Part shown: positions 1 through 64,000 of the stretch, piece by piece
Layout: each line of letters starts with the position of its first letter
Position numbering within the stretch: the first letter of the stretch is position 1
Notes under the pieces: generated by a model
Told to the model about the DNA's origin: nothing
The model's input: only the letters and a program-made list of their open reading frames with translations
Database searches by the model: none
NCBI RefSeq assembly: GCF_032118995.1
Contig: NC_092650.1
Location: 24,624,001 to 24,688,000, forward strand
Source of the DNA: Asterias amurensis
Lineage: Eukaryota; Echinodermata; Asteroidea; Forcipulatida; Asteriidae
Length of the DNA: 64,000 bases
Direction of reading: 5' to 3'
Position numbers and translations under genes: made by a program

Positions 1-323
1 TAAAATGCATATGGTTGGAAAGATGTTTTAAAAGTAGAATACAATGATCCACACAAATTTGCCTCGAAATTGCATAGTTTTTCCTTTTACTGTGCGAACT
101 AACACGGTCGGCCATTTATGGGAGTCAAATTGTTGACTCCCATAAATGGCCGACCGCGTTAGTCGACGAGGTAAATGGAAAACCATGCAATTTAGAGGCA
201 TGTTTGTGTGGATCATTGTATTCTACTTTTACAATATCTTTCTACCCATGTGCATTTTATAACAAACGGCTACAAACGCTTTTCAAAGATCAACTCGACC
301 GATCCAAGGCAACGTGTTCCTTT
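1..323. repeat. FB1 foldback MITE, left end outside window
   Basis: A long palindrome. Bases 1-90 pair with about 195-260, and a near-perfect hairpin sits at about 97-165 around the core CCATTTATGGGAGTCAA and its reverse complement. The right end reads GGCAACGTGTTCCTTT, the inverted form of the FB1 terminus seen complete at 21941-22333. No coding capacity is visible. The left terminus lies before base 1. Confidence 0.75.
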
Positions 324-329
324 AACATC

Positions 330-567
330 CAGTAAATCGTTTGCAGTACCTACTGCTAAAACATATGATTCGAAAAGCCTTTTGCCGCCGGGAAGTCCCG
401 GTGGTCTAGTTGGTATGTTACTGCACTAAACTGGCAAAGGTCCCGGGTTCGAATCCCATCAGAGCAATATATCAGCCATACAAAGCTTGCACACATAGGT
501 GCATGGGTAAAACACAAAATGAATATTTTTTGTTTATCCCCGATGCAAATTTAACATAATATTAAAT
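330..567 (+). mobile_element. tRNA-derived SINE, copy 1 of a tandem pair
   Basis: It carries a pol III A box (GGTCTAGTTGGTAT, 402-415) and B box (GGGTTCGAATCCC, 445-457) with tRNA-like spacing. The upstream GCAGTACCTACTGCTAAAAC stretch and the downstream ACACAAAATGAATAT tail recur in the next copy. The arms do not fold into a convincing tRNA, so I call it a SINE. Confidence 0.6.
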
Positions 568-812
568 CTCTTGCAGTACCCGCTGCTAAAACATAGGATT
601 CGAACTGCCTGTAGCCGCCGGGCAGTCTCGGTGGTCTAGTTGGTATGACAATGCTTTATGAATGACAAAGGTCGTGGGTGCGAATCCCAACCGAGTAATA
701 TGCCTGTGATTTTTTTCCCCCACAGAACTCGGGTAAGTACTGGATATACGGTGCTCACACACATCGGTTTATGGGTAATAAACAAAATGAATATGATGAT
801 ATTTTGCCACTA
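568..812 (+). mobile_element. tRNA-derived SINE, copy 2 of a tandem pair
   Basis: Same layout as the copy just upstream, starting again with TTGCAGTACCCGCTGCTAAAAC. The A box is at 632-645 and the B box, with one change (GGGTGCGAATCCC), at 676-688. It ends in an ACAAAATGAATATGATG tail. The head-to-tail arrangement suggests tandem duplication or insertion of one SINE beside another. Confidence 0.6.
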
Positions 813-1097
813 AGAAACAATGTACTACCGTGTCAATCAATGAGCTTCCCCATTACAACCTGTGAACTATACCCATGGCACTAATCCTAGTGTCTCAACA
901 AACTAATTCAGGCGTGGGTGAGCACTGATCAGTGAAGAATAGGTAGCGAAAAGAGATAATTTTGTAAGCTCCAAAACTTCCGAAACGATTGTAAGGCTAA
1001 TTACCAAATTTTCAAACCCTTTACAAAAGTGAGCAGCGGACTTGTTGGTGTCATGTGAAAGTTGAGTCCAAAAGCAAGTAATATCCCAACATCTAGA

Positions 1098-1140
1098 CCC
1101 CCCCCCAAAAAAAAAAAAAAAAAAAAAACAAAAAAAAAAT
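1098..1140. repeat. Poly-C/poly-A low-complexity tract
   Basis: A run of C followed by about 32 nearly pure A residues, in intron 2 of gene A. It is probably the tail of a retroposed sequence or simple slippage. Confidence 0.7.
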
Positions 1141-1193
1141 TTCATTCGGCAGCCATTTCAATTTTTCCCCCACCTGTTATAAGTATGACTTAC

Positions 1194-1602
1194 GGTATTG
1201 ATGAGATGGGGTGGGATTGGTAGATTCAGAACGGGAATCAGATCACTAATCTTGGACACCTTCGGGGCCGGCATTCGCATGGTCTGAAACTCGGCCAAGA
1301 CGTCTTTCTCCACCTGGTCCAACACGGATGCATCCTGTGAGAAATGAACGGGAAACAAACAAAGGTCTTGAAGTACGGTTATAACTTAACAAATAACGAT
1401 GTCCATGAAAACTTACTTGGTTAAGAGAGCACAAGAGAAGGCAATTACCAAAAGTCAACCCTGTCTTTAAAAATAGAATGTTATTACTTACCTTAGCCTT
1501 GATGATGAAGCTGTTTGGAATGCCACGTCGCTGGGCCATGTAAATTGGAGCAAGAGCGGCATTGGCAGCGGCCACACACAGACACAACAAGATCAGCTTC
1601 AT
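1194..1602 (-). CDS. Gene A: S8 subtilisin-like protease, exons 1-2 (partial)
   Basis: This is the 5' end of a secreted proteinase K-like peptidase gene read leftward. Exon 1 (1492-1602) encodes a 37-residue start with a signal peptide of about 16-18 residues ([18 protein letters not shown]), then the beginning of the I9 propeptide. Its donor is AAG|GTAAG. Exon 2 (1194-1334), after a TCACAG acceptor, encodes 47 propeptide residues beginning DASVLDQVEKD and ending at ACC|GTAAGT. Both junctions are phase 0, as in genes C and E. Exon 3 is not present between base 1 and 1193, so the gene either continues beyond the window (intron 2 would exceed 1.2 kb, against 0.5 kb in B and C) or is truncated. 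Both exons are free of lesions. Function as a protease cannot be judged without the catalytic exons. Confidence 0.75.
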
Positions 1603-2612
1603 GGTTGGTTACGATGACGTCCGAAATTTACGAGAACAGTCAAGCTAAAAGTTCTTTGAAGGCAACAGAAACAATGCAAAGTCAAGATGTTGGTGTTGTT
1701 TGATATCAAACTCATCTTTTTTAGGAAAGTTGACAACGGTCGCCACAGTTCGGGTTCCTATTTGGGGATGCCTATCATTTTGATGTTGGTTTTATTTCTG
1801 ATCGACCTGCTACTTCTGACAGAGCAAACATTGTTATACCATTGACCATGCCTATAAACTTCCTTTCAAAATGTCACTCGCATGAAATGTCAGAAAGATT
1901 TTATGTCAAAGGGTCGAAAGGGTCAATAAGCCCATTTTGCGTATGGTCCAGTCACACAACAGCAATTGAATGGTCTTTGCGCAGCATCGAACACAGTGTA
2001 TCAGTGTCTCTTTAATTATAGTCTAGTTGAGGGAAAATAAAATGACACAATTCATACCGCCAATTAAATAAAAAAATGATTACAATTATAGTATATGGTG
2101 GCTGTTCAGCTAACTTCTCAGCGCCACAAAGTGTTCAACATGCTGAAAAAATGCCGACAGACGCGACAGATAAAGGCCGGCCCACACTCTTCGCCATAGT
2201 GTGAGTCGGCATTGTAAGCAATATTGAGGAATATGAGCTTCTCACAGTGTTTTGTATAAAAAATGGTTGTTCATACAGTGACACGGTGACTGCAACACAG
2301 GGCTGTTTGAATACACCTAGGTATATAATATATTATTTGGAAGTGGACAAAATATCCGCTGATGACAATCCAAAAATGCTTCTGCTTCGTCAGTATCATT
2401 ATTGTATATCTGTTTGGAATATAGATTCAAAAACAACCAAACGGTTCGGAAAACCAAAGGTATCTTTAAGCTTTAAGATGGTTTCGCTCATTCAAATCAA
2501 TCAATCATAGCTCTTTTATTTGTGAAAATCGAGCACTTGATTCGACCGTTGAAGGTAAAACGCAGAAGGAATAAAACCCACCGTTTTGCTGAAATAAATG
2601 AAGTCAACTTAC

Positions 2613-2671
2613 CAGTCAGGAAGACGATGCTGTGAAGTGAATGATTTCTGGGTAAATGGGCCTATTTATAC
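2613..2671 (-). promoter_or_regulatory. Gene A core promoter and noncoding first exon
   Basis: On the minus strand a TATAAATA box (2663-2670) is followed about 25-30 nt later by a short leader ending CTTCCTGACTG|GTAAGTTG, with the donor after 2613. The same leader-donor sequence precedes genes B, C, D, E and G. The intron to exon 1 would be about 1 kb. The transcription start near 2635-2640 is inferred from TATA spacing. Confidence 0.6.
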
Positions 2672-2689
2672 TAATGAGTGTCACTTTAA

Positions 2690-2800
2690 TCACCTAGGTG
2701 TTTATTAATTAAGTTCAAAGTCATCTGATTATATATTTATCTAATCTAATAAATAATTCAGCAAAATAAATGGAGGATCCTACGCGCTGACCATTATCAG
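2690..2800 (-). promoter_or_regulatory. Gene A upstream GATA/HNF4-like module
   Basis: Just upstream of the TATA box the sequence holds AGTTCAAAGTCA (close to an HNF4-type site) and GATA-type motifs (TTATCT, ATTATCAGAT). The order resembles the cassette repeated upstream of gene B (AAGTTT, AAAATTATCTGATAAAT, TTTAATCTAGCAAAT). The site assignments are motif matches only. Confidence 0.35.
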
Positions 2801-3675
2801 ATTGTTTGTAAGCATCTTGACATTGTGTTATCTATTTTAGCCTTGCATATTAACAACTCCTACACACAACTGTCATTGGTTACTTCAGCGTGCAGACCAA
2901 CGTTTGAAAAACGTGTATTATTTACACTGTTGATTTTACACTGTTTTTAAAGCTGTTTACTGTGAGGAAAGTTATAAGAACAAACTTTTTGAGAAAGCAC
3001 ATTGGATGTACCCTTTCTATCAAAGGGGCCATTCTGACTTAGTTTTCGTTTGCAGTTTGTGCTAAACATTTTTTTTTTGTAAAGCATTGGTCGTGACGAT
3101 TTTGTTAAAATAGAATCTACGACAGTTTAAAAACATGGTATGTGTGTAATTTATGTTAATAATTTAAAAATTTAAAAACATCGAAACTATCACATATATA
3201 TACAAACTATCAACACCAAATGTCTCCAAAACGAGCTGAAACAGGGTTCACAGTCTGTAGGGATGCATGGCTGGCATGGGTATTAACCACACAAGAGCTT
3301 GGCTGGTACGGTAGAGCAGAATGCACTATCAACCAAACACTTTCCGGAGCGATTATGGTTTATTCTTTACTCAATGGCACTGGTGTCATGACCGGGAACC
3401 GAACCCACCTTCAGAGCAGAGTCCAAAGAACTACACCGACCGGCCATCAGCTAAAACAAAACTTGTTATGTGAACAGTTTTATCATATCTCCTCATCCAT
3501 TCCCCTTCTAAACCCCTGTGAGGATTTTTGCAAACATCAGAGAAAAGGACCGTTTTAATCATCTCTTTTCAAAAGACAGAGACCGTGTTGTCTCCTACCA
3601 CAACAACATCCAAACAGTTACGAGATGGCATTACCATAGATCATACCATAAAACTATTTCAAATTTCAAAACAAT
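2801..3675. other. Intergenic, no gene seen
   Basis: AT-rich sequence between the gene A promoter and the first FB4 element. The ORFs here are short and lack recognisable domains. I see no RNA gene or clear repeat. Confidence 0.5.
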
Positions 3676-3846
3676 AACCATAGACCTTATGCACATGACG
3701 CCATTTCAGTAGGGCGCCCTCACTTAGAGGTCAAAAGGAGGTTGTTCATTGGCCAATACTGTGCACCGCGCGTACAAATCCGTGCGTTTCAATTGTTTCG
3801 TCATCGTTTTTCCTCTAAGATGGCGGCTGAATGCATAAGGTCTATT
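3676..3846. repeat. FB4 MITE
   Basis: About 170 bp bounded by the inverted termini ATAGACCTTATGCA and TGCATAAGGTCTAT. The interior includes GGGCGCCCTCACTTAGAGG, CATTGGCCAAT and AAGATGGCGGCT. Related copies lie in intron 3 of genes C (about 27568-27735) and E (about 49828-50000). Confidence 0.7.
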
Positions 3847-4501
3847 GACTCGCCATTTTTTGTTAACACAGAACGCAGATAATACTATAGCAACATCTCG
3901 ACCGATAGACCTTTATCAAACCTGCCTCCATCTTGGTCATGTTCCTCGAACCGAACAACAATAATGATTGCTAGTACTAATTTTGAAATTAGGAACCAGA
4001 CTATTTTGTTCCTTCAGCCTGTGTTTGGTAACATTGATATCAATGGGAGAAATTACAGGTGGCTTTACTGTGATAATGGTCCATCGGTGTGAAACCAAAC
4101 GCTTTGAGGCACATAATGCCACATTTTGAGCGCAATAGTATTCACATCATGTCACATTAGAGTAAAAGTCTGAAGGATCAATTTTTTATTTATTTATATC
4201 CCTCTTTCTAGAGTTTAGAATGTTATGTTCAAGACTGGCTCTCACTTATTTTCTAGGTCGACAAACTGTGGAACAGTTGAAAGACACCTGCGTGTGAGTT
4301 GAAACATCTGTTAATGCAGTAATTTCTAAAAGAAGATGGTTCTCCTTATCGATAACTCAACACCGGAAAAGTTCAGATAAATAAGTTGTTTACGGTTAAA
4401 AATGATAACAGTTCAGTTGACTATTATTAATAAAACTGGGTTTCAAAGTCGCACACACAATGTGTAAAAATACAAGTCATTTGGAATACCCTTTTCGATG
4501 G

Positions 4502-4648
4502 TTGCGTTCGTTTAGCTTCCCCAGGTCGACCCCGGTGTGTGGCGGTTTTTTTCAGGACGAACGTGTGCAGATAATAACCCACGTTCGTCCTAGAAACAAA
4601 ATCCGCCACACACCGGGGTCGACCCAGGGAAGCTAAACGAACGCACCC
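4502..4648. repeat. FB2 foldback MITE, short form
   Basis: Arms of roughly 60 bp starting TGCGTTCGTTTAGCTTCC and closing GGAAGCTAAACGAACGCA face each other around a centre with GGACGAACGTG and its complement CACGTTCGTCC. It is non-coding; the apparent ORF across it comes from the palindrome. Confidence 0.8.
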
Positions 4649-5145
4649 AAAACGAGTTTTGAGAAGCCCTTTGACGTCATCACTCGTTTGCTTCATTTGG
4701 GAGCTCCGTTTTGTATAACCACTTTATTACAGCATGGATCAAGTTCGTCGAGATATTGTAAGTGCGTTGTTGTTTATAGGAATGTGATCTTATTATAGGA
4801 TTTGAGACATTGCATGTTGAGGTATCAATGTTTATTTGGTTTGCGGCAATACCATCTACTTGCCAGGTAGAGTTTGTTCTTAGAGAACTGCCTTGCTTTA
4901 TTCTACAACCGCGGTGTAGATAATCGGGGTTCGGGACACTTCTCAGGTCTGAAAAGAACTGTCCTGCTTTTTAACTATTACCCGGGCGGATGGTAGAAAA
5001 AATAGGCTGGGACTACTACTTTAGCTTATAGGTGAGATCTTGTTTTCCACGGTAAAAAACCGTCCCCTGGTACCCCACCCAGTGTCTGAAAACCATATGA
5101 GCAACTAGGTGTTCTAGCCCAGCTTCAAGCTGTTCGCTTGGCCCA

Positions 5146-7562
5146 CTAGGGACCTTTAGATTTAAGTGAACGCGGACTTCGTTCACGTTGTAACGTTAGC
5201 CTTTATTCAAGGCGCTTCGCTACGTCGCTACTCTCGCTGGTCTCTTTTCTTGAGTGGCACGAGTGACATCTAGGTGCCGCGTGCGCCTTTATAAAGGCTA
5301 CGTTCACGTCCAGCGCGGCTGTGGTATTTCCGAACGTACGTCAAAACCACAGTTTTGGGGTCCTCAACTCGTGCAGACAACATTGGTGACGACTTGACGC
5401 ATGCGCAAAGCCACAGCAAGATGTAGTCACGTGTCAGTCGACGTCTTGGATGCGAAATCTAAAGCTGAATGTTGTCTGCACGTTGTGTCGTATGAGGCGC
5501 CACTTGTAAACTAGTTATTTAACGATGTTATTCACATAACATAAATCATTTTATCCACTATTTTACTTGTATTTAACAATAATAAGTTTTACAACAAACA
5601 AATATATGTGTATAATTGAAAGAACGCTTTCGTTGCATGAGCAAAATTAAAAATCATCATTGTTTGTAAAAAAATATATAAACAATGAAATGGCGTGTAG
5701 AATTACATATAAAAGCTTCGTGCAACAATGTGTGGGTAGATGGCCTTTTATAATTAGCTTTCCATCCAAACTGGACCTTCTTCCGAGGCGGAAAAAATAC
5801 GTTTCCTATTATAGACAATAGGAGGAATGGATTAAGGGAAGGATCCATAAAAACGGGAACATTATAGCCAATCAAAGTTTCTATTTGAAAAACCACTGGG
5901 CCCAATTTCATAGAGCTGCTAGGCACAACAATTTGTTTAGCATTACATTTCTGCCTTGATAAAAACAGGCTTACCGACCACAGTTGCATATTGCTTGTTA
6001 CGTAGTCAGCTGTTGCTTGCCTTTCCTGAAAACCACGTTGAAATTTTGTTGGTAGGCCCATGGAGGAAGGAAGAGAAGGAGCTCGAACGAAGGGACTTCA
6101 AAAGTCGAACCTGCGGTACCGCGGTCGTTTAACAACACCTCGTAATCACCCACATACCTTATACAGACAATGGGCGAACTGGCGTATGTGAGTTGGCGCG
6201 TGCGCACTTGGTTCTTCACTCAACCATGGTGTCGTATGTCGTACGGATATAATACAGAAAAACAAAAATTGTGTACACTTGTGCTCACCAAATCGAAAAA
6301 CACAATTAAATACCAACCACCCTCGTGTGCTATATAATACCCAAATTTTGAACAACCGCTAGTGACCGGAAAGTAAAAAAAAAAAAATGAAAAAATATGC
6401 CATGATGTTTCAGTGAAACACCACAAACGGTATATGAAAACGTGTATATTTACAATTCTTGTCTCCAATGATTCAACTTTACACGAAGGCAATGGTGCAG
6501 AGCGGCGGTACCGCACGTTCTGTACAAAGAAATCTAATCCTGCCCGTTAATCGGCCGTCCAGCTGGAGGTCTCCTATCTTTTTCCACTGGTTAGACGGGG
6601 GCATTGTCAGGGTATTCTTTTGTTACTCTGCGGTTTTGCGGGTCGTTCGAGCTCCTTCTATTCCTTCCTCCATGGTAGGCCTAATTCTCTTTTATCAAGG
6701 AAGACTTGTTTTGCCAAGTAAAAGTTTTGTGCTGAGCAGCTCTATGAAATTTGGCCAAGCTGGCTATGAACCAAAGATCGTGGCTGTAGTAGGGGCAGGC
6801 ACTATGCTACGAACCCCAATAGGAGTATGAGGACAAAGGATGGTCAGTATGAAAGGATGGATTATTGGACCACAAACGTGGGGTGTAATGCATTGTATGT
6901 ATAACAATGCAGGGAAACGTGAAAGGGTTGGATTAGAGAGCAATTTGCATGATGCAACTAATGGACAACTTAAAGCAACAAGATCAAAGGTGGGGTGTTT
7001 TCAAAAGAGGTATTGGGAAGGGGGAGCTGTAGAGAAAACGGTTACCACATACCACTGCAAATGGAGACAGTTTTTGTAACCCAGGGCCTATATATAAACA
7101 ACATTTATTGACCCAACAAATTTCGTATTATACACTTTATTTACAGAAAATAAATATACAAAAAATAAATTCTCCAGCTATAGTAAAATGAGGGTAATGG
7201 TAAGCTATTCAACACCAGTGTTTATGTTTGGTTCAAAGGGTTGGACTGTCTAAGTTGAGTTGGTGAATCCGGTGTGATTCTCTATGCTTGCGGTGTGTGT
7301 CATACTCTTGCGAAGCTTATGTATAATATTGTGTGGTTTAAAATTTATTATTTGTAAATAAAGGTAAAATAATGGATGAATACTGATTTATGTGTTATAT
7401 AATGAATTATATGTAAATAATTGCGTTTAATAAAATGTTTACATTTGGCGCCCCATAGAGTCGCGACCCCAAAACTATGGTTATGACGTCACTTGGAAAA
7501 AACACAACCGTGGTCGACGTGAACGAGGTCCACGTTCACTCAAATCTAAAGGTCCCTACTGT
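5146..7562. mobile_element. 2.4-kb element with ~45-bp inverted ends and nested foldback
   Basis: The left end TAGGGACCTTTAGATTTAAG continues into GTGAACGCGGACTTCGTTCAC. The right end, about 7517-7562, is the inverse (GTGAACGAGGTCCACGTTCAC, then AAATCTAAAGGTCCCTA). Inside lies a second foldback: AATTTCATAGAGCTGCT near 5900 pairs with AGCAGCTCTATGAAATTT near 6735, and ATGGAGGAAGGAA near 6060 pairs with TTCCTTCCTCCAT near 6660. No transposase is recognisable. The outer pairing may define one element or two inverted copies of a repeat, so boundaries are tentative. Confidence 0.45.
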
Positions 7563-7745
7563 TGTGGAGTCCACAACGACAGCTTCCCTCCTGGAACAAA
7601 ACAATAGACACAACCTTGAGCTCAGGATTAATCCCCAGAGTCAAAAATCCTTTAGCAAACACCCATCATACTCCCCTGGAACTATGGTCACGGAGATATG
7701 GCTCACTGAGCTGTTAATCATAACTTCTTCAATAACGTTATACTA

Positions 7746-8888
7746 TAGGTTTCCCCGGCCAATTTCAGCAAAAATCCATTCATTTTAACTCCTGGCTCAT
7801 TCGTTTTCGTTTTGAAAATTAATGCACTTTGAATCAACATTCAAGAGTCAAAAAGAGTTATTCAAGTTTAGCATTCACTGGTCAGATAAAATCATTCAAT
7901 TTCATTAATAGGCCGCAAGACTCATTCAATTTCGTTAAAGCCAGCAGCAAGACCTGGTCAACCATTCAATTTCATTAATGAGCAAACATTTTATGCGCTA
8001 TGTTATGTGCTTATGCTTATTCATTGCCGCCTATAAAGGCAGATACTTTGAAAAACTCATTTCTACACTGCATGGTTTGACGTTTGAACCCAACAGTTTT
8101 GAATAAAAAAAGATGCCCATGTCGGTACAGAGCAAAACATTGGTCGGTACAGGGCAAAACATTGAGATTAATTTGTTTGACATTTTATATATTTTATAAT
8201 TCTAAGCTTTTTGTTTCCTTAAAAAGTTCCTAACTTCTAATTTGACATGTTCCGGACATTAGCAGAAACAAAGACAACAACATTTAAATACCAATGCAAC
8301 AAAATCACAAGGCTAGAACAAATGATTTAGTGTTCATTTCAAAGTTATCGGATACAGGCTTTAACTTTAAGGCTAACAAAGCAAAAGGAACAATTATTTC
8401 AATTAGAAAAAAAAAAGATGTAAATATAATGTGAAGTACATGGAAACACCTCTTACAAAGGACGACTACATGTATGTGCTAGTAAACAAGCTATAATTCC
8501 CAGTTAACTCATAAAGCCATAACTTATCTTAAAATTTGTTTGTAAAGAAGTTGAAAGTCGTTGCACATAAATGAAAATGAAAACTCAAACTAGCATCAAA
8601 ATCATGTTCGCTTCGGTGAGTCTTAATTTGAATGCATCGGTTGCAAATAGGTAGTAGAAATTCAACTTTAGAATGGTCAAAGTGTAGTTTTGTATACCTA
8701 TAAATGAAATAGAATGACTGAAGCGAATCTGAACGACACAATTAAGTGTGCACGAAAACGAAATTGAATGCATTAAGAGCTAAAAAGAAACCCTTGTTTC
8801 AGAGGATTAGGGGAAACTGCGTGATTTGAATGCATGTTAATGAAATTGAATGATTTTTTGCCGAAATTGGCCGGGGAAAACCTATAAT
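7746..8888. mobile_element. FB6 long form, 1.1-kb terminal-inverted-repeat element
   Basis: Left end TATAGGTTTCCCCGGCCAAT and right end ATTGGCCGGGGAAAACCTAT form inverted termini. The outer arms are rich in the motif ATTCAATTTC/GAAATTGAAT on opposite strands. The roughly 550-bp centre has no ORF of note. It is a non-autonomous transposon by appearance. Confidence 0.6.
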
Positions 8889-8984
8889 AAGTAACTGCTC
8901 CAGACCTCTACTCAGTGACGTATAGAGCATGCGCACAGAGGTTGAAGTGATAACGACTCTCGTCATGTCATCTCAGGGCGATCG

Positions 8985-9470
8985 GTGTCGCATGCAATTA
9001 TGTCCTGTATGCAATACTATCAGGCGGGCAATATTGCATATCGCCGGACGGTTTTGCATATGCAATCGTGTCTGCCCAGACGCTGCTGCATAATGCATTT
9101 GTGTCCGCCCGGACACATTTGCATATGCAGTTGTGTCCACCCCCGTGCAAAACCGTCCTTGCAGTAAATTAAACGCCCTTGGTCGACGGAAAACGTTCGC
9201 CATTTTTTACAAGCTAAGTGCATGTCATGAATAACAGGGGAAATGTTCGGCCGTTGGGTGTTCGCTGCAATCATAAAATACGTGAATATTCATGCTGCAT
9301 ATACGTAGGTTCAGTGCATGCACGCTCGCTTACGCGCGCACATACATGTACAGTCATGTACATGTCCACCGGACGTTTTTTGCATAGCCCCGGACACGAT
9401 TGCATATGCAAAAGTGTCCGGAGCGGACAGTATTGCATGGCGGACACAATTGCATCTGACACCGGCAACC
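8985..9470. repeat. Dispersed TTGCATATGCAA / TGTCCG-CGGACA cluster
   Basis: Two blocks (about 8990-9165 and 9360-9470) repeatedly combine octamer-like TTGCATATGCA, ATTTGCAT or ATTGCAT motifs with GTGTCCG and CGGACAC. The spacing is irregular, and overlapping ORFs on both strands reflect the palindromic composition. I recognise no named family. Confidence 0.55.
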
Positions 9471-9764
9471 TTACGCACGTTATCTTTTTGTTACAACTGG
9501 TCCGCTCTGCACTGTGCTTTATTGGTGACCAGCGATGCGACCATGCCCGGTAGGCTGGTTCAAAAAAGTCGACTGGAGTAGACCAATCGTTTAATAAACA
9601 GAGTTCGGGCAAACATTGTCAAACTATGGTCAAAGTAGTTCTGGCGTGAACTTGGCCATAAGCCGTTTCGAGATCATGGTGGACAATACTATGACATTAT
9701 TCAGTTTAGGTGAGTTTGTCTATGTTTACACCCATATCAGTGCACTCCTGTTCTCTGTTTTAAA

Positions 9765-9950
9765 GAGTGAAAAAACACTCGTTTTGTCTGCTATACCACT
9801 CTTGCAACAAATCTGGAAAAATCTGTATAGAGTGAAAAACAGGTACTTTCAACTCAATTTAGAGTGAAGTTCGTTCAAATTTCACTCAAAAGGAGTGAGA
9901 CAGATTGACTTTCACTCTCAAAAGAGCGAAACTGACACCACTTGGACAAG
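9765..9950. repeat. AGAGTGAAA/TTTCACTC repeat
   Basis: Repeated AGAGTGAAAAAC, TTTCACTCAAAAGGAGTGA and CTTTCACTCTCAAAAGAGCGAAACT blocks. Related stretches occur at about 11745-11850 and 23485-23640, the last sharing the CTTTCACT...CAAACTAACACC order. Probably a decayed palindromic MITE. Confidence 0.5.
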
Positions 9951-10298
9951 GAAGTGACAAGTATATCACTGAATTACATTATTTTAGAGCGTAGTGTCCA
10001 CCAATGGCGGTTCAAAACTTGACGTTTGACTTTGGAACCTTTCTTTTTAAGTGTGCAAAATATTAAAATGACCCTATAAAGTTGGGATAAATAGACATAG
10101 TAAGGTTCCATTTGTAGTTATCTTCCCAATCCGATTCCAACAGTTTCTCCTGCCTTTTGTACCCATTTCAACACTAGCTGCCAAATACTTTGTGCCTTTG
10201 ATTTAATTACCGTAAAGACTCTTTGATTAGGTAAACACACATCTTATTTACCCAAGTGTAATAGTTTATGTTTGCTTCCACATCTCAATAAATGACTG

Positions 10299-10676
10299 AA
10301 AGGGACACGTTGCCTTCGATCGGGTTAGGTACAGGTTTGGGGCTACATTTAGGTCAGGCGACTTTTAGGGCTCGGGCTACATTTAGGGGCCGCACAATTG
10401 GGCAAGCTGGTCTACGTAAAATTTTTAAACCGTTTGTTGTGAAATCCATAATGGTTTGAATGATGTTTTAAAAGTGTAATGATCCACATATGCCTAAAAC
10501 TTGCGTCGGCAACTTCGTGTAGTCAAAAATTGACTCCACAAAATGGCGTGCCGTGTTAGTTCACGACGTATTCCACTTTTAAACCATCCTTCCAACCATA
10601 TGCAATTTATATCAAACGGTTTTTAAAACGCTTTTCATGGACTAACTTGCCTGTTCCAGGGCAACGTGTCCCTTTG
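10299..10676. repeat. FB1 foldback MITE with internal insertion
   Basis: Termini AAAGGGACACGTTGCC and GGCAACGTGTCCCTTT are slightly diverged FB1 ends, and the centre has the TTGACTCCACAAAATGGCG arm. The left arm is interrupted at about 10335-10390 by GGGGCTACATTTAGGTCAGG and a second GGGCTACATTTAGGGG, a short repeat also found inside an FB3 element at about 33190-33265. Confidence 0.65.
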
Positions 10677-10817
10677 AAAGAAATACAACAAACGCAGGCT
10701 TCGTAGGTTCCAATGAAGCGTCTGACTACATCAGTGTAAGACATCATTTTCATGCAAAAATATGGGTTCAGCTCACAGTAGTGATCAGCTTGACACAAAC
10801 CTGCGCTACAGCTAAAA

Positions 10818-11069
10818 GGCCCACTGGTTGGCCCACTGGTTGGCCCACTGGTTGGCCCACTGGTTGGCCCACTGGTTGGCCCACTGGTTGGCCCACTGGT
10901 TGGCCCACTGGTTGGCCCACTGGTTGGCCCACTGGTTGGCCCACTGGTTGGCCCACTGGTTGGCCCACTGGTTGGCCCACTGGTTGGCCCACTGGTTGGC
11001 CCACTGGTTGGCCCACTGGTTGGCCCACTGGTTGGCCCACTGGTTGGCCCACTGGTTGGCCCACTGGTT
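10818..11069. repeat. Perfect minisatellite, 21 x 12 bp
   Basis: Twenty-one consecutive identical copies of GGCCCACTGGTT fill 252 bp. Because 12 is a multiple of 3 and the unit has no stop in several frames, long repetitive ORFs appear on both strands. They start and end in unrelated sequence and have no coding support. Perfect identity implies recent expansion or homogenisation. Confidence 0.97.
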
Positions 11070-11099
11070 TTCTTATATGGCGCCCTCACGTAGCCAAAA

Positions 11100-12204
11100 C
11101 ATCCTCATTACCATTGTGGGTCACTAAAAGCATCCATCAATGACCATGCTCGCCAGAAATCCCCATATGATTTTACAGCAGTTTGCGACCTAAGGGTCAA
11201 TGGCCACTACTGAGTGAAATTAACCTGATGGCTGTTTTTCTGCATAGGCTACTTGTACATTGACTATAAGCAGTGCCTTGATTGTTTATGCGTCAAAATG
11301 ACATTGCTCTGACGTTGTGTGGGTGTATGCTTTGTTATAATTATGAATAATATGAATGATGACGAAAAATGGCTTTTCGCAAATCTTTTTCTAAAACAAG
11401 GTGGAGTTGTAACTAAAATGATTGTTTTCGACACTAAATGTAGTGACATTTTATTCAATATCATGTGGTTACAAAAATTGATATGCATCTTGAACACAAT
11501 ATCGAGTTTTAAAGCTACTGTCAATTATTTGTGTACTTCGGTTCATCGTGATGTTTCTCAGAGCATCACTCTATATGAATTCTATCAAAATGAAAATGTC
11601 CGGAAAAACCATTGCAATTACTTCTGGTAATGTTTTACTGAAAATAGTGCCGACAACTAACACTTAACAACATACAGACAAATATACGTTAAAACATACT
11701 CTCTAAATGTAAAAAGATTTTAAGAGAAAGAAAAATGCAAAAGAGTGAAAAGCACTCCTTGAATAGCCATATGATATTCCATTCTTTCAGATTGAAGTTT
11801 GCAGTTCTTTTGAGTGATTTTTCACTTTGTCCTGGAGTGAAACCCTTCTGTCAAAGTTAAATAACCACCACTATATTTAAGAGCCATTTGATGGACAACT
11901 CGAAATGAACAAAGGGGTGTTTTTGTACTATTTCACAGTTAGAGAGTAGGCCTATACGAGAAAGAATTAAAAGACACTAATCTGATATGTTGACTGAAAG
12001 TCATTTATTTGTGATACTCTATAACTTAGGCTATTGTAACAAAACAGATCACTTTTTTTAAATGTTTTCCATTTACAAGGAAATACGGATAAGCGGGAGT
12101 GGTCTTTGTGGCAGGTGCTGCTATGCAGTGATTTATTTAAATGACAGAATGACAGAAAAGAGAGGCATCGAGAAAAAGGGACAAAACATTGTATAGAATT
12201 ATTA
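11100..12204. other. Downstream flank of gene B, no gene seen
   Basis: AT-rich sequence with a decayed AGAGTGAAA-type repeat at about 11745-11850. ORFs are short and featureless. Confidence 0.5.
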
Positions 12205-12210
12205 TTTATT
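12205..12210 (-). terminator. Possible poly(A) signal of gene B
   Basis: AATAAA on the minus strand about 210 nt past the gene B stop codon. Other AATAAA copies lie further on at 12132-12137 and 12004-12009, so which one is used is unclear. Confidence 0.35.
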
Positions 12211-12417
12211 TTGTTTGTTTTAATTTTGCTAAACAGGTATGGCATCCTTATGATGGGGCAATGTTTTGGACGTAAAGAGTATGGGGCAGCTTGCAGGAAA
12301 TTTAAATCTTAAGACAACGCTTGTTCTGTAGTTCCTATTTAGTAAACGCGTCTGGTCTCGCCTTTAACACTCCCAGCAGCTCGTCATCTCCCATGTCTTT
12401 AATGTCGTCCTGTTGGT

Positions 12418-15400
12418 TTATAGCTGGAAAATAAAGGGAAATAAATATTAAGATTAATTTCAATTCTATTCATTTGGAGTCCCAAAAAGATATATAGGTT
12501 TTCTCGGTCAAATTCGGCAAATGAGCAGTCAATTTCATTTGCATGCGTTCGAATTAAAGCTGTTTTGCATCTCCAGTTGTTAACTGCGTATCAAATTCAG
12601 AATTCGACCATTCAATTTCGTTTCGAGTCGAGTCAAATTCCTTTAGCGTAGCGTCATTCTTTTTCGAGACACACACGCCTCAAGAAGTGTCTGCGAATTT
12701 GAATGCTGCTTTGATGAATTGTTAAATTGAATGATTGTTTTGTTAAATCGAATGACGCAACATTAAATTGGACTAATCATGAAACGAAATCGAATGACCC
12801 TTTTGAGTAGCATTCGATTTCGCGCGAAATAGAACAGCCTGGTGGTTAAATTGGCTGCTCATTTTCCGAAATTGACCGAGAAAACCTATACTAAAACCGG
12901 TAAAGAACATAGAATCGATAAAATGTTTGGTTTGCGGTTTAAACATCATATTATGTGTGTGTCTTCTTGGGGTTATTTTTTCTTCTTTAGAGAGCTCTTT
13001 AGCTTAATTTCTACTAGACTTTTAGTTCCACCTGGCTTTATGGTGTTACCACTTACAAGTTATAGAGTAGAGTGCAAAGACGGAGATGGGGAACTTGGAT
13101 GTAAATGTTCATTACGCGCCATTTTAGTGAGCAATATTATTCATGTTGAACTAATTAATAGAGCAGGGATACTGTGACCACTATTAATGATAAAACATCA
13201 CTTGCTGAAATGGCGCACATGCGGATTTCTTTTTCCAACAATTTCTTTCAAATACCTTAATGCAAAACTGAGCACTATAGTAAATCCACGCTACCCTCAT
13301 TAGCTAGAATATTGAAATAATTTTTGGGGCTGCTTCACAAATTTTAAACTTTTTGTCTGGTTTTGATGTATGTCTTTGCCATTTTTATGGCGTTTTACTG
13401 CTAGTTAATGATTTTTTTCTTTTATTTTTTGTGTATTTATGTATAGTTTTTGCCTGTTTATTGTTAATTCCATTTTTCTTAATTCTGTAAAAACTTTGTA
13501 AATTTGAATGTTGTCAACCTTTTGGCTGTTTTTTATTCAGATTAAAATAAACCATTAATAAAAAAAATAGCTCCCGTTCCTCATCTTTCGCCTTCTCAAA
13601 CTTAAGTTTGATAAGGCCGAGGGACTTACGTTTCCGATGTACAACAGTTTGTTGGGAGTTCCAACGTTGTCGGCTAATGTAGTTCTAGGGGTCGCATTTG
13701 CAAGCAGATCTTGCTTTACAGTCTCAGAGTTTGGATCGATGCCAAGGTACAATGCAGCAGCACCTAAAGTTGTACAAAAAGTTGTGAGTTAAAAAAAAAA
13801 AATATCTATAAAAAAGTATTACAAAGGTATTATATAGGGATCCCCTCAAGGGGCAGGGGCAGATATAACATCAACTGAAAATGTTAACCACATTTTTAAA
13901 ATTACTTTGTCCCCTCCAAATACTACTTCTTTCCCTCAAAGTACTCTAGTATGTTCCCTCAAAATATCATTTCGATATCACGGAAGATTTCATCGTCCCC
14001 TTGAATGAACAGTTCGTTCCCTCAGCATCATTTTATTACATTATGATTGCACTACTGTTTCACTATACCACGAAATATTATTTCTTTTTTTTCTAAAAAA
14101 TCCTATATAATTCCCTCAAAATGTTGCTGTGTTAAGTTGAAACGTTCCGTCGAAATAGTACTTAGTTCCCTCGTATAATGTTATTTCGAGGGAACTTATT
14201 AAAACAAAACAAACGAAAACATACAAATAACCCAATATTTATTCTTTTAACCATAATATACACTGATGTGTATTAGCACTGTATACTCGATAAATTCACG
14301 GGTTCAGTGAAACAATCAAAGGCATATTAGTCGGTTGGGATTCGAACCCACTACCTTTGGCATTCTAAAGCAGTGTCATACCAACTATACCACCAAGATT
14401 GCCCGGTAGCTAGAGGCATTTCGAATCCTATGTTTTGTCAGCAGGCACTGCAACGATTTAATATAAGTTAAAGGAACATTACATAATTAGTTTTTGCTAA
14501 CAAAACAGTTGCTGGCAGTGTAAGCACAGTTTGAGATCGATCGGCCATCTGGGTCACAAGAGAATAGTGAACAAAAAACTATTTCAAATTTTGCATTGCA
14601 TCGATGCCAAAATGAAAATGGATAAAACGGTCACTGAGCGGTAAACTCCAAACGCGAAGTTAGATTATTTATTTCTCATTAAATATGACAGAATTTCAGA
14701 CAGAAATATTTCAAGAGATGTTTTCAACTCTCATCATCATTAGACCGTGTAAGTTTTATGTAAATCTGTGGTTTTCACGATTTTTGTTTCTTACCAATTC
14801 TGTAACGTTCCTTTGCATCAAGATATAGAATTTGATAACAAAATACTTCATTATAATATTATTGTATTATTTCAAAACGTTATATCATACCAGTTACGTG
14901 TGGGCAAGCCGTTGATGTGCCTGACATGATAGCCGAAGCATAGTTGTTGTAAAAGCTAGCACTTTGAATGTTTTCACCGGGTGCATACAAATCTACACAT
15001 TGACCCCAGCACGAGGTAGCTGATCTTCGGTCCCAGCCGTCAGAGGCTGCAACGGTGATTACCTATATAACACGAACAAAGAAACATTAACATGTGATCT
15101 ACGGACATTGCACGGAAATAATTCTACTAACCAATCGGGGTTGATTTTCATTAATTGTGACCCACTCTGTGAAAATGAGTCAGATGTCGCCCGATGCTAA
15201 TTATGTACAAGACAGTTCCATGTGGATTTTAGTATTTTTACTTTTTAAGATTTATGTTTCAGGGTAAACCTATGAGCACTTATTTTTTAGACAATAAAGC
15301 TATTAAAGGCATTGCACACTATTGGTAATTGTCAAAGACTAGCCTTCACAGTTTGTGTATCTCAACATAAGCATAAAATAACAAACCTGTGAAACGTTGA

Positions 15401-17601
15401 GCTCAATCGGTCATCGAACTTGCGAGATAATAATGAAAGAAAAAAAACCTTGTCACACGAAGTTTTGTGCGTTTAGATGTTTGATTTCGAGACCTCAAAT
15501 TCTAAATCTGAGGTCTCGAAATCAAATTCGTGGAAAATTACGTCTTTCTCTAAAACTATGGCACTTTAGAGGGAGCCGTTTCTCACAATGCTTTATACCA
15601 TCAACCTCTCCCCATTACTCGTCACCAAGTCAGGTTTATGCCAACCATTATTTTGAGTAATTACCAATAGTGTCCACTGCATTTAATGCATCAATTTTGT
15701 GATCAAACTTTGGTCTTATTTGTATACTTTTGCGCGAATTTGTGTTTCAAAACATCAATTTACTTGTAATTCGTTTTTAACAAAACAAATTATACATTGG
15801 CTTATATTCTTAAGTAACTCAGCAACGCGATACAACCCAAAGCTAAGACATAACAAATTATACAAAATAACTGCTGCTGGTGTGTTCTATTCAGCCATGC
15901 ATATAACTCAAATTTCTTTAAAATTGTCAACATCTGACTCTTTTTCACAGAGCGGGTCACACATGGTTTTGAAGAAACACTGCAAAACTTACCCCTGTGA
16001 TGTGAGCCGGTGATAAGGTGCAAGCATCGATGTTTAAGTTACCCGCCGCTACGGAAACCACGTACTTAGCATCCAGCAACCTTTGAATTGCTTCGTCCAT
16101 GACGTGGGATATAGAGAACCCGAGAGACATAGAAACAACACCGCGTGGATAAGCAGTTACCATAGTCAAACCTACAGAATAGAAAACGTGTATTATAAAT
16201 TGGTGCTTAGACTGTTTGTCCGGAAGGATAAAGACAGATCCCTGCTCTCAGATCCAGTGATTCCGTTGGATACATTGATATCTTCGGATAAACGTGCAGT
16301 GACATGAGCTTTCCATAATTATGTTCAAACAATACATTCCTAGATTTTGACTGCATGTCTCTATGTGAAATGAATGTACGTCAAAGGTGCATACGCCGGC
16401 CGGAGGCCGGGCTCTGGCGTTTTTCACGAAGTGTGACCTTATATGTTCAGGCTAATTGGCAGTTATGGGAGACTTTGAAACTCTAGGTGGCAGCAAACTT
16501 AAAGGGCTGATTCGTTATCGCAATAATCCAATGCGCAAACGCTGATCGCTAGATATACCAGCATGCACCTCATTCCACGCCTATTGCGCGCATACCGGGT
16601 ATTTGCAATATTAGGTGTATGGGTGCGTTCGTTTAGCTTCCCTGGGTCTACCCCGGTCTGCCCTGGTACGTTAGAATAGCTTTGACGGGGCTCACCCGGG
16701 TCAGCTCCCTTGTGGAGTGGGTCACTTGGTGGTGACCTGGGGTGCACGCCGTCACCACGAGAGGGCGAGTGTGATCGTTCGATTAGCTCTTGTTAGGGGC
16801 TCACCCGAGTGAGCACTGCGGGGTAGACCCAGGGAAGCTAAACGAACGCACCTTATGTTGACTTCGGATTGGGCGTCTTCGGCTTGGGCGTCTTCGGCTA
16901 TAGCAAGTGTGTGTTGTATTATTTGAATACGACTGGAAAGATGAGCTCCCGCTTAGAACGAATTCTGCAGGGTGCCGTAAGCAGATTTTCGTTGTTTAGT
17001 CAACAAATCTGTACCCACCTTGAACTAGTGTGCTCATTGGACAGATGCCGTACACGTCACAGACTTTAACATTATAAATAGTAGCTTTTCGTGCAATTCC
17101 GAAGGTAGCTCCCGCTGCAGTGCCAGCACAATGGGTTCCATGACCTTGGTCGTCCCGTCCACCATAAATGGTCTGGACGCGACCGCCAAATTCGTTATGG
17201 GTTTCCAGGATTCCAGTGTCAACGATGAAGATGTTTGCTCCTTCCCCTAAAACTGTTGACAAGACCAAAGCACAGAGGACAAAATACTTATTTAGAGGAA
17301 AAGAAAATAATATTATGATTGAATTCATTCATGAAAAGTGGGGAGATTTGGCAGCGCATACAATGAATTGAACATCGAATTTAAACAAAAACTATGATGT
17401 CACGCTGTTTGCTAACCGTTGTCATTGTAGCTGTACCAGTGATCTGCAGCATCTCTGGAGTCGATTCTGTCAATCCCCCAAGTTGGGTTGGCCTGTTGAC
17501 CGTACAGCTCGCCCATGGAATCTTGCTCGATGTACTCGATGCCATCGATGGAGCGGATCTAGGGAAATAGGGGTTAATGAAGTAAACATAATAACAGCAA
17601 T

Positions 17602-17656
<55 letters not shown>

Positions 17657-19165
17657 TCAAACATTCAAACAAACAGGCAAATGATGAACAAAGAGAACGT
17701 AGAGGTTTACATTACATCATTATACGGATGCACATGTACTGTATTGTGGATACATAGCGGAAAAGGTACAGGGGACCAGTTTCTATTTAAGCCCTCTCGA
17801 TGGCGCCTTAATGGAAGACGTTTGAACACTAAGTAGCAACAGAACTATAAAAAGGTAATTTCCATTGTTAACATAAAGTCTGAGCATGCTCATATTAATG
17901 TCAAGAACAATGTTTTTACCCAATGGTAAGTCTGCTGCCAGTTTAGAGTTCCTAATCGTCTCCCATTGAATTGAAAGAATTTATTTTGGAAAAAACTCAA
18001 CTTGAACAACTCAGAAAGCTCGACACTTTATCAAAGCTGACTATAAAACTACCTTCGCGGTGCACTTGTTGTGATAATTTGCTGTCAATCTTATGACTTA
18101 CAGTGTTGATAAAATGAGGTGGAATACGTAGACTCAGAATGGGTAGTAGATCACTAATCTTGGACACCTTCGGGGCCGGCATTCGCATGCTCTGAAACTC
18201 GGCCAAGATATCTTCTTCTATCTGGTCCAACACGGTGCATCCTGTGAACAAATAAAAGCATAATTGAAATAAACTTTCTAATGTCGTGGGAGCAGAACTA
18301 CTTGTCTGGTGCATGTTTCTCTCCATCCTAAAATCTAGACTGTTTCAAGAGGGATATCAGTTCCTTCCTTCAACTCCCCGAGTTTTGTGTTCACATTTAA
18401 TAATATTTGCCTTCTTGTAGCCCCATAGCAACAGTTGTTTTATGCGACCTTGCATGTACAAACAAAAATGTAATCAGACAATTAATAGTGTGTTAAAAAA
18501 AACATGGAAAAACCGATAAAGTGAGACCTAGCATAAAGTTATGTCCGGATGAGTCCACCCCCCCCCCCCTAAACTATCTCTATGCTTATTGAAATTTTAA
18601 TTAATATTTGCCTTCTTGTAGCCCCATAGCAACAGTTGTTTTATGCGACTTTGAATGTACAAACAAAAATATAATCAGACAATTAATAGTGTGTTAAAAA
18701 AAACATGGAAAAACCGATAAAGTGAGACCAAGCATAAAGTTATGTCCGGTTGAGTCCACCCCCCCCCCCCCCCTAAACTATCTCTATGCTAATTGAAATT
18801 TTAATTAATATTTGCCTTCTTGTAGCCCCATAGCAACAGGTTTTTTTTTTTTTTTTTTGCGACGATGCATGTACGAGCAAAAATATAATCAGACAAATAG
18901 TGTGTTAAAAAAGCACATGGAAAAACCGATAAAGTGAGACCTAGCATAAAATTATGTCCGGATGAGTCCACCCCCCTAAACTATCTCTATGCTAATTGAA
19001 ATTTGCTAAATGAATGTGGCGAGTTTTATGAACTTATAGATATTAATAACTAACCTTAGCCTTGATGATGAAGCTGTTCGGTACGCCACGTGCCCTGGCC
19101 ATATGCAATGGAGCAAGGGTGGCATTGGCAACAGCCACACACAGACACAACACAAATAGCTTCAT
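12418..19165 (-). CDS. Gene B: S8 proteinase K-like protease, all exons present, 1-nt deletion in exon 2
   Basis: A secreted endopeptidase of the proteinase K group. Minus-strand coding exons: 19055-19165, 18102-18241, 17417-17558, 17019-17252, 15993-16171, 14891-15062, 13630-13763 and 12418-12423. All have GT/AG borders and the same phases as C and E. Exon 1 gives the signal peptide (MKLFVLCLCVAVANATLA), exons 2-3 the I9 propeptide. The catalytic Asp is in IVDTG (exon 4), His in GHGTHC (exon 4), the oxyanion Asn in AAGN (exon 5) and Ser in GTSTACPH (exon 6, where the usual Met after Ser is Thr). The last exon is CTA TAA only. Exon 2 is 140 nt, not 141: GATGCACCG replaces GATGCATCCG near 18235, which shifts the frame. 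Repaired length would be 372 residues. Skipping exon 2 keeps frame but removes half the propeptide. It is a new pseudogene, an allele, or an assembly error. Confidence 0.8.
12487..12888. repeat. FB6 short form MITE
   Basis: Inverted ends ATAGGTTTTCTCGGTCAAATTC and its counterpart GAAATTGACCGAGAAAACCTAT bound about 400 bp. The interior again repeats ATTCAATTTCG and CGAAATCGAATGA on opposite strands. It sits in intron 7 of gene B. A further arm lies at about 21170-21235. Confidence 0.65.
13915..14190. repeat. GTTCCCTC-rich irregular repeat in gene B intron 6
   Basis: The motif TTCCCTC recurs at least six times between short AT-rich spacers (CTTTCCCTCAAAGTACT, TGTTCCCTCAAAATATC, GTTCCCTCGTATAATG and so on) and ends with an inverted CGAGGGAAC. 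Looks like a decayed palindromic element. Confidence 0.4.
14225..14478 (-). mobile_element. tRNA-derived SINE in gene B intron 6
   Basis: The reverse complement of the SINE at 330-812. It has a B box GGGTTCGAATCCC-like stretch (GGATTCGAACCCA on the plus strand, near 14339) and an A box (CATACCAACTATACCACC), with the GCAGTGCCTGCTGAC leader on the far side. Confidence 0.6.
15305..15686. repeat. FB3 foldback MITE in gene B intron 5
   Basis: Ends AAAGGCATTGCACACTATTGG and CCAATAGTGTCCACTGC. The centre is the palindrome GACCTCAAATTCTAAATC followed by its complement. About 380 bp, the full-length form of the most frequent MITE in the window. Confidence 0.8.
16620..16852. repeat. FB2 foldback MITE, long form, in gene B intron 4
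   Basis: FB2 ends (GGTGCGTTCGTTTAGCTTCC and inverse) around a longer centre with GGGGCTCACCCGGGTCAGC and GAGTGGGTCACTTGGTGGTG. The long centre is shared with 29423-29661 and 51681-51918 but not with the short FB2 copies. Confidence 0.75.
17597..17656. repeat. (AAC)n microsatellite in gene B intron 2
   Basis: About 20 AAC units. It lies just upstream of exon 3 on the minus strand, where it reads as GTT repeats. The long Thr or Val ORFs across it are artefacts. Confidence 0.95.
18401..19010. repeat. Tandem triplicate of a ~203-bp unit in gene B intron 1
   Basis: Three successive copies start TAATATTTGCCTTCTTGTAG at 18401, 18602 and 18806. Each runs through GTGTGTTAAAAAA, AAAACCGATAAAGTGAGACC and GAGTCCACCCCC to CTATCTCTATGC. 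The poly-C tract differs in length between copies, and copy 3 has gained a poly-T. Confidence 0.9.
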
Positions 19166-19330
19166 GGTTGGTTAAGAGGGAGTCCGCCAACTCCGAGAAC
19201 AGTCAAAGCTTCTTTGAAGGCAACAGAACAAATGAAACGTCAAATTGTGGTGTTGTATGAATAGGTTAAGTTTCCACTGCTTGGCATATCCAGTAGTCTA
19301 TTAAACGCGTTTATCAAAATCTACTTATAG

Positions 19331-19536
19331 GGAAGGTACACGTTTGGTAATTACTCAAAACAAATACTAACTTAAAAAACTTAATTGGTAACGAGCATTG
19401 GAGAGCTGCTGATAGTATGAAACATTGTGAGAAACGACTCCTTCTGAAGTACAAGAATTTTGAGAAAGAGGTCATTTCTCACTAAAATAATGAAAGACCT
19501 CTAGCCAAAGGTACCAATAGTGTCCACTGCCTTGAA
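19331..19536. repeat. FB3 MITE, shortened, in gene B leader intron
   Basis: Starts GGTACACGTTTGGTAATTACTC and ends CCAATAGTGTCCACTGCC. The central palindrome is absent, giving a 206-bp internally deleted form. Confidence 0.65.
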
Positions 19537-19669
19537 GGCAGCGTTTGAAACACCTTCGTCTACAACTTTACCGTCTGTATTCTTCAACACTGGCGGACGC
19601 GCTGATCGAGCTGTAGCTGTATAGCCGAAGTGGCCCTTTCAGACGCGGCCTTTGACGGCTCCGCTCGTC

Positions 19670-19845
19670 AGATCAACCATACGCCCTGTCCAAAACAACG
19701 GATTTCTGCTTCAGATTCGGCCCAGGTTAGCTTGGCCCCGCGGTCGTTTTGGCAACATTGCCTGTGCTTTGCGTACGTGCTCATGGGACTCAGAACGGGA
19801 GAGGACGGAGCCTGAAGCCGAATGTAAAGCCACAACCGTGGATTC
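19670..19845. repeat. Dispersed repeat, inverted match to gene C/E intron 4
   Basis: Includes GCCCAGGTTAGCTTGGCCCC, CAACATTGCCTGTGCTTTGC and GGAGCCTGAAGCC. The reverse complement of the same order occurs at about 28735-28860 and 51000-51110, so this is a mobile repeat in opposite orientation. Confidence 0.6.
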
Positions 19846-19960
19846 AAAAATGGCAAGAATTCTTTGTAAAAATAGAGCACTGTATTTGAGCATTGGACAC
19901 AGATGTGAAAAGCAGACCAACAAGAACACGTTTTGCTGGAAATAAATAAAGCCAACTTAC

Positions 19961-20018
19961 CGGTCAGGAATGATATGCTTTGGGAAACAGCTCAAATGTT
20001 TTAGGGGTTGTTTATATA
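19961..20018 (-). promoter_or_regulatory. Gene B core promoter and noncoding first exon
   Basis: TATATAAA on the minus strand (20011-20018) is followed by a leader ending ATTCCTGACCG|GTAAGTTGGC, donor after 19961. This matches the shared leader with small changes. The start site is inferred from TATA spacing. Confidence 0.6.
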
Positions 20019-20032
20019 CTCTTATGGTGTCA

Positions 20033-20815
20033 ATTTAATCAGCTGATTGATAAATTTAAAAGAAAACTGCATCCAAGTTTAAAATTATCTGATAAATATG
20101 TCTTTAATCTAGCAAATATTTCAATAAAGTAACAAGACTTTCCCCAAAATCAGCTTTGATTGTAAACCCCTGGACAACGTGTTATCTGAGGTGCCAGTTT
20201 AATAACCTAATTGATTTAAAAGAAAGCCGCATCCAAGTTTAAAATTATCTGTTAAATATTTCTTTAATCTAGCAAATATTTTTTTCAGTAAACTTATAAC
20301 ACTTTTTTTAAAATGACCTATATCAATTTTGATTGTAAACCCCTACACATTACGTGTTTAATATCTATTTTTATTAAAGAATTCACCAGCAGCTGGTGTT
20401 TTATCATTCTTCAGACAAGCGCAGTAAGGTTTTTGTGTGACAATTCTTAGGTGGTCTCAATTAAATACGGAACTATTCTGTTTTCTAGAAACTTATTAAG
20501 ATTTTAGGGAATCATCAAAATAGTCGTAATAAAGGTTTTTCTGGCCAGTTTAAAAACATCATTCAAGTAAACACTCGGTTGATTCAGATTGGTTTGAAAA
20601 TAAATGGTTGAGCTAACACCAGCTTTCAAGAGTTAAACGGGGTCATTTACGTTCCGAACTTGAGCATTCACTCTACAAATAAGATAATTCAAATTAAACT
20701 GGCCAATTATCTGATACATATTTCTTTAATCTAGCCAAAAAATCGGTTAAGTAAAAAGACTGTTCCAAAACTGACTTTTATCAGTTTTGATTGTAACCCA
20801 CTGTACATTATCTAA
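20033..20815 (-). promoter_or_regulatory. Triplicated GATA-containing cassette upstream of gene B
   Basis: Three related segments (about 20033-20190, 20194-20360 and 20695-20815) share, in order, AATTATCTG, TCTTTAATCTAGC, a TTGATTGTAAACCC or TTTGATTGTAACCC stretch and a CATTA/ACGTG tail. GATA-type sites are at 20085-20095, 20245-20250 and 20706-20715; GTAAAC is forkhead-like. Copies 1 and 2 also share GCATCCAAGTTTAAAA. Repetition of a promoter-proximal block suggests an amplified regulatory unit. Confidence 0.5.
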
Positions 20816-21311
20816 ATAAAAAAAATCATTGACAGGTGGTGACCGTGTATTATCTTTCGTTTAAAGCCAGTCGCCGAGAGGCTGATTAACCATTAAACAA
20901 TCATCAATAAGCAACAAAAGATAAAGATAAACTACATTCAAACTTCTTTTTTAGGTAATGCGCTTTCTGGCTCGTATTTAATGGCAGGATACCCGAAGGC
21001 AAACTTCAGCTCTCTACTAACTCCGAGCTCACCATACCTGGATTTCCAAGTTCATTTTAAAGATCCAATATTGTTCTTAAACAGCGGCTACATGATAATC
21101 TCAATATTTTAACTAGTACCCTTGTTTTGGCCAAACAGACATCGTAGATAGGCAAGAGGAGACTGGCAAGACAGCTTTAATTCGAACGCATGAAAATGGA
21201 ATTGGCTGCTCATTTGCCGAAATTGATCGAGAAAAATATTAATGGGTTGATCAGTAAAGAACTTGTAACTGAGCAGGGTCGTTACCTTGTCGGTTTCAAA
21301 CGGCCGTTTAA

Positions 21312-21463
21312 GGGTGCGTTCGTTTAGCTTCCCCGGGTCGACCCCGGTGTGTGGCGTTTTCTTTTTCCAGGACGAACGTGTGCAGATAATTACCCACGTT
21401 CGTCCTAGAAAAAAAAACCGCCACACACCGGGGTCAACCCGGGGAAGCTAAACGAACGCACCC
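21312..21463. repeat. FB2 foldback MITE, short form
   Basis: Ends GGGTGCGTTCGTTTAGC and GCTAAACGAACGCACCC. The centre carries GGACGAACGTG and CACGTTCGTCC, as at 4502-4648. Just to its left, about 21170-21235, is an FB6 arm fragment. Confidence 0.8.
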
Positions 21464-21940
21464 ATTGAAATCGTCGCTACCCTTTTACTCCCATTCATGA
21501 ATGCCATTTTGGTTAAAAGGCGTAAAAGTAGGAAACCCTGTAAAAAATGTTTATCTGTTTTCCGACGTCGGATGCATCTGTTTTCCGACGTCGGATATAT
21601 GAATTTGAGCGCGTTATGCATGCCCCGTATCCATGGGATCGGGGAGATCGATCACGTCTGCGAACGAAACGCCGCACGTGTATTTTTTCCCCATGACGAA
21701 CGTGGGCAAATAACATAAAATGGGCGTGTTTGCCCGAAAAATACTCTCGTGCATACACGAATGACGATGACTACAAGGGACCTTGTGCCCGTGGTGGTAT
21801 AATATGTGGAATGAACTAGTTGTGGCACGATAGATGGGGACCACACAACCTGGTTTTCCCCCTACTATCGCTTCACAATGGTGTACAGGTTGTGATGTAC
21901 CACTCTAACCATCCATGGTATAACAAACAAAGCAATTGTT

Positions 21941-22333
21941 TAAAGGAACACGTTGCCTTGGATCGGTCGAGTTGGTCTTTGAAAAGCGTTTGTATTAACC
22001 GTTTGTTATAAAATTGATATGGTTAGAGGGATGTTGTAAAAGTAGAATACAATGATCTATACAAATATGCCTCAAAAATGCGTGGCTTTCGTTTTACCTC
22101 GTCGACTAACACGGTCGGCCATTTATGGGAGTCAAAAAGTTGACTCCCATAAATGGCCGACCGTGTTAATTCGCGACGTAAAATGAAAACCGTGCAATTT
22201 TGAGTGATACTTGTGTGGATCATTATATTCTACTTTTAAAACATCTTTCCAACCATATACATTTCATAACAAACGGTTTCAAACACTTTTTTATAGACCA
22301 ACTCGTCCGATCCAAGGCAACGTGTTCCTTTAA
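21941..22333. repeat. FB1 foldback MITE, complete copy
   Basis: Termini TAAAGGAACACGTTGCCTTG and CAAGGCAACGTGTTCCTTTA, full dyad symmetry, and the central hairpin CCATTTATGGGAGTCAA (about 22110-22170). Reference copy for the family in this window; an FB3 fragment abuts its right end (22334-22484). Confidence 0.85.
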
Positions 22334-22484
22334 AACTCATTAGAGGCACTGTATTATCACTTGGTGTATGGTGTATCCCAACATACATAAAATAACAAAC
22401 CTGTGACAAAAACCCACTATTTTTTCCCCATTATTTTGTGTGTATTCAGATGCATAATATAAAGTGTCCAGTGCCTTTAAAGCT

Positions 22485-24617
22485 GCTGGTTGTAATGCAG
22501 TGTACTAATTTCATAAAAAAACTTTTAGGACCACTTCTTTCATTATGACCGTCCGTCTATTTTCTTAATTGCCCTCTCTCCCCTTGCCCAACCCTATCCC
22601 AACATATTTTATCGCGGGCATCAAGACAGTGGCAGCAAGCGCGACGCATTTTTTTTTAAAAAGGTAGAGTACAAGTTGTACATGGTACTAAATACTGTAC
22701 TAAATACTGTACATGTAATGTACATGTACGTGTATGTTATGTATGGGCGGAATAATAATGCGCGAGTGTATTTCCACAGCTATTACGTCGAAGTACGCAT
22801 GTGCAAGGGAAAAATGTAAAGTATACTACGCCCATTTATGTAAATTGCCCACGTTCGTTCTTGGAAAAAAATACGCAACCCGCACAAACGTATCGGAAAT
22901 GAACCGGTCATAAACAGCTCCAGCTGGTCATTATCAGCCGTAGGAATAGCCAATAGGAATAGCGAACCTGTCCGGGCATTTATGAGTGGTAATTATAAAC
23001 CGGTGGTATAAATTTAGTAACTGTATGATTTTATGATACATCAAAGAAATAAGTAAACCGAAGTGACAGGGAAGTATAGGAAGTTGTTTGACACCAATGG
23101 GTGAAACTATTGCTACCGTGATTACGGTGTAGGCCTAGACAGATGACGTAGGGGAACGAGAAATTCAGTCGGGACTCCCAACACGCCCAGAAACCCCCCC
23201 CCCCCCCCCATCTTTCCCCATTCCAAGGCGATGAACTTTGTCCTAACACAAAACATAAATCCATAGATCTATACTAACTTACACAGTTTTAAAATAATGA
23301 TGGTAGAAGGCGTCCCAGAAAATATTACTTGCTGAGGTGCTGCAGTTTTTGAGAAATTAGTAAAACAATAATATCATGAAAATAAACGAAAACTATTTTA
23401 CCTTGTAAAAACGAATCTTAATGACATTGTTCTACTCATTATTTTCTCAAAAACTACAGTACCTCAATCTGTGGACATTGTGCAAAACCACTCTTGCAAA
23501 GAGCCACTTGGCGACGGACAACTCTTTTTAGAGTGAAAGACTGGTATTTTCAACTCGATTTAGAGTGTTCCTCTTTTACTCAAAATGAGTGACACATTGA
23601 CTTTCACTGTCAACAGAGCCAAACTAACACCTCTCGGGCAAGATATTGAAATGTTCAATCTTTTACATTGAGAGAGTAGGGAAAGACAAATTCAGTTACC
23701 GACACTTAATGTAATAGAAAACTTCGGCTACAGAAACCTCCTGGCTTTCTGCAGGCTTTCTGCTTGTTATCATATTTACAATGTGGCTGTGACTAGATGT
23801 AGAACAAAGAGCTACTCCAGTAGCTTTTTCCCTCGTACTGCATCTCTTTGGAACTCCTTGCCTGATTCATGTTTCCCTTCATCCTATGATCTGCCATCTT
23901 TAAAGAGGAATATTCATTCTTACCTTCAGCTCCACTGAGTTTCTGCATGTCTATGTTTTCTTCCTTGTAGCCTTTTTACCTAGGGTGGCTTTAAGCCTTG
24001 ATTTGGGCGACTTTGCATTTAAGAAAAAGAAAGAAAAAATGTTTTTCAAGGATATATTTTTTTGACAAGACCTATTGCCTAATTAATCTCGACCGAATTC
24101 TACTGCCCACATAACAGCAAAGGTTATTACAATTTCGAAGTCTCCTCTGGATCTCAATAACTGTAAACGGCTCTTTCTATTGAAATGGTCGAACTTGTGT
24201 TGTGGGAAACTACTAGCAGAAAACAGACTTCAACAATTATCTTATCAACCTGGAGAAGAAACAACAAACATGATACCGTGTCACCAGTGAGTTTCAAGAG
24301 GATGTTATGTTTTTGTGCTCTGTTTACTCAAAGAAAGATTACATATTAATATCAACAGTATACTCGTAATCTTTTTGGAAAGTTCATTTAGATTTTGGTA
24401 GGGGTTTCTTGTGTTTTTCGTAGTGTTATACCAACTCTTACAATTTCCTGCAGCCATCGTGGTTTAGTATTATTAGTCCGAAAAGGAAGGAAAAAGAAGA
24501 AGAAAAAAAAGGAGAAAAGGGATAAGAGTATTTTCATTAGTTTGTTTTATAACACACCTCTTGCTTGTTCTGTATTCTGGTTGGCTGAAACACGGTCACG
24601 TGGGATAAACCAATAAT
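22485..24617. other. Divergent intergenic region, no gene seen
   Basis: Between the leftward genes A/B and the rightward genes C-G. It holds GTACATGT palindromes near 22690-22735, a poly-C tract near 23195, a decayed AGAGTGAAA repeat (23485-23640) and a purine-rich run (24486-24530). Short ORFs lack recognisable domains. Confidence 0.5.
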
Positions 24618-24769
24618 GGGTGCGTTCTTTAGCTTCCCTGGGTCGACCCCGGTGTGTGGCGTGTTTTTTTCCCCAGGACGAACGTGGGTAATTATCTGAA
24701 CACGTTCGTCCTGGAAAAAGAAAACGCCACACACCGGGGTCGACCAAGGGAAGCTAAACGAACGCACCC
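24618..24769. repeat. FB2 foldback MITE, short form
   Basis: Ends GGGTGCGTTCTTTAGCTTCC and GGAAGCTAAACGAACGCACC; the left arm has lost a CG. It lies just before the left edge of the tandem duplication. Confidence 0.8.
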
Positions 24770-24904
24770 AGTGTCGTGTGATCGCAAGCACGTGTTTTGC
24801 GGGAATACTGCCGCCGGGTAGTCTTTGAAATCAATGCCTGGTTACAGCGCCCTCTCTTGACTTGAACCGTTAACAGCAACTACAAAACTTCCTTTTTTTC
24901 AAGA

Positions 24905-25246
24905 TTTCTGTTCTTATTTCACAGACCGAGGTGTGTGAACTTTTAAAATAATCGTTGTTCAAATTATGTAAACAGCAGATGACATTCTCCAAAACATGAT
25001 AATACTTGTCAACTGGGCAAAGGTTTACAATAAAACGCTGATAAAGGTCACTAAGGGAAAGTCCGTAACCTTTTATCAAACATCTGCTTGGTTCCAAATA
25101 ACTATAATTAATGATTATGAAATAATATTTAACTTTCCTACGTCTTTCTTGTGTAAACAATGAGTTGATAAAGTCGACACTCACATAGTATAAATAACCC
25201 CCCTTAAACAGCTATTCTTCACTCTGAAACATCGCCTTCCTGACTG
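24905..25246 (+). promoter_or_regulatory. Gene C promoter and noncoding first exon
   Basis: TATAAATA at 25189-25196. The leader (about 25220-25246) ends CCTTCCTGACTG|GTAAGTTG. Upstream are GATA-type CTGATAAAG (25038-25046, overlapping AAGGTCA), TTTTATCAAA (25071-25080) and TTGATAAA (25165-25172), and a forkhead-like GTGTAAACAAT (25151-25161). The same Fox-GATA-TATA order and spacing stands before D, E and G. Factor identity is inferred from motifs. Confidence 0.6.
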
Positions 25247-25420
25247 GTAAGTTGGCTTTATTTATTTCAGCAAAACAACAGTTACTCGTTTGCTTTTCAC
25301 CTCTGTGTTCGCGGTTCGAATCTAGGCTTAGAAAGAAGCCCCGTGTATGGATTGGTTTTAAGTCACTGATTAGGTTGTTTTGTTATAAAATGAGGGATCT
25401 TAATTCTGCATCAGCTGATA

Positions 25421-25793
25421 TTAAAGACTCTTGACACTATTGGTAATTGTCAAAGACCAGTCTTCTCACTCATCTCAGCATATGCATAAAATACAAAACC
25501 CGTGACAATTTGAGCTCAATCGGTCGTCGAAGTAGAAAGAAAATAATACCCTTGTCACACCACGTTGTGTGCTTTCAGATGCTTGATTTCGAGACCTCAA
25601 ATTCTAAATCTGAAGTCTCGAAATCAATTTCATGGAAAATTAAACTTTTTTCTCTAAAACTTCTCCACTTTAGAGGGAGCCGTTTCTCACAATAATTTTT
25701 ATACTACTAACCTCTCCCCACTACTCGTTACCGACGAAGGTTTTTATGCTAATAGTTATTTTGAGTAATTACCAATAGTGTCCACTGCCTTTA
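25421..25793. repeat. FB3 foldback MITE in gene C leader intron
   Basis: Ends CTTGACACTATTGGTAATTG and CCAATAGTGTCCACTGCC; the central palindrome is GACCTCAAATTC and complement. The same insertion is at 47674-48045 before gene E, so it predates the duplication. Confidence 0.85.
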
Positions 25794-25903
25794 ACACTTA
25801 ACAATAACATTTCAACATTGATATTTGACTTTTAATTTGTTCTTCAAAATCCGACTTTAGCTTTGACTTTTCTCGTAGTCTGTGGACGTCCTCATATTCA
25901 ACC

Positions 25904-28900
25904 ATGAAGCTGATCTTGTTGTGTCTGTGTGTGGCCGCTGCCAATGCCGCCCTTGCTCCAATTTACATGGCCCAGCGACGTGGCATTCCAAACAGCTTTA
26001 TCATCAAAGCTAAGGTATTGTTATATTGCTTGATAACAGGGAATTTGAAGAAGAAGAAAAAAAGGCATTGTGCTTCTTTTAGAATGAGTCTTTTGTGAAA
26101 AAAAATGGTTTCCTTATGATTGTGCTGTAATTTTTAAATACCAATTTGTACATTTGTTTTATAACTACAGTTTTCTCGGTGGTATTATTGTCAATAATTA
26201 TAACGTGTATCGACAGTTTGTTATGAATGGAACACAAAATGCTCCAATTCTCACGAAATTATCACCTCGCATGTTGGTTATGTTTTCAGTTAGTACCTGA
26301 ACTTTTGAGTTTAAAAGCTACTTATTTGATTCTCTCATTTCTTACAGGATGCATCCGTATTGGACCAGATAGAGACAGATATCTTGGCTGAGTTTCAGAC
26401 CATGCGAATGCCGGCCCCAAAGGTGTCCATGATCCGTGATCTGATTCCCGTTCTGAATCTCCGAATCCCACCTCACATGATTAATACTGTAAGTAATAAG
26501 AATCACAGCAGTATTTATTCAATTTATTTAGTAATTTTAAGATCTTTATACAGGATACAAAAATTAACATAAAATACTAAATATCATACAACCGCCATGT
26601 TTTACTTTATGGTCCTGTGGCTGAAAAATGAGAATAAGGGAAAATATAACTAAAAAATATACCTACATCACAACAGGTGCAACGCCAACGTTGAGTTGTC
26701 ACCGCTGAAAACAATTTGCTTTTTGAATAAAAACAACTTGAGTTTCAACATCTCCCCTACCTATTCTTCTTATTAGGGGTGCTTTGAAATAATCGCACTT
26801 TGCTTAAGCAATTTTGAGGAATTATTATCAATATTTGGTTTTGGTAAATCTGGTGATATCCACCCAAACCAAACAGTGCAATCACATAGTGTCCACCCCA
26901 CTTTTCGAAACAGGCATGCATGTGACTTGAGTGCAAGGGGTCAATAATTGAATTATTATTTCCGCAGATCCGCGCCATTGATGGTATTGAGTTCGTCGAG
27001 CAAGAAGCCATGGCGCAGATCTTAGGGCAGCAGTACAACCCAACTTGGGGAATTGACAGGATCGACTCAAGAGACGGGATTGATGGAGTCTACAACTTCA
27101 ATGACGGCGGTTAGTTAATCCGACTCGGTCACTTTTTAAATCAAAATTTTTCGATTTATATACGAAGCTCCGGATGGTAGTGGGGTTGTGCCAACAATAT
27201 ACTGGTTCCCTGCCATACAAAAGTGTGTCCATGACTGGATTTCACAAAGAGTTAAGACTGGTCTTATGTCGAGTTAGGGTGAGTTATGACGTCCTAATTT
27301 TAGACTAGTCTTAAGTTGTTAATATCTCATAGTCCTAAGTTATAGGACTAGTTCTAACTCTTTGTGAAATCGTCCCCATAAAAATATCATTCCGAACTAA
27401 TGATTTCGCGATCTCGAAGTAAAATATTTTAGTGGAGTGATTTTATTTCATCATTCTGTACTGTTCATGATTCAATTTCTGTTTTCACAATTAAACACAA
27501 AACTAAAACAAACTACACATTCGCATGGAATCAAGAAATCATATATTTTTAATTGTGTTTTATTTAAAGACCTTTGTGCACATGATGTCATTTGAGTAAA
27601 GCGCCCTCACTTAGAGTTCTAAAGAAGCTTAATCATTGGCCAATCCCGTGCGCCGCGCGTACAAATCAGTGTGTTTCGAGTGTTACATAATCGTTTTTGC
27701 CACTAAAGAAGATGGCGGCTTAATGACTTCAATCCACTGGGTCTAGTCCATGTGAAGCCTTATTAATTACAACGTTTACCCACTATTTTGATTATTTGAA
27801 CAGCCTTGGGAGAAAATGGTCACGTCTACATCGTGGATACCGGTATGAGAACAACTCATTCAGAGTTTAATGGTCGCGCCATGCTCATTTTCGGTGGGCC
27901 AGACGACAACGGCCACGGAACCCATTGTGGTGGTACTGTCGCTGGAGCTACTTACGGAATTGCACGCAGAGCGTATATTTACAGTGCTAAAGTATGCACC
28001 AACTCCGGTGGTTGCCCTACCTACTTGATCCTCGACGGTAAGTGTCATCGTATCATTGTCATAATACACACCATCTAAACTGCGCCAATAAAGTATCTAA
28101 ACACTTTGGTCAGAATTAATCGGAACTTCAAAATAGTATGCAAAATAATAATTTATTAGTTTATTCGATTCACAGTTATCTTCTGCGCATTTTGAAGCCT
28201 GTTTATTTGCGCCACGATGTTGTTTGGCGGGTTTGTGGGCACTTCAATGGCTTAAGGTTGAATTTCAAACATTGCAAAAGCCGCTAATCACCAAACGGAA
28301 CTCGCACAAGCATATCACACACAGACAAATGATAAAAACAAGGAGGGCAAGAATCATGTTGACAATTTTAGTCACCGTACAACGGTTTTGCAACTTTTAA
28401 AATTCTACCTTAAGCCACTCAAGTACCCTTAAATCCGCCAAACAACATCGTAGCGCAACAAAATAGGTATCAAAATGCGCAGAAGATAACAGTGGATCGG
28501 ATTTATAATTATTTTGTTGGCATTCTATTTGAGGTTTCGGTATATCTGACCATTTGTAAGTGTTTAGATACTTAAATCGCACAGTATACATTGCCCAGTC
28601 TCACTCATGCATAAAACATGTCCCTGTCCCCATGGGTAGCAGTACACTTTCCAAACCGGGCACATATATTAACAAAAAAAGAGGACTATATGGGTCCACG
28701 GTTCGTGTAAGGTCCACGGTATTTTTGATTTGGCTTCAGGCTCCGTTCTCTCGTCTGAAGCCCTGGGCACGTACGCAAAGCACACGCAATGTTGTCAAAA
28801 CAACTGCGGGGCCAAGCTAGCCTGAGATGAATCTGGGGCAGGAGCCGTGGTTTCGTGTTGCGACTCTTCTGTCAACACTTTAAAAACTGATATGTTTAAT

Positions 28901-31900
28901 TGACACCATGGTTTTGCCACATATACCAACAAATGAGTAAAATTTAACACAATAGGGTGTTAAAATAGCACCCATTTATGCAAAATCAATTACATTGGTG
29001 TTATGTTAACCCCTTATGATGTTAATCTCTTCGGTATCTATTATGTGAAAACGCCAACGGTGTCAGTTTTAACATCCCAGTTTCTGAACTGCAATATACA
29101 AAAATCTTGGAGGAACTGATGTTATATGTCTACTGCAACGTAACTTCTCCAATAACATGAACACCATTTTTAAACAAACTTTTTGTTTCCACTTGTGTGT
29201 AGGGTTGAATGCAGTTTCGCAGAGACCGAAAGGTGTTGTATCAATGTCTCTTGGTGGTGGTGCAAACCATGCCCTCGATGCTGGAGTCCAGGCACTGATC
29301 GATACCGGTTACGTACTTTCCATCGCGGCAGGAAACTCCGACTCGGATGCCTGCTACAACTCACCTGCCCGCGTTCCCGGCGTAAGTTGCATTTCCCGGT
29401 CTGAAAACACTTTTGTTGTTGATGGGTGCGTTCGATTAGCTTCCCCGGGCCAACCCCGATCTGTCCCCGGTAAGATCGAATAGCTTTGACGTCATTCCAG
29501 GGGCTCACCCGGGTCAGCCCCTAGTGCCCGTCTTGTGGAACGGGTCACTTGGGGCTGGTCCGAGGTGCACGCGACGGGGAGTGATCATTCGATTAGCTCT
29601 TCAGGGGCTCACCCGAATGAGCACCACCGGGTCGACAAAGGGAAGCTAATCCAACGCACCCTAGATTTAAATATTTATTTATATATTTATTGGTTTATTT
29701 CATTAAAAACAGCATAATGAACGTCGGTGTGGCAACCGAGAAGTTGAATTGCACTGGAACAAAAATATATATTTAATTGTTTAGGTAGCAAAAGGTGAAA
29801 CACACAGTAGGTAATACGCAAGAACTATAAACAATCAAAATACCAAACAATCAATAAACGCAAAACCGTCAATAATTGACTTTATACAAAATTAAGGTAC
29901 ACACTGTTGATAGAAAAAGCCATCAATAAAAATCAGATAGCAGGGTTTTACGAGAAACGTTTGAAAAGTATATGGACAGATACAAAACGAAGATATTTAC
30001 TAAGACACAAAATGTATATCGTGTTGTAATAAAGAACACTGGTCTCAGTTATTCACTACTAGCCATCATACTCGAGCAGGAAACAAATTAAAGTTACAGA
30101 AGTTTTGCCGAGATAAAAGAAAATACTTAAAGTATTAAACATAATAATATTGTATTCTTTTAGGCAATCACCGTAGCAGCCTCAGACGATCAGGACCAAA
30201 TTGCCTATTTTTCATGCTGGGGCAGCTGTGTTGATATCTTTGCACCCGGTGTAAACATTGAAAGTGCCAGTCATAATTGGGACACCGGCTCTGCTACCAT
30301 GTCAGGCACATCAATGGCTTGCCCACACGTTTCCGGTAAGTCTCGTTGTTGGTTTTTTTTTCTATAGGAAGACGTAGAAATTTGGTCTCTACTGGTCTTT
30401 CAAAGATGTTGTTTTAAAACTGTACTTGCTACTTTGCCAAGTTAACTATAAATAAATGGTAAACTTGCTGGTACAACCACGTGTAAATCTCTTTTTGGGA
30501 GTATAATGGCTCTAAAAAAGAGCCAGTGTGGTCTCGACGTTTCAAACAGTATACTCTGCTGGTCTTCAACACTCACACAACAGAGATTTACACATTGTTG
30601 TACCCGCACGATTACTTTTTTATTTTTAGTTTATTCATACTTATCTACACCAAAAGCTTCAAACAATGCTTATGCCAAGTTGTATTAACCAGGTACTTGA
30701 GCGAAAATGGTTAGTTGTGATCTCTACTGAGTTTCATTTAAAATATTTTCAGTCAATAAAGGAATTCGATATGACTATTAATAGATTTGAATTGAGTAAA
30801 AAAAAACATTTTATTTTTTGTATTACTATTTTTATTTTATTTTATTAGTATTATTATTATTTCATCTTACCACAGCTTGCAAAAGAAAGATCATATTTTC
30901 ATTTGTGCCGGATCACCTCGAGTCGGGCTACGTCTCGTAGCCTAAGATCTCGAGGGTCTTTCTTAGGATCCTCGCTGTTCCCAACAGCGCCGCCTTCTGC
31001 AACAGATCTATAAAAACTGTAAATTTGAGAACGAAAATCTGCTACAGTGCTAGCTTTGCCACTCACTGCTCGTCATTCAGCCGTACGCAAGTTATTGGTA
31101 TTTGATATCCATGTTAAAAGGCCAATTTAATAAATGAAACTAACATCTTATTTCTGCCTCTCATAACAGCTAAACGCGCGCGACTAAGTTGGAAACCAGA
31201 GTAAATGATTCTGCCGCAGACAACGTTCACTAAATTTTTCGGGCTCTTTCACTATGACAACTTTTAATGCTCGGTCAAGTTTTCTCAAAAATAGCCATAA
31301 CACACTCCCCTTAATTCCACCTAGCCCCAGAACTCTCAATCTTTCGAGATAAATTCAGCTGGCTTAGTTAAAACAAAAAGCGATGAACGAGGTTAGAAAG
31401 TCAGAAATCCAAGTTGTATGCATAAAGGAGTACACTCCTTATGCTGAATCAGTGGCCACACTTGGCTTTCTGTGTTTAAACACTTCTGGCTGTGGTTATA
31501 TCATCCGTTTAAACACACAACGTGATGTCCTCTGAACCAATCGAAATGGAGAAACTATCCCAGGTATTCATGAATGAAGAAGACTAACATAATTATTTCA
31601 GGAAACCCCAGGTGTGCCGCACAACGGGCATGGTAGACAAGACTAGTCATAGGTAACTGAAATATCTTTTTGCAATTTCAGGTGTTGCTACACTGTACTT
31701 TGTCAAAAATGGAGGTGCAAGCGGTGTAGTATCGCAACTGCTTGGAGATGCGAGCAACGGGAAAATATACTACACCAAGGGATCGCCCAACAAGCTCCTT
31801 TACTCTGGAAATGTGAGTACCTCAGATCTTAAAAAAAAAAGTTTGTTTTTAGTTGTGCACCGGGCTTGCTTGTAACTCGCTGTAAACCACATGGGGCAGC

Positions 31901-32332
31901 ACGTGTACTGTAGATGTCGTAGCAAACACTAAACACTAAACATTTTTGTTTATACCTTTTTTTTTTCACTGCCCTGCACGTTACGCGAGCAAACACGTGA
32001 ACATGAACGTTAGAAAATGTTGTTTCTAGGTGACGTCACCACTTTGGGATTATTTCATGCTCACGTATGACGTCCGCACAACGTACGTACCTGACGTGAA
32101 AAAATGTAACTTCACGTATTCCAACTTCGATGACCAATTGAGCCCAAATTTTCATAGGCTTGTTATTTTATGGTTATGGTGGGATACATCAAGTTAGAAC
32201 ACTGGTCTGACAATTAACAAGCGTGTAAAATGCCTTTAAGGGTCCTCGTATAAATCAGATGTCAACCATCAAGTTTTTTACTTTTATGTGTTAATAAGCT
32301 TCTTTTTGTGTGTGTTTCTCCTGCAGTTGTAA
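25904..32332 (+). CDS. Gene C: secreted proteinase K-like serine protease (S8/I9), complete
   Basis: Eight coding exons: 25904-26014, 26348-26488, 26968-27109, 27804-28037, 29203-29381, 30164-30335, 31682-31812 and 32327-32332, all GT-AG. They give 371 residues. Residues 1-18 are a signal peptide; about 25-110 form an I9 inhibitor propeptide (SFIIKAK, then GIEFVEQEA); the mature S8 domain starts near [10 protein letters not shown]. Catalytic Asp143 lies in YIVDTG, His169 in NGHGTHC, oxyanion Asn254 in AAGNSD and Ser319 in [10 protein letters not shown]. Cys173 follows the active-site HGTH as in proteinase K. The protein ends soon after the peptidase fold, with no extra domain. The ATG follows a CTCGTAG acceptor at 25877-25878. 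It is 9 residues different from gene E. A secreted, self-processing digestive protease is the likely role. Confidence 0.93.
27237..27376. repeat. FB5 MITE in gene C intron 3
   Basis: Ends GGATTTCACAAAGAGTTA and TAACTCTTTGTGAAATC around internally repeated GACTAGTCTTAAG and its partners. Counterpart at about 49495-49637 in gene E, and a broken piece at about 42873-42902 in gene D. Confidence 0.75.
27568..27735. repeat. FB4-related MITE in gene C intron 3
   Basis: Shares GCGCCCTCACTTAGAG, CATTGGCCAAT and AAGATGGCGGCT with the FB4 copy at 3676-3846, but the right terminus is eroded. The same copy is at 49828-50000 in gene E. Confidence 0.7.
28083..28582. repeat. 500-bp foldback element in gene C intron 4
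   Basis: Outer arms AAAGTATCTAAACACTT and AAGTGTTTAGATACTT. Inner arms include TGTTTGGCGG paired with CCGCCAAACA and GCGCATTTTGA paired with TCAAAATGCGC. Counterpart in gene E at about 50343-50843. Non-coding. Confidence 0.75.
29423..29661. repeat. FB2 long form MITE in gene C intron 5
   Basis: GGGTGCGTTCGATTAGCTTC and inverse, with a centre carrying GGGGCTCACCCGGGTCAGC. Counterpart in gene E at 51681-51918. Confidence 0.8.
30469..30608. repeat. Short element with Penelope-like tail in gene C intron 6
   Basis: Bounded by GGTACAACC...AAATCTC and the inverse GAGATTTACACATTGTTGTACC. The interior GTCTCGACGTTTCAAACAGT is shared with the 3' end of the Penelope-like relics at 37925-38510. Copies: 44776-44914 and 52671-52812. 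Confidence 0.6.
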
Positions 32333-32861
32333 ACGACAGAATGGTGGACATGAATGATGTTTCAGGCATAGTCACGGACGAGAAACTTGAAGCTGTTAAT
32401 AGCAGCAGACAACATGGTCCCCTCTTCAAAGAAATAATAACTTTAGATTCCAGTTTCGCACTGGTCATGTAACTCCATCCCTTACTGAAACAAACTATTA
32501 CAATATCACATTTGTTTCTTGTCCGTTTTGTCTGATGCCTCCTTTTGTTTAAATTAATTGTAGTGATGTCAAAATTAGTTTGTGATCAGGCGGCCATCTT
32601 GTGGAGAAACAAATACACGAACACTTTTGTCAATCACAAGTGCCTCCCGATTTTTTCTTTATTTATATCTGGCCTGTATTATAGTAAATAATACAATATT
32701 TCGAATTAAAATAACGGATTGGTGCCGACAATCTCTTTCTTGTTGATGTGTCAACAGTCCAGATGTGTCTTCTATCGAAGCCAGGCTCGCCGGCACTATT
32801 TCCAGTATTACTGTTAATACTATTCTTGACAGAAGACTATGTCCTATATAGGTCTGATATT

Positions 32862-32867
32862 AATAAA
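32862..32867 (+). terminator. Gene C poly(A) signal
   Basis: AATAAA about 530 nt after the stop codon, conserved at 55403-55408 downstream of gene E. A second AATAAA overlaps 32885-32890. Confidence 0.55.
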
Positions 32868-33069
32868 GAGTAATTAAAATACGCAATAAAAGAATTCTTG
32901 TCACGGGCTGTGTTCATTTTGAGGTTCCCTTTTTTAGTGACTGATATAATCTATAACTTGAGTGAGACGACAGTAATAGCCGAAGAAAGTGGTATCGTTT
33001 TGACCATTGAGAGAGTGTTGGTAACAATAAGTCTAGCACATGTATGTTGTAATAATGCTAATAATGACA

Positions 33070-33359
33070 CTAGACACTATTGGTTATGGTCAAAGACCAG
33101 TCCCATCAGATGGTGTATAACTCAAAATATGCAGCAAAATAACAAACCTGTGAAAAATTGAGCTCAAATTGGTCATGTGTGCGGCACCATAGTGTAGCCC
33201 GAGCCCTGGACCTAAATGTAGCCCCAAACATGCCCTAAATGTAGCCCGGACCCAAATGTAGCCCCGTCGTCGAAGTTGCGAGATAATAATGAAACAACAA
33301 ACACCCTTGTCACACGAAGTTGTGTGCTTTTAAATGCTTGATATCGAGACCTTAAGACC
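33070..33359. repeat. Left half of an FB3 MITE split by the giant foldback
   Basis: Begins GACACTAGACACTATTGG and proceeds through AACAAACCTGTGAAAAATTG. At about 33190-33265 it is interrupted by GTAGCCCGAGCC and repeated AAATGTAGCCC units, then resumes GTCGTCGAAGTTGCGAG. The matching right half resumes after 37441. Confidence 0.65.
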
Positions 33360-36300
33360 TTCAGGTAAATAGTTGGCATACTTGCTCACGGTCAAAAAAT
33401 GAATTTGTTTTATACTTTGTGGGTGGAAGGGCTTTGGGGTTCAAGTAAATAAAATTGCATTTTCAATTCCATATGTAGCCCATTGCCATGATTACGGCTC
33501 ATTTTGTGTTTTGGCCATTTTAGGCCGATTTCGGGGTCTGAAAAACTGGTTTTTAGCTCATTTTTACAAGTCCAACCCACCAAAATGCAAAATTATTTCA
33601 AAAAACCTTGTATATCACTACAAAGTATCATCCTTGGCCTTCCTTGAGAAAAAAGTATTGCTTTAAATATCACCCTTGTGCCATTTTTGCATCGTTTATT
33701 ACAGTATGTTTTTAGAACTTGCAAAGTCGCAATTTTTACCCTATTTTTGGACCCCAAAATGTCAACTTGCCAGGAGTCTCAGAAAATTTTCCTTTCGGCT
33801 GTGATTAGGGCCAACATTGGTCTTTTCATATCTGGTGAGAAATACTTGGGCAATTGTATCCTGTTGTGACAGTACTGCCTCAAAACTACACGTTTTTCCC
33901 AAAAACGTGAAAAAATGCTTTTTAAGGGTCTTTTCAAATAACATTGACATACGTGTCCAATGTGAAAAAAAGGAATATTTTTCTTATTCTTTGTGGATGG
34001 TAGGGACTTGGGGTCCAAATAAACAAAATTTACATTTCGAATTACTATATAATACGTTGCCATGGTGACAGTTCATTTGTGTTTAGGCCACTTCAGGCCG
34101 ATTTGTTTTTTTAGTTAATATTTACAACTCCCCCCACCAAAAACACAAATATTTCATAAAACCTGTTACACCACTACAAATTATCATCCTTGGATTTACT
34201 TGAGTCAAAAAATTATTGTTATAAGTCTCACCCTTGTGCTATTTTTAGAACGTGCATTAGAGTATGTTTTTCGAATTTGCAAAATCAACATTTTTACCAT
34301 ATTTTTTGCCCTTAAAATTCTATTTTTTCAGGGGTCTCGTCTCAGAATATTTTCCTTTCGGTTTTGATTAGGGCCAAAGTTGATCTTTTTATCTCGGGAA
34401 AGAAAAACTTGGGCAAGTGTATCCTGTTGTAACAGTGCTGTCTCAAAAATAGACTTTTTTCCCAAAACAGAAAATTGCATCATGAATTGTTTTTTCTTCA
34501 TATTGAATTTATAACATTATAAAGTAAATAATTATATCAATCTTGAGGCTCTTCATAAGCACTCTGTAGGCTTAGTGGATTACTCAACATTTATCAGGAA
34601 CTTTTGATGACATAAATTTTAGAAATTGGCGGCCCAGCCCCAATCATATTCCTTGACATTGCATAAAACAATGTTTTGTGAATAGCGCCTCCTCTTTTTT
34701 GAAAGTGTTCCCTTTTGGTTGTGATTGGGGCGATTAATGGTGCTTTCATGTCTTCTGGGGAGAAACACTTGGGTTTATTGTATCCTGTTGTGACACTACC
34801 TGCCTCAAGTATAGTATAAAACAAAATCAAAAACAATGCATGCTTGTAAAAATCTGGCACTGTTTCCATGCCCTTAAACATAATGGTATCCAACCAAGCC
34901 ATAACCAATGCTTTGCCACTGAGAGTTCCTGATTTGGCTACTTTACCTATTGTACAGGTATGATTCCCATTGCAAGTAGAGTGCAAGGAGCATTCTTTAC
35001 AAGTTTTCTTTAATTCAGAGCCTACTCTCCTATGTCCCTGCCTGCTACCAAATGTAAAACTTTTCTTAGAGATAGAGATCATAAACAATATAGTTTCTGT
35101 GCTGCAGATGGTTTGGAGCATCCAATCATGTCCAACACAAATGTGGGAAATTAAAAAGCCTCCGCTTAAAAGTGTTGGAAAAAGTTTGCCAAGATCTTAT
35201 TAAAAACAATGATACTAACGATTTGCAAGATGAGCGTAAGAGATCATTTAACAGGAACACGTTGCCAGGGATCGGTTAAGTTGGTCTTTGAAATGCGATT
35301 GTAACCGTTTGTTATAAAATGCATTTTTATGGTTTGAAAAATGTTTTGGGGTGATACTTGTGTGGATCATTTTTTGCTACTTTTAAAATATCTTGCTAAT
35401 CATATGCATTTTGTAATAAACTATCTTACTAATTCATATTTGGTACATATGGCTCTGAGAACGATCAACAAAAAACATTGTCAAATATTACCTGCTGAAC
35501 TTTTTATCACGTTAAATAAACCAACTCTGTTATTGTTTGCAACAGTACAATTGAAAGGAACCCCACCATGGATGGGGGAACTGCTTAAAGAATGCTAAAG
35601 CAGGTGAATGGCCATTGAGATATTTTGGAGACAGTATTTGCACACTCTTTGTTCTGATGGAGCCTCTTTGTTCTAATGGGGATGAAATTTTAGTTTGGTA
35701 GCAGGCAGGGGACCAAGGAGACTGTTATAAGGCCATGTATAGACAACTTTTAAAGAATGCTCATCGCACTACTTGTCTTCTTGCAATGTGAATCATTCCT
35801 GGACAACTAGGTCAAGTAGTCATGACAAAACAAGAACTCTCAGTGGCTAAGCATGGTTGTGGCTTAAAAATAAAAACGTTGTACTTTAAAAAGTATGGTC
35901 GTTTGTTGTGTTTTATCAATTCAAACTAAAGGTTATCTTCAAAATGCATTTTTCTTGTTTTGGGAAAAGTTACCATGTTTAAAGCAGAAGTGTTTCGCCC
36001 CAGCAGACATGCAAACCATAACGATAGCCCATTCACAACCAAAAGGGAAATATTCTGAGAACTATCAAAAATTGAGACAGCACAAACTTTCTTGATGTGC
36101 AAGGGGAATTAAAAAATGTGACTTTTAAAAAAGAGGCGCTGTTAAAAAAACTTTGTTTTATGCAATGTCAAGAAATATGATTAGTGTGGGGCTGGGGTGG
36201 GGCACTTTCTAAGATTTATTACTAAGCCTACAGAGTGCTTATATGAAAAGCTGCCAGATTGATGGAATTATTACTTTTTCTGTTATAAATTCAAATTGAA

Positions 36301-37441
36301 GCAAATATTTCAAAATGCATTTCTCCATGTTTTTGGGGGAAAAAGGTCTACTTTTGAGACAGCACTGTTACATCAGGATACAATTGCCGAAGTTTTTCTT
36401 ACCAGAAATAAAAAGAAAAATGTTGACCATATTTAAAACCGAAAGGAAAATATTCTCCCGAAAAGAAATGAAATTTCGAGGGAAAAAATATGGAAAAATG
36501 TTGATTTTGAAAGTTCTAAAAACATACTCTAATGCACGTTATAAAAATAGCACAAGGGTGAAACTTATAGCAATAATCTGTTGTCTCAAGTAAAGCAAAG
36601 GATGATAATTTGTCGTGATGGAAAAGGTTTTATGAAATATTTGTGTTTGTTGGTGGGATGGAGTTGTATATATTAACTAAAAAACAGTTTTTAGACCCCC
36701 AAATCAGCCTGAAGTGGCCTTAACACAAATTAACTGTAACCATGGCAACGTGTTATATTATGATTTGAAATATTAATTTTGTTTATTTGGACCCCAATAC
36801 TACCATCCGCAAAGTATCAGATAAATATTCCTTTTTTTTTTAAATGTGGACACATATGTCAATATTATGTAAAATAACCCTTAAAAAGGCATTTTTCACG
36901 TTTTGGGGAAAAAAGTCTAGTTTTGAGGCAGTACTGTCACAACAGGATACAATTACCCAAGTTTTTCTCACCAGATATGAGAATACCAATGTTGACCCTA
37001 ACCACAGCCGAAAGGAAAATTTTCTGAGCCCCCTGGCAAGTTGACATTTTGGGGTCCACAAATGGGGTAAAAATGGCGATTTTGCAGGTTCTAAAAACAT
37101 ACTGTAATAAACGATGCAAAAATGGCACAAGGGTGATATTTAAAGCAATACTTATTTTTCTCAAGGAAGGCCAATGATGATACTTTGTAGTGATATACAA
37201 GGTTTTTTGAAATAATTTTGCATTTTGATGGGGTGTAGTGGAGCTAAAAACCAGTTTTTCAGACCCCCAAATCGGCCTAAAATGGCCAAAAAGCAAAATG
37301 AGCCGTAACCATGGCAACGGGCTATATATGGAACTGAAAATGCAATTTTGTTTACTTGCACCCCAAGGCCCTTCCACCAACAAAGTATTAAAAAAAAACA
37401 TTTTTTGACCGTGAGCAAGTATGTCAACTATTTACCTGAAC
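33360..37441. mobile_element. Giant 4.1-kb foldback element
   Basis: Termini TTCAGGTAAATAGTTGGCAT and the inverse (ending TATTTACCTGAA) are followed by GCTCACGGTCAAAAAATG in both directions. Each arm approaches 2 kb. Within each arm a unit of about 560 bp is present twice in tandem: left about 33404-33970 and 33975-34500; right about 36290-36840 and 36840-37400. Shared marks are TTTGGACCCC, TTTCCTTTCGG and TGTATCCTGTTGTGACAG. Near the centre half an FB1 element (35249-35430) is inserted. The longest ORF (34594-35121, minus, 175 codons) matches nothing I recognise. Long arms built of subrepeats are typical of foldback (TU/FB-type) transposons. Confidence 0.75.
35249..35430. repeat. Half FB1 MITE inside the giant foldback
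   Basis: Starts AGGAACACGTTGCCAGGGAT and continues TTGGTCTTTGAAATGCGATT, then passes into ATTTTTTGCTACTTTTAAAA; the central hairpin and right end are missing. Confidence 0.6.
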
Positions 37442-37808
37442 TGACTCTTAAAATCTCATTCCGAGGGTTCGAAATCAAATTCGTGAAAATAAATTCTTTC
37501 TCGGAAACTACGTTTTTTTTAGATGGAGCCGTTTCACACAATGTTTTATATTGCCAACAGCTCCCCATTGCTCTTTATTCATGCTCAGAATTATTTTGAG
37601 TAATTACGAATAGTGTCAACTGACTTCATACCCCAAAGTTCGAGACCTCAAGTTTAGAACTTGAGGTCTCTAAATCAAAGCCGTTATCTTGCAACTCCGA
37701 CGACCAATCAAGTTCAAATTTCACAGGTTTGTATTTTATGCAAATGCAAGATACACCAAGTGAGAGACTGATCTTTGACAATTACCAATAGTATCCAGTG
37801 TCTTTAAT
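37442..37808. repeat. Right half of split FB3 MITE plus a second FB3 end
   Basis: GAGGGTTCGAAATCAAATTC and AGCCGTTTCACACAATG to TAATTACGAATAGTGTC (37600-37618) form one FB3 right half. A second right half (GACCTCAAGTTTAGAACTTG to TACCAATAGTATCCAGTGTC) follows directly. Confidence 0.6.
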
Positions 37809-37924
37809 GCGTCGAGGGGTTCTACTTCGTAAACTCAACCAAAAATACAATACAATGGTGTTTGAAGCTTTGCATGGTGTGGATAATAAGAACAACTTTA
37901 CATATAAATATTAATAGTAAACTT

Positions 37925-38510
37925 GCGGGTACAACCATGAGTAAAAACTCTTTTGGAGGAGTGATGGGTCTGAAAAGAGCCGATTTGGTCTCGACGTTTC
38001 GAACAGTATACTCTGCTCGTCTTCAGGAGAATGCTGAACTACTGGTGGTGGAGTATATGTATGGCTGGAGGGATGCACTTTTGGGCGGGAAGAATCGAAG
38101 CTGCTCTTGTCTGGTGAAGTGTGCGAGTTGGTTGTTTGCTGGATGTGTGTGCGTTGGAGTGTGTCAGTGTTGTGGTGAGCTGCTGCTGGAAGTGTTGGCT
38201 TGAGAAGTGGTGACAAGATGTCGTTGATGAAGGGTCCGATGTCTTGTGGAACTGTGTTGTGGGCCTTGATCTCGATTTCCCCCCTTACTCTGCGTTGGTG
38301 ACAGAATTTGACTGGAGTGATGAGCTGGGCTTGTTTACATTTGATGAGGTGATCTTGTGCGTGTGAGTGTTTGATGATTGTCAATTTGTCTAGGTGTCCT
38401 AGTCTGCCGTGTACTTGATGTTCCTTGATTCTGGTAGATGTTGCGGCCGGTTTCCCCGATGAAGACTTTACCGCATTCGCAGGGAAAGATTAAAAACTGC
38501 ATGAAGATTT
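37925..38510 (-). pseudogene. Decayed Penelope-like element, GIY-YIG endonuclease remnant (unit 1)
   Basis: On the minus strand CECGKVFIGETGR (about 38446-38490) matches the start of a GIY-YIG nuclease domain as found in Penelope-like retroelements. A frameshift follows, then KHSHAQDHLIKCKQAQ and REEIEIK-like residues (here RGEIEIKAHN) typical of the domain's end. The 3' tail has CGAAACGTCGAGACC. A duplicate lies at 56725-57320. Confidence 0.6.
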
Positions 38511-38559
38511 AAAACCCGTTGTGTAGTAGTTCTGGGTTGTGAATGTTACTTCACTCCAT

Positions 38560-38897
38560 TGTCCCTTGACTTCACATATTCGTGAACTTGGTAAAAAAAT
38601 AATTAAGTCGAAAACGTGTAAACAGCTGATGACATTCTCAAAAACATGATAATACTTGGCAATAGGCCAATGGTTAACATTAAAACACTGATAAAGGTCA
38701 TATAGGGAAAGCCTGCTTACCTTTTATCAAACATCTGCTTGGTTCAAAACAATCATATCTATGATTTTGAAATAAATGTATCTTTCCTTTGTCTTTCTTG
38801 TGTAAACAATAAGTTGATAAAATCGACACTCAGACAGTATAAATAACCGCCCTTAAACAGCTATTCTTCACTCTGAAACATCTCATCTTCCTGACTG
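38560..38897 (+). promoter_or_regulatory. Gene D promoter and noncoding first exon
   Basis: TATAAATA at 38838-38845, a leader ending TCTTCCTGACTG|GTAAGTTG (donor after 38897), and the conserved upstream block CTGATAAAGGTCA, TTTTATCAAACATCTGCTTG and GTGTAAACAATAAGTTGATA. Intact in sequence although the gene body is broken. Confidence 0.55.
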
Positions 38898-39010
38898 GTA
38901 AGTTGGCTTTATTTTGTTCAGCATAACTACAGTTTTTTTCGTTTGCTTTTCAGCTCTGTGTCCGCGGCTCGAATCCAGGCGTGGAAAGAAGCCCCGTTTT
39001 GGGGTGGGGT

Positions 39011-39375
39011 TTTAAAGGCACTGGACACTGTTGATTACTACTCTAAATAGTGTGTAACACAGAAACTTCATTGGTAACGAGCATTTAAGAGCTATTGATA
39101 GCATAAAACATTATGAGAAACGGCACCTTCTGATGTAAACGTACAGATTGTTTTTTAGAAAGGTAATTGCTCACTTCAGCAGAAGCCTTTTACTATGTAT
39201 CTGAAAACACACAAACTTGTGCAACAAGGGTGATTTTTTCTTTCACTATTCTCTTCCAACTTCGATGACCAATCGAGCACAAATGTACACAGGTTTGTTA
39301 TTTTAGGCATAAATATGTTGGGATACACCAAGTTAAAAGACTGGTCTTCAACCATTACTGTAGCTACACGCAAGT
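39011..39375. repeat. FB3 MITE in gene D leader intron
   Basis: Starts AAAGGCACTGGACACTGTTG and ends AGACTGGTCTTCAACCATTACTG; the central palindrome is lost. The same copy occurs before gene G at about 62357-62715. Confidence 0.65.
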
Positions 39376-40060
39376 GAGTTATTACTTTACAGTAACATTT
39401 CAACAATATCATGAATTTTAATTTGCTCTACCAAAATCAAACCTTTGATTTAACCGTTCTCATAGTAAGCCGACTCCCTCATATTCAACCATGAAGCTGC
39501 TCTTGTTGTGTCTGTGTGTGGCCGCTGCCAATGCCGCCCTTGCTCCAATTTACATGGCCCAGCGACGTGGCATTCCAAACAGCTTCATCATCAAAGCTAA
39601 GGTATAGTTATATTAGTTGATAACAGGGAATTTGAAGACAATATGAAGTCGTTTGGTCTTGATTAGCACTCCCCAATGGCACTATGAAAAGTTTGCAACA
39701 CAATGGAATTGAACAGTCGTATACCAAACATCCGGATATTCTGGTTGAATTAAACAAAGGCTTTTTACAAGTTGTGTGGTTTAGAGTACAGCTGTCTCTC
39801 CCGTAAAAACTTTGAGAATAAATTCACACCCAAAAAACAAGTAATTGTGCCTGTTTAAGAGTGAGTCTCTTGTGTTCAAATATGAAATTTGTTTTCATTA
39901 GGATTGTTCTGTAATTTTTAAATAACTTCTTATACTGATTTTTTCTTAACTGTATTTTTCTGATGGCATTATTGTCAATTATTAGTATGTGTCGAAAAAT
40001 GAAACCTACGTGGTCGAATGTTTAAGAAAGAAAATAAATAAATAAATATATATATGTAGG

Positions 40061-40783
40061 GTCAAACTTGCTATCAACAGGGCTCTCAACGTACCTCGTC
40101 ATACTCTGTTGGCTAACACGGGAGCTAAAAAAGCTCCGACCAATAGAGTTGCTTTGGTCACCACCTTCCACCCCAAACTACCCAAACTTCCCTCAATTCT
40201 CAATAATAACATGCCTATACTTCACTCCTCCAGCAGGTTACACTCAGCAATCCCTAAGGTTCCCATGGTTGCATTCCGCCGCCCTAAGAACCTTGGTGAC
40301 ATACTAGTCAGGGCCAAACTTCCCCCAGGTACAGTCCAAACACAACCCCCGACAGATATACTGGGCTGTCATAAATGTACCCGTTCCAAATGCAGAACGT
40401 GTCTGCACATTAAGCCCTCATTTAAGGTGAAGAGTCGTCCCACTGGCTCTTCATACAACATCAAGACCGACTCTGAATGTAGCACATCTAATGTAGTCTA
40501 TGTCATATCATGTAAGAGATGTGGGCTACAATATGTGGGAGAGACTAAGACCAAACTTAGTCTTCGCTTTGCGAATCATGTCTCTTCCATAAAGACTAAG
40601 AAACTGTACCCAGTCTCTATCCACTTCAACAGCCCCAATCATAGTGTCAGTGATGTTGAACTTCTGGTGATTGAAGCTTGCAATGGTGATGACACACACC
40701 GCAAGAGTAGAGAATCACACTGGATTCACCAACTCAAGACAGTCAAACCCTTTGGACTTAACATAAACACTGGTGTTAAATAA
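40061..40783 (+). pseudogene. Penelope-like polyprotein C-terminus: linker plus GIY-YIG endonuclease
   Basis: About 240 codons open from the truncation to TAA. A Cys cluster CHKCTRSKCRTCLHI precedes a GIY-YIG nuclease domain: NVVYVISCKRCGLQYVGET, an Arg/His helix (LRFANHVSSIK), HFNSPNHS, and the terminal Glu/Trp region ESHWIHQLKT. In Penelope-like elements this endonuclease nicks target DNA for reverse transcription. The reverse transcriptase is missing, so it is a dead 5'-truncated copy, but the nuclease frame is unbroken, implying recent insertion. It is not part of the protease gene. Confidence 0.8.
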
Positions 40784-41353
40784 CTTCTCATTAACCTCCA
40801 CTTCAATTCGGCCTAAGAACTTATATGTTGTATATATTCTGTACATAAAGTATAAATTAATCTTGTTTAAAGTTGTTTTTATAAATTCATCACTGTAACT
40901 ATCTGATGTAAGTAACCCCCCCCCCCCTTTTTTTCCACAGGTCCCTCATACCTATTTTTCAAATCATCATACCTTTGATCTTGCTATTCTTATTAATTGA
41001 CCATTGTTAGTTGCATCATGATGCAACTTGCTCTCTAATCCTACCCTTTCATGTCTCCCTGCATTGTTGTCGAACAATACATTTACCACTTTTATGGTCC
41101 AGTAACCCATCCTTTCATTCTAAACATCCTTTGTCCTCGCCACTTCACTCCTATTGGTTCATAGCCACCAACATTGTCTCTGAAATAGAAACTTTGATTG
41201 GCTGTTATTTTCCCGCTTCTTTCTGGATCCTTCCCTTAATCCCTTTCCCCCTCTCTCTTTCTATAAATGGATATGTATTTGTTTGTACTTGTTTTATGCC
41301 TCTGAAGAAGGTCCGGATTGGATCGAAAGCTAAGGCCATCTACCCTATTCATT
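40061..41353 (+). mobile_element. 5'-truncated Penelope-like retroelement in gene D intron 1
   Basis: Inserted in a TA-rich stretch. The flanks TATATATGTAG (to 40059) and ATATATATGTAGTTTTAC (from about 41354) are continuous in the empty site of gene G near 63390-63425. It holds the 3' part of the ORF (40061-40783) and a roughly 570-bp tail with CTGAAGAAGGTCCGGATTGG near its end. Confidence 0.75.
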
Positions 41354-42109
41354 ATATATATATATATATATATGTAGTTTTACTAATATCGCCTCGCATG
41401 GGTTAGGTTTTCAGTTGTACCTAAACCGCAGCTTGAATTAAATAAAAAAGCTACTTATTTGATGCTTTCATCTTTCACCTCACAGGATGCATCCGTGTTG
41501 GACCAGATAGAGAAGGATATACTCGGCGAGTTTCAGACCATGCGAATGCCGACCCCGAAGGTGTCCAAGATCCGTGATCTGATTCCCGTTTTGAACCTAC
41601 CAATCCCACCTCATCTTATCAATATTGTAAGTCATAAGATTGACAGGTCCACCACCAGTGTTGGGGTGTCACCTCTGATCCAATTGAGTTTTCTGAATAA
41701 ATAAAAACTCGCCTAAGATAAAAAATTCACATAAAACTTACACGGTCTAATGATAATGATAGTGGAAAACATCCTTTGAAATATTTACGTCTGAAATGTC
41801 ATATTGGATGAGCAATAAAGAACATTATATAACACCCAAGCAGATCCTTGCCATTTGATTGGTGGATTGTCTGTCACGTGATAGCAAATAAAAGTACCAT
41901 TGCACGCTGAGTCACTCACCGTGCTTTTTCGTTCCATCCGAAAAGTACCATTGCACGCTGCCAGCGTGTCTTTGGCAACGCAGTGTTACTGCAAGGCATA
42001 TTAGTAAAATTACTAGCATTCGGCTTCTACAATTAAAAATTGTACGCCTACGCTTTTTTTGTTTTGAAAGTTGTATCTTTCAAACAAAATGACAAAGATC
42101 TACATGGAT

Positions 42110-42305
42110 GTTATATAAAACAAATAATGAATGTTTTGCATTCGTGCAATGGTGCGAATATGTTCATTCGTTGAAAGCTGGAATGTTCCATTCAACTCGG
42201 CTCCGCCTCGTTGAGTAGAACATTCCATCATCATCTCATGAACATATTCGCACCATTGCACTCACGCACCATTGCACTCATAAACATTCATTATGTGTAT
42301 ACTAA
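42110..42305. repeat. Foldback with CAATGGTGCGAATATG arms in gene D intron 2
   Basis: TGCAATGGTGCGAATATGTT near 42148 faces AACATATTCGCACCATTGCA near 42241, with GGAATGTTCCATTCAA and GTAGAACATTCC between. The related GTACCATTGCACGCTGAG sequence at about 41896-41960 recurs at 63937-64000 in the gene G unit. Confidence 0.65.
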
Positions 42306-42519
42306 CCGTTTGAAGTTTATCGCTCAGTGAGCGTTTTATACGATTTTTTAATCGATGTCGTGCAAAATGTGTTATCTGTTTTTCAGGCTATTTTCTCTTT
42401 CCCAGATTGCCGATGGATCTCAAAGTTTTTCGTCAGTTAATGTATATTGGTGGATTACATAAAGTGCTTACACTGCCATCAACTGTTTTGTTATCACAAA
42501 ATAATTATGTAATGTTCTT

Positions 42520-42872
42520 AAAAAGGCACTGAACACTATTGGTAATTACTCCAATTAATTGTTAGCATAAAACCTTACTTGGTATAACAAGGAATGGAGA
42601 CCTGTTGATGGTATAAAACATTGTGGGAAACGGTCAGTAACGTAGTTTTTGAGAAAGATGTAATTTCTCACTCATATAATATTCAACTGAAGCCTTTTAT
42701 TATGCATCTGAAAGCACAAAAAGTGATGCAACAAGTCATTGCTCTTTTGCAACTTCAACGACCAATAACGAGTCACAATTTTTCTCAGATTTGTTATTGT
42801 ATTCATAACTGTGGAATACACCACGTGAGAAAACTAGTCTTTGACAATTACCAAAGGTGTCCAGCGCTTTTA
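42520..42872. repeat. FB3 MITE at the exon 3 deletion of gene D
   Basis: Starts AAAAGGCACTGAACACTATT and ends TACCAAAGGTGTCCAGCGC. It is followed at once by an FB5 end (CTACTCTTTGTGAAATCG) and then intron 3-like sequence. Confidence 0.7.
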
Positions 42873-43214
42873 GAGACTAGTCCTACTCTTTGTGAAATCG
42901 ACCTACGGTCACTTTTTATCAACTTAATCAACCAATCAATCAATTAGTTTATTTCCACAGTATCAAAATCACAATCAATATCAAATCAAAGGCAATGTAA
43001 ATTCGAAAATAAGAAATAAATTTATAGTTATACGAAGCGCTGGATAGTGATGGGGTTCTGCCAAAAAAATGTTGGTTTCCCTGTTATACAAAAGTATGTT
43101 CAGATAAACAACATCCAGAAATAGTGATTTCACTGTTTCAAAAGTTCGCAAATTTCGTGACTCCGTCAAGTAAAATATTTTGTATTTTCGCCGCAATTTT
43201 ACAGGCCGCCGTAA

Positions 43215-43330
43215 AGTTGATCATGCTTACTTACGAATATTAATAATAATATCGAAGTCTTATATAGCGCACGTATCTACCAAACAAGGTACTCAAGATA
43301 AGTTATTGCAGTGATAAACCATCAACCATC
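43215..43330. repeat. Dispersed repeat with TATATAGCGCACGTATCTACC
   Basis: The stretch ATATAGCGCACGTATCTACC followed by AAACAAGGTACTCAAG resembles an interspersed repeat I associate with echinoderm genomes. Recognition only; no second copy in the window. Confidence 0.35.
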
Positions 43331-44775
43331 AACCATATTTAGCCGAAACAACTTCACACCATATGTTTTATTCACCATCAGCTTTGTACACATGTACAAA
43401 CTCATGTTAAGGGTATTTTTTTCTTACGGAATTAAACAACTTTCCCGGCGATTTTGCTGCCAGCAAATAAATAGCGTTCCGTAATCCTGCAGGAAAAATC
43501 TCGGAAAAGTTGGTTCCTTGTTATATACAAAAGTATGTCTCGATAAACACCATCCGGAAATAATGATGTCGGCATCTTCAGCGAGTATATTAACTAGAGT
43601 GATTTTATTTCATCATTCTGTGTTGTTCGTGATTCCAATTTTTGTCTTCGCAACTAAACACATAATAACAAAAGAAATTACAAAACTCGCATTATCTAAT
43701 TGTTTATATAATAATTCCATGCGCCTCATTGTGACGTGCCGTGGCTCATAGGTTTAAAGACTTCACTCAAGCTCTGATTCGAGAATCGTGATACTTGTAG
43801 CTTTAGGCAGGAAACTTAACCAAGTTATTGATACGTCCTTCGGATGAGACGTAAATCCTACGGTCCCGTGCGTTGTGTAGCCCCTAGTAAACCCTTATAA
43901 GGTGCTAACATTAACATGTGTATATTAATCGGGTTGAGTACCATGTTAAAAGATTTATAAAACTTCGATAATATCATTATAATTGTTATTAATTATTCAT
44001 AATAACGTTTACATTTTGCACACTATTGTTTACTGTTTGAACAGTCTTGGGAGAAGGGGCTCATGTCTACATCGTGGATACCGGTAGGAGAACATCTCAT
44101 TCAGAGTTTCAAGGTCGCGCCTCACTCATTTTCGGTGAGGCAGACGACAACGGCGACGGAACCCACTGTGGTGGTACTGTCGCTGGAGCTACCTTCGGAA
44201 TTGCACGCAAAGCGTCGATTTACAGTGCTAAAGTATGCTTCAACTCCGCTGGTTGCCCTACCTACACGATCCTCGACGGTGTCATGTCATAACAGTGATC
44301 ATTCGTTTTACACGTTCAAAGCACCGTTACACGTTCAGATCTTGCCATTGCCCATTCACAAACTCGATACTGAGGGCTCCAACCTACTCGGACCGTTGCC
44401 GAAGATATTCATGTTATTCAATAGGTATACACTATTTAGAACAAAGTTCCACGGTTATAAAACCGTCAGTCCGCACCCCATGCGCTATATCGCTAACATG
44501 TGATGTTTTATCTGCGGTGTTTAGTGGGGTTTTTTCATGCGTGCCCTCGGTTTGAATATTTATTAAGTCGAAAGGGCTTCTGAAATTCAGTCTTCGGCCC
44601 CATCTGAAAAGTATTGATAGAAATTGTGTAGCAGTACATTGAAATGAAGAGCATTATTATCTGTTGTTTAAAAACGAATTCGATGCAACTCAAATTGATC
44701 TATTTTGGTCTTTCACTTACGTTTTTTTTAAATAATATTCTTGCTAACGTGCCAAGTTGCAGCTATAAATTTATG

Positions 44776-44914
44776 CAGGTACAACCATGTACAAATCTAT
44801 CTTGTGGGAGTCTCAAATCTGAAAAGAGCCGGTGTGGTCTCGACGTTTCGAACAGTATACTCTGCTCGTCTTCAACACTCACACAACAGAGATTTACACA
44901 TTGTTGTACCCGCA
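44776..44914. repeat. Short element with Penelope-like tail downstream of gene D
   Basis: GGTACAACCATGTACAAATC and the inverse GATTTACACATTGTTGTACC enclose GTCTCGACGTTTCGAACAGT. Same family as 30469-30608 and 52671-52812. Confidence 0.6.
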
Positions 44915-44994
44915 AGTCTACTATTTATTTATAGTTTATTCCTATTTATCCACACCATGCAAAGCTTCAAACAATACTTTGCCATAGTTGCATT

Positions 44995-45283
44995 GACGAC
45001 ACTGGACACTATTGGTAATTGTCAAAGACTAGTCTTCACAGGTGGTGGATCTCAACATATGCATAAAATGACACACCTTGAACATTTGAGCTCAATCGGT
45101 CATCGAAGTTGCGAGATAATAATGGGAAGAAAAACGCCCTTGTCGCACCATGGCCACCCAAAGTTGTGTGCTTTCAGCTTGATTTCGATACCTCAGATTC
45201 TAAATCTGAGGTCTCGAAATCAAATTTGTGGAAAATTGCTTTTTTCTCGAAATTTACGTTAATCGAGAGGGAGCTGTTTCTCA
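44995..45283. repeat. FB3 MITE truncated at the duplication junction
   Basis: Begins ACACTGGACACTATTGGTAA and reaches GAGGGAGCTGTTTCTCAC, where it stops at the sequence that opens unit 2. Its missing right end suggests the tandem duplication breakpoint fell inside it. Confidence 0.7.
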
Positions 45284-45315
45284 CAAAACTGTCCTTTCTT
45301 TTCAAGATTTCTGTT

Positions 45316-46948
45316 TGTCACAACCAACCCATCGGGGTTGTTGTTGCAACCGAGGAAGAAACCAACACTGCAGAAATAAATTTGCACTAAAGCCAATCAA
45401 GATTATATTTACAAAATATTACAAATTTATTTACAACACAATTCTTCTGCAATTTGAATTCTTTTCAGTGGCCACACCTCAAAAAAAACCCAATAAATTC
45501 AACTACCAAAATTCACTCATTCCAAACCTCAAATTGAGTCAACCCGACTCTTAACCTTGTGAGTTACAGTTACTGGCTTCAAGTAACCTTAACTCGCCAG
45601 TAGTTTATTCAAGTTTCTACGCCTTGCATCACCTCGATCTCAAATCCCAACTTCTCAATAATTTCAACAATATATCTCCGGTACTTTGCAAATTCTCAAT
45701 ATTTCAACAATATATCCAATACTTTGAAACTTCTCAATAATTTCAACAATATATCTCAGATACTTTGCAAATTCTCAATAATTCAACAATATCTCCAATA
45801 CTTTGCAACTTCTCAATAATTCCAACAATATATCTCCGATACTTTGCAAATTCTCAATAATTCAACAATATCTCCAATACTTTGCAACTGCTCTACAATC
45901 CAACAATTATTTAACAAACTGTCTACTCTAAGGGTTCACACCACTCCTCAGGCTCGTTAATTCTCCTGAGTCTACAATATCATAGTTCCTCAATGGTCGT
46001 GAGAAGTGTACTGTTCATTGGATGTTCATCTGTGCATTCTGTGTTTCCAGCTCTAGAAAACCCTGCCATCGGTTAAGTTCCAACTCCACTCTAGTGATGA
46101 AAATGTTGGCGTGACGGTCCCATGTGATTTATCATGTCATCAGGGGCGTCCAATCAGTCACTCCCGGACTTTAAAAATCGGGTGGATAAGGGCCATCTAT
46201 AATAATTAAAAATGAACCAAAACTGTACAAGAACAAGGTAGCTAACATTATGGGATGGTATTGGCACGCTTTCCAACAAAACAATGAAAAATTATCAAAC
46301 TTGCAATTCTCTGCTTTTGGACCAACAATTCCTTTAAAACAAAAATGCTTTTACAAAATGCTTTATATTGAATGAAACATACTACTTCAATCCAATGGGT
46401 TCCTCCATAAACATAATTAAAAGTAACTTACGATTTGTCGAGCTCAGTCCTCCTCTGTGCCTCACCAGAACTTAACGTCTGTACTGTAGCAACGCAAGCA
46501 GAACTCTAAATGCATAGCCCCAACTTCCTACACATCACCCCACTCACTTCAGAACTGGTACTCTGCACATCAATTCACTTTCTCCCATTCATATACACCA
46601 CAACCACTATCTACACTCAAGCATACCAGTGAAATTCTCAAGACATTCCTGAGAGCCAACGCCCCAAGGAAACAAAGGGCCGCCCCTAACAAAAAGCCTT
46701 TGTGCTTGCATTGCAAGTTCTACTGTTGCACAGTAGCACTTGCCCACCTGTCCAAACTATTTACAATATTTTAACACAGTAGCTGTAGCCGCTGCACATA
46801 GTAGCCAGTAGCGCTTGCCCCAGCAGTTGCACAGTAGCAGCTCGCGTTAGCACTATTTACAACAGCAAATCATGGCCCTATATTTTAGTGTACCACAAAA
46901 TATACAAAACAACTATTTGCAACTGCTTCCATTAATCAACCTGTGACA
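45316..46948. mobile_element. Solo-LTR-like insertion, 1.63 kb, with 5-bp target duplication
   Basis: Starts TGTCACAACCAACCC and ends AATCAACCTGTGACA, a TG...CA pair. It is flanked on both sides by CTGTT (45311-45315 and 46949-46953). The empty site in unit 1 reads AAGATTTCTGTTCTTATTTC (24901-24920) with a single CTGTT. No coding sequence is seen. Size, termini and 5-bp duplication fit a solo LTR of a Ty3- or BEL-type retrotransposon; orientation is undetermined. Confidence 0.75.
45640..45905. repeat. Tandem repeat inside the LTR-like insertion
   Basis: About six imperfect copies of a 35-45-bp unit, CTCAATAATTTCAACAATAT followed by ATCTCCGATACTTTGCAAATT. Copies differ by short deletions. Confidence 0.8.
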
Positions 46949-46976
46949 CTGTTCTTATTTCACAGACCGAGGTGTG

Positions 46977-47498
46977 TTATAAACCACAAATAGTGTACGT
47001 TTATTTCCCCTCGGCCCTGTGAGTGACCAGAAGAGGGGCCTATTTTTGGTCACTCAAAGTCCCTCGGGGGAATAGATGTATACTAACTAGTTACCGAATT
47101 TCCAGTCAATAATGTGTACAATATACCGAGCTACACTGTAAACTGTTCCACTCCATTGTCTCTTTTCGCGTTAACACTCCCATATTCGTGAACTTTTAAA
47201 ATAATCGCTGTTCAAATTATGTAAACAGCTGATGACATTCTCCTAAACATGATAATACTTGTCAACTGGCAAAGGTTTACAACAAAACGCTGATAAAGGT
47301 CACTAAGGGAAAGTCCGTAACCTTTTATCAAACATCTGCTTGGTTCCAAATAACTATAATTAATGATTATGAAATAATATTGAACTTTCCTACGTCTTTC
47401 TTGTGTAAACAATGAGTTGATAAAGTCGACACTCACATAGTATAAATAACCCCCCTTAAACAGCTATTCTTCACTCTGAAACATCACCTTCCTGACTG
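46977..47498 (+). promoter_or_regulatory. Gene E promoter and noncoding first exon
   Basis: TATAAATA at 47441-47448; leader ends CACCTTCCTGACTG|GTAAGTTG (donor after 47498). The upstream GATA/forkhead block is nearly identical to that of gene C. About 215 bp at 46977-47190, including CCACTCCATTGTCTC, is missing in the gene C promoter but partly shared with D and G, so C probably lost it. Confidence 0.6.
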
Positions 47499-47673
47499 GT
47501 AAGTTGGCTTTATTTATTTCAGCAAAACAACAGTTCCTCGTTTGCTCTTCACCTCTGTGTTCGCGGTTCGAATTTAGGCTTAGAAAGAAGCCCCGTGTAT
47601 GGATTGGCTTTAAGTCACTGATTAGGTTGTTTTGTTATAAAATTAGGGATCTTAATTCTGCATCAGCTGATAT

Positions 47674-48045
47674 TAAAGACTCTTGACACTATTGGTAATT
47701 TGTCAAAGACCAGTCTTCTCACTCATCTCAGCATATGCATAAAATACAAAACCCGTGACAATTTGAGCTCAATCGGTCGTCGAAGTAGAAAGAAAATAAT
47801 ACCCTTGCCACACCACGTTGTGTGCTTTCAGATGCTTGATTTCGAGACCTCAAATTCTAAATCTGAAGTCTCGAACTCAATTTCATGGAAAATTATACTT
47901 TTTTCTCTAAAACTTATCCACTTCAGAGGGAGCCGTTTCTCACAATGTTTTATACTACCAACCTCTCCCCACTACTCGTTACCGACGAAGGTTTCTATGC
48001 TAATAGTTATTTTGAGTAATTACCAATAGTGTCCACTGCCTTTAA
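47674..48045. repeat. FB3 foldback MITE in gene E leader intron
   Basis: Counterpart of 25421-25793 at the same position relative to the ATG, with the same termini and central palindrome. Confidence 0.85.
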
Positions 48046-48154
48046 CACTTAACAATAACATTTCAACATTGATATTTGACTTTTAATTTGTTCTTCAAAA
48101 TCCAACGTTAGCTTTGACTGTTCTCGTAGTCTGTGGACGTCCTCATAACCAACC

Positions 48155-51100
48155 ATGAAGCTGATCTTGTTGTGTCTGTGTGTGGCCGCTGCCAATGCCG
48201 CCCTTGCTCCAATTTACATGGCCCAGCGACGTGGCATTCCAAACAGCTTTATCATCAAAGCTAAGGTATTGTTATATTGCTTGATAACAGGGAATTTGAA
48301 GAAGAAGAAAAAAAGGCATTGTGCTTCTTTTAGAATGAGTCTTTTGTGAAAAAAAAATTGTTTCCTTATGATTGTGCTGTAATTTTTAACCAATTTGTAC
48401 ATTTATTTTATAACTACAGTTTTCTCGGTGGTATTATTGTCAATAATTATAACGTGTATCGACAGTTTGTTATGAATGGAACACAAAATGCTCCAATTCT
48501 CACGAAATTGTCACCTCGCATGTTGGTTATGTTTTCAGTTAGTACCTGAACTTTTGAGTTTAAAAGCTACTTATTTTATTCTCTCATTTCTTACAGGATG
48601 CATCCGTATTGGACCAGATAGAGACAGATATCTTGGCTGAGTTTCAGACCATGCGAATGCCAGCCCCAAAGGTGTCCAAGATCCGTGATCTGATTCCCGT
48701 TCTGAATCTGCGAATCCCACCTCACATGATTAATACTGTAAGTAATAAGAATGACAGCAGTATTTATTCAATTTATTTAGTAATTTTAAGATCTTTATAC
48801 AGGATACAAATATTAACATAAAATACTAAATATCATACAACCGCCATGTTTTACTTTATGTTCTTGTGGCTGAAAAATGAGAATAAGGGGAAAAAAAACC
48901 TTAAAAATATACCATCACAACAGGTGCAACGCCAACGTTGAGTTGTCACCGCTGAATACAATTTGCTTTTTGAATAAAAACAACTTGAGTTTCAACATCT
49001 CCCCTACCTATTCTTCTTATTAGGGGTGCTTTGAAATACCCGCATTTGCTTAAGCAATTTTGAGGAATGGCGGACACAGTAATTATTAACAATATTTGGT
49101 TTTTGGTAAATCTGGTGATATCCACCCAAACCAAACAGTGCAATCACATAGTGTCCACCCCACTTTTCGAAACAGGCATGCATGTGACTTGAGTGCAAGG
49201 GGTCAATAATTGAATTATTATTTCCGCAGATCCGCGCCATTGATGGTATTGAGTTCGTCGAGCAAGAAGCCATGGCGCAGATCTTAGGGCAGCAGTACAA
49301 CCCAACTTGGGGAATTGACAGGATCGACTCAAGAGACGGGATTGATGGCGTCTACAACTTCAATGACGGCGGTTAGTTAATCCGACATGGTCAATGTTTA
49401 AATCAAATTCTTCGATTTATATACGAAGCTCCGGATGGTAGTGGGGTTGTGCCAACAATATACTGGTTCCCTGCCATACAAAAGTGTGTCCATGACTGGA
49501 TTTCACAAAGAGTTAAGACTGGTCTTATGTCGAGTTAGGGTGAGTTACTAACGTCCTAATTTTAGACTAGTCTTAAGTTTTTAATATCTCATAGTCCTAA
49601 GTTATAGGACTATTTCTAACTCTTTGTGAAATCGTCCCCATAAAAATATCATTCAGAACTAATGATTTCGCGATCTCGAAGTAAAATATTTTAGTGGAGT
49701 GATTTTATTTCATCATTCTGTACTGTTCATGATTCAGTTTCTGTTTTCACAATTAAACACAAAACTAAAACAAACTACACATTCGCATGGAATCAAGAAA
49801 TCATATATTTTTAATTGTGTTTTATTTAAAGACCTTTGTGCACATGATGTCATTTGAGTAAAGCGCCCTCACTTAGAGTTCTAAAGAAGCTTAATCATTG
49901 GCCAATCCCGTGCGCCGCGCGTACAAATCAGTGTGTTTCGATTGTTACATAATCGTTTTTGCCACTAAAGAAGATGGCGGCTTAATGACTTCAATCCACT
50001 GGGTCTAGTCCATGTGAAGCCTTATTAATTACAACGTTTACCCACTATTTTGATTATTTGAACAGCCTTGGGAGAAAATGGTCACGTCTACATCGTGGAT
50101 ACCGGTATGAGAACAACTCATTCAGAGTTTCATGGTCGCGCCCAGCTCATTTTCGGTGGGCCAGACGACAACGGCCACGGAACCCACTGTGGTGGTACTG
50201 TCGCTGGAGCTACTTACGGAATTGCACGCAAAGCGTCGATTTACAGTGCTAAAGTATGCACCAACTCCGGTGGTTGCCCTACCTACTTGATCCTCGACGG
50301 TAAGTGTCATCGTATCATTGTCATAATACACATCATCTAAACTGCGCCAATAAAGTATCTAAACACTTTGGTCAGAATTAATCGGAACTATAAAATAGTA
50401 TGCAAAATAATAATTTATTAGTTTATTCGATTCACAGTTATCTTCTGCGCATTTTGAAGCCTGTCTATTTGCGCCACGAGTGTTTGGCGGGTTTGTGGGC
50501 ACTTCATTGGCTTAAGGTTGAACTTTAAAAGTTGCAAAAGCCGCTAATCACCGAAGGGAACTCGCACAAGCATATCACACACAGACAAATGATAAAAACA
50601 AGGAGGGCAAGAATCATGTTGACAATTTTAGTCACCGTACAACGGTTTTGCAACTTTTAAAATTCTACCTTAAGCCACTCAAGTACCCTTAAATCCGCCA
50701 AACAACATCGTAGCGCAACAAAATAGGTATCAAAATGCGCAGAAGATAACAGTGGATCGGATTTATAATTATTTTGTTGGCATTCTATTTGAGGTTTCGG
50801 TATATCTGACCATTTGTAAGTGTTTAGATACTTAAATCGCACAGTTTACATTGCCCAGTCTCACTCATGCATAAAACATGTCCCTGTCCCCATTTGTAGC
50901 AGTACACTTTCCAAACCGGGCACATATATTAACAAAAAAGAGGACTATATGGGTCCACGATTCGTGTAAGGTCCACGGTATTTTTGATTCGACTTCAGGC
51001 TCCGTTCTCTCGTCTGAAGCCCTGGGCACGTACGCAAAGCACACGCAGTATTGTCAAAACAACTGCGGGGCCAAGCTAGCCTGAGCTGAATCTGGGGCAG

Positions 51101-54100
51101 GAGCCGTGGTTTCGTGTTGCGACTCTTCTGTCAACACTTTAAAAACTGATATGTTTAATTGACACCATGGTTTTACCACAAATACCAACAAATGAGTAAA
51201 ATTTAACACAATAGGGTGTTAAAATAGCACCCATTTCTGCAAAATCAATTACATTGGTGTTATGTTAACCCCTTATGATGTTAACCTCTTCGGTATCTAT
51301 TATGTGAAAACGCCCACGGTGTCAGTTTTAACATCCCAGTTTCTGAACTGCAATATACAAAACTCTTGGAGGAACTAATAGTATGTCTACTGCAACGTAA
51401 TTTCTCCAATAACATGAACACCATTTTTAAACAAACTTTTTGTTTCCACTTGTTTGTAGGGTTGAATGCAGTTTCGCAGAGACCGAAAGGTGTTGTATCA
51501 ATGTCTCTTGGTGGTGGTGCAAACCATGCCCTCGATGCTGGAGTCCAGGCACTGATCGATACCGGTTACGTACTTTCCATCGCGGCAGGAAACTCCGACT
51601 CGGATGCCTGCTACAACTCACCTGCCCGCGTTCCCGACGTAAGTTGCATTTCTCGGTCTGAAAACACTTTTGTTGTTGATGGGTGCGTTCGATTAGCTTC
51701 CCCGGGTCAACCCCGATCTGTCCCCGGTAAGATCGAATAGCTTTGACGTCATTCCAGGGGCTCACCCGGGTCAGCCCCTAGTGCCCGTCTTGTGGAGAGG
51801 GTCACTTGGGGCTGGTCCGAGGTGCACGCGACAGGGAGTGATCGTTCGCTTAGCTCATCAGGGGCTCACCCGAATGAGCACCACCGGGTCGACAAAGAGA
51901 AGCTAATCCAACGCACCCTAGTTTTAAATATTTATTTATATATTTATTGGTTTATTTAATTAAAAACAGCATAATGAACGTCGGTGTGGCAACCGAGAAG
52001 TTGAATTGCACTGGAACAAAAATATATATATAATTTTTTAGGTAGCAAAAGGTGAAACACACAATAGGTAATACGCAAGAACTATAAACAATCAAAACAC
52101 CAAACAATCAATACACGCAAAACCGTCAATAAATTGACTTTAAAAAAAAATTAAGGTACACACTGTTGATAGAAAATGCCATCAATAAAAATCAGATAGC
52201 AGGGTTTTACGAAAAACGTTCGAAAAGTATATGGACAGATACAAAACGAAGATATTTACTACGACACAAAATGTATATCGTGTTGTAATAAAGAACACTG
52301 GTCTCAGTTATTCGCCTAGATAAAAACAATACTTAAAGTATTAAACATATTAATATTGTATTCTTTTAGGCAATCACCGTAGCAGCCTCAGACAATCAGG
52401 ACAAAATTGCCTATTTCTCATGCTGGGGCAGCTGTGTTGATATCTTTGCACCCGGTGTAAACATTGAAAGTGCCAGTCATAATTGGGACACCGGCTCTGC
52501 TACCATGTCAGGCACATCAATGGCTTGCCCACACGTTTCCGGTAAGTCTCATTGTTGTTGTTTTTCTATAGGAAGACGTAGAAATTTGGTCTCTACTGGT
52601 CTTTCAAAGATGTTGCTTTTAAACTGTACTTGCTACTTTGCCAAGTTAACTATAAATAAATGGTAAAGTTGCAGGTACAACCACGTGTAATCTCTTTTTT
52701 GGGGAGTATAATGGCTCTAAAAAAGAGCCGGTGTGGTCTCGACGTTTCAAACAGTATACTCTGCTGGTCTTCAACACTCACACAACAGAGATTTACACAT
52801 TGTTGTACCCGCAAGATTACTTTTTTATTTTTAGTTTATTCATACTTATCTACACCAAAAGCTTCAAAAATGCTTATGCCAAGTTGCATTAACCAGTTAC
52901 TTGAGCGAAAATGGCTGGTCGAGATTAAATGAATTCGATATGACTATTTAATAGATTTGAATTGAGCAAAAAAAAACAATCGTTTATTTTTATTTTATTT
53001 GTGTATTATTATTATTATTTCATCTTACCACAGCTTGCAAAAGAAAGATCATATTTTCATTTGTGCCGGATCACCTCGAGTTGGGCTACGTCTCGTAGCC
53101 TAAGATATCGAGGGCCTTTCTTAGGATCCTCGCTGTTCCCAACAGCGCCGCCTTCTGCAACAGATCTATAAACACTGTAAATTTGAGAACGAAAATCTGC
53201 TACAGTGCTAGCTTTGCCACTCACTGCTCGTCATTCAGCCGTATGCAAGTTATTGGTATTTTATATCCATGTTAAAAGGCCAATTTAATAAAAGAAACTA
53301 CCATCTTGTTTCTGCCTCTCATAACAGCTAAACGCGCGCGACTAAGTTGGAAACCAGAGTAAATGATTCTGCCGCAGACAACGTTCACTAAATTGTTCGG
53401 GCTCTTTCACTATGACAACTTTTAATGCTCGGTCAAGTTATCTCAAAAATAGCCATAACACACTCCCCTTAATTCCACCTAGCCCCAGAACTCTCAATCT
53501 TTCGAGATAAATTCAGCTGGCTTAGTTAAAACAAAAAGCGATGAACGAGGTTAGAAAGTCAGAAATCCAAGTTGTATGCATAAAGGAGTACACTCCTTAT
53601 GCTGAATCAGTGGCCTCACTTGGCTTACTGTGTTTAAACACTTCTGGCTGTGGTTATATCATCCGTTTAAACACACCACGTGATGTCCTCTGAACCAATC
53701 GAAATGGAGAAACTATCCCAGGTATTCATGAATGAAGAAGACTAACATAATTATTTCAGGAAACCCCAGGTCTGCCGCACAACGGGCATGGTAGACAAGA
53801 CTAGTCATAGGTAACTGAAATATCTTTTTGCAATTTCAGGTGTTGCTACACTGTACTTTGTCAAAAATGGAGGTGCAACCGGTGTAGTATCGCAACTGCT
53901 TGGAGATGCGAGCAACGGGAAAATATACTACACCAAGGGATCGCCCAACAAGCTCCTTTACTCTGGAAATGTGAGTACCTCAGATCTTAAAAAAAGTTTG
54001 TTTTTAGTTGTGCACCGGGCTTGCTTGTAACTCGCTGTATAAAACCACATGGGGCAGCACGTGTACTGTAGATGTCGTAGCAAAACACTAAACACTAAAC

Positions 54101-54866
54101 ATTTTTGTTTATACCTTTTTTCACTGCCCTTCACGTTACGCGAGCAAACACGTGAACATGAACGTTAGAAAATGTTGTTGTTTCTAGGTGACGTCACTAC
54201 TTTGGGATTATTTCATGCTCACGTATGACGTCCGCACAACGTACGTACCTGACGTGAAAAAAAACTTCACGTACTCCAACTTCGATGACCAATTGAGCCC
54301 AAATTTTCATAGGCTTGTTATTTTATGGTTATGGTGGGATACAAGTTAGAACACTGGTCTGACAATTACCAAGCATGTAAAATGCCTTTAAAGGCAGTGG
54401 ACACTATTGGTAATTACTCAAAATATTTATCATCATAAAATATTTCTTGATTACAAGTATTGGGGAGAGATAGATGGTATAAAACATTGTGTGAAACAGC
54501 TCCCTCTGAAGTGACGTAGTTTTCAAGAAAAAAGTTTTTTTTTTCACAAATTTGATTTCGAGACCTCAAGTTTAGAATTTGAGGTCTCGAAATCAAGCAT
54601 CAGAACACACAACTTCGTGTGACAAGGCTGTTTTTTCTTTCACTATTATCTCGCAAATTCGACGACCGATTGAGCTAAAATTTTCACAGGTTGGTTATTT
54701 TATGCATATGTTGAGATACACCAACTGTAAAGGCTAGTCTTTGACAATTACCAATAGTGTCCACTGCCTTTCAGGGCCCTCGTATAAATCAGATGTCAAC
54801 CATCAAGTTTTTTACTTTTATGTGTTAATAAGCTTCTTTTTGTGTGTGTTTCTCCTGCAGTTGTAA
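48155..54866 (+). CDS. Gene E: secreted proteinase K-like serine protease (S8/I9), complete
   Basis: Coding exons: 48155-48265, 48597-48737, 49230-49371, 50066-50299, 51460-51638, 52370-52541, 53840-53970 and 54861-54866; 371 residues. Signal peptide 1-18, I9 propeptide about 25-110, catalytic Asp143 (YIVDTG), His169 (NGHGTHC), Asn254 (AAGNSD) and Ser319 ([10 protein letters not shown]) are all intact. Splice sites and phases (0,0,1,1,0,1,0) equal those of C. Versus C I read nine replacements: M65K, N154H, M158Q, R187K, Y189S, G269D, D278N, Q281K and S340T. E agrees with pseudogene D at 187 and 189, so C carries the derived state there. The final exon is TTG TAA. Intron 7 has gained an FB3 MITE. 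Likely a secreted digestive endopeptidase activated by propeptide removal. Confidence 0.93.
49495..49637. repeat. FB5 MITE in gene E intron 3
   Basis: Counterpart of 27237-27376, same insertion position. An FB4-related copy follows at about 49828-50000, as in gene C. Confidence 0.75.
50343..50843. repeat. 500-bp foldback element in gene E intron 4
   Basis: Counterpart of 28083-28582, with the same AAAGTATCTAAACACTT outer arms. Confidence 0.75.
51681..51918. repeat. FB2 long form MITE in gene E intron 5
   Basis: Counterpart of 29423-29661 with a few substitutions. Confidence 0.8.
52671..52812. repeat. Short element with Penelope-like tail in gene E intron 6
   Basis: Counterpart of 30469-30608, same termini and same GTCTCGACGTTTCAAACAGT interior. 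Confidence 0.6.
54391..54773. mobile_element. FB3 MITE present in gene E intron 7 but not gene C
   Basis: Full-length FB3 (AAGGCAGTGGACACTATTGG to CCAATAGTGTCCACTGCC). Gene C has the flanks joined: AAATGCCTTTAAGGGTCCTC near 32228-32247. It therefore inserted after the duplication or was precisely lost from C. Confidence 0.8.
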
Positions 54867-55402
54867 ACGACAGAATGGTGGACATGAATGATGTTTCAGG
54901 CATAGTCACGGACGAAAAACTTGAAGCTGTTAATGGCAGCAGACAACATGGTCCCCTCTTCAAAGAAATAATAACTTTAGATTCTAGTTTCGCACTGGTC
55001 ATGTAACTCCATCCCTTACTGAAACAAACTATTACAATATTACATTTGTTTCCAGTCCGTTTTGTCTGATGCCTCCTTTTGTTTAAGTTAATTGTAGTGA
55101 TGTCAAAATTAATTTGTGATCAGGCGGCCATCTTGTGGAGAAACAAATACACGAACACTTTGTCAATCACAAGTGGCTGCCGATTTTTTCTTTATTTATA
55201 TCTGGCCTGTTAGTTTAAGTATTATAGTAAATAGTACAATATTTCGAGTTAAATTTGCGGATTGGTGCCGACAATCTCTTTCTTGTTGATGTGTCAACAG
55301 TCCAGATGTGTCTTCTATCGAAGCCAGGCTCGCCGGCACTATTTCCAGTAATACTGTTAATACTATTCTTGACAGAAGACTATGTCCTAAAGGTCTGATA
55401 TT

Positions 55403-55408
55403 AATAAA
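55403..55408 (+). terminator. Gene E poly(A) signal
   Basis: AATAAA in TATTAATAAAGAGTAATT, about 540 nt after the stop codon, matching 32862-32867 of gene C. Confidence 0.55.
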
Positions 55409-55594
55409 GAGTAATTAAAATACGCAGAAGAATTCTTGTCACGGGCTGTGTTCATTTTGAGTTTCCCTTTTTTATTGACGGATATATTCTATAATTTGAG
55501 TGAGACGACGGTAATGGCGGAAGAAAGTGGTATCCTTTTGACCATTGAAAGAGTGTTGGTAACAATAAGTCTAGCACATGTATTTTGTAATGCT

Positions 55595-55912
55595 TATGAC
55601 ACTGGACAAATGGTCAAAGACCAGTCCCCTCACTTGGTGTATAACTCAAACTATGCACAAAATAACATGGGAGAGGTTGATGGTATAAAACATTGTGAGA
55701 AACGGCTCCTTCTGACGTAACGTAGTTTTCGAGAAAGCAGTAATTTTCCACGGCTTTGTTTTCGAGACCTCCAGTTTAGAATTTGAGGTCTCGAAATCAA
55801 AGCCATTATCTTGCAACTCCGACGACCAATCGAGTTCAAATTTCACAAGTTTGTATTTTATGCACATGTTGAGATACACCAAGTGAGAGACTGATCTTTG
55901 ACAATTACCAAT
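55595..55912. repeat. FB3 MITE, rearranged, downstream of gene E
   Basis: Left part ACACTGGACAAATGGTCAAA and right part GACCTCCAGTTTAGAATTTG to GACAATTACCAAT, with an inverted middle. In unit 1 the corresponding element carries the giant foldback. Confidence 0.6.
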
Positions 55913-56602
55913 TGAATCAGCCAAAGACGAAAATGCTGTGCTTCTGTGATTGGTTTCTTTAATATCTCTTCTTCTTCTCATTAGGCATTGTGGTTAGCAC
56001 AGATTAACTACAATGAAAATAGAAACAAAAATATATGTCACAAGAAATACTCAGTGATTGTACCAATTAATTGGACCTAACCTGAATTACCCCAATAATT
56101 ATGCAAATAAAGGACTGAATAAAGCAATGTTTACATTGACCCATGTGCCTAAAGGGAATCTATACAAACTTTGACCTATAAACCCTGGGCTATAATTACC
56201 ACATAAACACAATTAGCAACTGACTGAATCATAGAATATTATGCGTTAACCTGTGTTATATCAACCAACGACAATATGCGTGTATGAATAACAATCCCCA
56301 ATTACATGTGCGACCAAATTAAACGCAATGACAAAATACAACTATTTTAGGCTTAAAATCAGTACATAAATATAACACAATCAATCAATCAGCTTTATAA
56401 TTTTAGTGGCAAGAAAATCAATGCACAAACCGTTTAATAAACCTCGGCGGAAATCCCAAAAACTTTAGGCGAAGAACAATGGGCTGTTTACTTGGGAAAA
56501 TCGTGAAACTAAGACTCTGACTTTCAGCCCTCGTAGCAACTGCTCGATGTGAACAGCGCCCTCAATCGATAGAAAACAAGTACCCTGAGTTTGGGTGTTA
56601 CA
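55913..56602 (-). mobile_element. Solo-LTR-like insertion, 0.69 kb, with 5-bp target duplication
   Basis: On the minus strand it starts TGTAACACCCAAACTCAGGG and ends GTCTTTGGCTGATTCA. CCAAT flanks it at 55908-55912 and 56603-56607. Unit 1 has the empty site ATTACCAATAGTATCCAGTG near 37780-37800. No coding sequence is seen; the TGTAACACCC start is LTR-like. Confidence 0.65.
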
Positions 56603-56724
56603 CCAATAGTATCCAGTGTCTTTAATGCGTCGAGGGGTGCTACTGGCGCTACTTCGTAAACTCAACCAAAAATACAATAACATGGTGTTTGAAGCTTTGC
56701 ATGGTGTATAATATTAATAGTATA

Positions 56725-57320
56725 AAACTTGCGGGTACAACCATGAGTAAAAAATCTTTTGAAGGAGTGATGGAGTGAGAGCCGGTTTGGTCTTGACGTT
56801 TCGAACAGTATACTCTGCTCGTCTTCAGGAGAATGCTGCACTACTGGTGGTGGTGGAGCATATGTATGGCTGGAGGGATGCACTTTTGGGCGGGAAGAAT
56901 CGAAGCTGTTCTTGTCCGGTGAAGCGTGTGTGAGTTGGTTACTGGCTGGATGTGTGTGCGTTGGAGTGTGTCAGTGTTGAAGTGAGCTGCTGCTGGAAGT
57001 GTTGGCTTGAGAAGTGGTGACAAGATGTCGTTGATGAAGGGTCCGATGTCTTGTGGAACTGTGTTGTGGGCCTTGATCTCGATTTCCTCCCTTACTCTGC
57101 GTTGGTGACAGAACTTGACTGGAGTGATGAGCTGGGCTTGTTTCCATTTGATGGGGTGATCTTGTTCGTGTGAGTGTTTGATGATTGTTAATTTGTCTAG
57201 GTGTCCTAGTCTGCCGTGTGCTAGATGTTCCTTGATTCTGGTAGATGTTGCGGCCGGTTTCCCCGATGAAGACTTTACCGCATTCGCAGGGAAAGTCTAA
57301 AACTGCATGAAGATTTAAAA
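56725..57320 (-). pseudogene. Decayed Penelope-like element, GIY-YIG remnant (unit 2)
   Basis: Duplicate of 37925-38510. It has the same CECGKVFIGETGR start (about 57255-57300), the same downstream frame break and the same CGAAACGTCAAGACC tail. Confidence 0.6.
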
Positions 57321-57394
57321 CCGGTCGTGTAGTTCTTTAGATTTGGTCCCACTTCCAGACCCTGTGTAAATGACATGCCCTGTGACGATTATGA

Positions 57395-57720
57395 TAACTT
57401 GGCGATATATATCGCGATAAATATCGCGAAAGTTATCGCGATAATAACCGCCATTTCTGTCATGGTTATTATAGCGACAGTTATATCGATAGTTATCGAA
57501 AAAGTTATTGCAATAATAACCGCGATAACTATCGCGATAACTATCGCGACAGTTATCGCGATAAATTTTGTGATAAATGTTGCGGTTATTATTGCAATAC
57601 TTATCGCGACAGTTATTGCGATAACTAATCCCGATTATTAGCGCAATTATTATTGCGATAATATCGCCAAATTGTTTGCGATTATAACCGTGCTAACAGC
57701 CGCCATAACTACCGCAATGC
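57395..57720. repeat. GCGATAA/TTATCGC array
   Basis: Dense, irregular alternation of TTATCGCGATAA, ATCGCGACAGTTATC and GCAATAATAACCGC words, self-complementary at many offsets. The 88-codon Ile/Ala-rich ORF over it is a composition artefact. Confidence 0.8.
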
Positions 57721-57739
57721 AATAACTATCCCAACAAAT

Positions 57740-57990
57740 ATCTACAGATACAAATCTCGACGAAAGCAAAACCTGTTCCGACAGAAGGTCGAAACAGCTA
57801 ATAATAAAACAAATAATAAAACACGGACGAAATCAATACCTGTTCCGACCTCATAAAAAATATAAAAATATTGACAAAACAATACCTGTTCCGACAGTAG
57901 GTCGGCACGTCTTATAATAAAAAATATAGAAATCTGGACGAACAGCTAATCAAAAATATTAAAATCTCGACGAAAACAATACGTGTCCCG
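57740..57990. repeat. CTGTTCCGACAG / TCTCGACGAAA tandem repeat
   Basis: Three to four diverged units of about 65-75 bp with AAACCTGTTCCGACAG, AGGTCG, CTAATAATAAAA and AAATCTCGACGAAA. It ends about 60 bp before the exon 1 relic F. Confidence 0.65.
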
Positions 57991-58050
57991 ACAGTAGTAG
58001 AAGCTTTCACTTTGTGTACTTCGTGTTTGTGGACTCCCTCATAACCAACC

Positions 58051-58164
58051 ATGAAGCTACTCTTGCTGTGTCTGTTTGTGGCCGCTGCCAACAACGCCCC
58101 TGCTCCTATTTACATGGCCCAGCGACGTGGCATTCCCAACAGCTTCATCATGAAGGCTAAAAAG
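58051..58164 (+). pseudogene. Gene F: isolated S8 protease exon 1
   Basis: A 38-codon exon: signal peptide MKLLLLCLFVAAANNAPA, then [14 protein letters not shown] and MKAKK, with donor GTAACT after 58164. It has one Lys codon more than the other copies. The sequence before the ATG (GTGGACTCCCTCATAACCAACC) matches the leader of D, E and G. No TATA-leader unit lies upstream and no exon 2 is found before gene G at 61.9 kb, so it is a fragment left by duplication. Confidence 0.75.
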
Positions 58165-58179
58165 GTAACTAATAAGGGA

Positions 58180-58320
58180 ATAAAAGGGTAGCGACTAGTT
58201 ATTTCACGGCCGTTTAAAACAGGCAAGGTCGAATTGCCGTGTGATAAACGCCCTTTATCACCCGGCAGTTTGACCCTGCAAGTTTTAAACGTTTTTACCC
58301 TTTTATTTTCATTCATAAAT
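58180..58320. repeat. Palindrome with AACGGCCGTTT-type arms
   Basis: GAATAAAAGGGTAGCGACTA and TTTACCCTTTTATTTTCATT face each other, with ACGGCCGTTTAAAAC and GTTTTAAACG inside. Related sequence flanks the FB2 copy near 21285-21540. Confidence 0.5.
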
Positions 58321-60960
58321 GTCTGTTGTTGGTTAAAAGGCGTAATAAAGTAAGAAATTCTGTAAAACTTATCCGTTTCCGACGTGCTTGAGCTCGTCGA
58401 CGTCCGTGCGTTGCATTGTGATGACTGAGACGCATATTTCAGACAGTTTCAGGTTATGTTCGTGCGCAGGCGCGTATGGTATTGGTGCAACCCGTTTTGG
58501 TTTTCTTTTCACACACAGCGCGGCTAACTCACCAACAGCGCCTGCATCGCCCGTAACAAGAAACGTCTTGCACCAAAACTAGCGCGGAGTATCCGCTTAC
58601 AACCAGTTATACCCCAAGTGACGCGCTCTCCACCAAGGGAATGGCAAAACTGTCTGAGGTATTTATCAATGTCCACTTATTCTTAAAAAACTCCCCATTC
58701 TGATAGAAAACCCTGTTTTGTGAGAGTTAATTCCCAACTGGATTTTCAGGGCTACGACCAATAGCATAGCCTTGATCAAGGCTGTTGACGTACTGTTCCC
58801 CGGCCCGGTTCGCGGCACACGCATGCAGTGCATACACAAATGTACATTACCATACATTGTACAGCGCGAGAACAGTATAGCGTAGTCGTGAGAACGGTCG
58901 TGTCTTTGTATTTTCAACCTCAAACACGTGGCTCAAACAACAGCCTTGATGGGTTTGTAAAGCTTTATCGGAATTCCGATAAAAGGGTATTCATGATGTG
59001 GGCGTGTCATTCTAAACATTGGCCAGTCACAGGCGCGATTGAGAATGACGTATTACTGCGAGCAATCATGCCACGTCCATGTGTGTGTACGCTGTACGCT
59101 AGCTGTATATGTACATGTACTGTACTACGTGCTTTTTATAGCAGTGTCGGGAGCGTGGTTTATATTATTAGCTATGATTGTAAGGGGTCTGAATGCGCTG
59201 CCGGACGGGTGAGCCGGACATGACTCGCCCGGTCGGTAATGGTGTTGAACAACTTCGAACAACTTCCGTTGTCTCGCGTTTCATTATAACACGAGGACTA
59301 GCATCATAATTACAACGTAGCTGGTAGATTTGTCCCTGAATTGGAAGCTGCTGTACTATAGGTGTAACGTTGTAGTGGAGTACTAGTAGTATGGCAAGAG
59401 TTAGTTTATGAAATTGAACTTTATTTGTAGTTGTTGTTCAGCCACACGCCATCTTCTACCGTCTGTCGACAACACATATTTTCGATCCCCAACTTTGATT
59501 TACCGCGAGAAACGTAATGAATAATATATGTCTACATTAAGACAAAATAAACAGCTGGGTTTCTTATCTCATCTGCTGGTCTGTGCTTGTGCTTCAAGGG
59601 GATGGGGTGTGTTGTACTGTCATATGCCCAACACCTAAGAATTCTTACCAAGTAGCCATCTTGCCGGAAACCCATGACACCTGGATACTTTTTTAACCTT
59701 TCTCAAACACATTTCACATGGTCTAATTTTCTTCCTTCTATTTCTAAACCCATGATTGATGCATTAAACGCGGTTGTTATATTTTGTTGAAAGTTTCTGT
59801 AGTTGTGTTGCAAATTATACACCACTTATTTCCAGCGACTTACAGTTTTGTTTTACTAGTAGGATTTTCTCCCTCGCCCGCCGCCATTATTGCAACTATA
59901 CTACAGCCACTGCTTGTTTACAATACGTCGACGAGCACATGCGTGCGAGTGCTTGCAGAACAACGTTGTGATTGACATCGCAGCGAGAGTTTATAGGTCA
60001 ACCAACAACCAATGAGAACCGTTGTTAGTAAACATTAGCATAATGAGCTCCGCCCTAAATTTTGGCAGATACAAAACCATCAAGGCGCTACTTGGGAGGT
60101 ACCCATGTACCGTAAGTGTACCGTATACAGATGGTACATGTACATGTACAGTAAGTATGTGTACATACGCTATAGTACACGTATTATATGCACTGTGTTA
60201 TGGATGGGGGTGCGCTGGCGGAATGGGAGACTTTTCAAAAGCTCTGCCACTAGAGGGCAGCAGACCTACCAGGTAAGGGTGCACAACTCCTATACCAAAC
60301 AATGGTAAATGCTACAAATTCAAAAACACTCAAAAAATATTTAGAAGTCTCTCAACCTCTTGAAAACTAAATCAGATACATTGTCATACACTAAACTTCA
60401 GATTTCTTCTCAATTTTTTTGTAGGTCAGCATTTTGGAATTTTTGCTAATTACCCTAGAAGAAACACTCCCAAAACCTCATGCACACCGCTTGTTATCAT
60501 AGGGGAACTCGTGTCCAGTACGTCCTGTTCCAGAACAGTGCGGTTTATGCTGGCATTGTGTTATGAAAAACAAAATACAGTTTGGCTAAATCTAAATACA
60601 AAATCAAAAACACGCAAAACACATGGTATTTGCTGTCAGTGACCGTCACTCATGCTTCTCCTATTCCTAAGTTGTTGACATTACCTGGTGAAGAGCGCCC
60701 TCTCTTGGTAAATGGCAGATAGTGTAAAGTTTCCCATTCAGTGATGGAGACTGGGATTTTGCAGATCGCGGCTGGCTGTAGCGCCTTGATCAAGGTTACC
60801 AATAGCATGGCTAATATCTTTTTCCATTAACAAAATATTACTTCGGAAATAATACTTTTAAAATGCTTTAAAACTACCGAAACCTACTCTACTTCTTAAA
60901 AAACCCAGTAACTTTTCATTGCCTATGGTTTTAAGAGCGATTACCAAAAGCGACTCCCTT
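58321..60960. other. Unit-2-specific sequence, no gene seen
   Basis: Not represented in unit 1. Contains GTACATGTAC palindromes (about 60110-60165) and AGAGGGCGC-type motifs; ORFs up to 131 codons show no recognisable domain. Confidence 0.45.
60247..60260 (+). promoter_or_regulatory. CTCF-like motif
   Basis: CCACTAGAGGGCAG fits the CTCF core consensus CCASYAGRKGGCRS at every position. A 14-mer match alone is weak evidence; related AGAGGGCGC words occur in MITEs across the window. Confidence 0.2.
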
Positions 60961-61410
60961 CGAAGCCCGGTTCAATGAATAATTTGCTCAACCTCCTGCA
61001 AAACATTCGCTGCGAAAATAGGACTGTGGCGCCAAAATTCGTATCGCATTCGCAGGAAGCTAATGCTACTCTCTCACACTAGGGAGAGTATGCTATAGCC
61101 AATGTGCTTACAAACGGAAATGTTTAACAATCGCTCAAACTTCGCAACATTCGCCGTGTCTTCATAAGCGTCGGTAAGAAATTCGCTACGTTCACAAGAC
61201 ATTCTCCACCTCCTTAAGCCCGGTTCATACTTCCTGCGAATGCGAATGCGATACGAATGTTGACGTCACAAATTCGCAACGATTAATTCGCAGCAGTTCA
61301 ACTATAACTCACTTGCGAATATCGGTGCGAAAGGAGGGTTGTGGCGTCCCATTCACGTCAAATTCGCTTCGCATTCGCATTCGCAGGAAGTATGAACCGG
61401 GCTTTACGAT
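60961..61410. repeat. CCCGGTTCATACTTCCTGCGAATGCG foldback family
   Basis: A complete foldback at about 61215-61405 has arms AAGCCCGGTTCATACTTCCT and inverse, with repeated GCGAATGCGA words. A partial copy is at 60961-61065 (AAGCCCGGTTCAATG to TCGCATTCGCAGGAAG). Further ATTCGCCGTG/CGTAAG words run to about 61750. Confidence 0.7.
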
Positions 61411-61877
61411 GATCGGTCAATTTATGTTGCTCTCACACGGCGAATATGCTAGCGAATATGCTATCGGAAGGACATATTATTTGACAATCGCTCAAACATC
61501 GCAGCATTCGCCGTGTATTCGTAAGGGTTAGTAACAAATTCGGAACGTTCACAAGTTATTCCCCACCTCCTTACGAAGATCGGTCAATTTAAAAACAAGT
61601 TTCTAAATGTCAGCGAATGTTGCGAAGACGGTCATTCGCCGTCGATTTTCGTAAGCATTTGTAACGTTAGTAAAGCGTGCGTAAGCGTTGGCAACGTTCG
61701 TAAAGGCATTGTCAAGTGTTGGTAGGCGTTCGTAATATGTTCGTAAGATATTGGTAAGGAGAGGGCCGACTGAGGACGATCGAGGGGTGAGACCGAGATG
61801 TTCACTATCTAACCGCCATTTTGGACGAATTCAACGCGAAATTCAAATTATCATCTTCGCAAGAACGTTCGCCACTC

Positions 61878-62241
61878 TGTGGGGAATGTTACTTCACTCC
61901 ATTGTCCCTTTACTTAGCCTATTCGTGAACTTGGTAAAAAAATAATCTTACGTCGAAAACGTGTAAACAGCTGATGACATTCTCAAAAACATGATAAAAC
62001 TTGTCAATAGGCCAATGGTTTTACATTAAAACCCTGATAAAGGTCATATAGGGAAAGCCTGCTTACCTTTTATCAAACATCTGCTTGGTTCAAAACAATC
62101 ATATCTATGATTTTGAAATAAATGTATCTTTCCTTTGTCTTTCTTGTGTAAACAATAAGTTGATAAAATCGACACTCAGACAGTATAAATAACCCCCCTT
62201 AAACAGCTATTCTTCACTCTGAAACATCGCCTTCCTGACTG
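61878..62241 (+). promoter_or_regulatory. Gene G promoter and noncoding first exon
   Basis: TATAAATA at 62184-62191; leader ends CGCCTTCCTGACTG|GTAAGTTG (donor after 62241). Upstream GATA and GTGTAAACAATAAGTTGATA block as in D. Unit homology with D resumes at about 61878 (GAATGTTACTTCACTCC). Confidence 0.6.
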
Positions 62242-62841
62242 GTAAGTTGGCTTTATTTTGTTCAGCATAACTACAGTTCTTTTAGTTTGCTTTTCAGCTC
62301 TGTGTCCGCGGCTCGACTCCAGGCGTGGAAAGAAGCCCCGTTTGGGGGTGGGGTTTTAAAGGAACTGGACACTGTTGGTTACTACTCTATTGTAAATAGT
62401 GTTTAACACAGAAACTTCATTGGTAACGAGCATTTAAGAGCTATTGATAGCATAAAACATTATGAGAAACGGCACCTTCTGATGTAAACGTAGAGATTGT
62501 TTTTTAGAAAGAGGTAATTGCTCACTTCAGCAGAAGCCTTTTAATATGTATCTGAAAACACACAAAGTTGTGCAACAAGGGTGTTTTTTTCTTTCACTAT
62601 TCTCTTCCAACTTCGATGACCAATCGAGCACAAACGTACACAGGTTTGTTATTTTAGGCATAAATATGTTGGGATACACCGAGTTAAAAGACTGGACTTC
62701 AACCATTACTGTAGCTACACGCAAGTGAGTTATTACTTTACAGTAACATTTCAGCAATATTATGAATTTTAATTTGCTCTACCAAAATCAAACTTTTGAT
62801 TCAACCGTTCTCATAGTAAGCCGACTCCCTCATATTCAACC

Positions 62842-63667
62842 ATGAAGCTACTCTTGTTGTGTCTGTGTGTGGCCGCTGCCAACGCCGCCCTTGCTCCAAT
62901 TTACATGTCCCAGCGACGTGGAATTCCAAACAGCTTCATCATCAAAGCTAAGGTATTGTTATATTGCTTGATAACAGGGAATTTGAAGACAATATGAAGT
63001 CGTTTTGGTCTTGATTAGCACTCCCCATGGCACCATGGAAAGTTTGCAACACAATGGAACTGAACAGTCGTATAAAAAACATCCAGATATTCTGGTTGAA
63101 TTAAACAAAGGCTTAACAAGTTTTGTGGTTTAGAGCACAGCTGTCTCCCCCAAAAAAACTTTGAGAATAAATTCACACCCAAAAAACAAGTAATTGTGCC
63201 TGTTTAAGAGTGAGTCTCTTGTGTTCAAATTTGAAGAAAAAAAAATCATTAGGATTGTTCTGTAATTTTTAAATAACTTCTTATACTGAGTTTTTTTTTT
63301 AATTGTAGTTTTCTGATGGCATTATTGTCAATTATTAGCATGTGTCGATAAATGAAACCTACGTGGTCGAATGTTTAAGAAAGAAAATAAATATATATAT
63401 ATATATATATATATGTAGTTTTACTAATATCGCCTCGCATGGGTTAGGTTTTCAGTTGTACCTGAACCGTTGCTTGAATTAAATAAAAAGCTACTTTTTT
63501 GGATGCTTTCATCTTTCACCTCACAGGATGCATCCGTGTTGGACCAGCTAGAGAAGGATATACTCGGCGAGTTTCAGACCATGCGAATGCCGACCCCGAA
63601 GGTGTCCAAGATCCGTGATCTGATTCCCGTTTTGAATCTACCAATCCCACCTCATCTTATCAATATT
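62842..63667 (+). CDS. Gene G: S8 protease, exons 1-2 (continues past window)
   Basis: Exon 1 (62842-62952) encodes the signal peptide [18 protein letters not shown] and the first propeptide residues, with MSQRRG where other copies have MAQRRG. Exon 2 (63527-63667) encodes DASVLDQLEKD to HLINI. Both donors (GTATTG, GTAAGT) and the TCACAG acceptor are usable. It is the unit-2 partner of pseudogene D but lacks the Penelope-like insertion in intron 1. Whether it kept exon 3 and the catalytic His must be read beyond base 64000. Confidence 0.75.
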
Positions 63668-64000
63668 GTAAGTCATAAGATTGACAGGTGCACCACCAAT
63701 GTAGGTGTGTCACCTCTGATCCAATTGAGTTTTCTGAATAAATAAAAACTCGCCTGAGATCAAAGATTCACATAAAACTTACACGGTATAATGATAATGA
63801 TAGTGGAAAACATCCTTTAAAATATTTCTGTCTGAAATGTCATATTGGATGAGCAATAAAGAACATTATATAACACCCAAGCAGATCCTTGCCATTTGAT
63901 TGGAGGATTGTCCGTCACGTGATAGCAAATAAAAGTACCATTGCACGCTGAGTCACTCACCGTGCTTTTTCGTTCCATCCGAAAAGTACCATTGCACGCT

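Follow-up and report, generated by a model that had tools for sequence, protein, structure and literature searches.

Gene copies in the window and beyond

The window, by which we mean the whole 64-kb stretch of DNA that was analysed, contains seven leader exons, each belonging to a copy or remnant of a proteinase K-like protease gene; copies A and B are oriented leftward and copies C to G rightward, as originally predicted. Exon profiles compared with 3,390 six-frame open fragments recovered the same exons across copies, in agreement with the proposed common exon structure: exon 1 is present seven times, exon 2 six times, exon 3 three times, exon 4 four times, and exons 5, 6 and 7 three times each. 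All of these matches have E-values of 4e-27 or better, while the next-best match of any exon has an E-value of 0.34.

Intact genes are present, as predicted: C and E are whole, with seven exons each. Copy C (25904-31812, plus strand; exons 25904-26014, 26348-26488, 26968-27109, 27804-28037, 29203-29381, 30164-30335 and 31682-31812) has GT-AG borders at all six junctions and a spliced open reading frame of 370 amino acids. Copy E (48155-53970, plus strand; exons 48155-48265, 48597-48737, 49230-49371, 50066-50299, 51460-51638, 52370-52541 and 53840-53970), also with six GT-AG junctions, differs from it at 9 of 370 residues, none of them catalytic, and the dN/dS ratio for the pair is 0.51, a value resting on just 16 nucleotide changes. 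Copy B (13630-19165, minus strand; exons 19165-19055, 18241-18102, 17558-17417, 17252-17019, 16171-15993, 15062-14891 and 13763-13630) is the anticipated frameshifted copy, carrying a one-base deletion in exon 2, yet it retains the catalytic Asp, His, Asn and Ser, each exon is stop-free in its own frame, and dN/dS relative to C is 0.33 (exons 3-6); this one lesion may reflect a mistake of the assembly, or may be spliced around. Neither the translated comparison of B with C nor the bases downstream yielded an eighth exon; a short last exon may follow residue 370 of copy C.

Copy D (39491-44278, plus strand) consists of exon 1 (39491-39601), exon 2 (41486-41626) and exon 4 (44045-44278). In the latter, Asp replaces the catalytic His at codon 44155-44157 (plus strand), changing NGHGTH into NGDGTH, while copy G keeps the His. 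The copy is therefore catalytically broken, as had been suggested, but it is not otherwise whole, since exon profiles found no exon 3, 5, 6 or 7 for it in the window, and the donor site of its exon 4 has changed. Exon 4 differs from that of G at 8 of 234 bases and from that of C at 26 of 234, with a dN/dS ratio of 1.36 in comparison with C; judging from its sequence, D is a decayed relative of G. The silent differences seen in its exons 2 and 4 had suggested that D might be a mosaic of C and G, an idea that we dropped because the C-G pair itself shows the same silent pattern (0.41 in exon 2 versus 0.22 in exons 3-7). Copy F (58051-58164, plus strand) is the expected orphan exon, a lone leader with a GT donor 3 bases beyond it, and no later exons were found between it and copy G.

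The two outermost copies are cut by the window, with positions 1194 and 63667 being the outer ends of exon 2 in A and G, respectively. Within it, copy A (1194-1602, minus strand; exon 1 at 1602-1492, exon 2 at 1334-1194) and copy G (62842-63667, plus strand; exon 1 at 62842-62952, exon 2 at 63527-63667) do appear as two-exon pieces, but neither is a remnant: exons 3-7 are located beyond the edges on the same contig (C3), from 24622978 down to 24617123 on the minus strand to the left for A, and at 24689021-24696740 on the plus strand to the right for G, so that both are whole seven-exon genes with their catalytic residues kept. Likewise, the predicted cluster of seven holds for the window only, as the array occupies contig positions 24,567,224-24,819,030, with no fewer than 14 copies or remnants spread over 252 kb, within the 308 kb examined. 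Six of the 14 (X1, X2, A, C, E and G) are whole; X1, X2, A and G each have seven exons without a stop, with GT and AG borders, and, by eye, intact catalytic residues. X1, X2 and X3 are spaced at 17.5 and 18.5 kb and differ by 1 to 6.5 silent or amino-acid changes each way, with X3 disrupted by a single stop codon. Copy H is another lone leader, and exon loss affects D, F, H and others.

Thus, the window forms the central part of an array, a quarter of a megabase long, of genes for probably secreted proteases of the proteinase K type; this array has grown through local duplication, and the birth and decay which were said to be visible side by side are indeed found there, as whole, frameshifted and exon-losing copies together with the lone leader. 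Across the array one can see gene and block duplication, disruption by a single base or by a stop codon, the loss of a catalytic residue or of exons, and the insertion of transposons; with all of these steps occurring in one protease family, they can be ordered. For the most part it exemplifies ordinary birth and death of genes, of a kind already known, and leaves general views unchanged.

Duplicated blocks and inserted elements

Copies C-D and E-G represent two copies of one block, both on the plus strand. The first (24935-47187) is 97.7% identical by substitutions to 47188-54394, and its D part is 95.8% identical to 61884-63411; the second (47188-64000), containing E and G, includes about 4.5 kb with copy F (57334-61883) present in this block only. 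Intron 1 of D harbors an insertion (40059-41352, plus strand) inside a TA run, which is absent from G and overlaps an open reading frame (40046-40783) with a GIY-YIG domain; it is probably debris of a Penelope-like retroelement.

A 386-base MITE-like element (54387-54772, plus strand) is present in E and missing from C at the matching place. Copies of this element also lie upstream of the leaders, at 110 bases in C and E, 133 in D and G, and 160 in B; with respect to the gene, those of B, C and E point one way and those of D and G the other. A shared promoter, as proposed, can be recognized to the extent that a common stretch exists, but this stretch ends at about 45 to 110 bases (less in F), with the MITE-like elements above it, which rules out a long shared promoter. 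No Rfam match at gathering score and no tRNA was found.

The encoded protease and its relatives

The product of copy C matches Pfam Peptidase_S8 with an E-value of 3.1e-29 (102.6 bits, against a cut-off of 21.8). Pfam yields no other domain, and the P domain of kexin/furin convertases is absent. Among solved structures, the best scores were obtained with aqualysin-1 (E 4e-61, 210 bits) and with pro-proteinase K (E 2.3e-55, 191 bits), the latter spanning the pro- and catalytic parts, while PCSK9 (106 bits), Savinase (96) and thermitase (92) scored lower. The columns of D143, H169, N254 and S319 are invariant across B, C and three bacterial enzymes. The proteinase K-type identity assigned earlier is therefore well founded, combining as it does the Peptidase_S8 domain, the triad with the oxyanion Asn, and the higher scores of aqualysin and proteinase K. 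In the prodomain, Pfam I9 gave no matches, and the sole PDB match was a weak one to pro-proteinase K (E 1.5); however, profile-profile comparison in hhalign with eight bacterial prodomains, all eight of which match I9 at E 0.01 or better, gave 95.5% and an E-value of 1.4e-8.

The closest solved structures to the C/E product are those of aqualysin-1 and other bacterial proteinase K-type enzymes (PDB 4dzt, 1s2n, 5wsl), with which it shares a full-length catalytic domain, the triad, the oxyanion Asn, cysteines C260 and C291 in equal columns, and a C-terminal end of the N-x-LLYS type. Identity is about 47%, and the array differs from these enzymes in having a prodomain too divergent for Pfam I9 and a gene split by six introns. 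Fungal proteinase K (PDB 8rse, 1ic6) aligns over its pro- and catalytic parts (residues 14-352) and has in common the Cys behind the catalytic His motif (GHGTHC), but it scores below aqualysin over the catalytic domain (157 versus 210 bits). PCSK9 shares the S8 domain and the presence of a prodomain (aligned residues 28-332), and carries a Cys/His-rich C-terminal domain after the catalytic domain; in contrast, the seven-exon model of the array stops at the catalytic domain. Animal proteinase K-type enzymes are little described in the literature searched, coverage of which was incomplete, and the clean gene models obtained here help in their annotation.

We regard it as highly probable that the locus encodes secreted proteinase K-like subtilases of an invertebrate animal, in an array where gene birth and death are active; genome size, intron size and transposon debris point to an animal. 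Each whole gene would yield a pre-pro-protease, in which the leader, resembling a signal peptide by eye, would direct secretion, and the I9-like prodomain, some 85 residues long, would aid folding and keep the enzyme inactive. Self-cleavage near residue 103/104 would then release a mature enzyme of about 267 residues, with the triad Asp143-His169-Ser319 and the oxyanion Asn254. Copies would be born through tandem and inverted duplication, and would decay as they acquire point changes, lose exons or are hit by transposons.

Origin, role and the uniform leader

Of the eight other S8 loci taken from this genome (contigs C1, C2, C7 and C8), seven match the array family (L081-L085, L087 and L088), and one, L086, does not. 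The seven contain exons resembling some of exons 4 to 7, at about 37-66% identity where matched, and several end in PNKLLYIG or the like; within these loci of about 3 kb, no match to an array-type leader was found. In unrooted trees of loci from this genome and bacterial S8 sequences, the array and the C1 locus form one clade with support of 100/99. Given this clade and the S8 loci on other contigs, the array is, as far as these sequence relationships indicate, a branch of an older multi-locus family in this genome and not a recent bacterial gift, so that the question of origin raised at the outset is answered in part.

Horizontal acquisition of the family by the animal lineage, with a bacterium or fungus as donor, would agree with the bacterial nature of the closest solved structures and with the position of the C2 and C8 loci, which adjoin bacterial rows in the tree. 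However, none of the 80 bacterial relatives kept exceeds 46% identity in its best segment, the window pair joins the unrooted trees by a long branch and has no bacterial partner with support, and a single clade of all eight rows from the genome is not rejected (p-AU 0.37). The six introns, with similar exons carried by other loci, also argue against transfer, though an ancient one may have taken place. Among eight stretches of viral contigs and 47 stretches of prokaryote genomes, the latter searched with a single-protein query, no close relative was confirmed. We consider transfer the least likely of the alternatives, although only slightly behind the idea that the E-F-G block is the other haplotype of C-D set in tandem by the assembler, leaving fewer real genes. 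Block order and identity (93.6-97.7%) would fit the latter, and some invertebrates are heterozygous to such a degree. Nevertheless, the 64-kb window and a joined stretch of 258 kb contain zero N, the assembly comprises 23 contigs for 491.5 Mb, and the E block begins, on its left, at the unit start common to D and G, where E shares about 40 bases more than C with D and G. Moreover, X1, X2 and X3 are three near-copies, for which two haplotypes are insufficient, and the 4.5 kb with F is confined to one block; assembly of both haplotypes is thus improbable, and we retain local duplication.

As for the role, the enzymes likely serve in extracellular digestion of food protein, by analogy with S8 proteases reported from the gut of other animals. 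An unlikely alternative use, in defence, egg or skin secretion, or venom, would accord with a leader more conserved than the remainder of the gene, since in venom gene families, too, a conserved leader precedes a diverging remainder. It would also accord with the putative defensive toxins of a ribbon worm, which reportedly include transcripts assigned to the PCSK9 superfamily (PMC9132205). On the other side, in the literature searched, the relatives with localised expression are gut enzymes: an annelid, a sea urchin and amphioxus are each reported to have S8 proteases among their digestive genes (PMC11817407, PMC5996498, PMC6015868, PMC4307165), and the possible counterparts Platynereis subtilisin-1 and -2, sea urchin "aqualysin-1-like" PstI and the amphioxus "subtilisin-like protease" are S8 proteases expressed in digestive cells.

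Silent distance between the two sub-families is 0.12-0.22 in exon 1 but 0.87-1.02 across exons 3-7; the sequence directly flanking the leader exon varies freely. Ten of 12 leaders, drawn from both strands and with the decayed D and the lone H among them, show mutual differences at 0 to 7 of 111 bases. Possibly, the array keeps its leader exons uniform as the remaining gene diverges, through very short gene-conversion tracts or silent-site selection, a tentative reading that we would put somewhat short of an even chance; if true, the leader would be a common module over diverging proteases, much as in venom gene families. It offers a test case for gene conversion versus selection on signal-peptide exons, and is one odd feature in an otherwise mostly ordinary array.

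Copies and remnants in the window

Translation of the window in six frames gave 3,390 open fragments of at least 12 residues, which we searched with profiles of the seven exons of the protease gene. Exon 1, the leader exon, was matched seven times, exon 2 six times (all copies except F), exon 3 three times, exon 4 four times (B, C, D and E), and exons 5, 6 and 7 three times apiece (B, C and E), the weakest accepted match having E = 4e-27 and the best other match E = 0.34. The seven leaders, encoding MKL(I/L/F)(L/V)LCL(C/F)VA..., bear out the predicted layout of two leftward and five rightward copies or remnants with a common leader: A (1492-1602, starting at 1602) and B (starting at 19165) are on the minus strand, and C (25904-26014), D (39491-39601), E (48155-48265), F (starting at 58051) and G (62842-62952) on the plus strand.

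The intact genes, the frameshifted copy and the orphan exon of the original prediction were all recovered. Copy C has seven exons, with GT-AG at 6/6 junctions, and an uninterrupted reading frame of 370 residues; E is built alike, 9 of the 370 residues being different between the two. A good donor follows residue 370 in C, E and B, so that a short last exon is possible, and a search for one beyond this residue found none. The frameshifted copy, B, keeps all exons, each stop-free in its own frame, and its exon 2 measures 140 bases versus 141, so that plain splicing would run out of frame. A weaker GT 4 bases beyond its exon 1 donor, noticed by reading and unscored, would restore the frame. Across exons 3 to 6, dN/dS between B and C equals 0.33. 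The copy may be dead or close to it, but the lesion could also reflect an assembly error or be avoided by another splicing pattern. The orphan exon is the leader of F, with a donor three bases further on, behind which the window profiles found no other exon. The supposed catalytically broken copy, D, does have Asp in place of the catalytic His, and its decay goes further, as the window profiles show it to retain exons 1, 2 and 4 only; its exon 4 donor is GTGTCA versus GTAAGT in C, and dN/dS between D and C is 1.36 in exon 4.

Extent and growth of the array

The 491.5-Mb genome, in 23 contigs, contains at least 49 stretches matching Peptidase_S8, counted exon by exon; the window occupies 24,624,001-24,688,000 of its contig C3. 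In the neighbourhood including the window (contig C3, 24,540,001-24,848,000), searched whole by tblastn and with exon profiles over 24,560,001-24,818,000, family exons span 24,567,224 to 24,819,030, and none was found in the flanks on either side of this span. Three seven-exon copies, X1, X2 and X3, precede the window on its left side, with leaders at 24567224, 24584776 and 24603298; exon 4 of X3 carries a stop codon. Right of G are the lone leader H (24738150), I (leader at 24745848, followed by exons 5 and 6), and J (24781331) and K (24816047), which show exons 2, 3, 5 and 6, exon 2 being interrupted by a stop and exon 3 frameshifted. A and G proved to be complete: they have all seven exons, bordered by GT and AG, and retain the catalytic residues. 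In total the array comprises 14 copies or remnants and 12 leaders; X1, X2, A, C, E and G are its six whole members. A short run in exon 2 of X2 (24585043-24585183), MRVQAPKVSKF, is unlike X1 and X3 and close to the J and K version of the exon, as gene conversion might produce.

A tree of exons 1 and 2 from six copies has the pairs C-E and D-G (100/99 each), while the catalytic-domain tree groups C with G (100/99) and A, X1 and B with one another (99/99). C-D and E-G are two copies of one block, with identities, counting substitutions only, of 97.7% (24935-32242), 93.6% (32122-33144), 95.4% (37784-38527), 95.8% (38541-40058) and 96.9% (41353-41959), and a C-E synonymous distance of 0.023. The second block contains 4.5 kb carrying F that are absent from the first; an insertion overlapping a GIY-YIG ORF is present in D and not in G, and a MITE-like insertion in E and not in C. 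That the two blocks are instead alleles placed in tandem by the assembly seems improbable, given that the left edge of E coincides with the unit start common to D and G, that the assembly consists of 23 contigs, and that X1-X3 number three. Pairwise, X1-X3 are separated by 1 to 6.5 changes of either the silent or the amino-acid kind (X3 without exon 4).

The MITE-like family, whose members measure about 385 bases and have a central palindrome and 32-base terminal inverted repeats, occurs at 15301-15686, 25419-25794, 39011-39358, 42522-42871, 44992-45286, 47671-48045, 54387-54772, 55669-55912 and 62355-62709, plus shorter pieces; B, C, D, E and G each have a copy 110 to 160 bases ahead of the leader. 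A similar repeat is probably present in sea stars, in which 22 chromosome pairs occur. Between C and D, a large inverted repeat (33360-37453; arms of about 1.3 kb, 83%, with more internal repeats) looks like a foldback element. A perfect 12-base tandem repeat, GGCCCACTGGTT, fills 10818-11069 in 21 copies, and a short-period repeat with units like ATTATCGCGATA (57402-57667) adjoins the left edge of the F-carrying 4.5 kb. By eye, ORFs 37911-38489 and 56841-57336 resemble debris of Penelope-type GIY-YIG elements; a Pfam search with them gave no match.

Uniformity of the leader exon

Silent distances in exon 1 versus exons 3-7 were 0.17 versus 0.97 for X1-C (Fisher p = 1.3e-4), 0.17 versus 1.02 for X1-G (p = 5.7e-5), 0.12 versus 0.91 for A-C (p = 5.1e-5) and 0.22 versus 0.87 for A-G (p = 2.9e-3), exon 2 being intermediate in these pairs (0.38-0.49). 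Ten of the 12 leaders (X1-X3, A, C, D, E, G, H and I) differ from each other at 0 to 7 of 111 bases, and from them the F leader differs at 9 to 14 and the B leader at 18 to 21; both exons 3-7 and the bases around the leader vary far more among copies than the leader does, and its uniformity extends to the decayed copy D, the lone leader H and the inverted copy A. Between A and C, 14 of the 45 bases preceding the exon and 17 of the 24 following it are different (ungapped, the latter count being rough). Among the 10 pairs tested, B-C and B-G gave a weak leader excess (p = 0.037), and X1-A, C-G, X1-B and A-B gave none (p = 0.19 to 0.79), and in D-G and C-E the 45 upstream bases too are little changed; these results speak against a simple rule. 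Leader uniformity may result from conversion or from selection.

Identity and origin of the family

Against PDB, the C product matched aqualysin-1 (210 bits, E = 4e-61), a marine extracellular proteinase, a keratinase and pro-proteinase K (191 bits, residues 14-352), in keeping with the predicted proteinase K type; PCSK9 (106 bits), Savinase (96) and thermitase (92) fell far below these. Its sole Pfam domain is Peptidase_S8, and the triad and oxyanion columns are invariant across B, C and three bacterial enzymes. A Pfam search of the prodomain for the inhibitor-type I9 domain gave no match, and the prodomain alone had a single PDB match, to pro-proteinase K (E = 1.5). A profile of four window prodomains matched eight bacterial prodomains (95.5%, E = 1.4e-8), 8/8 of which match I9, and the prodomain therefore appears I9-like yet divergent.

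In published reports, the midgut genes of Platynereis include subtilisin-1 and -2 (Peptidase_S8) (PMC4307165; PMC5996498), PstI, named aqualysin-1-like, is expressed in sea urchin digestive cells together with genes for amylase, carboxypeptidase and lipase (PMC11817407), and a subtilisin-like protease is expressed in amphioxus diverticulum cells (PMC6015868). On these accounts a digestive S8 enzyme in animals is already known, and the array is of a known kind.

The question of origin posed by the original prediction is answered in part by trees of bacterial, fungal proteinase K and own-genome rows. A quick unrooted tree of 85 rows (2 window, 3 PDB, 80 bacterial) placed the window pair on a long branch without a supported bacterial partner, an "outside" placement that depends on the root. 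With fungal proteinase K included, window and fungal rows shared a side of the tree (92/86, unstarred, with an unsettled bootstrap). A 43-row tree that included eight rows of this genome (bootstrap not quite settled) united the array with a locus on contig C1 (100/99) and put the C2 and C8 loci beside bacterial rows with weak support (93/48); a single clade of all eight rows was not rejected (p-AU 0.37). On these trees the array is part of a family that is older within the genome, and recent transfer from the sampled bacteria is unlikely. Seven other S8 loci (L081-L085, L087 and L088, on C1, C2, C7 and C8) are proteinase K-like, with similar exons among 4-7, and those on C2 have, by eye, additional cysteines that match aqualysin in position.
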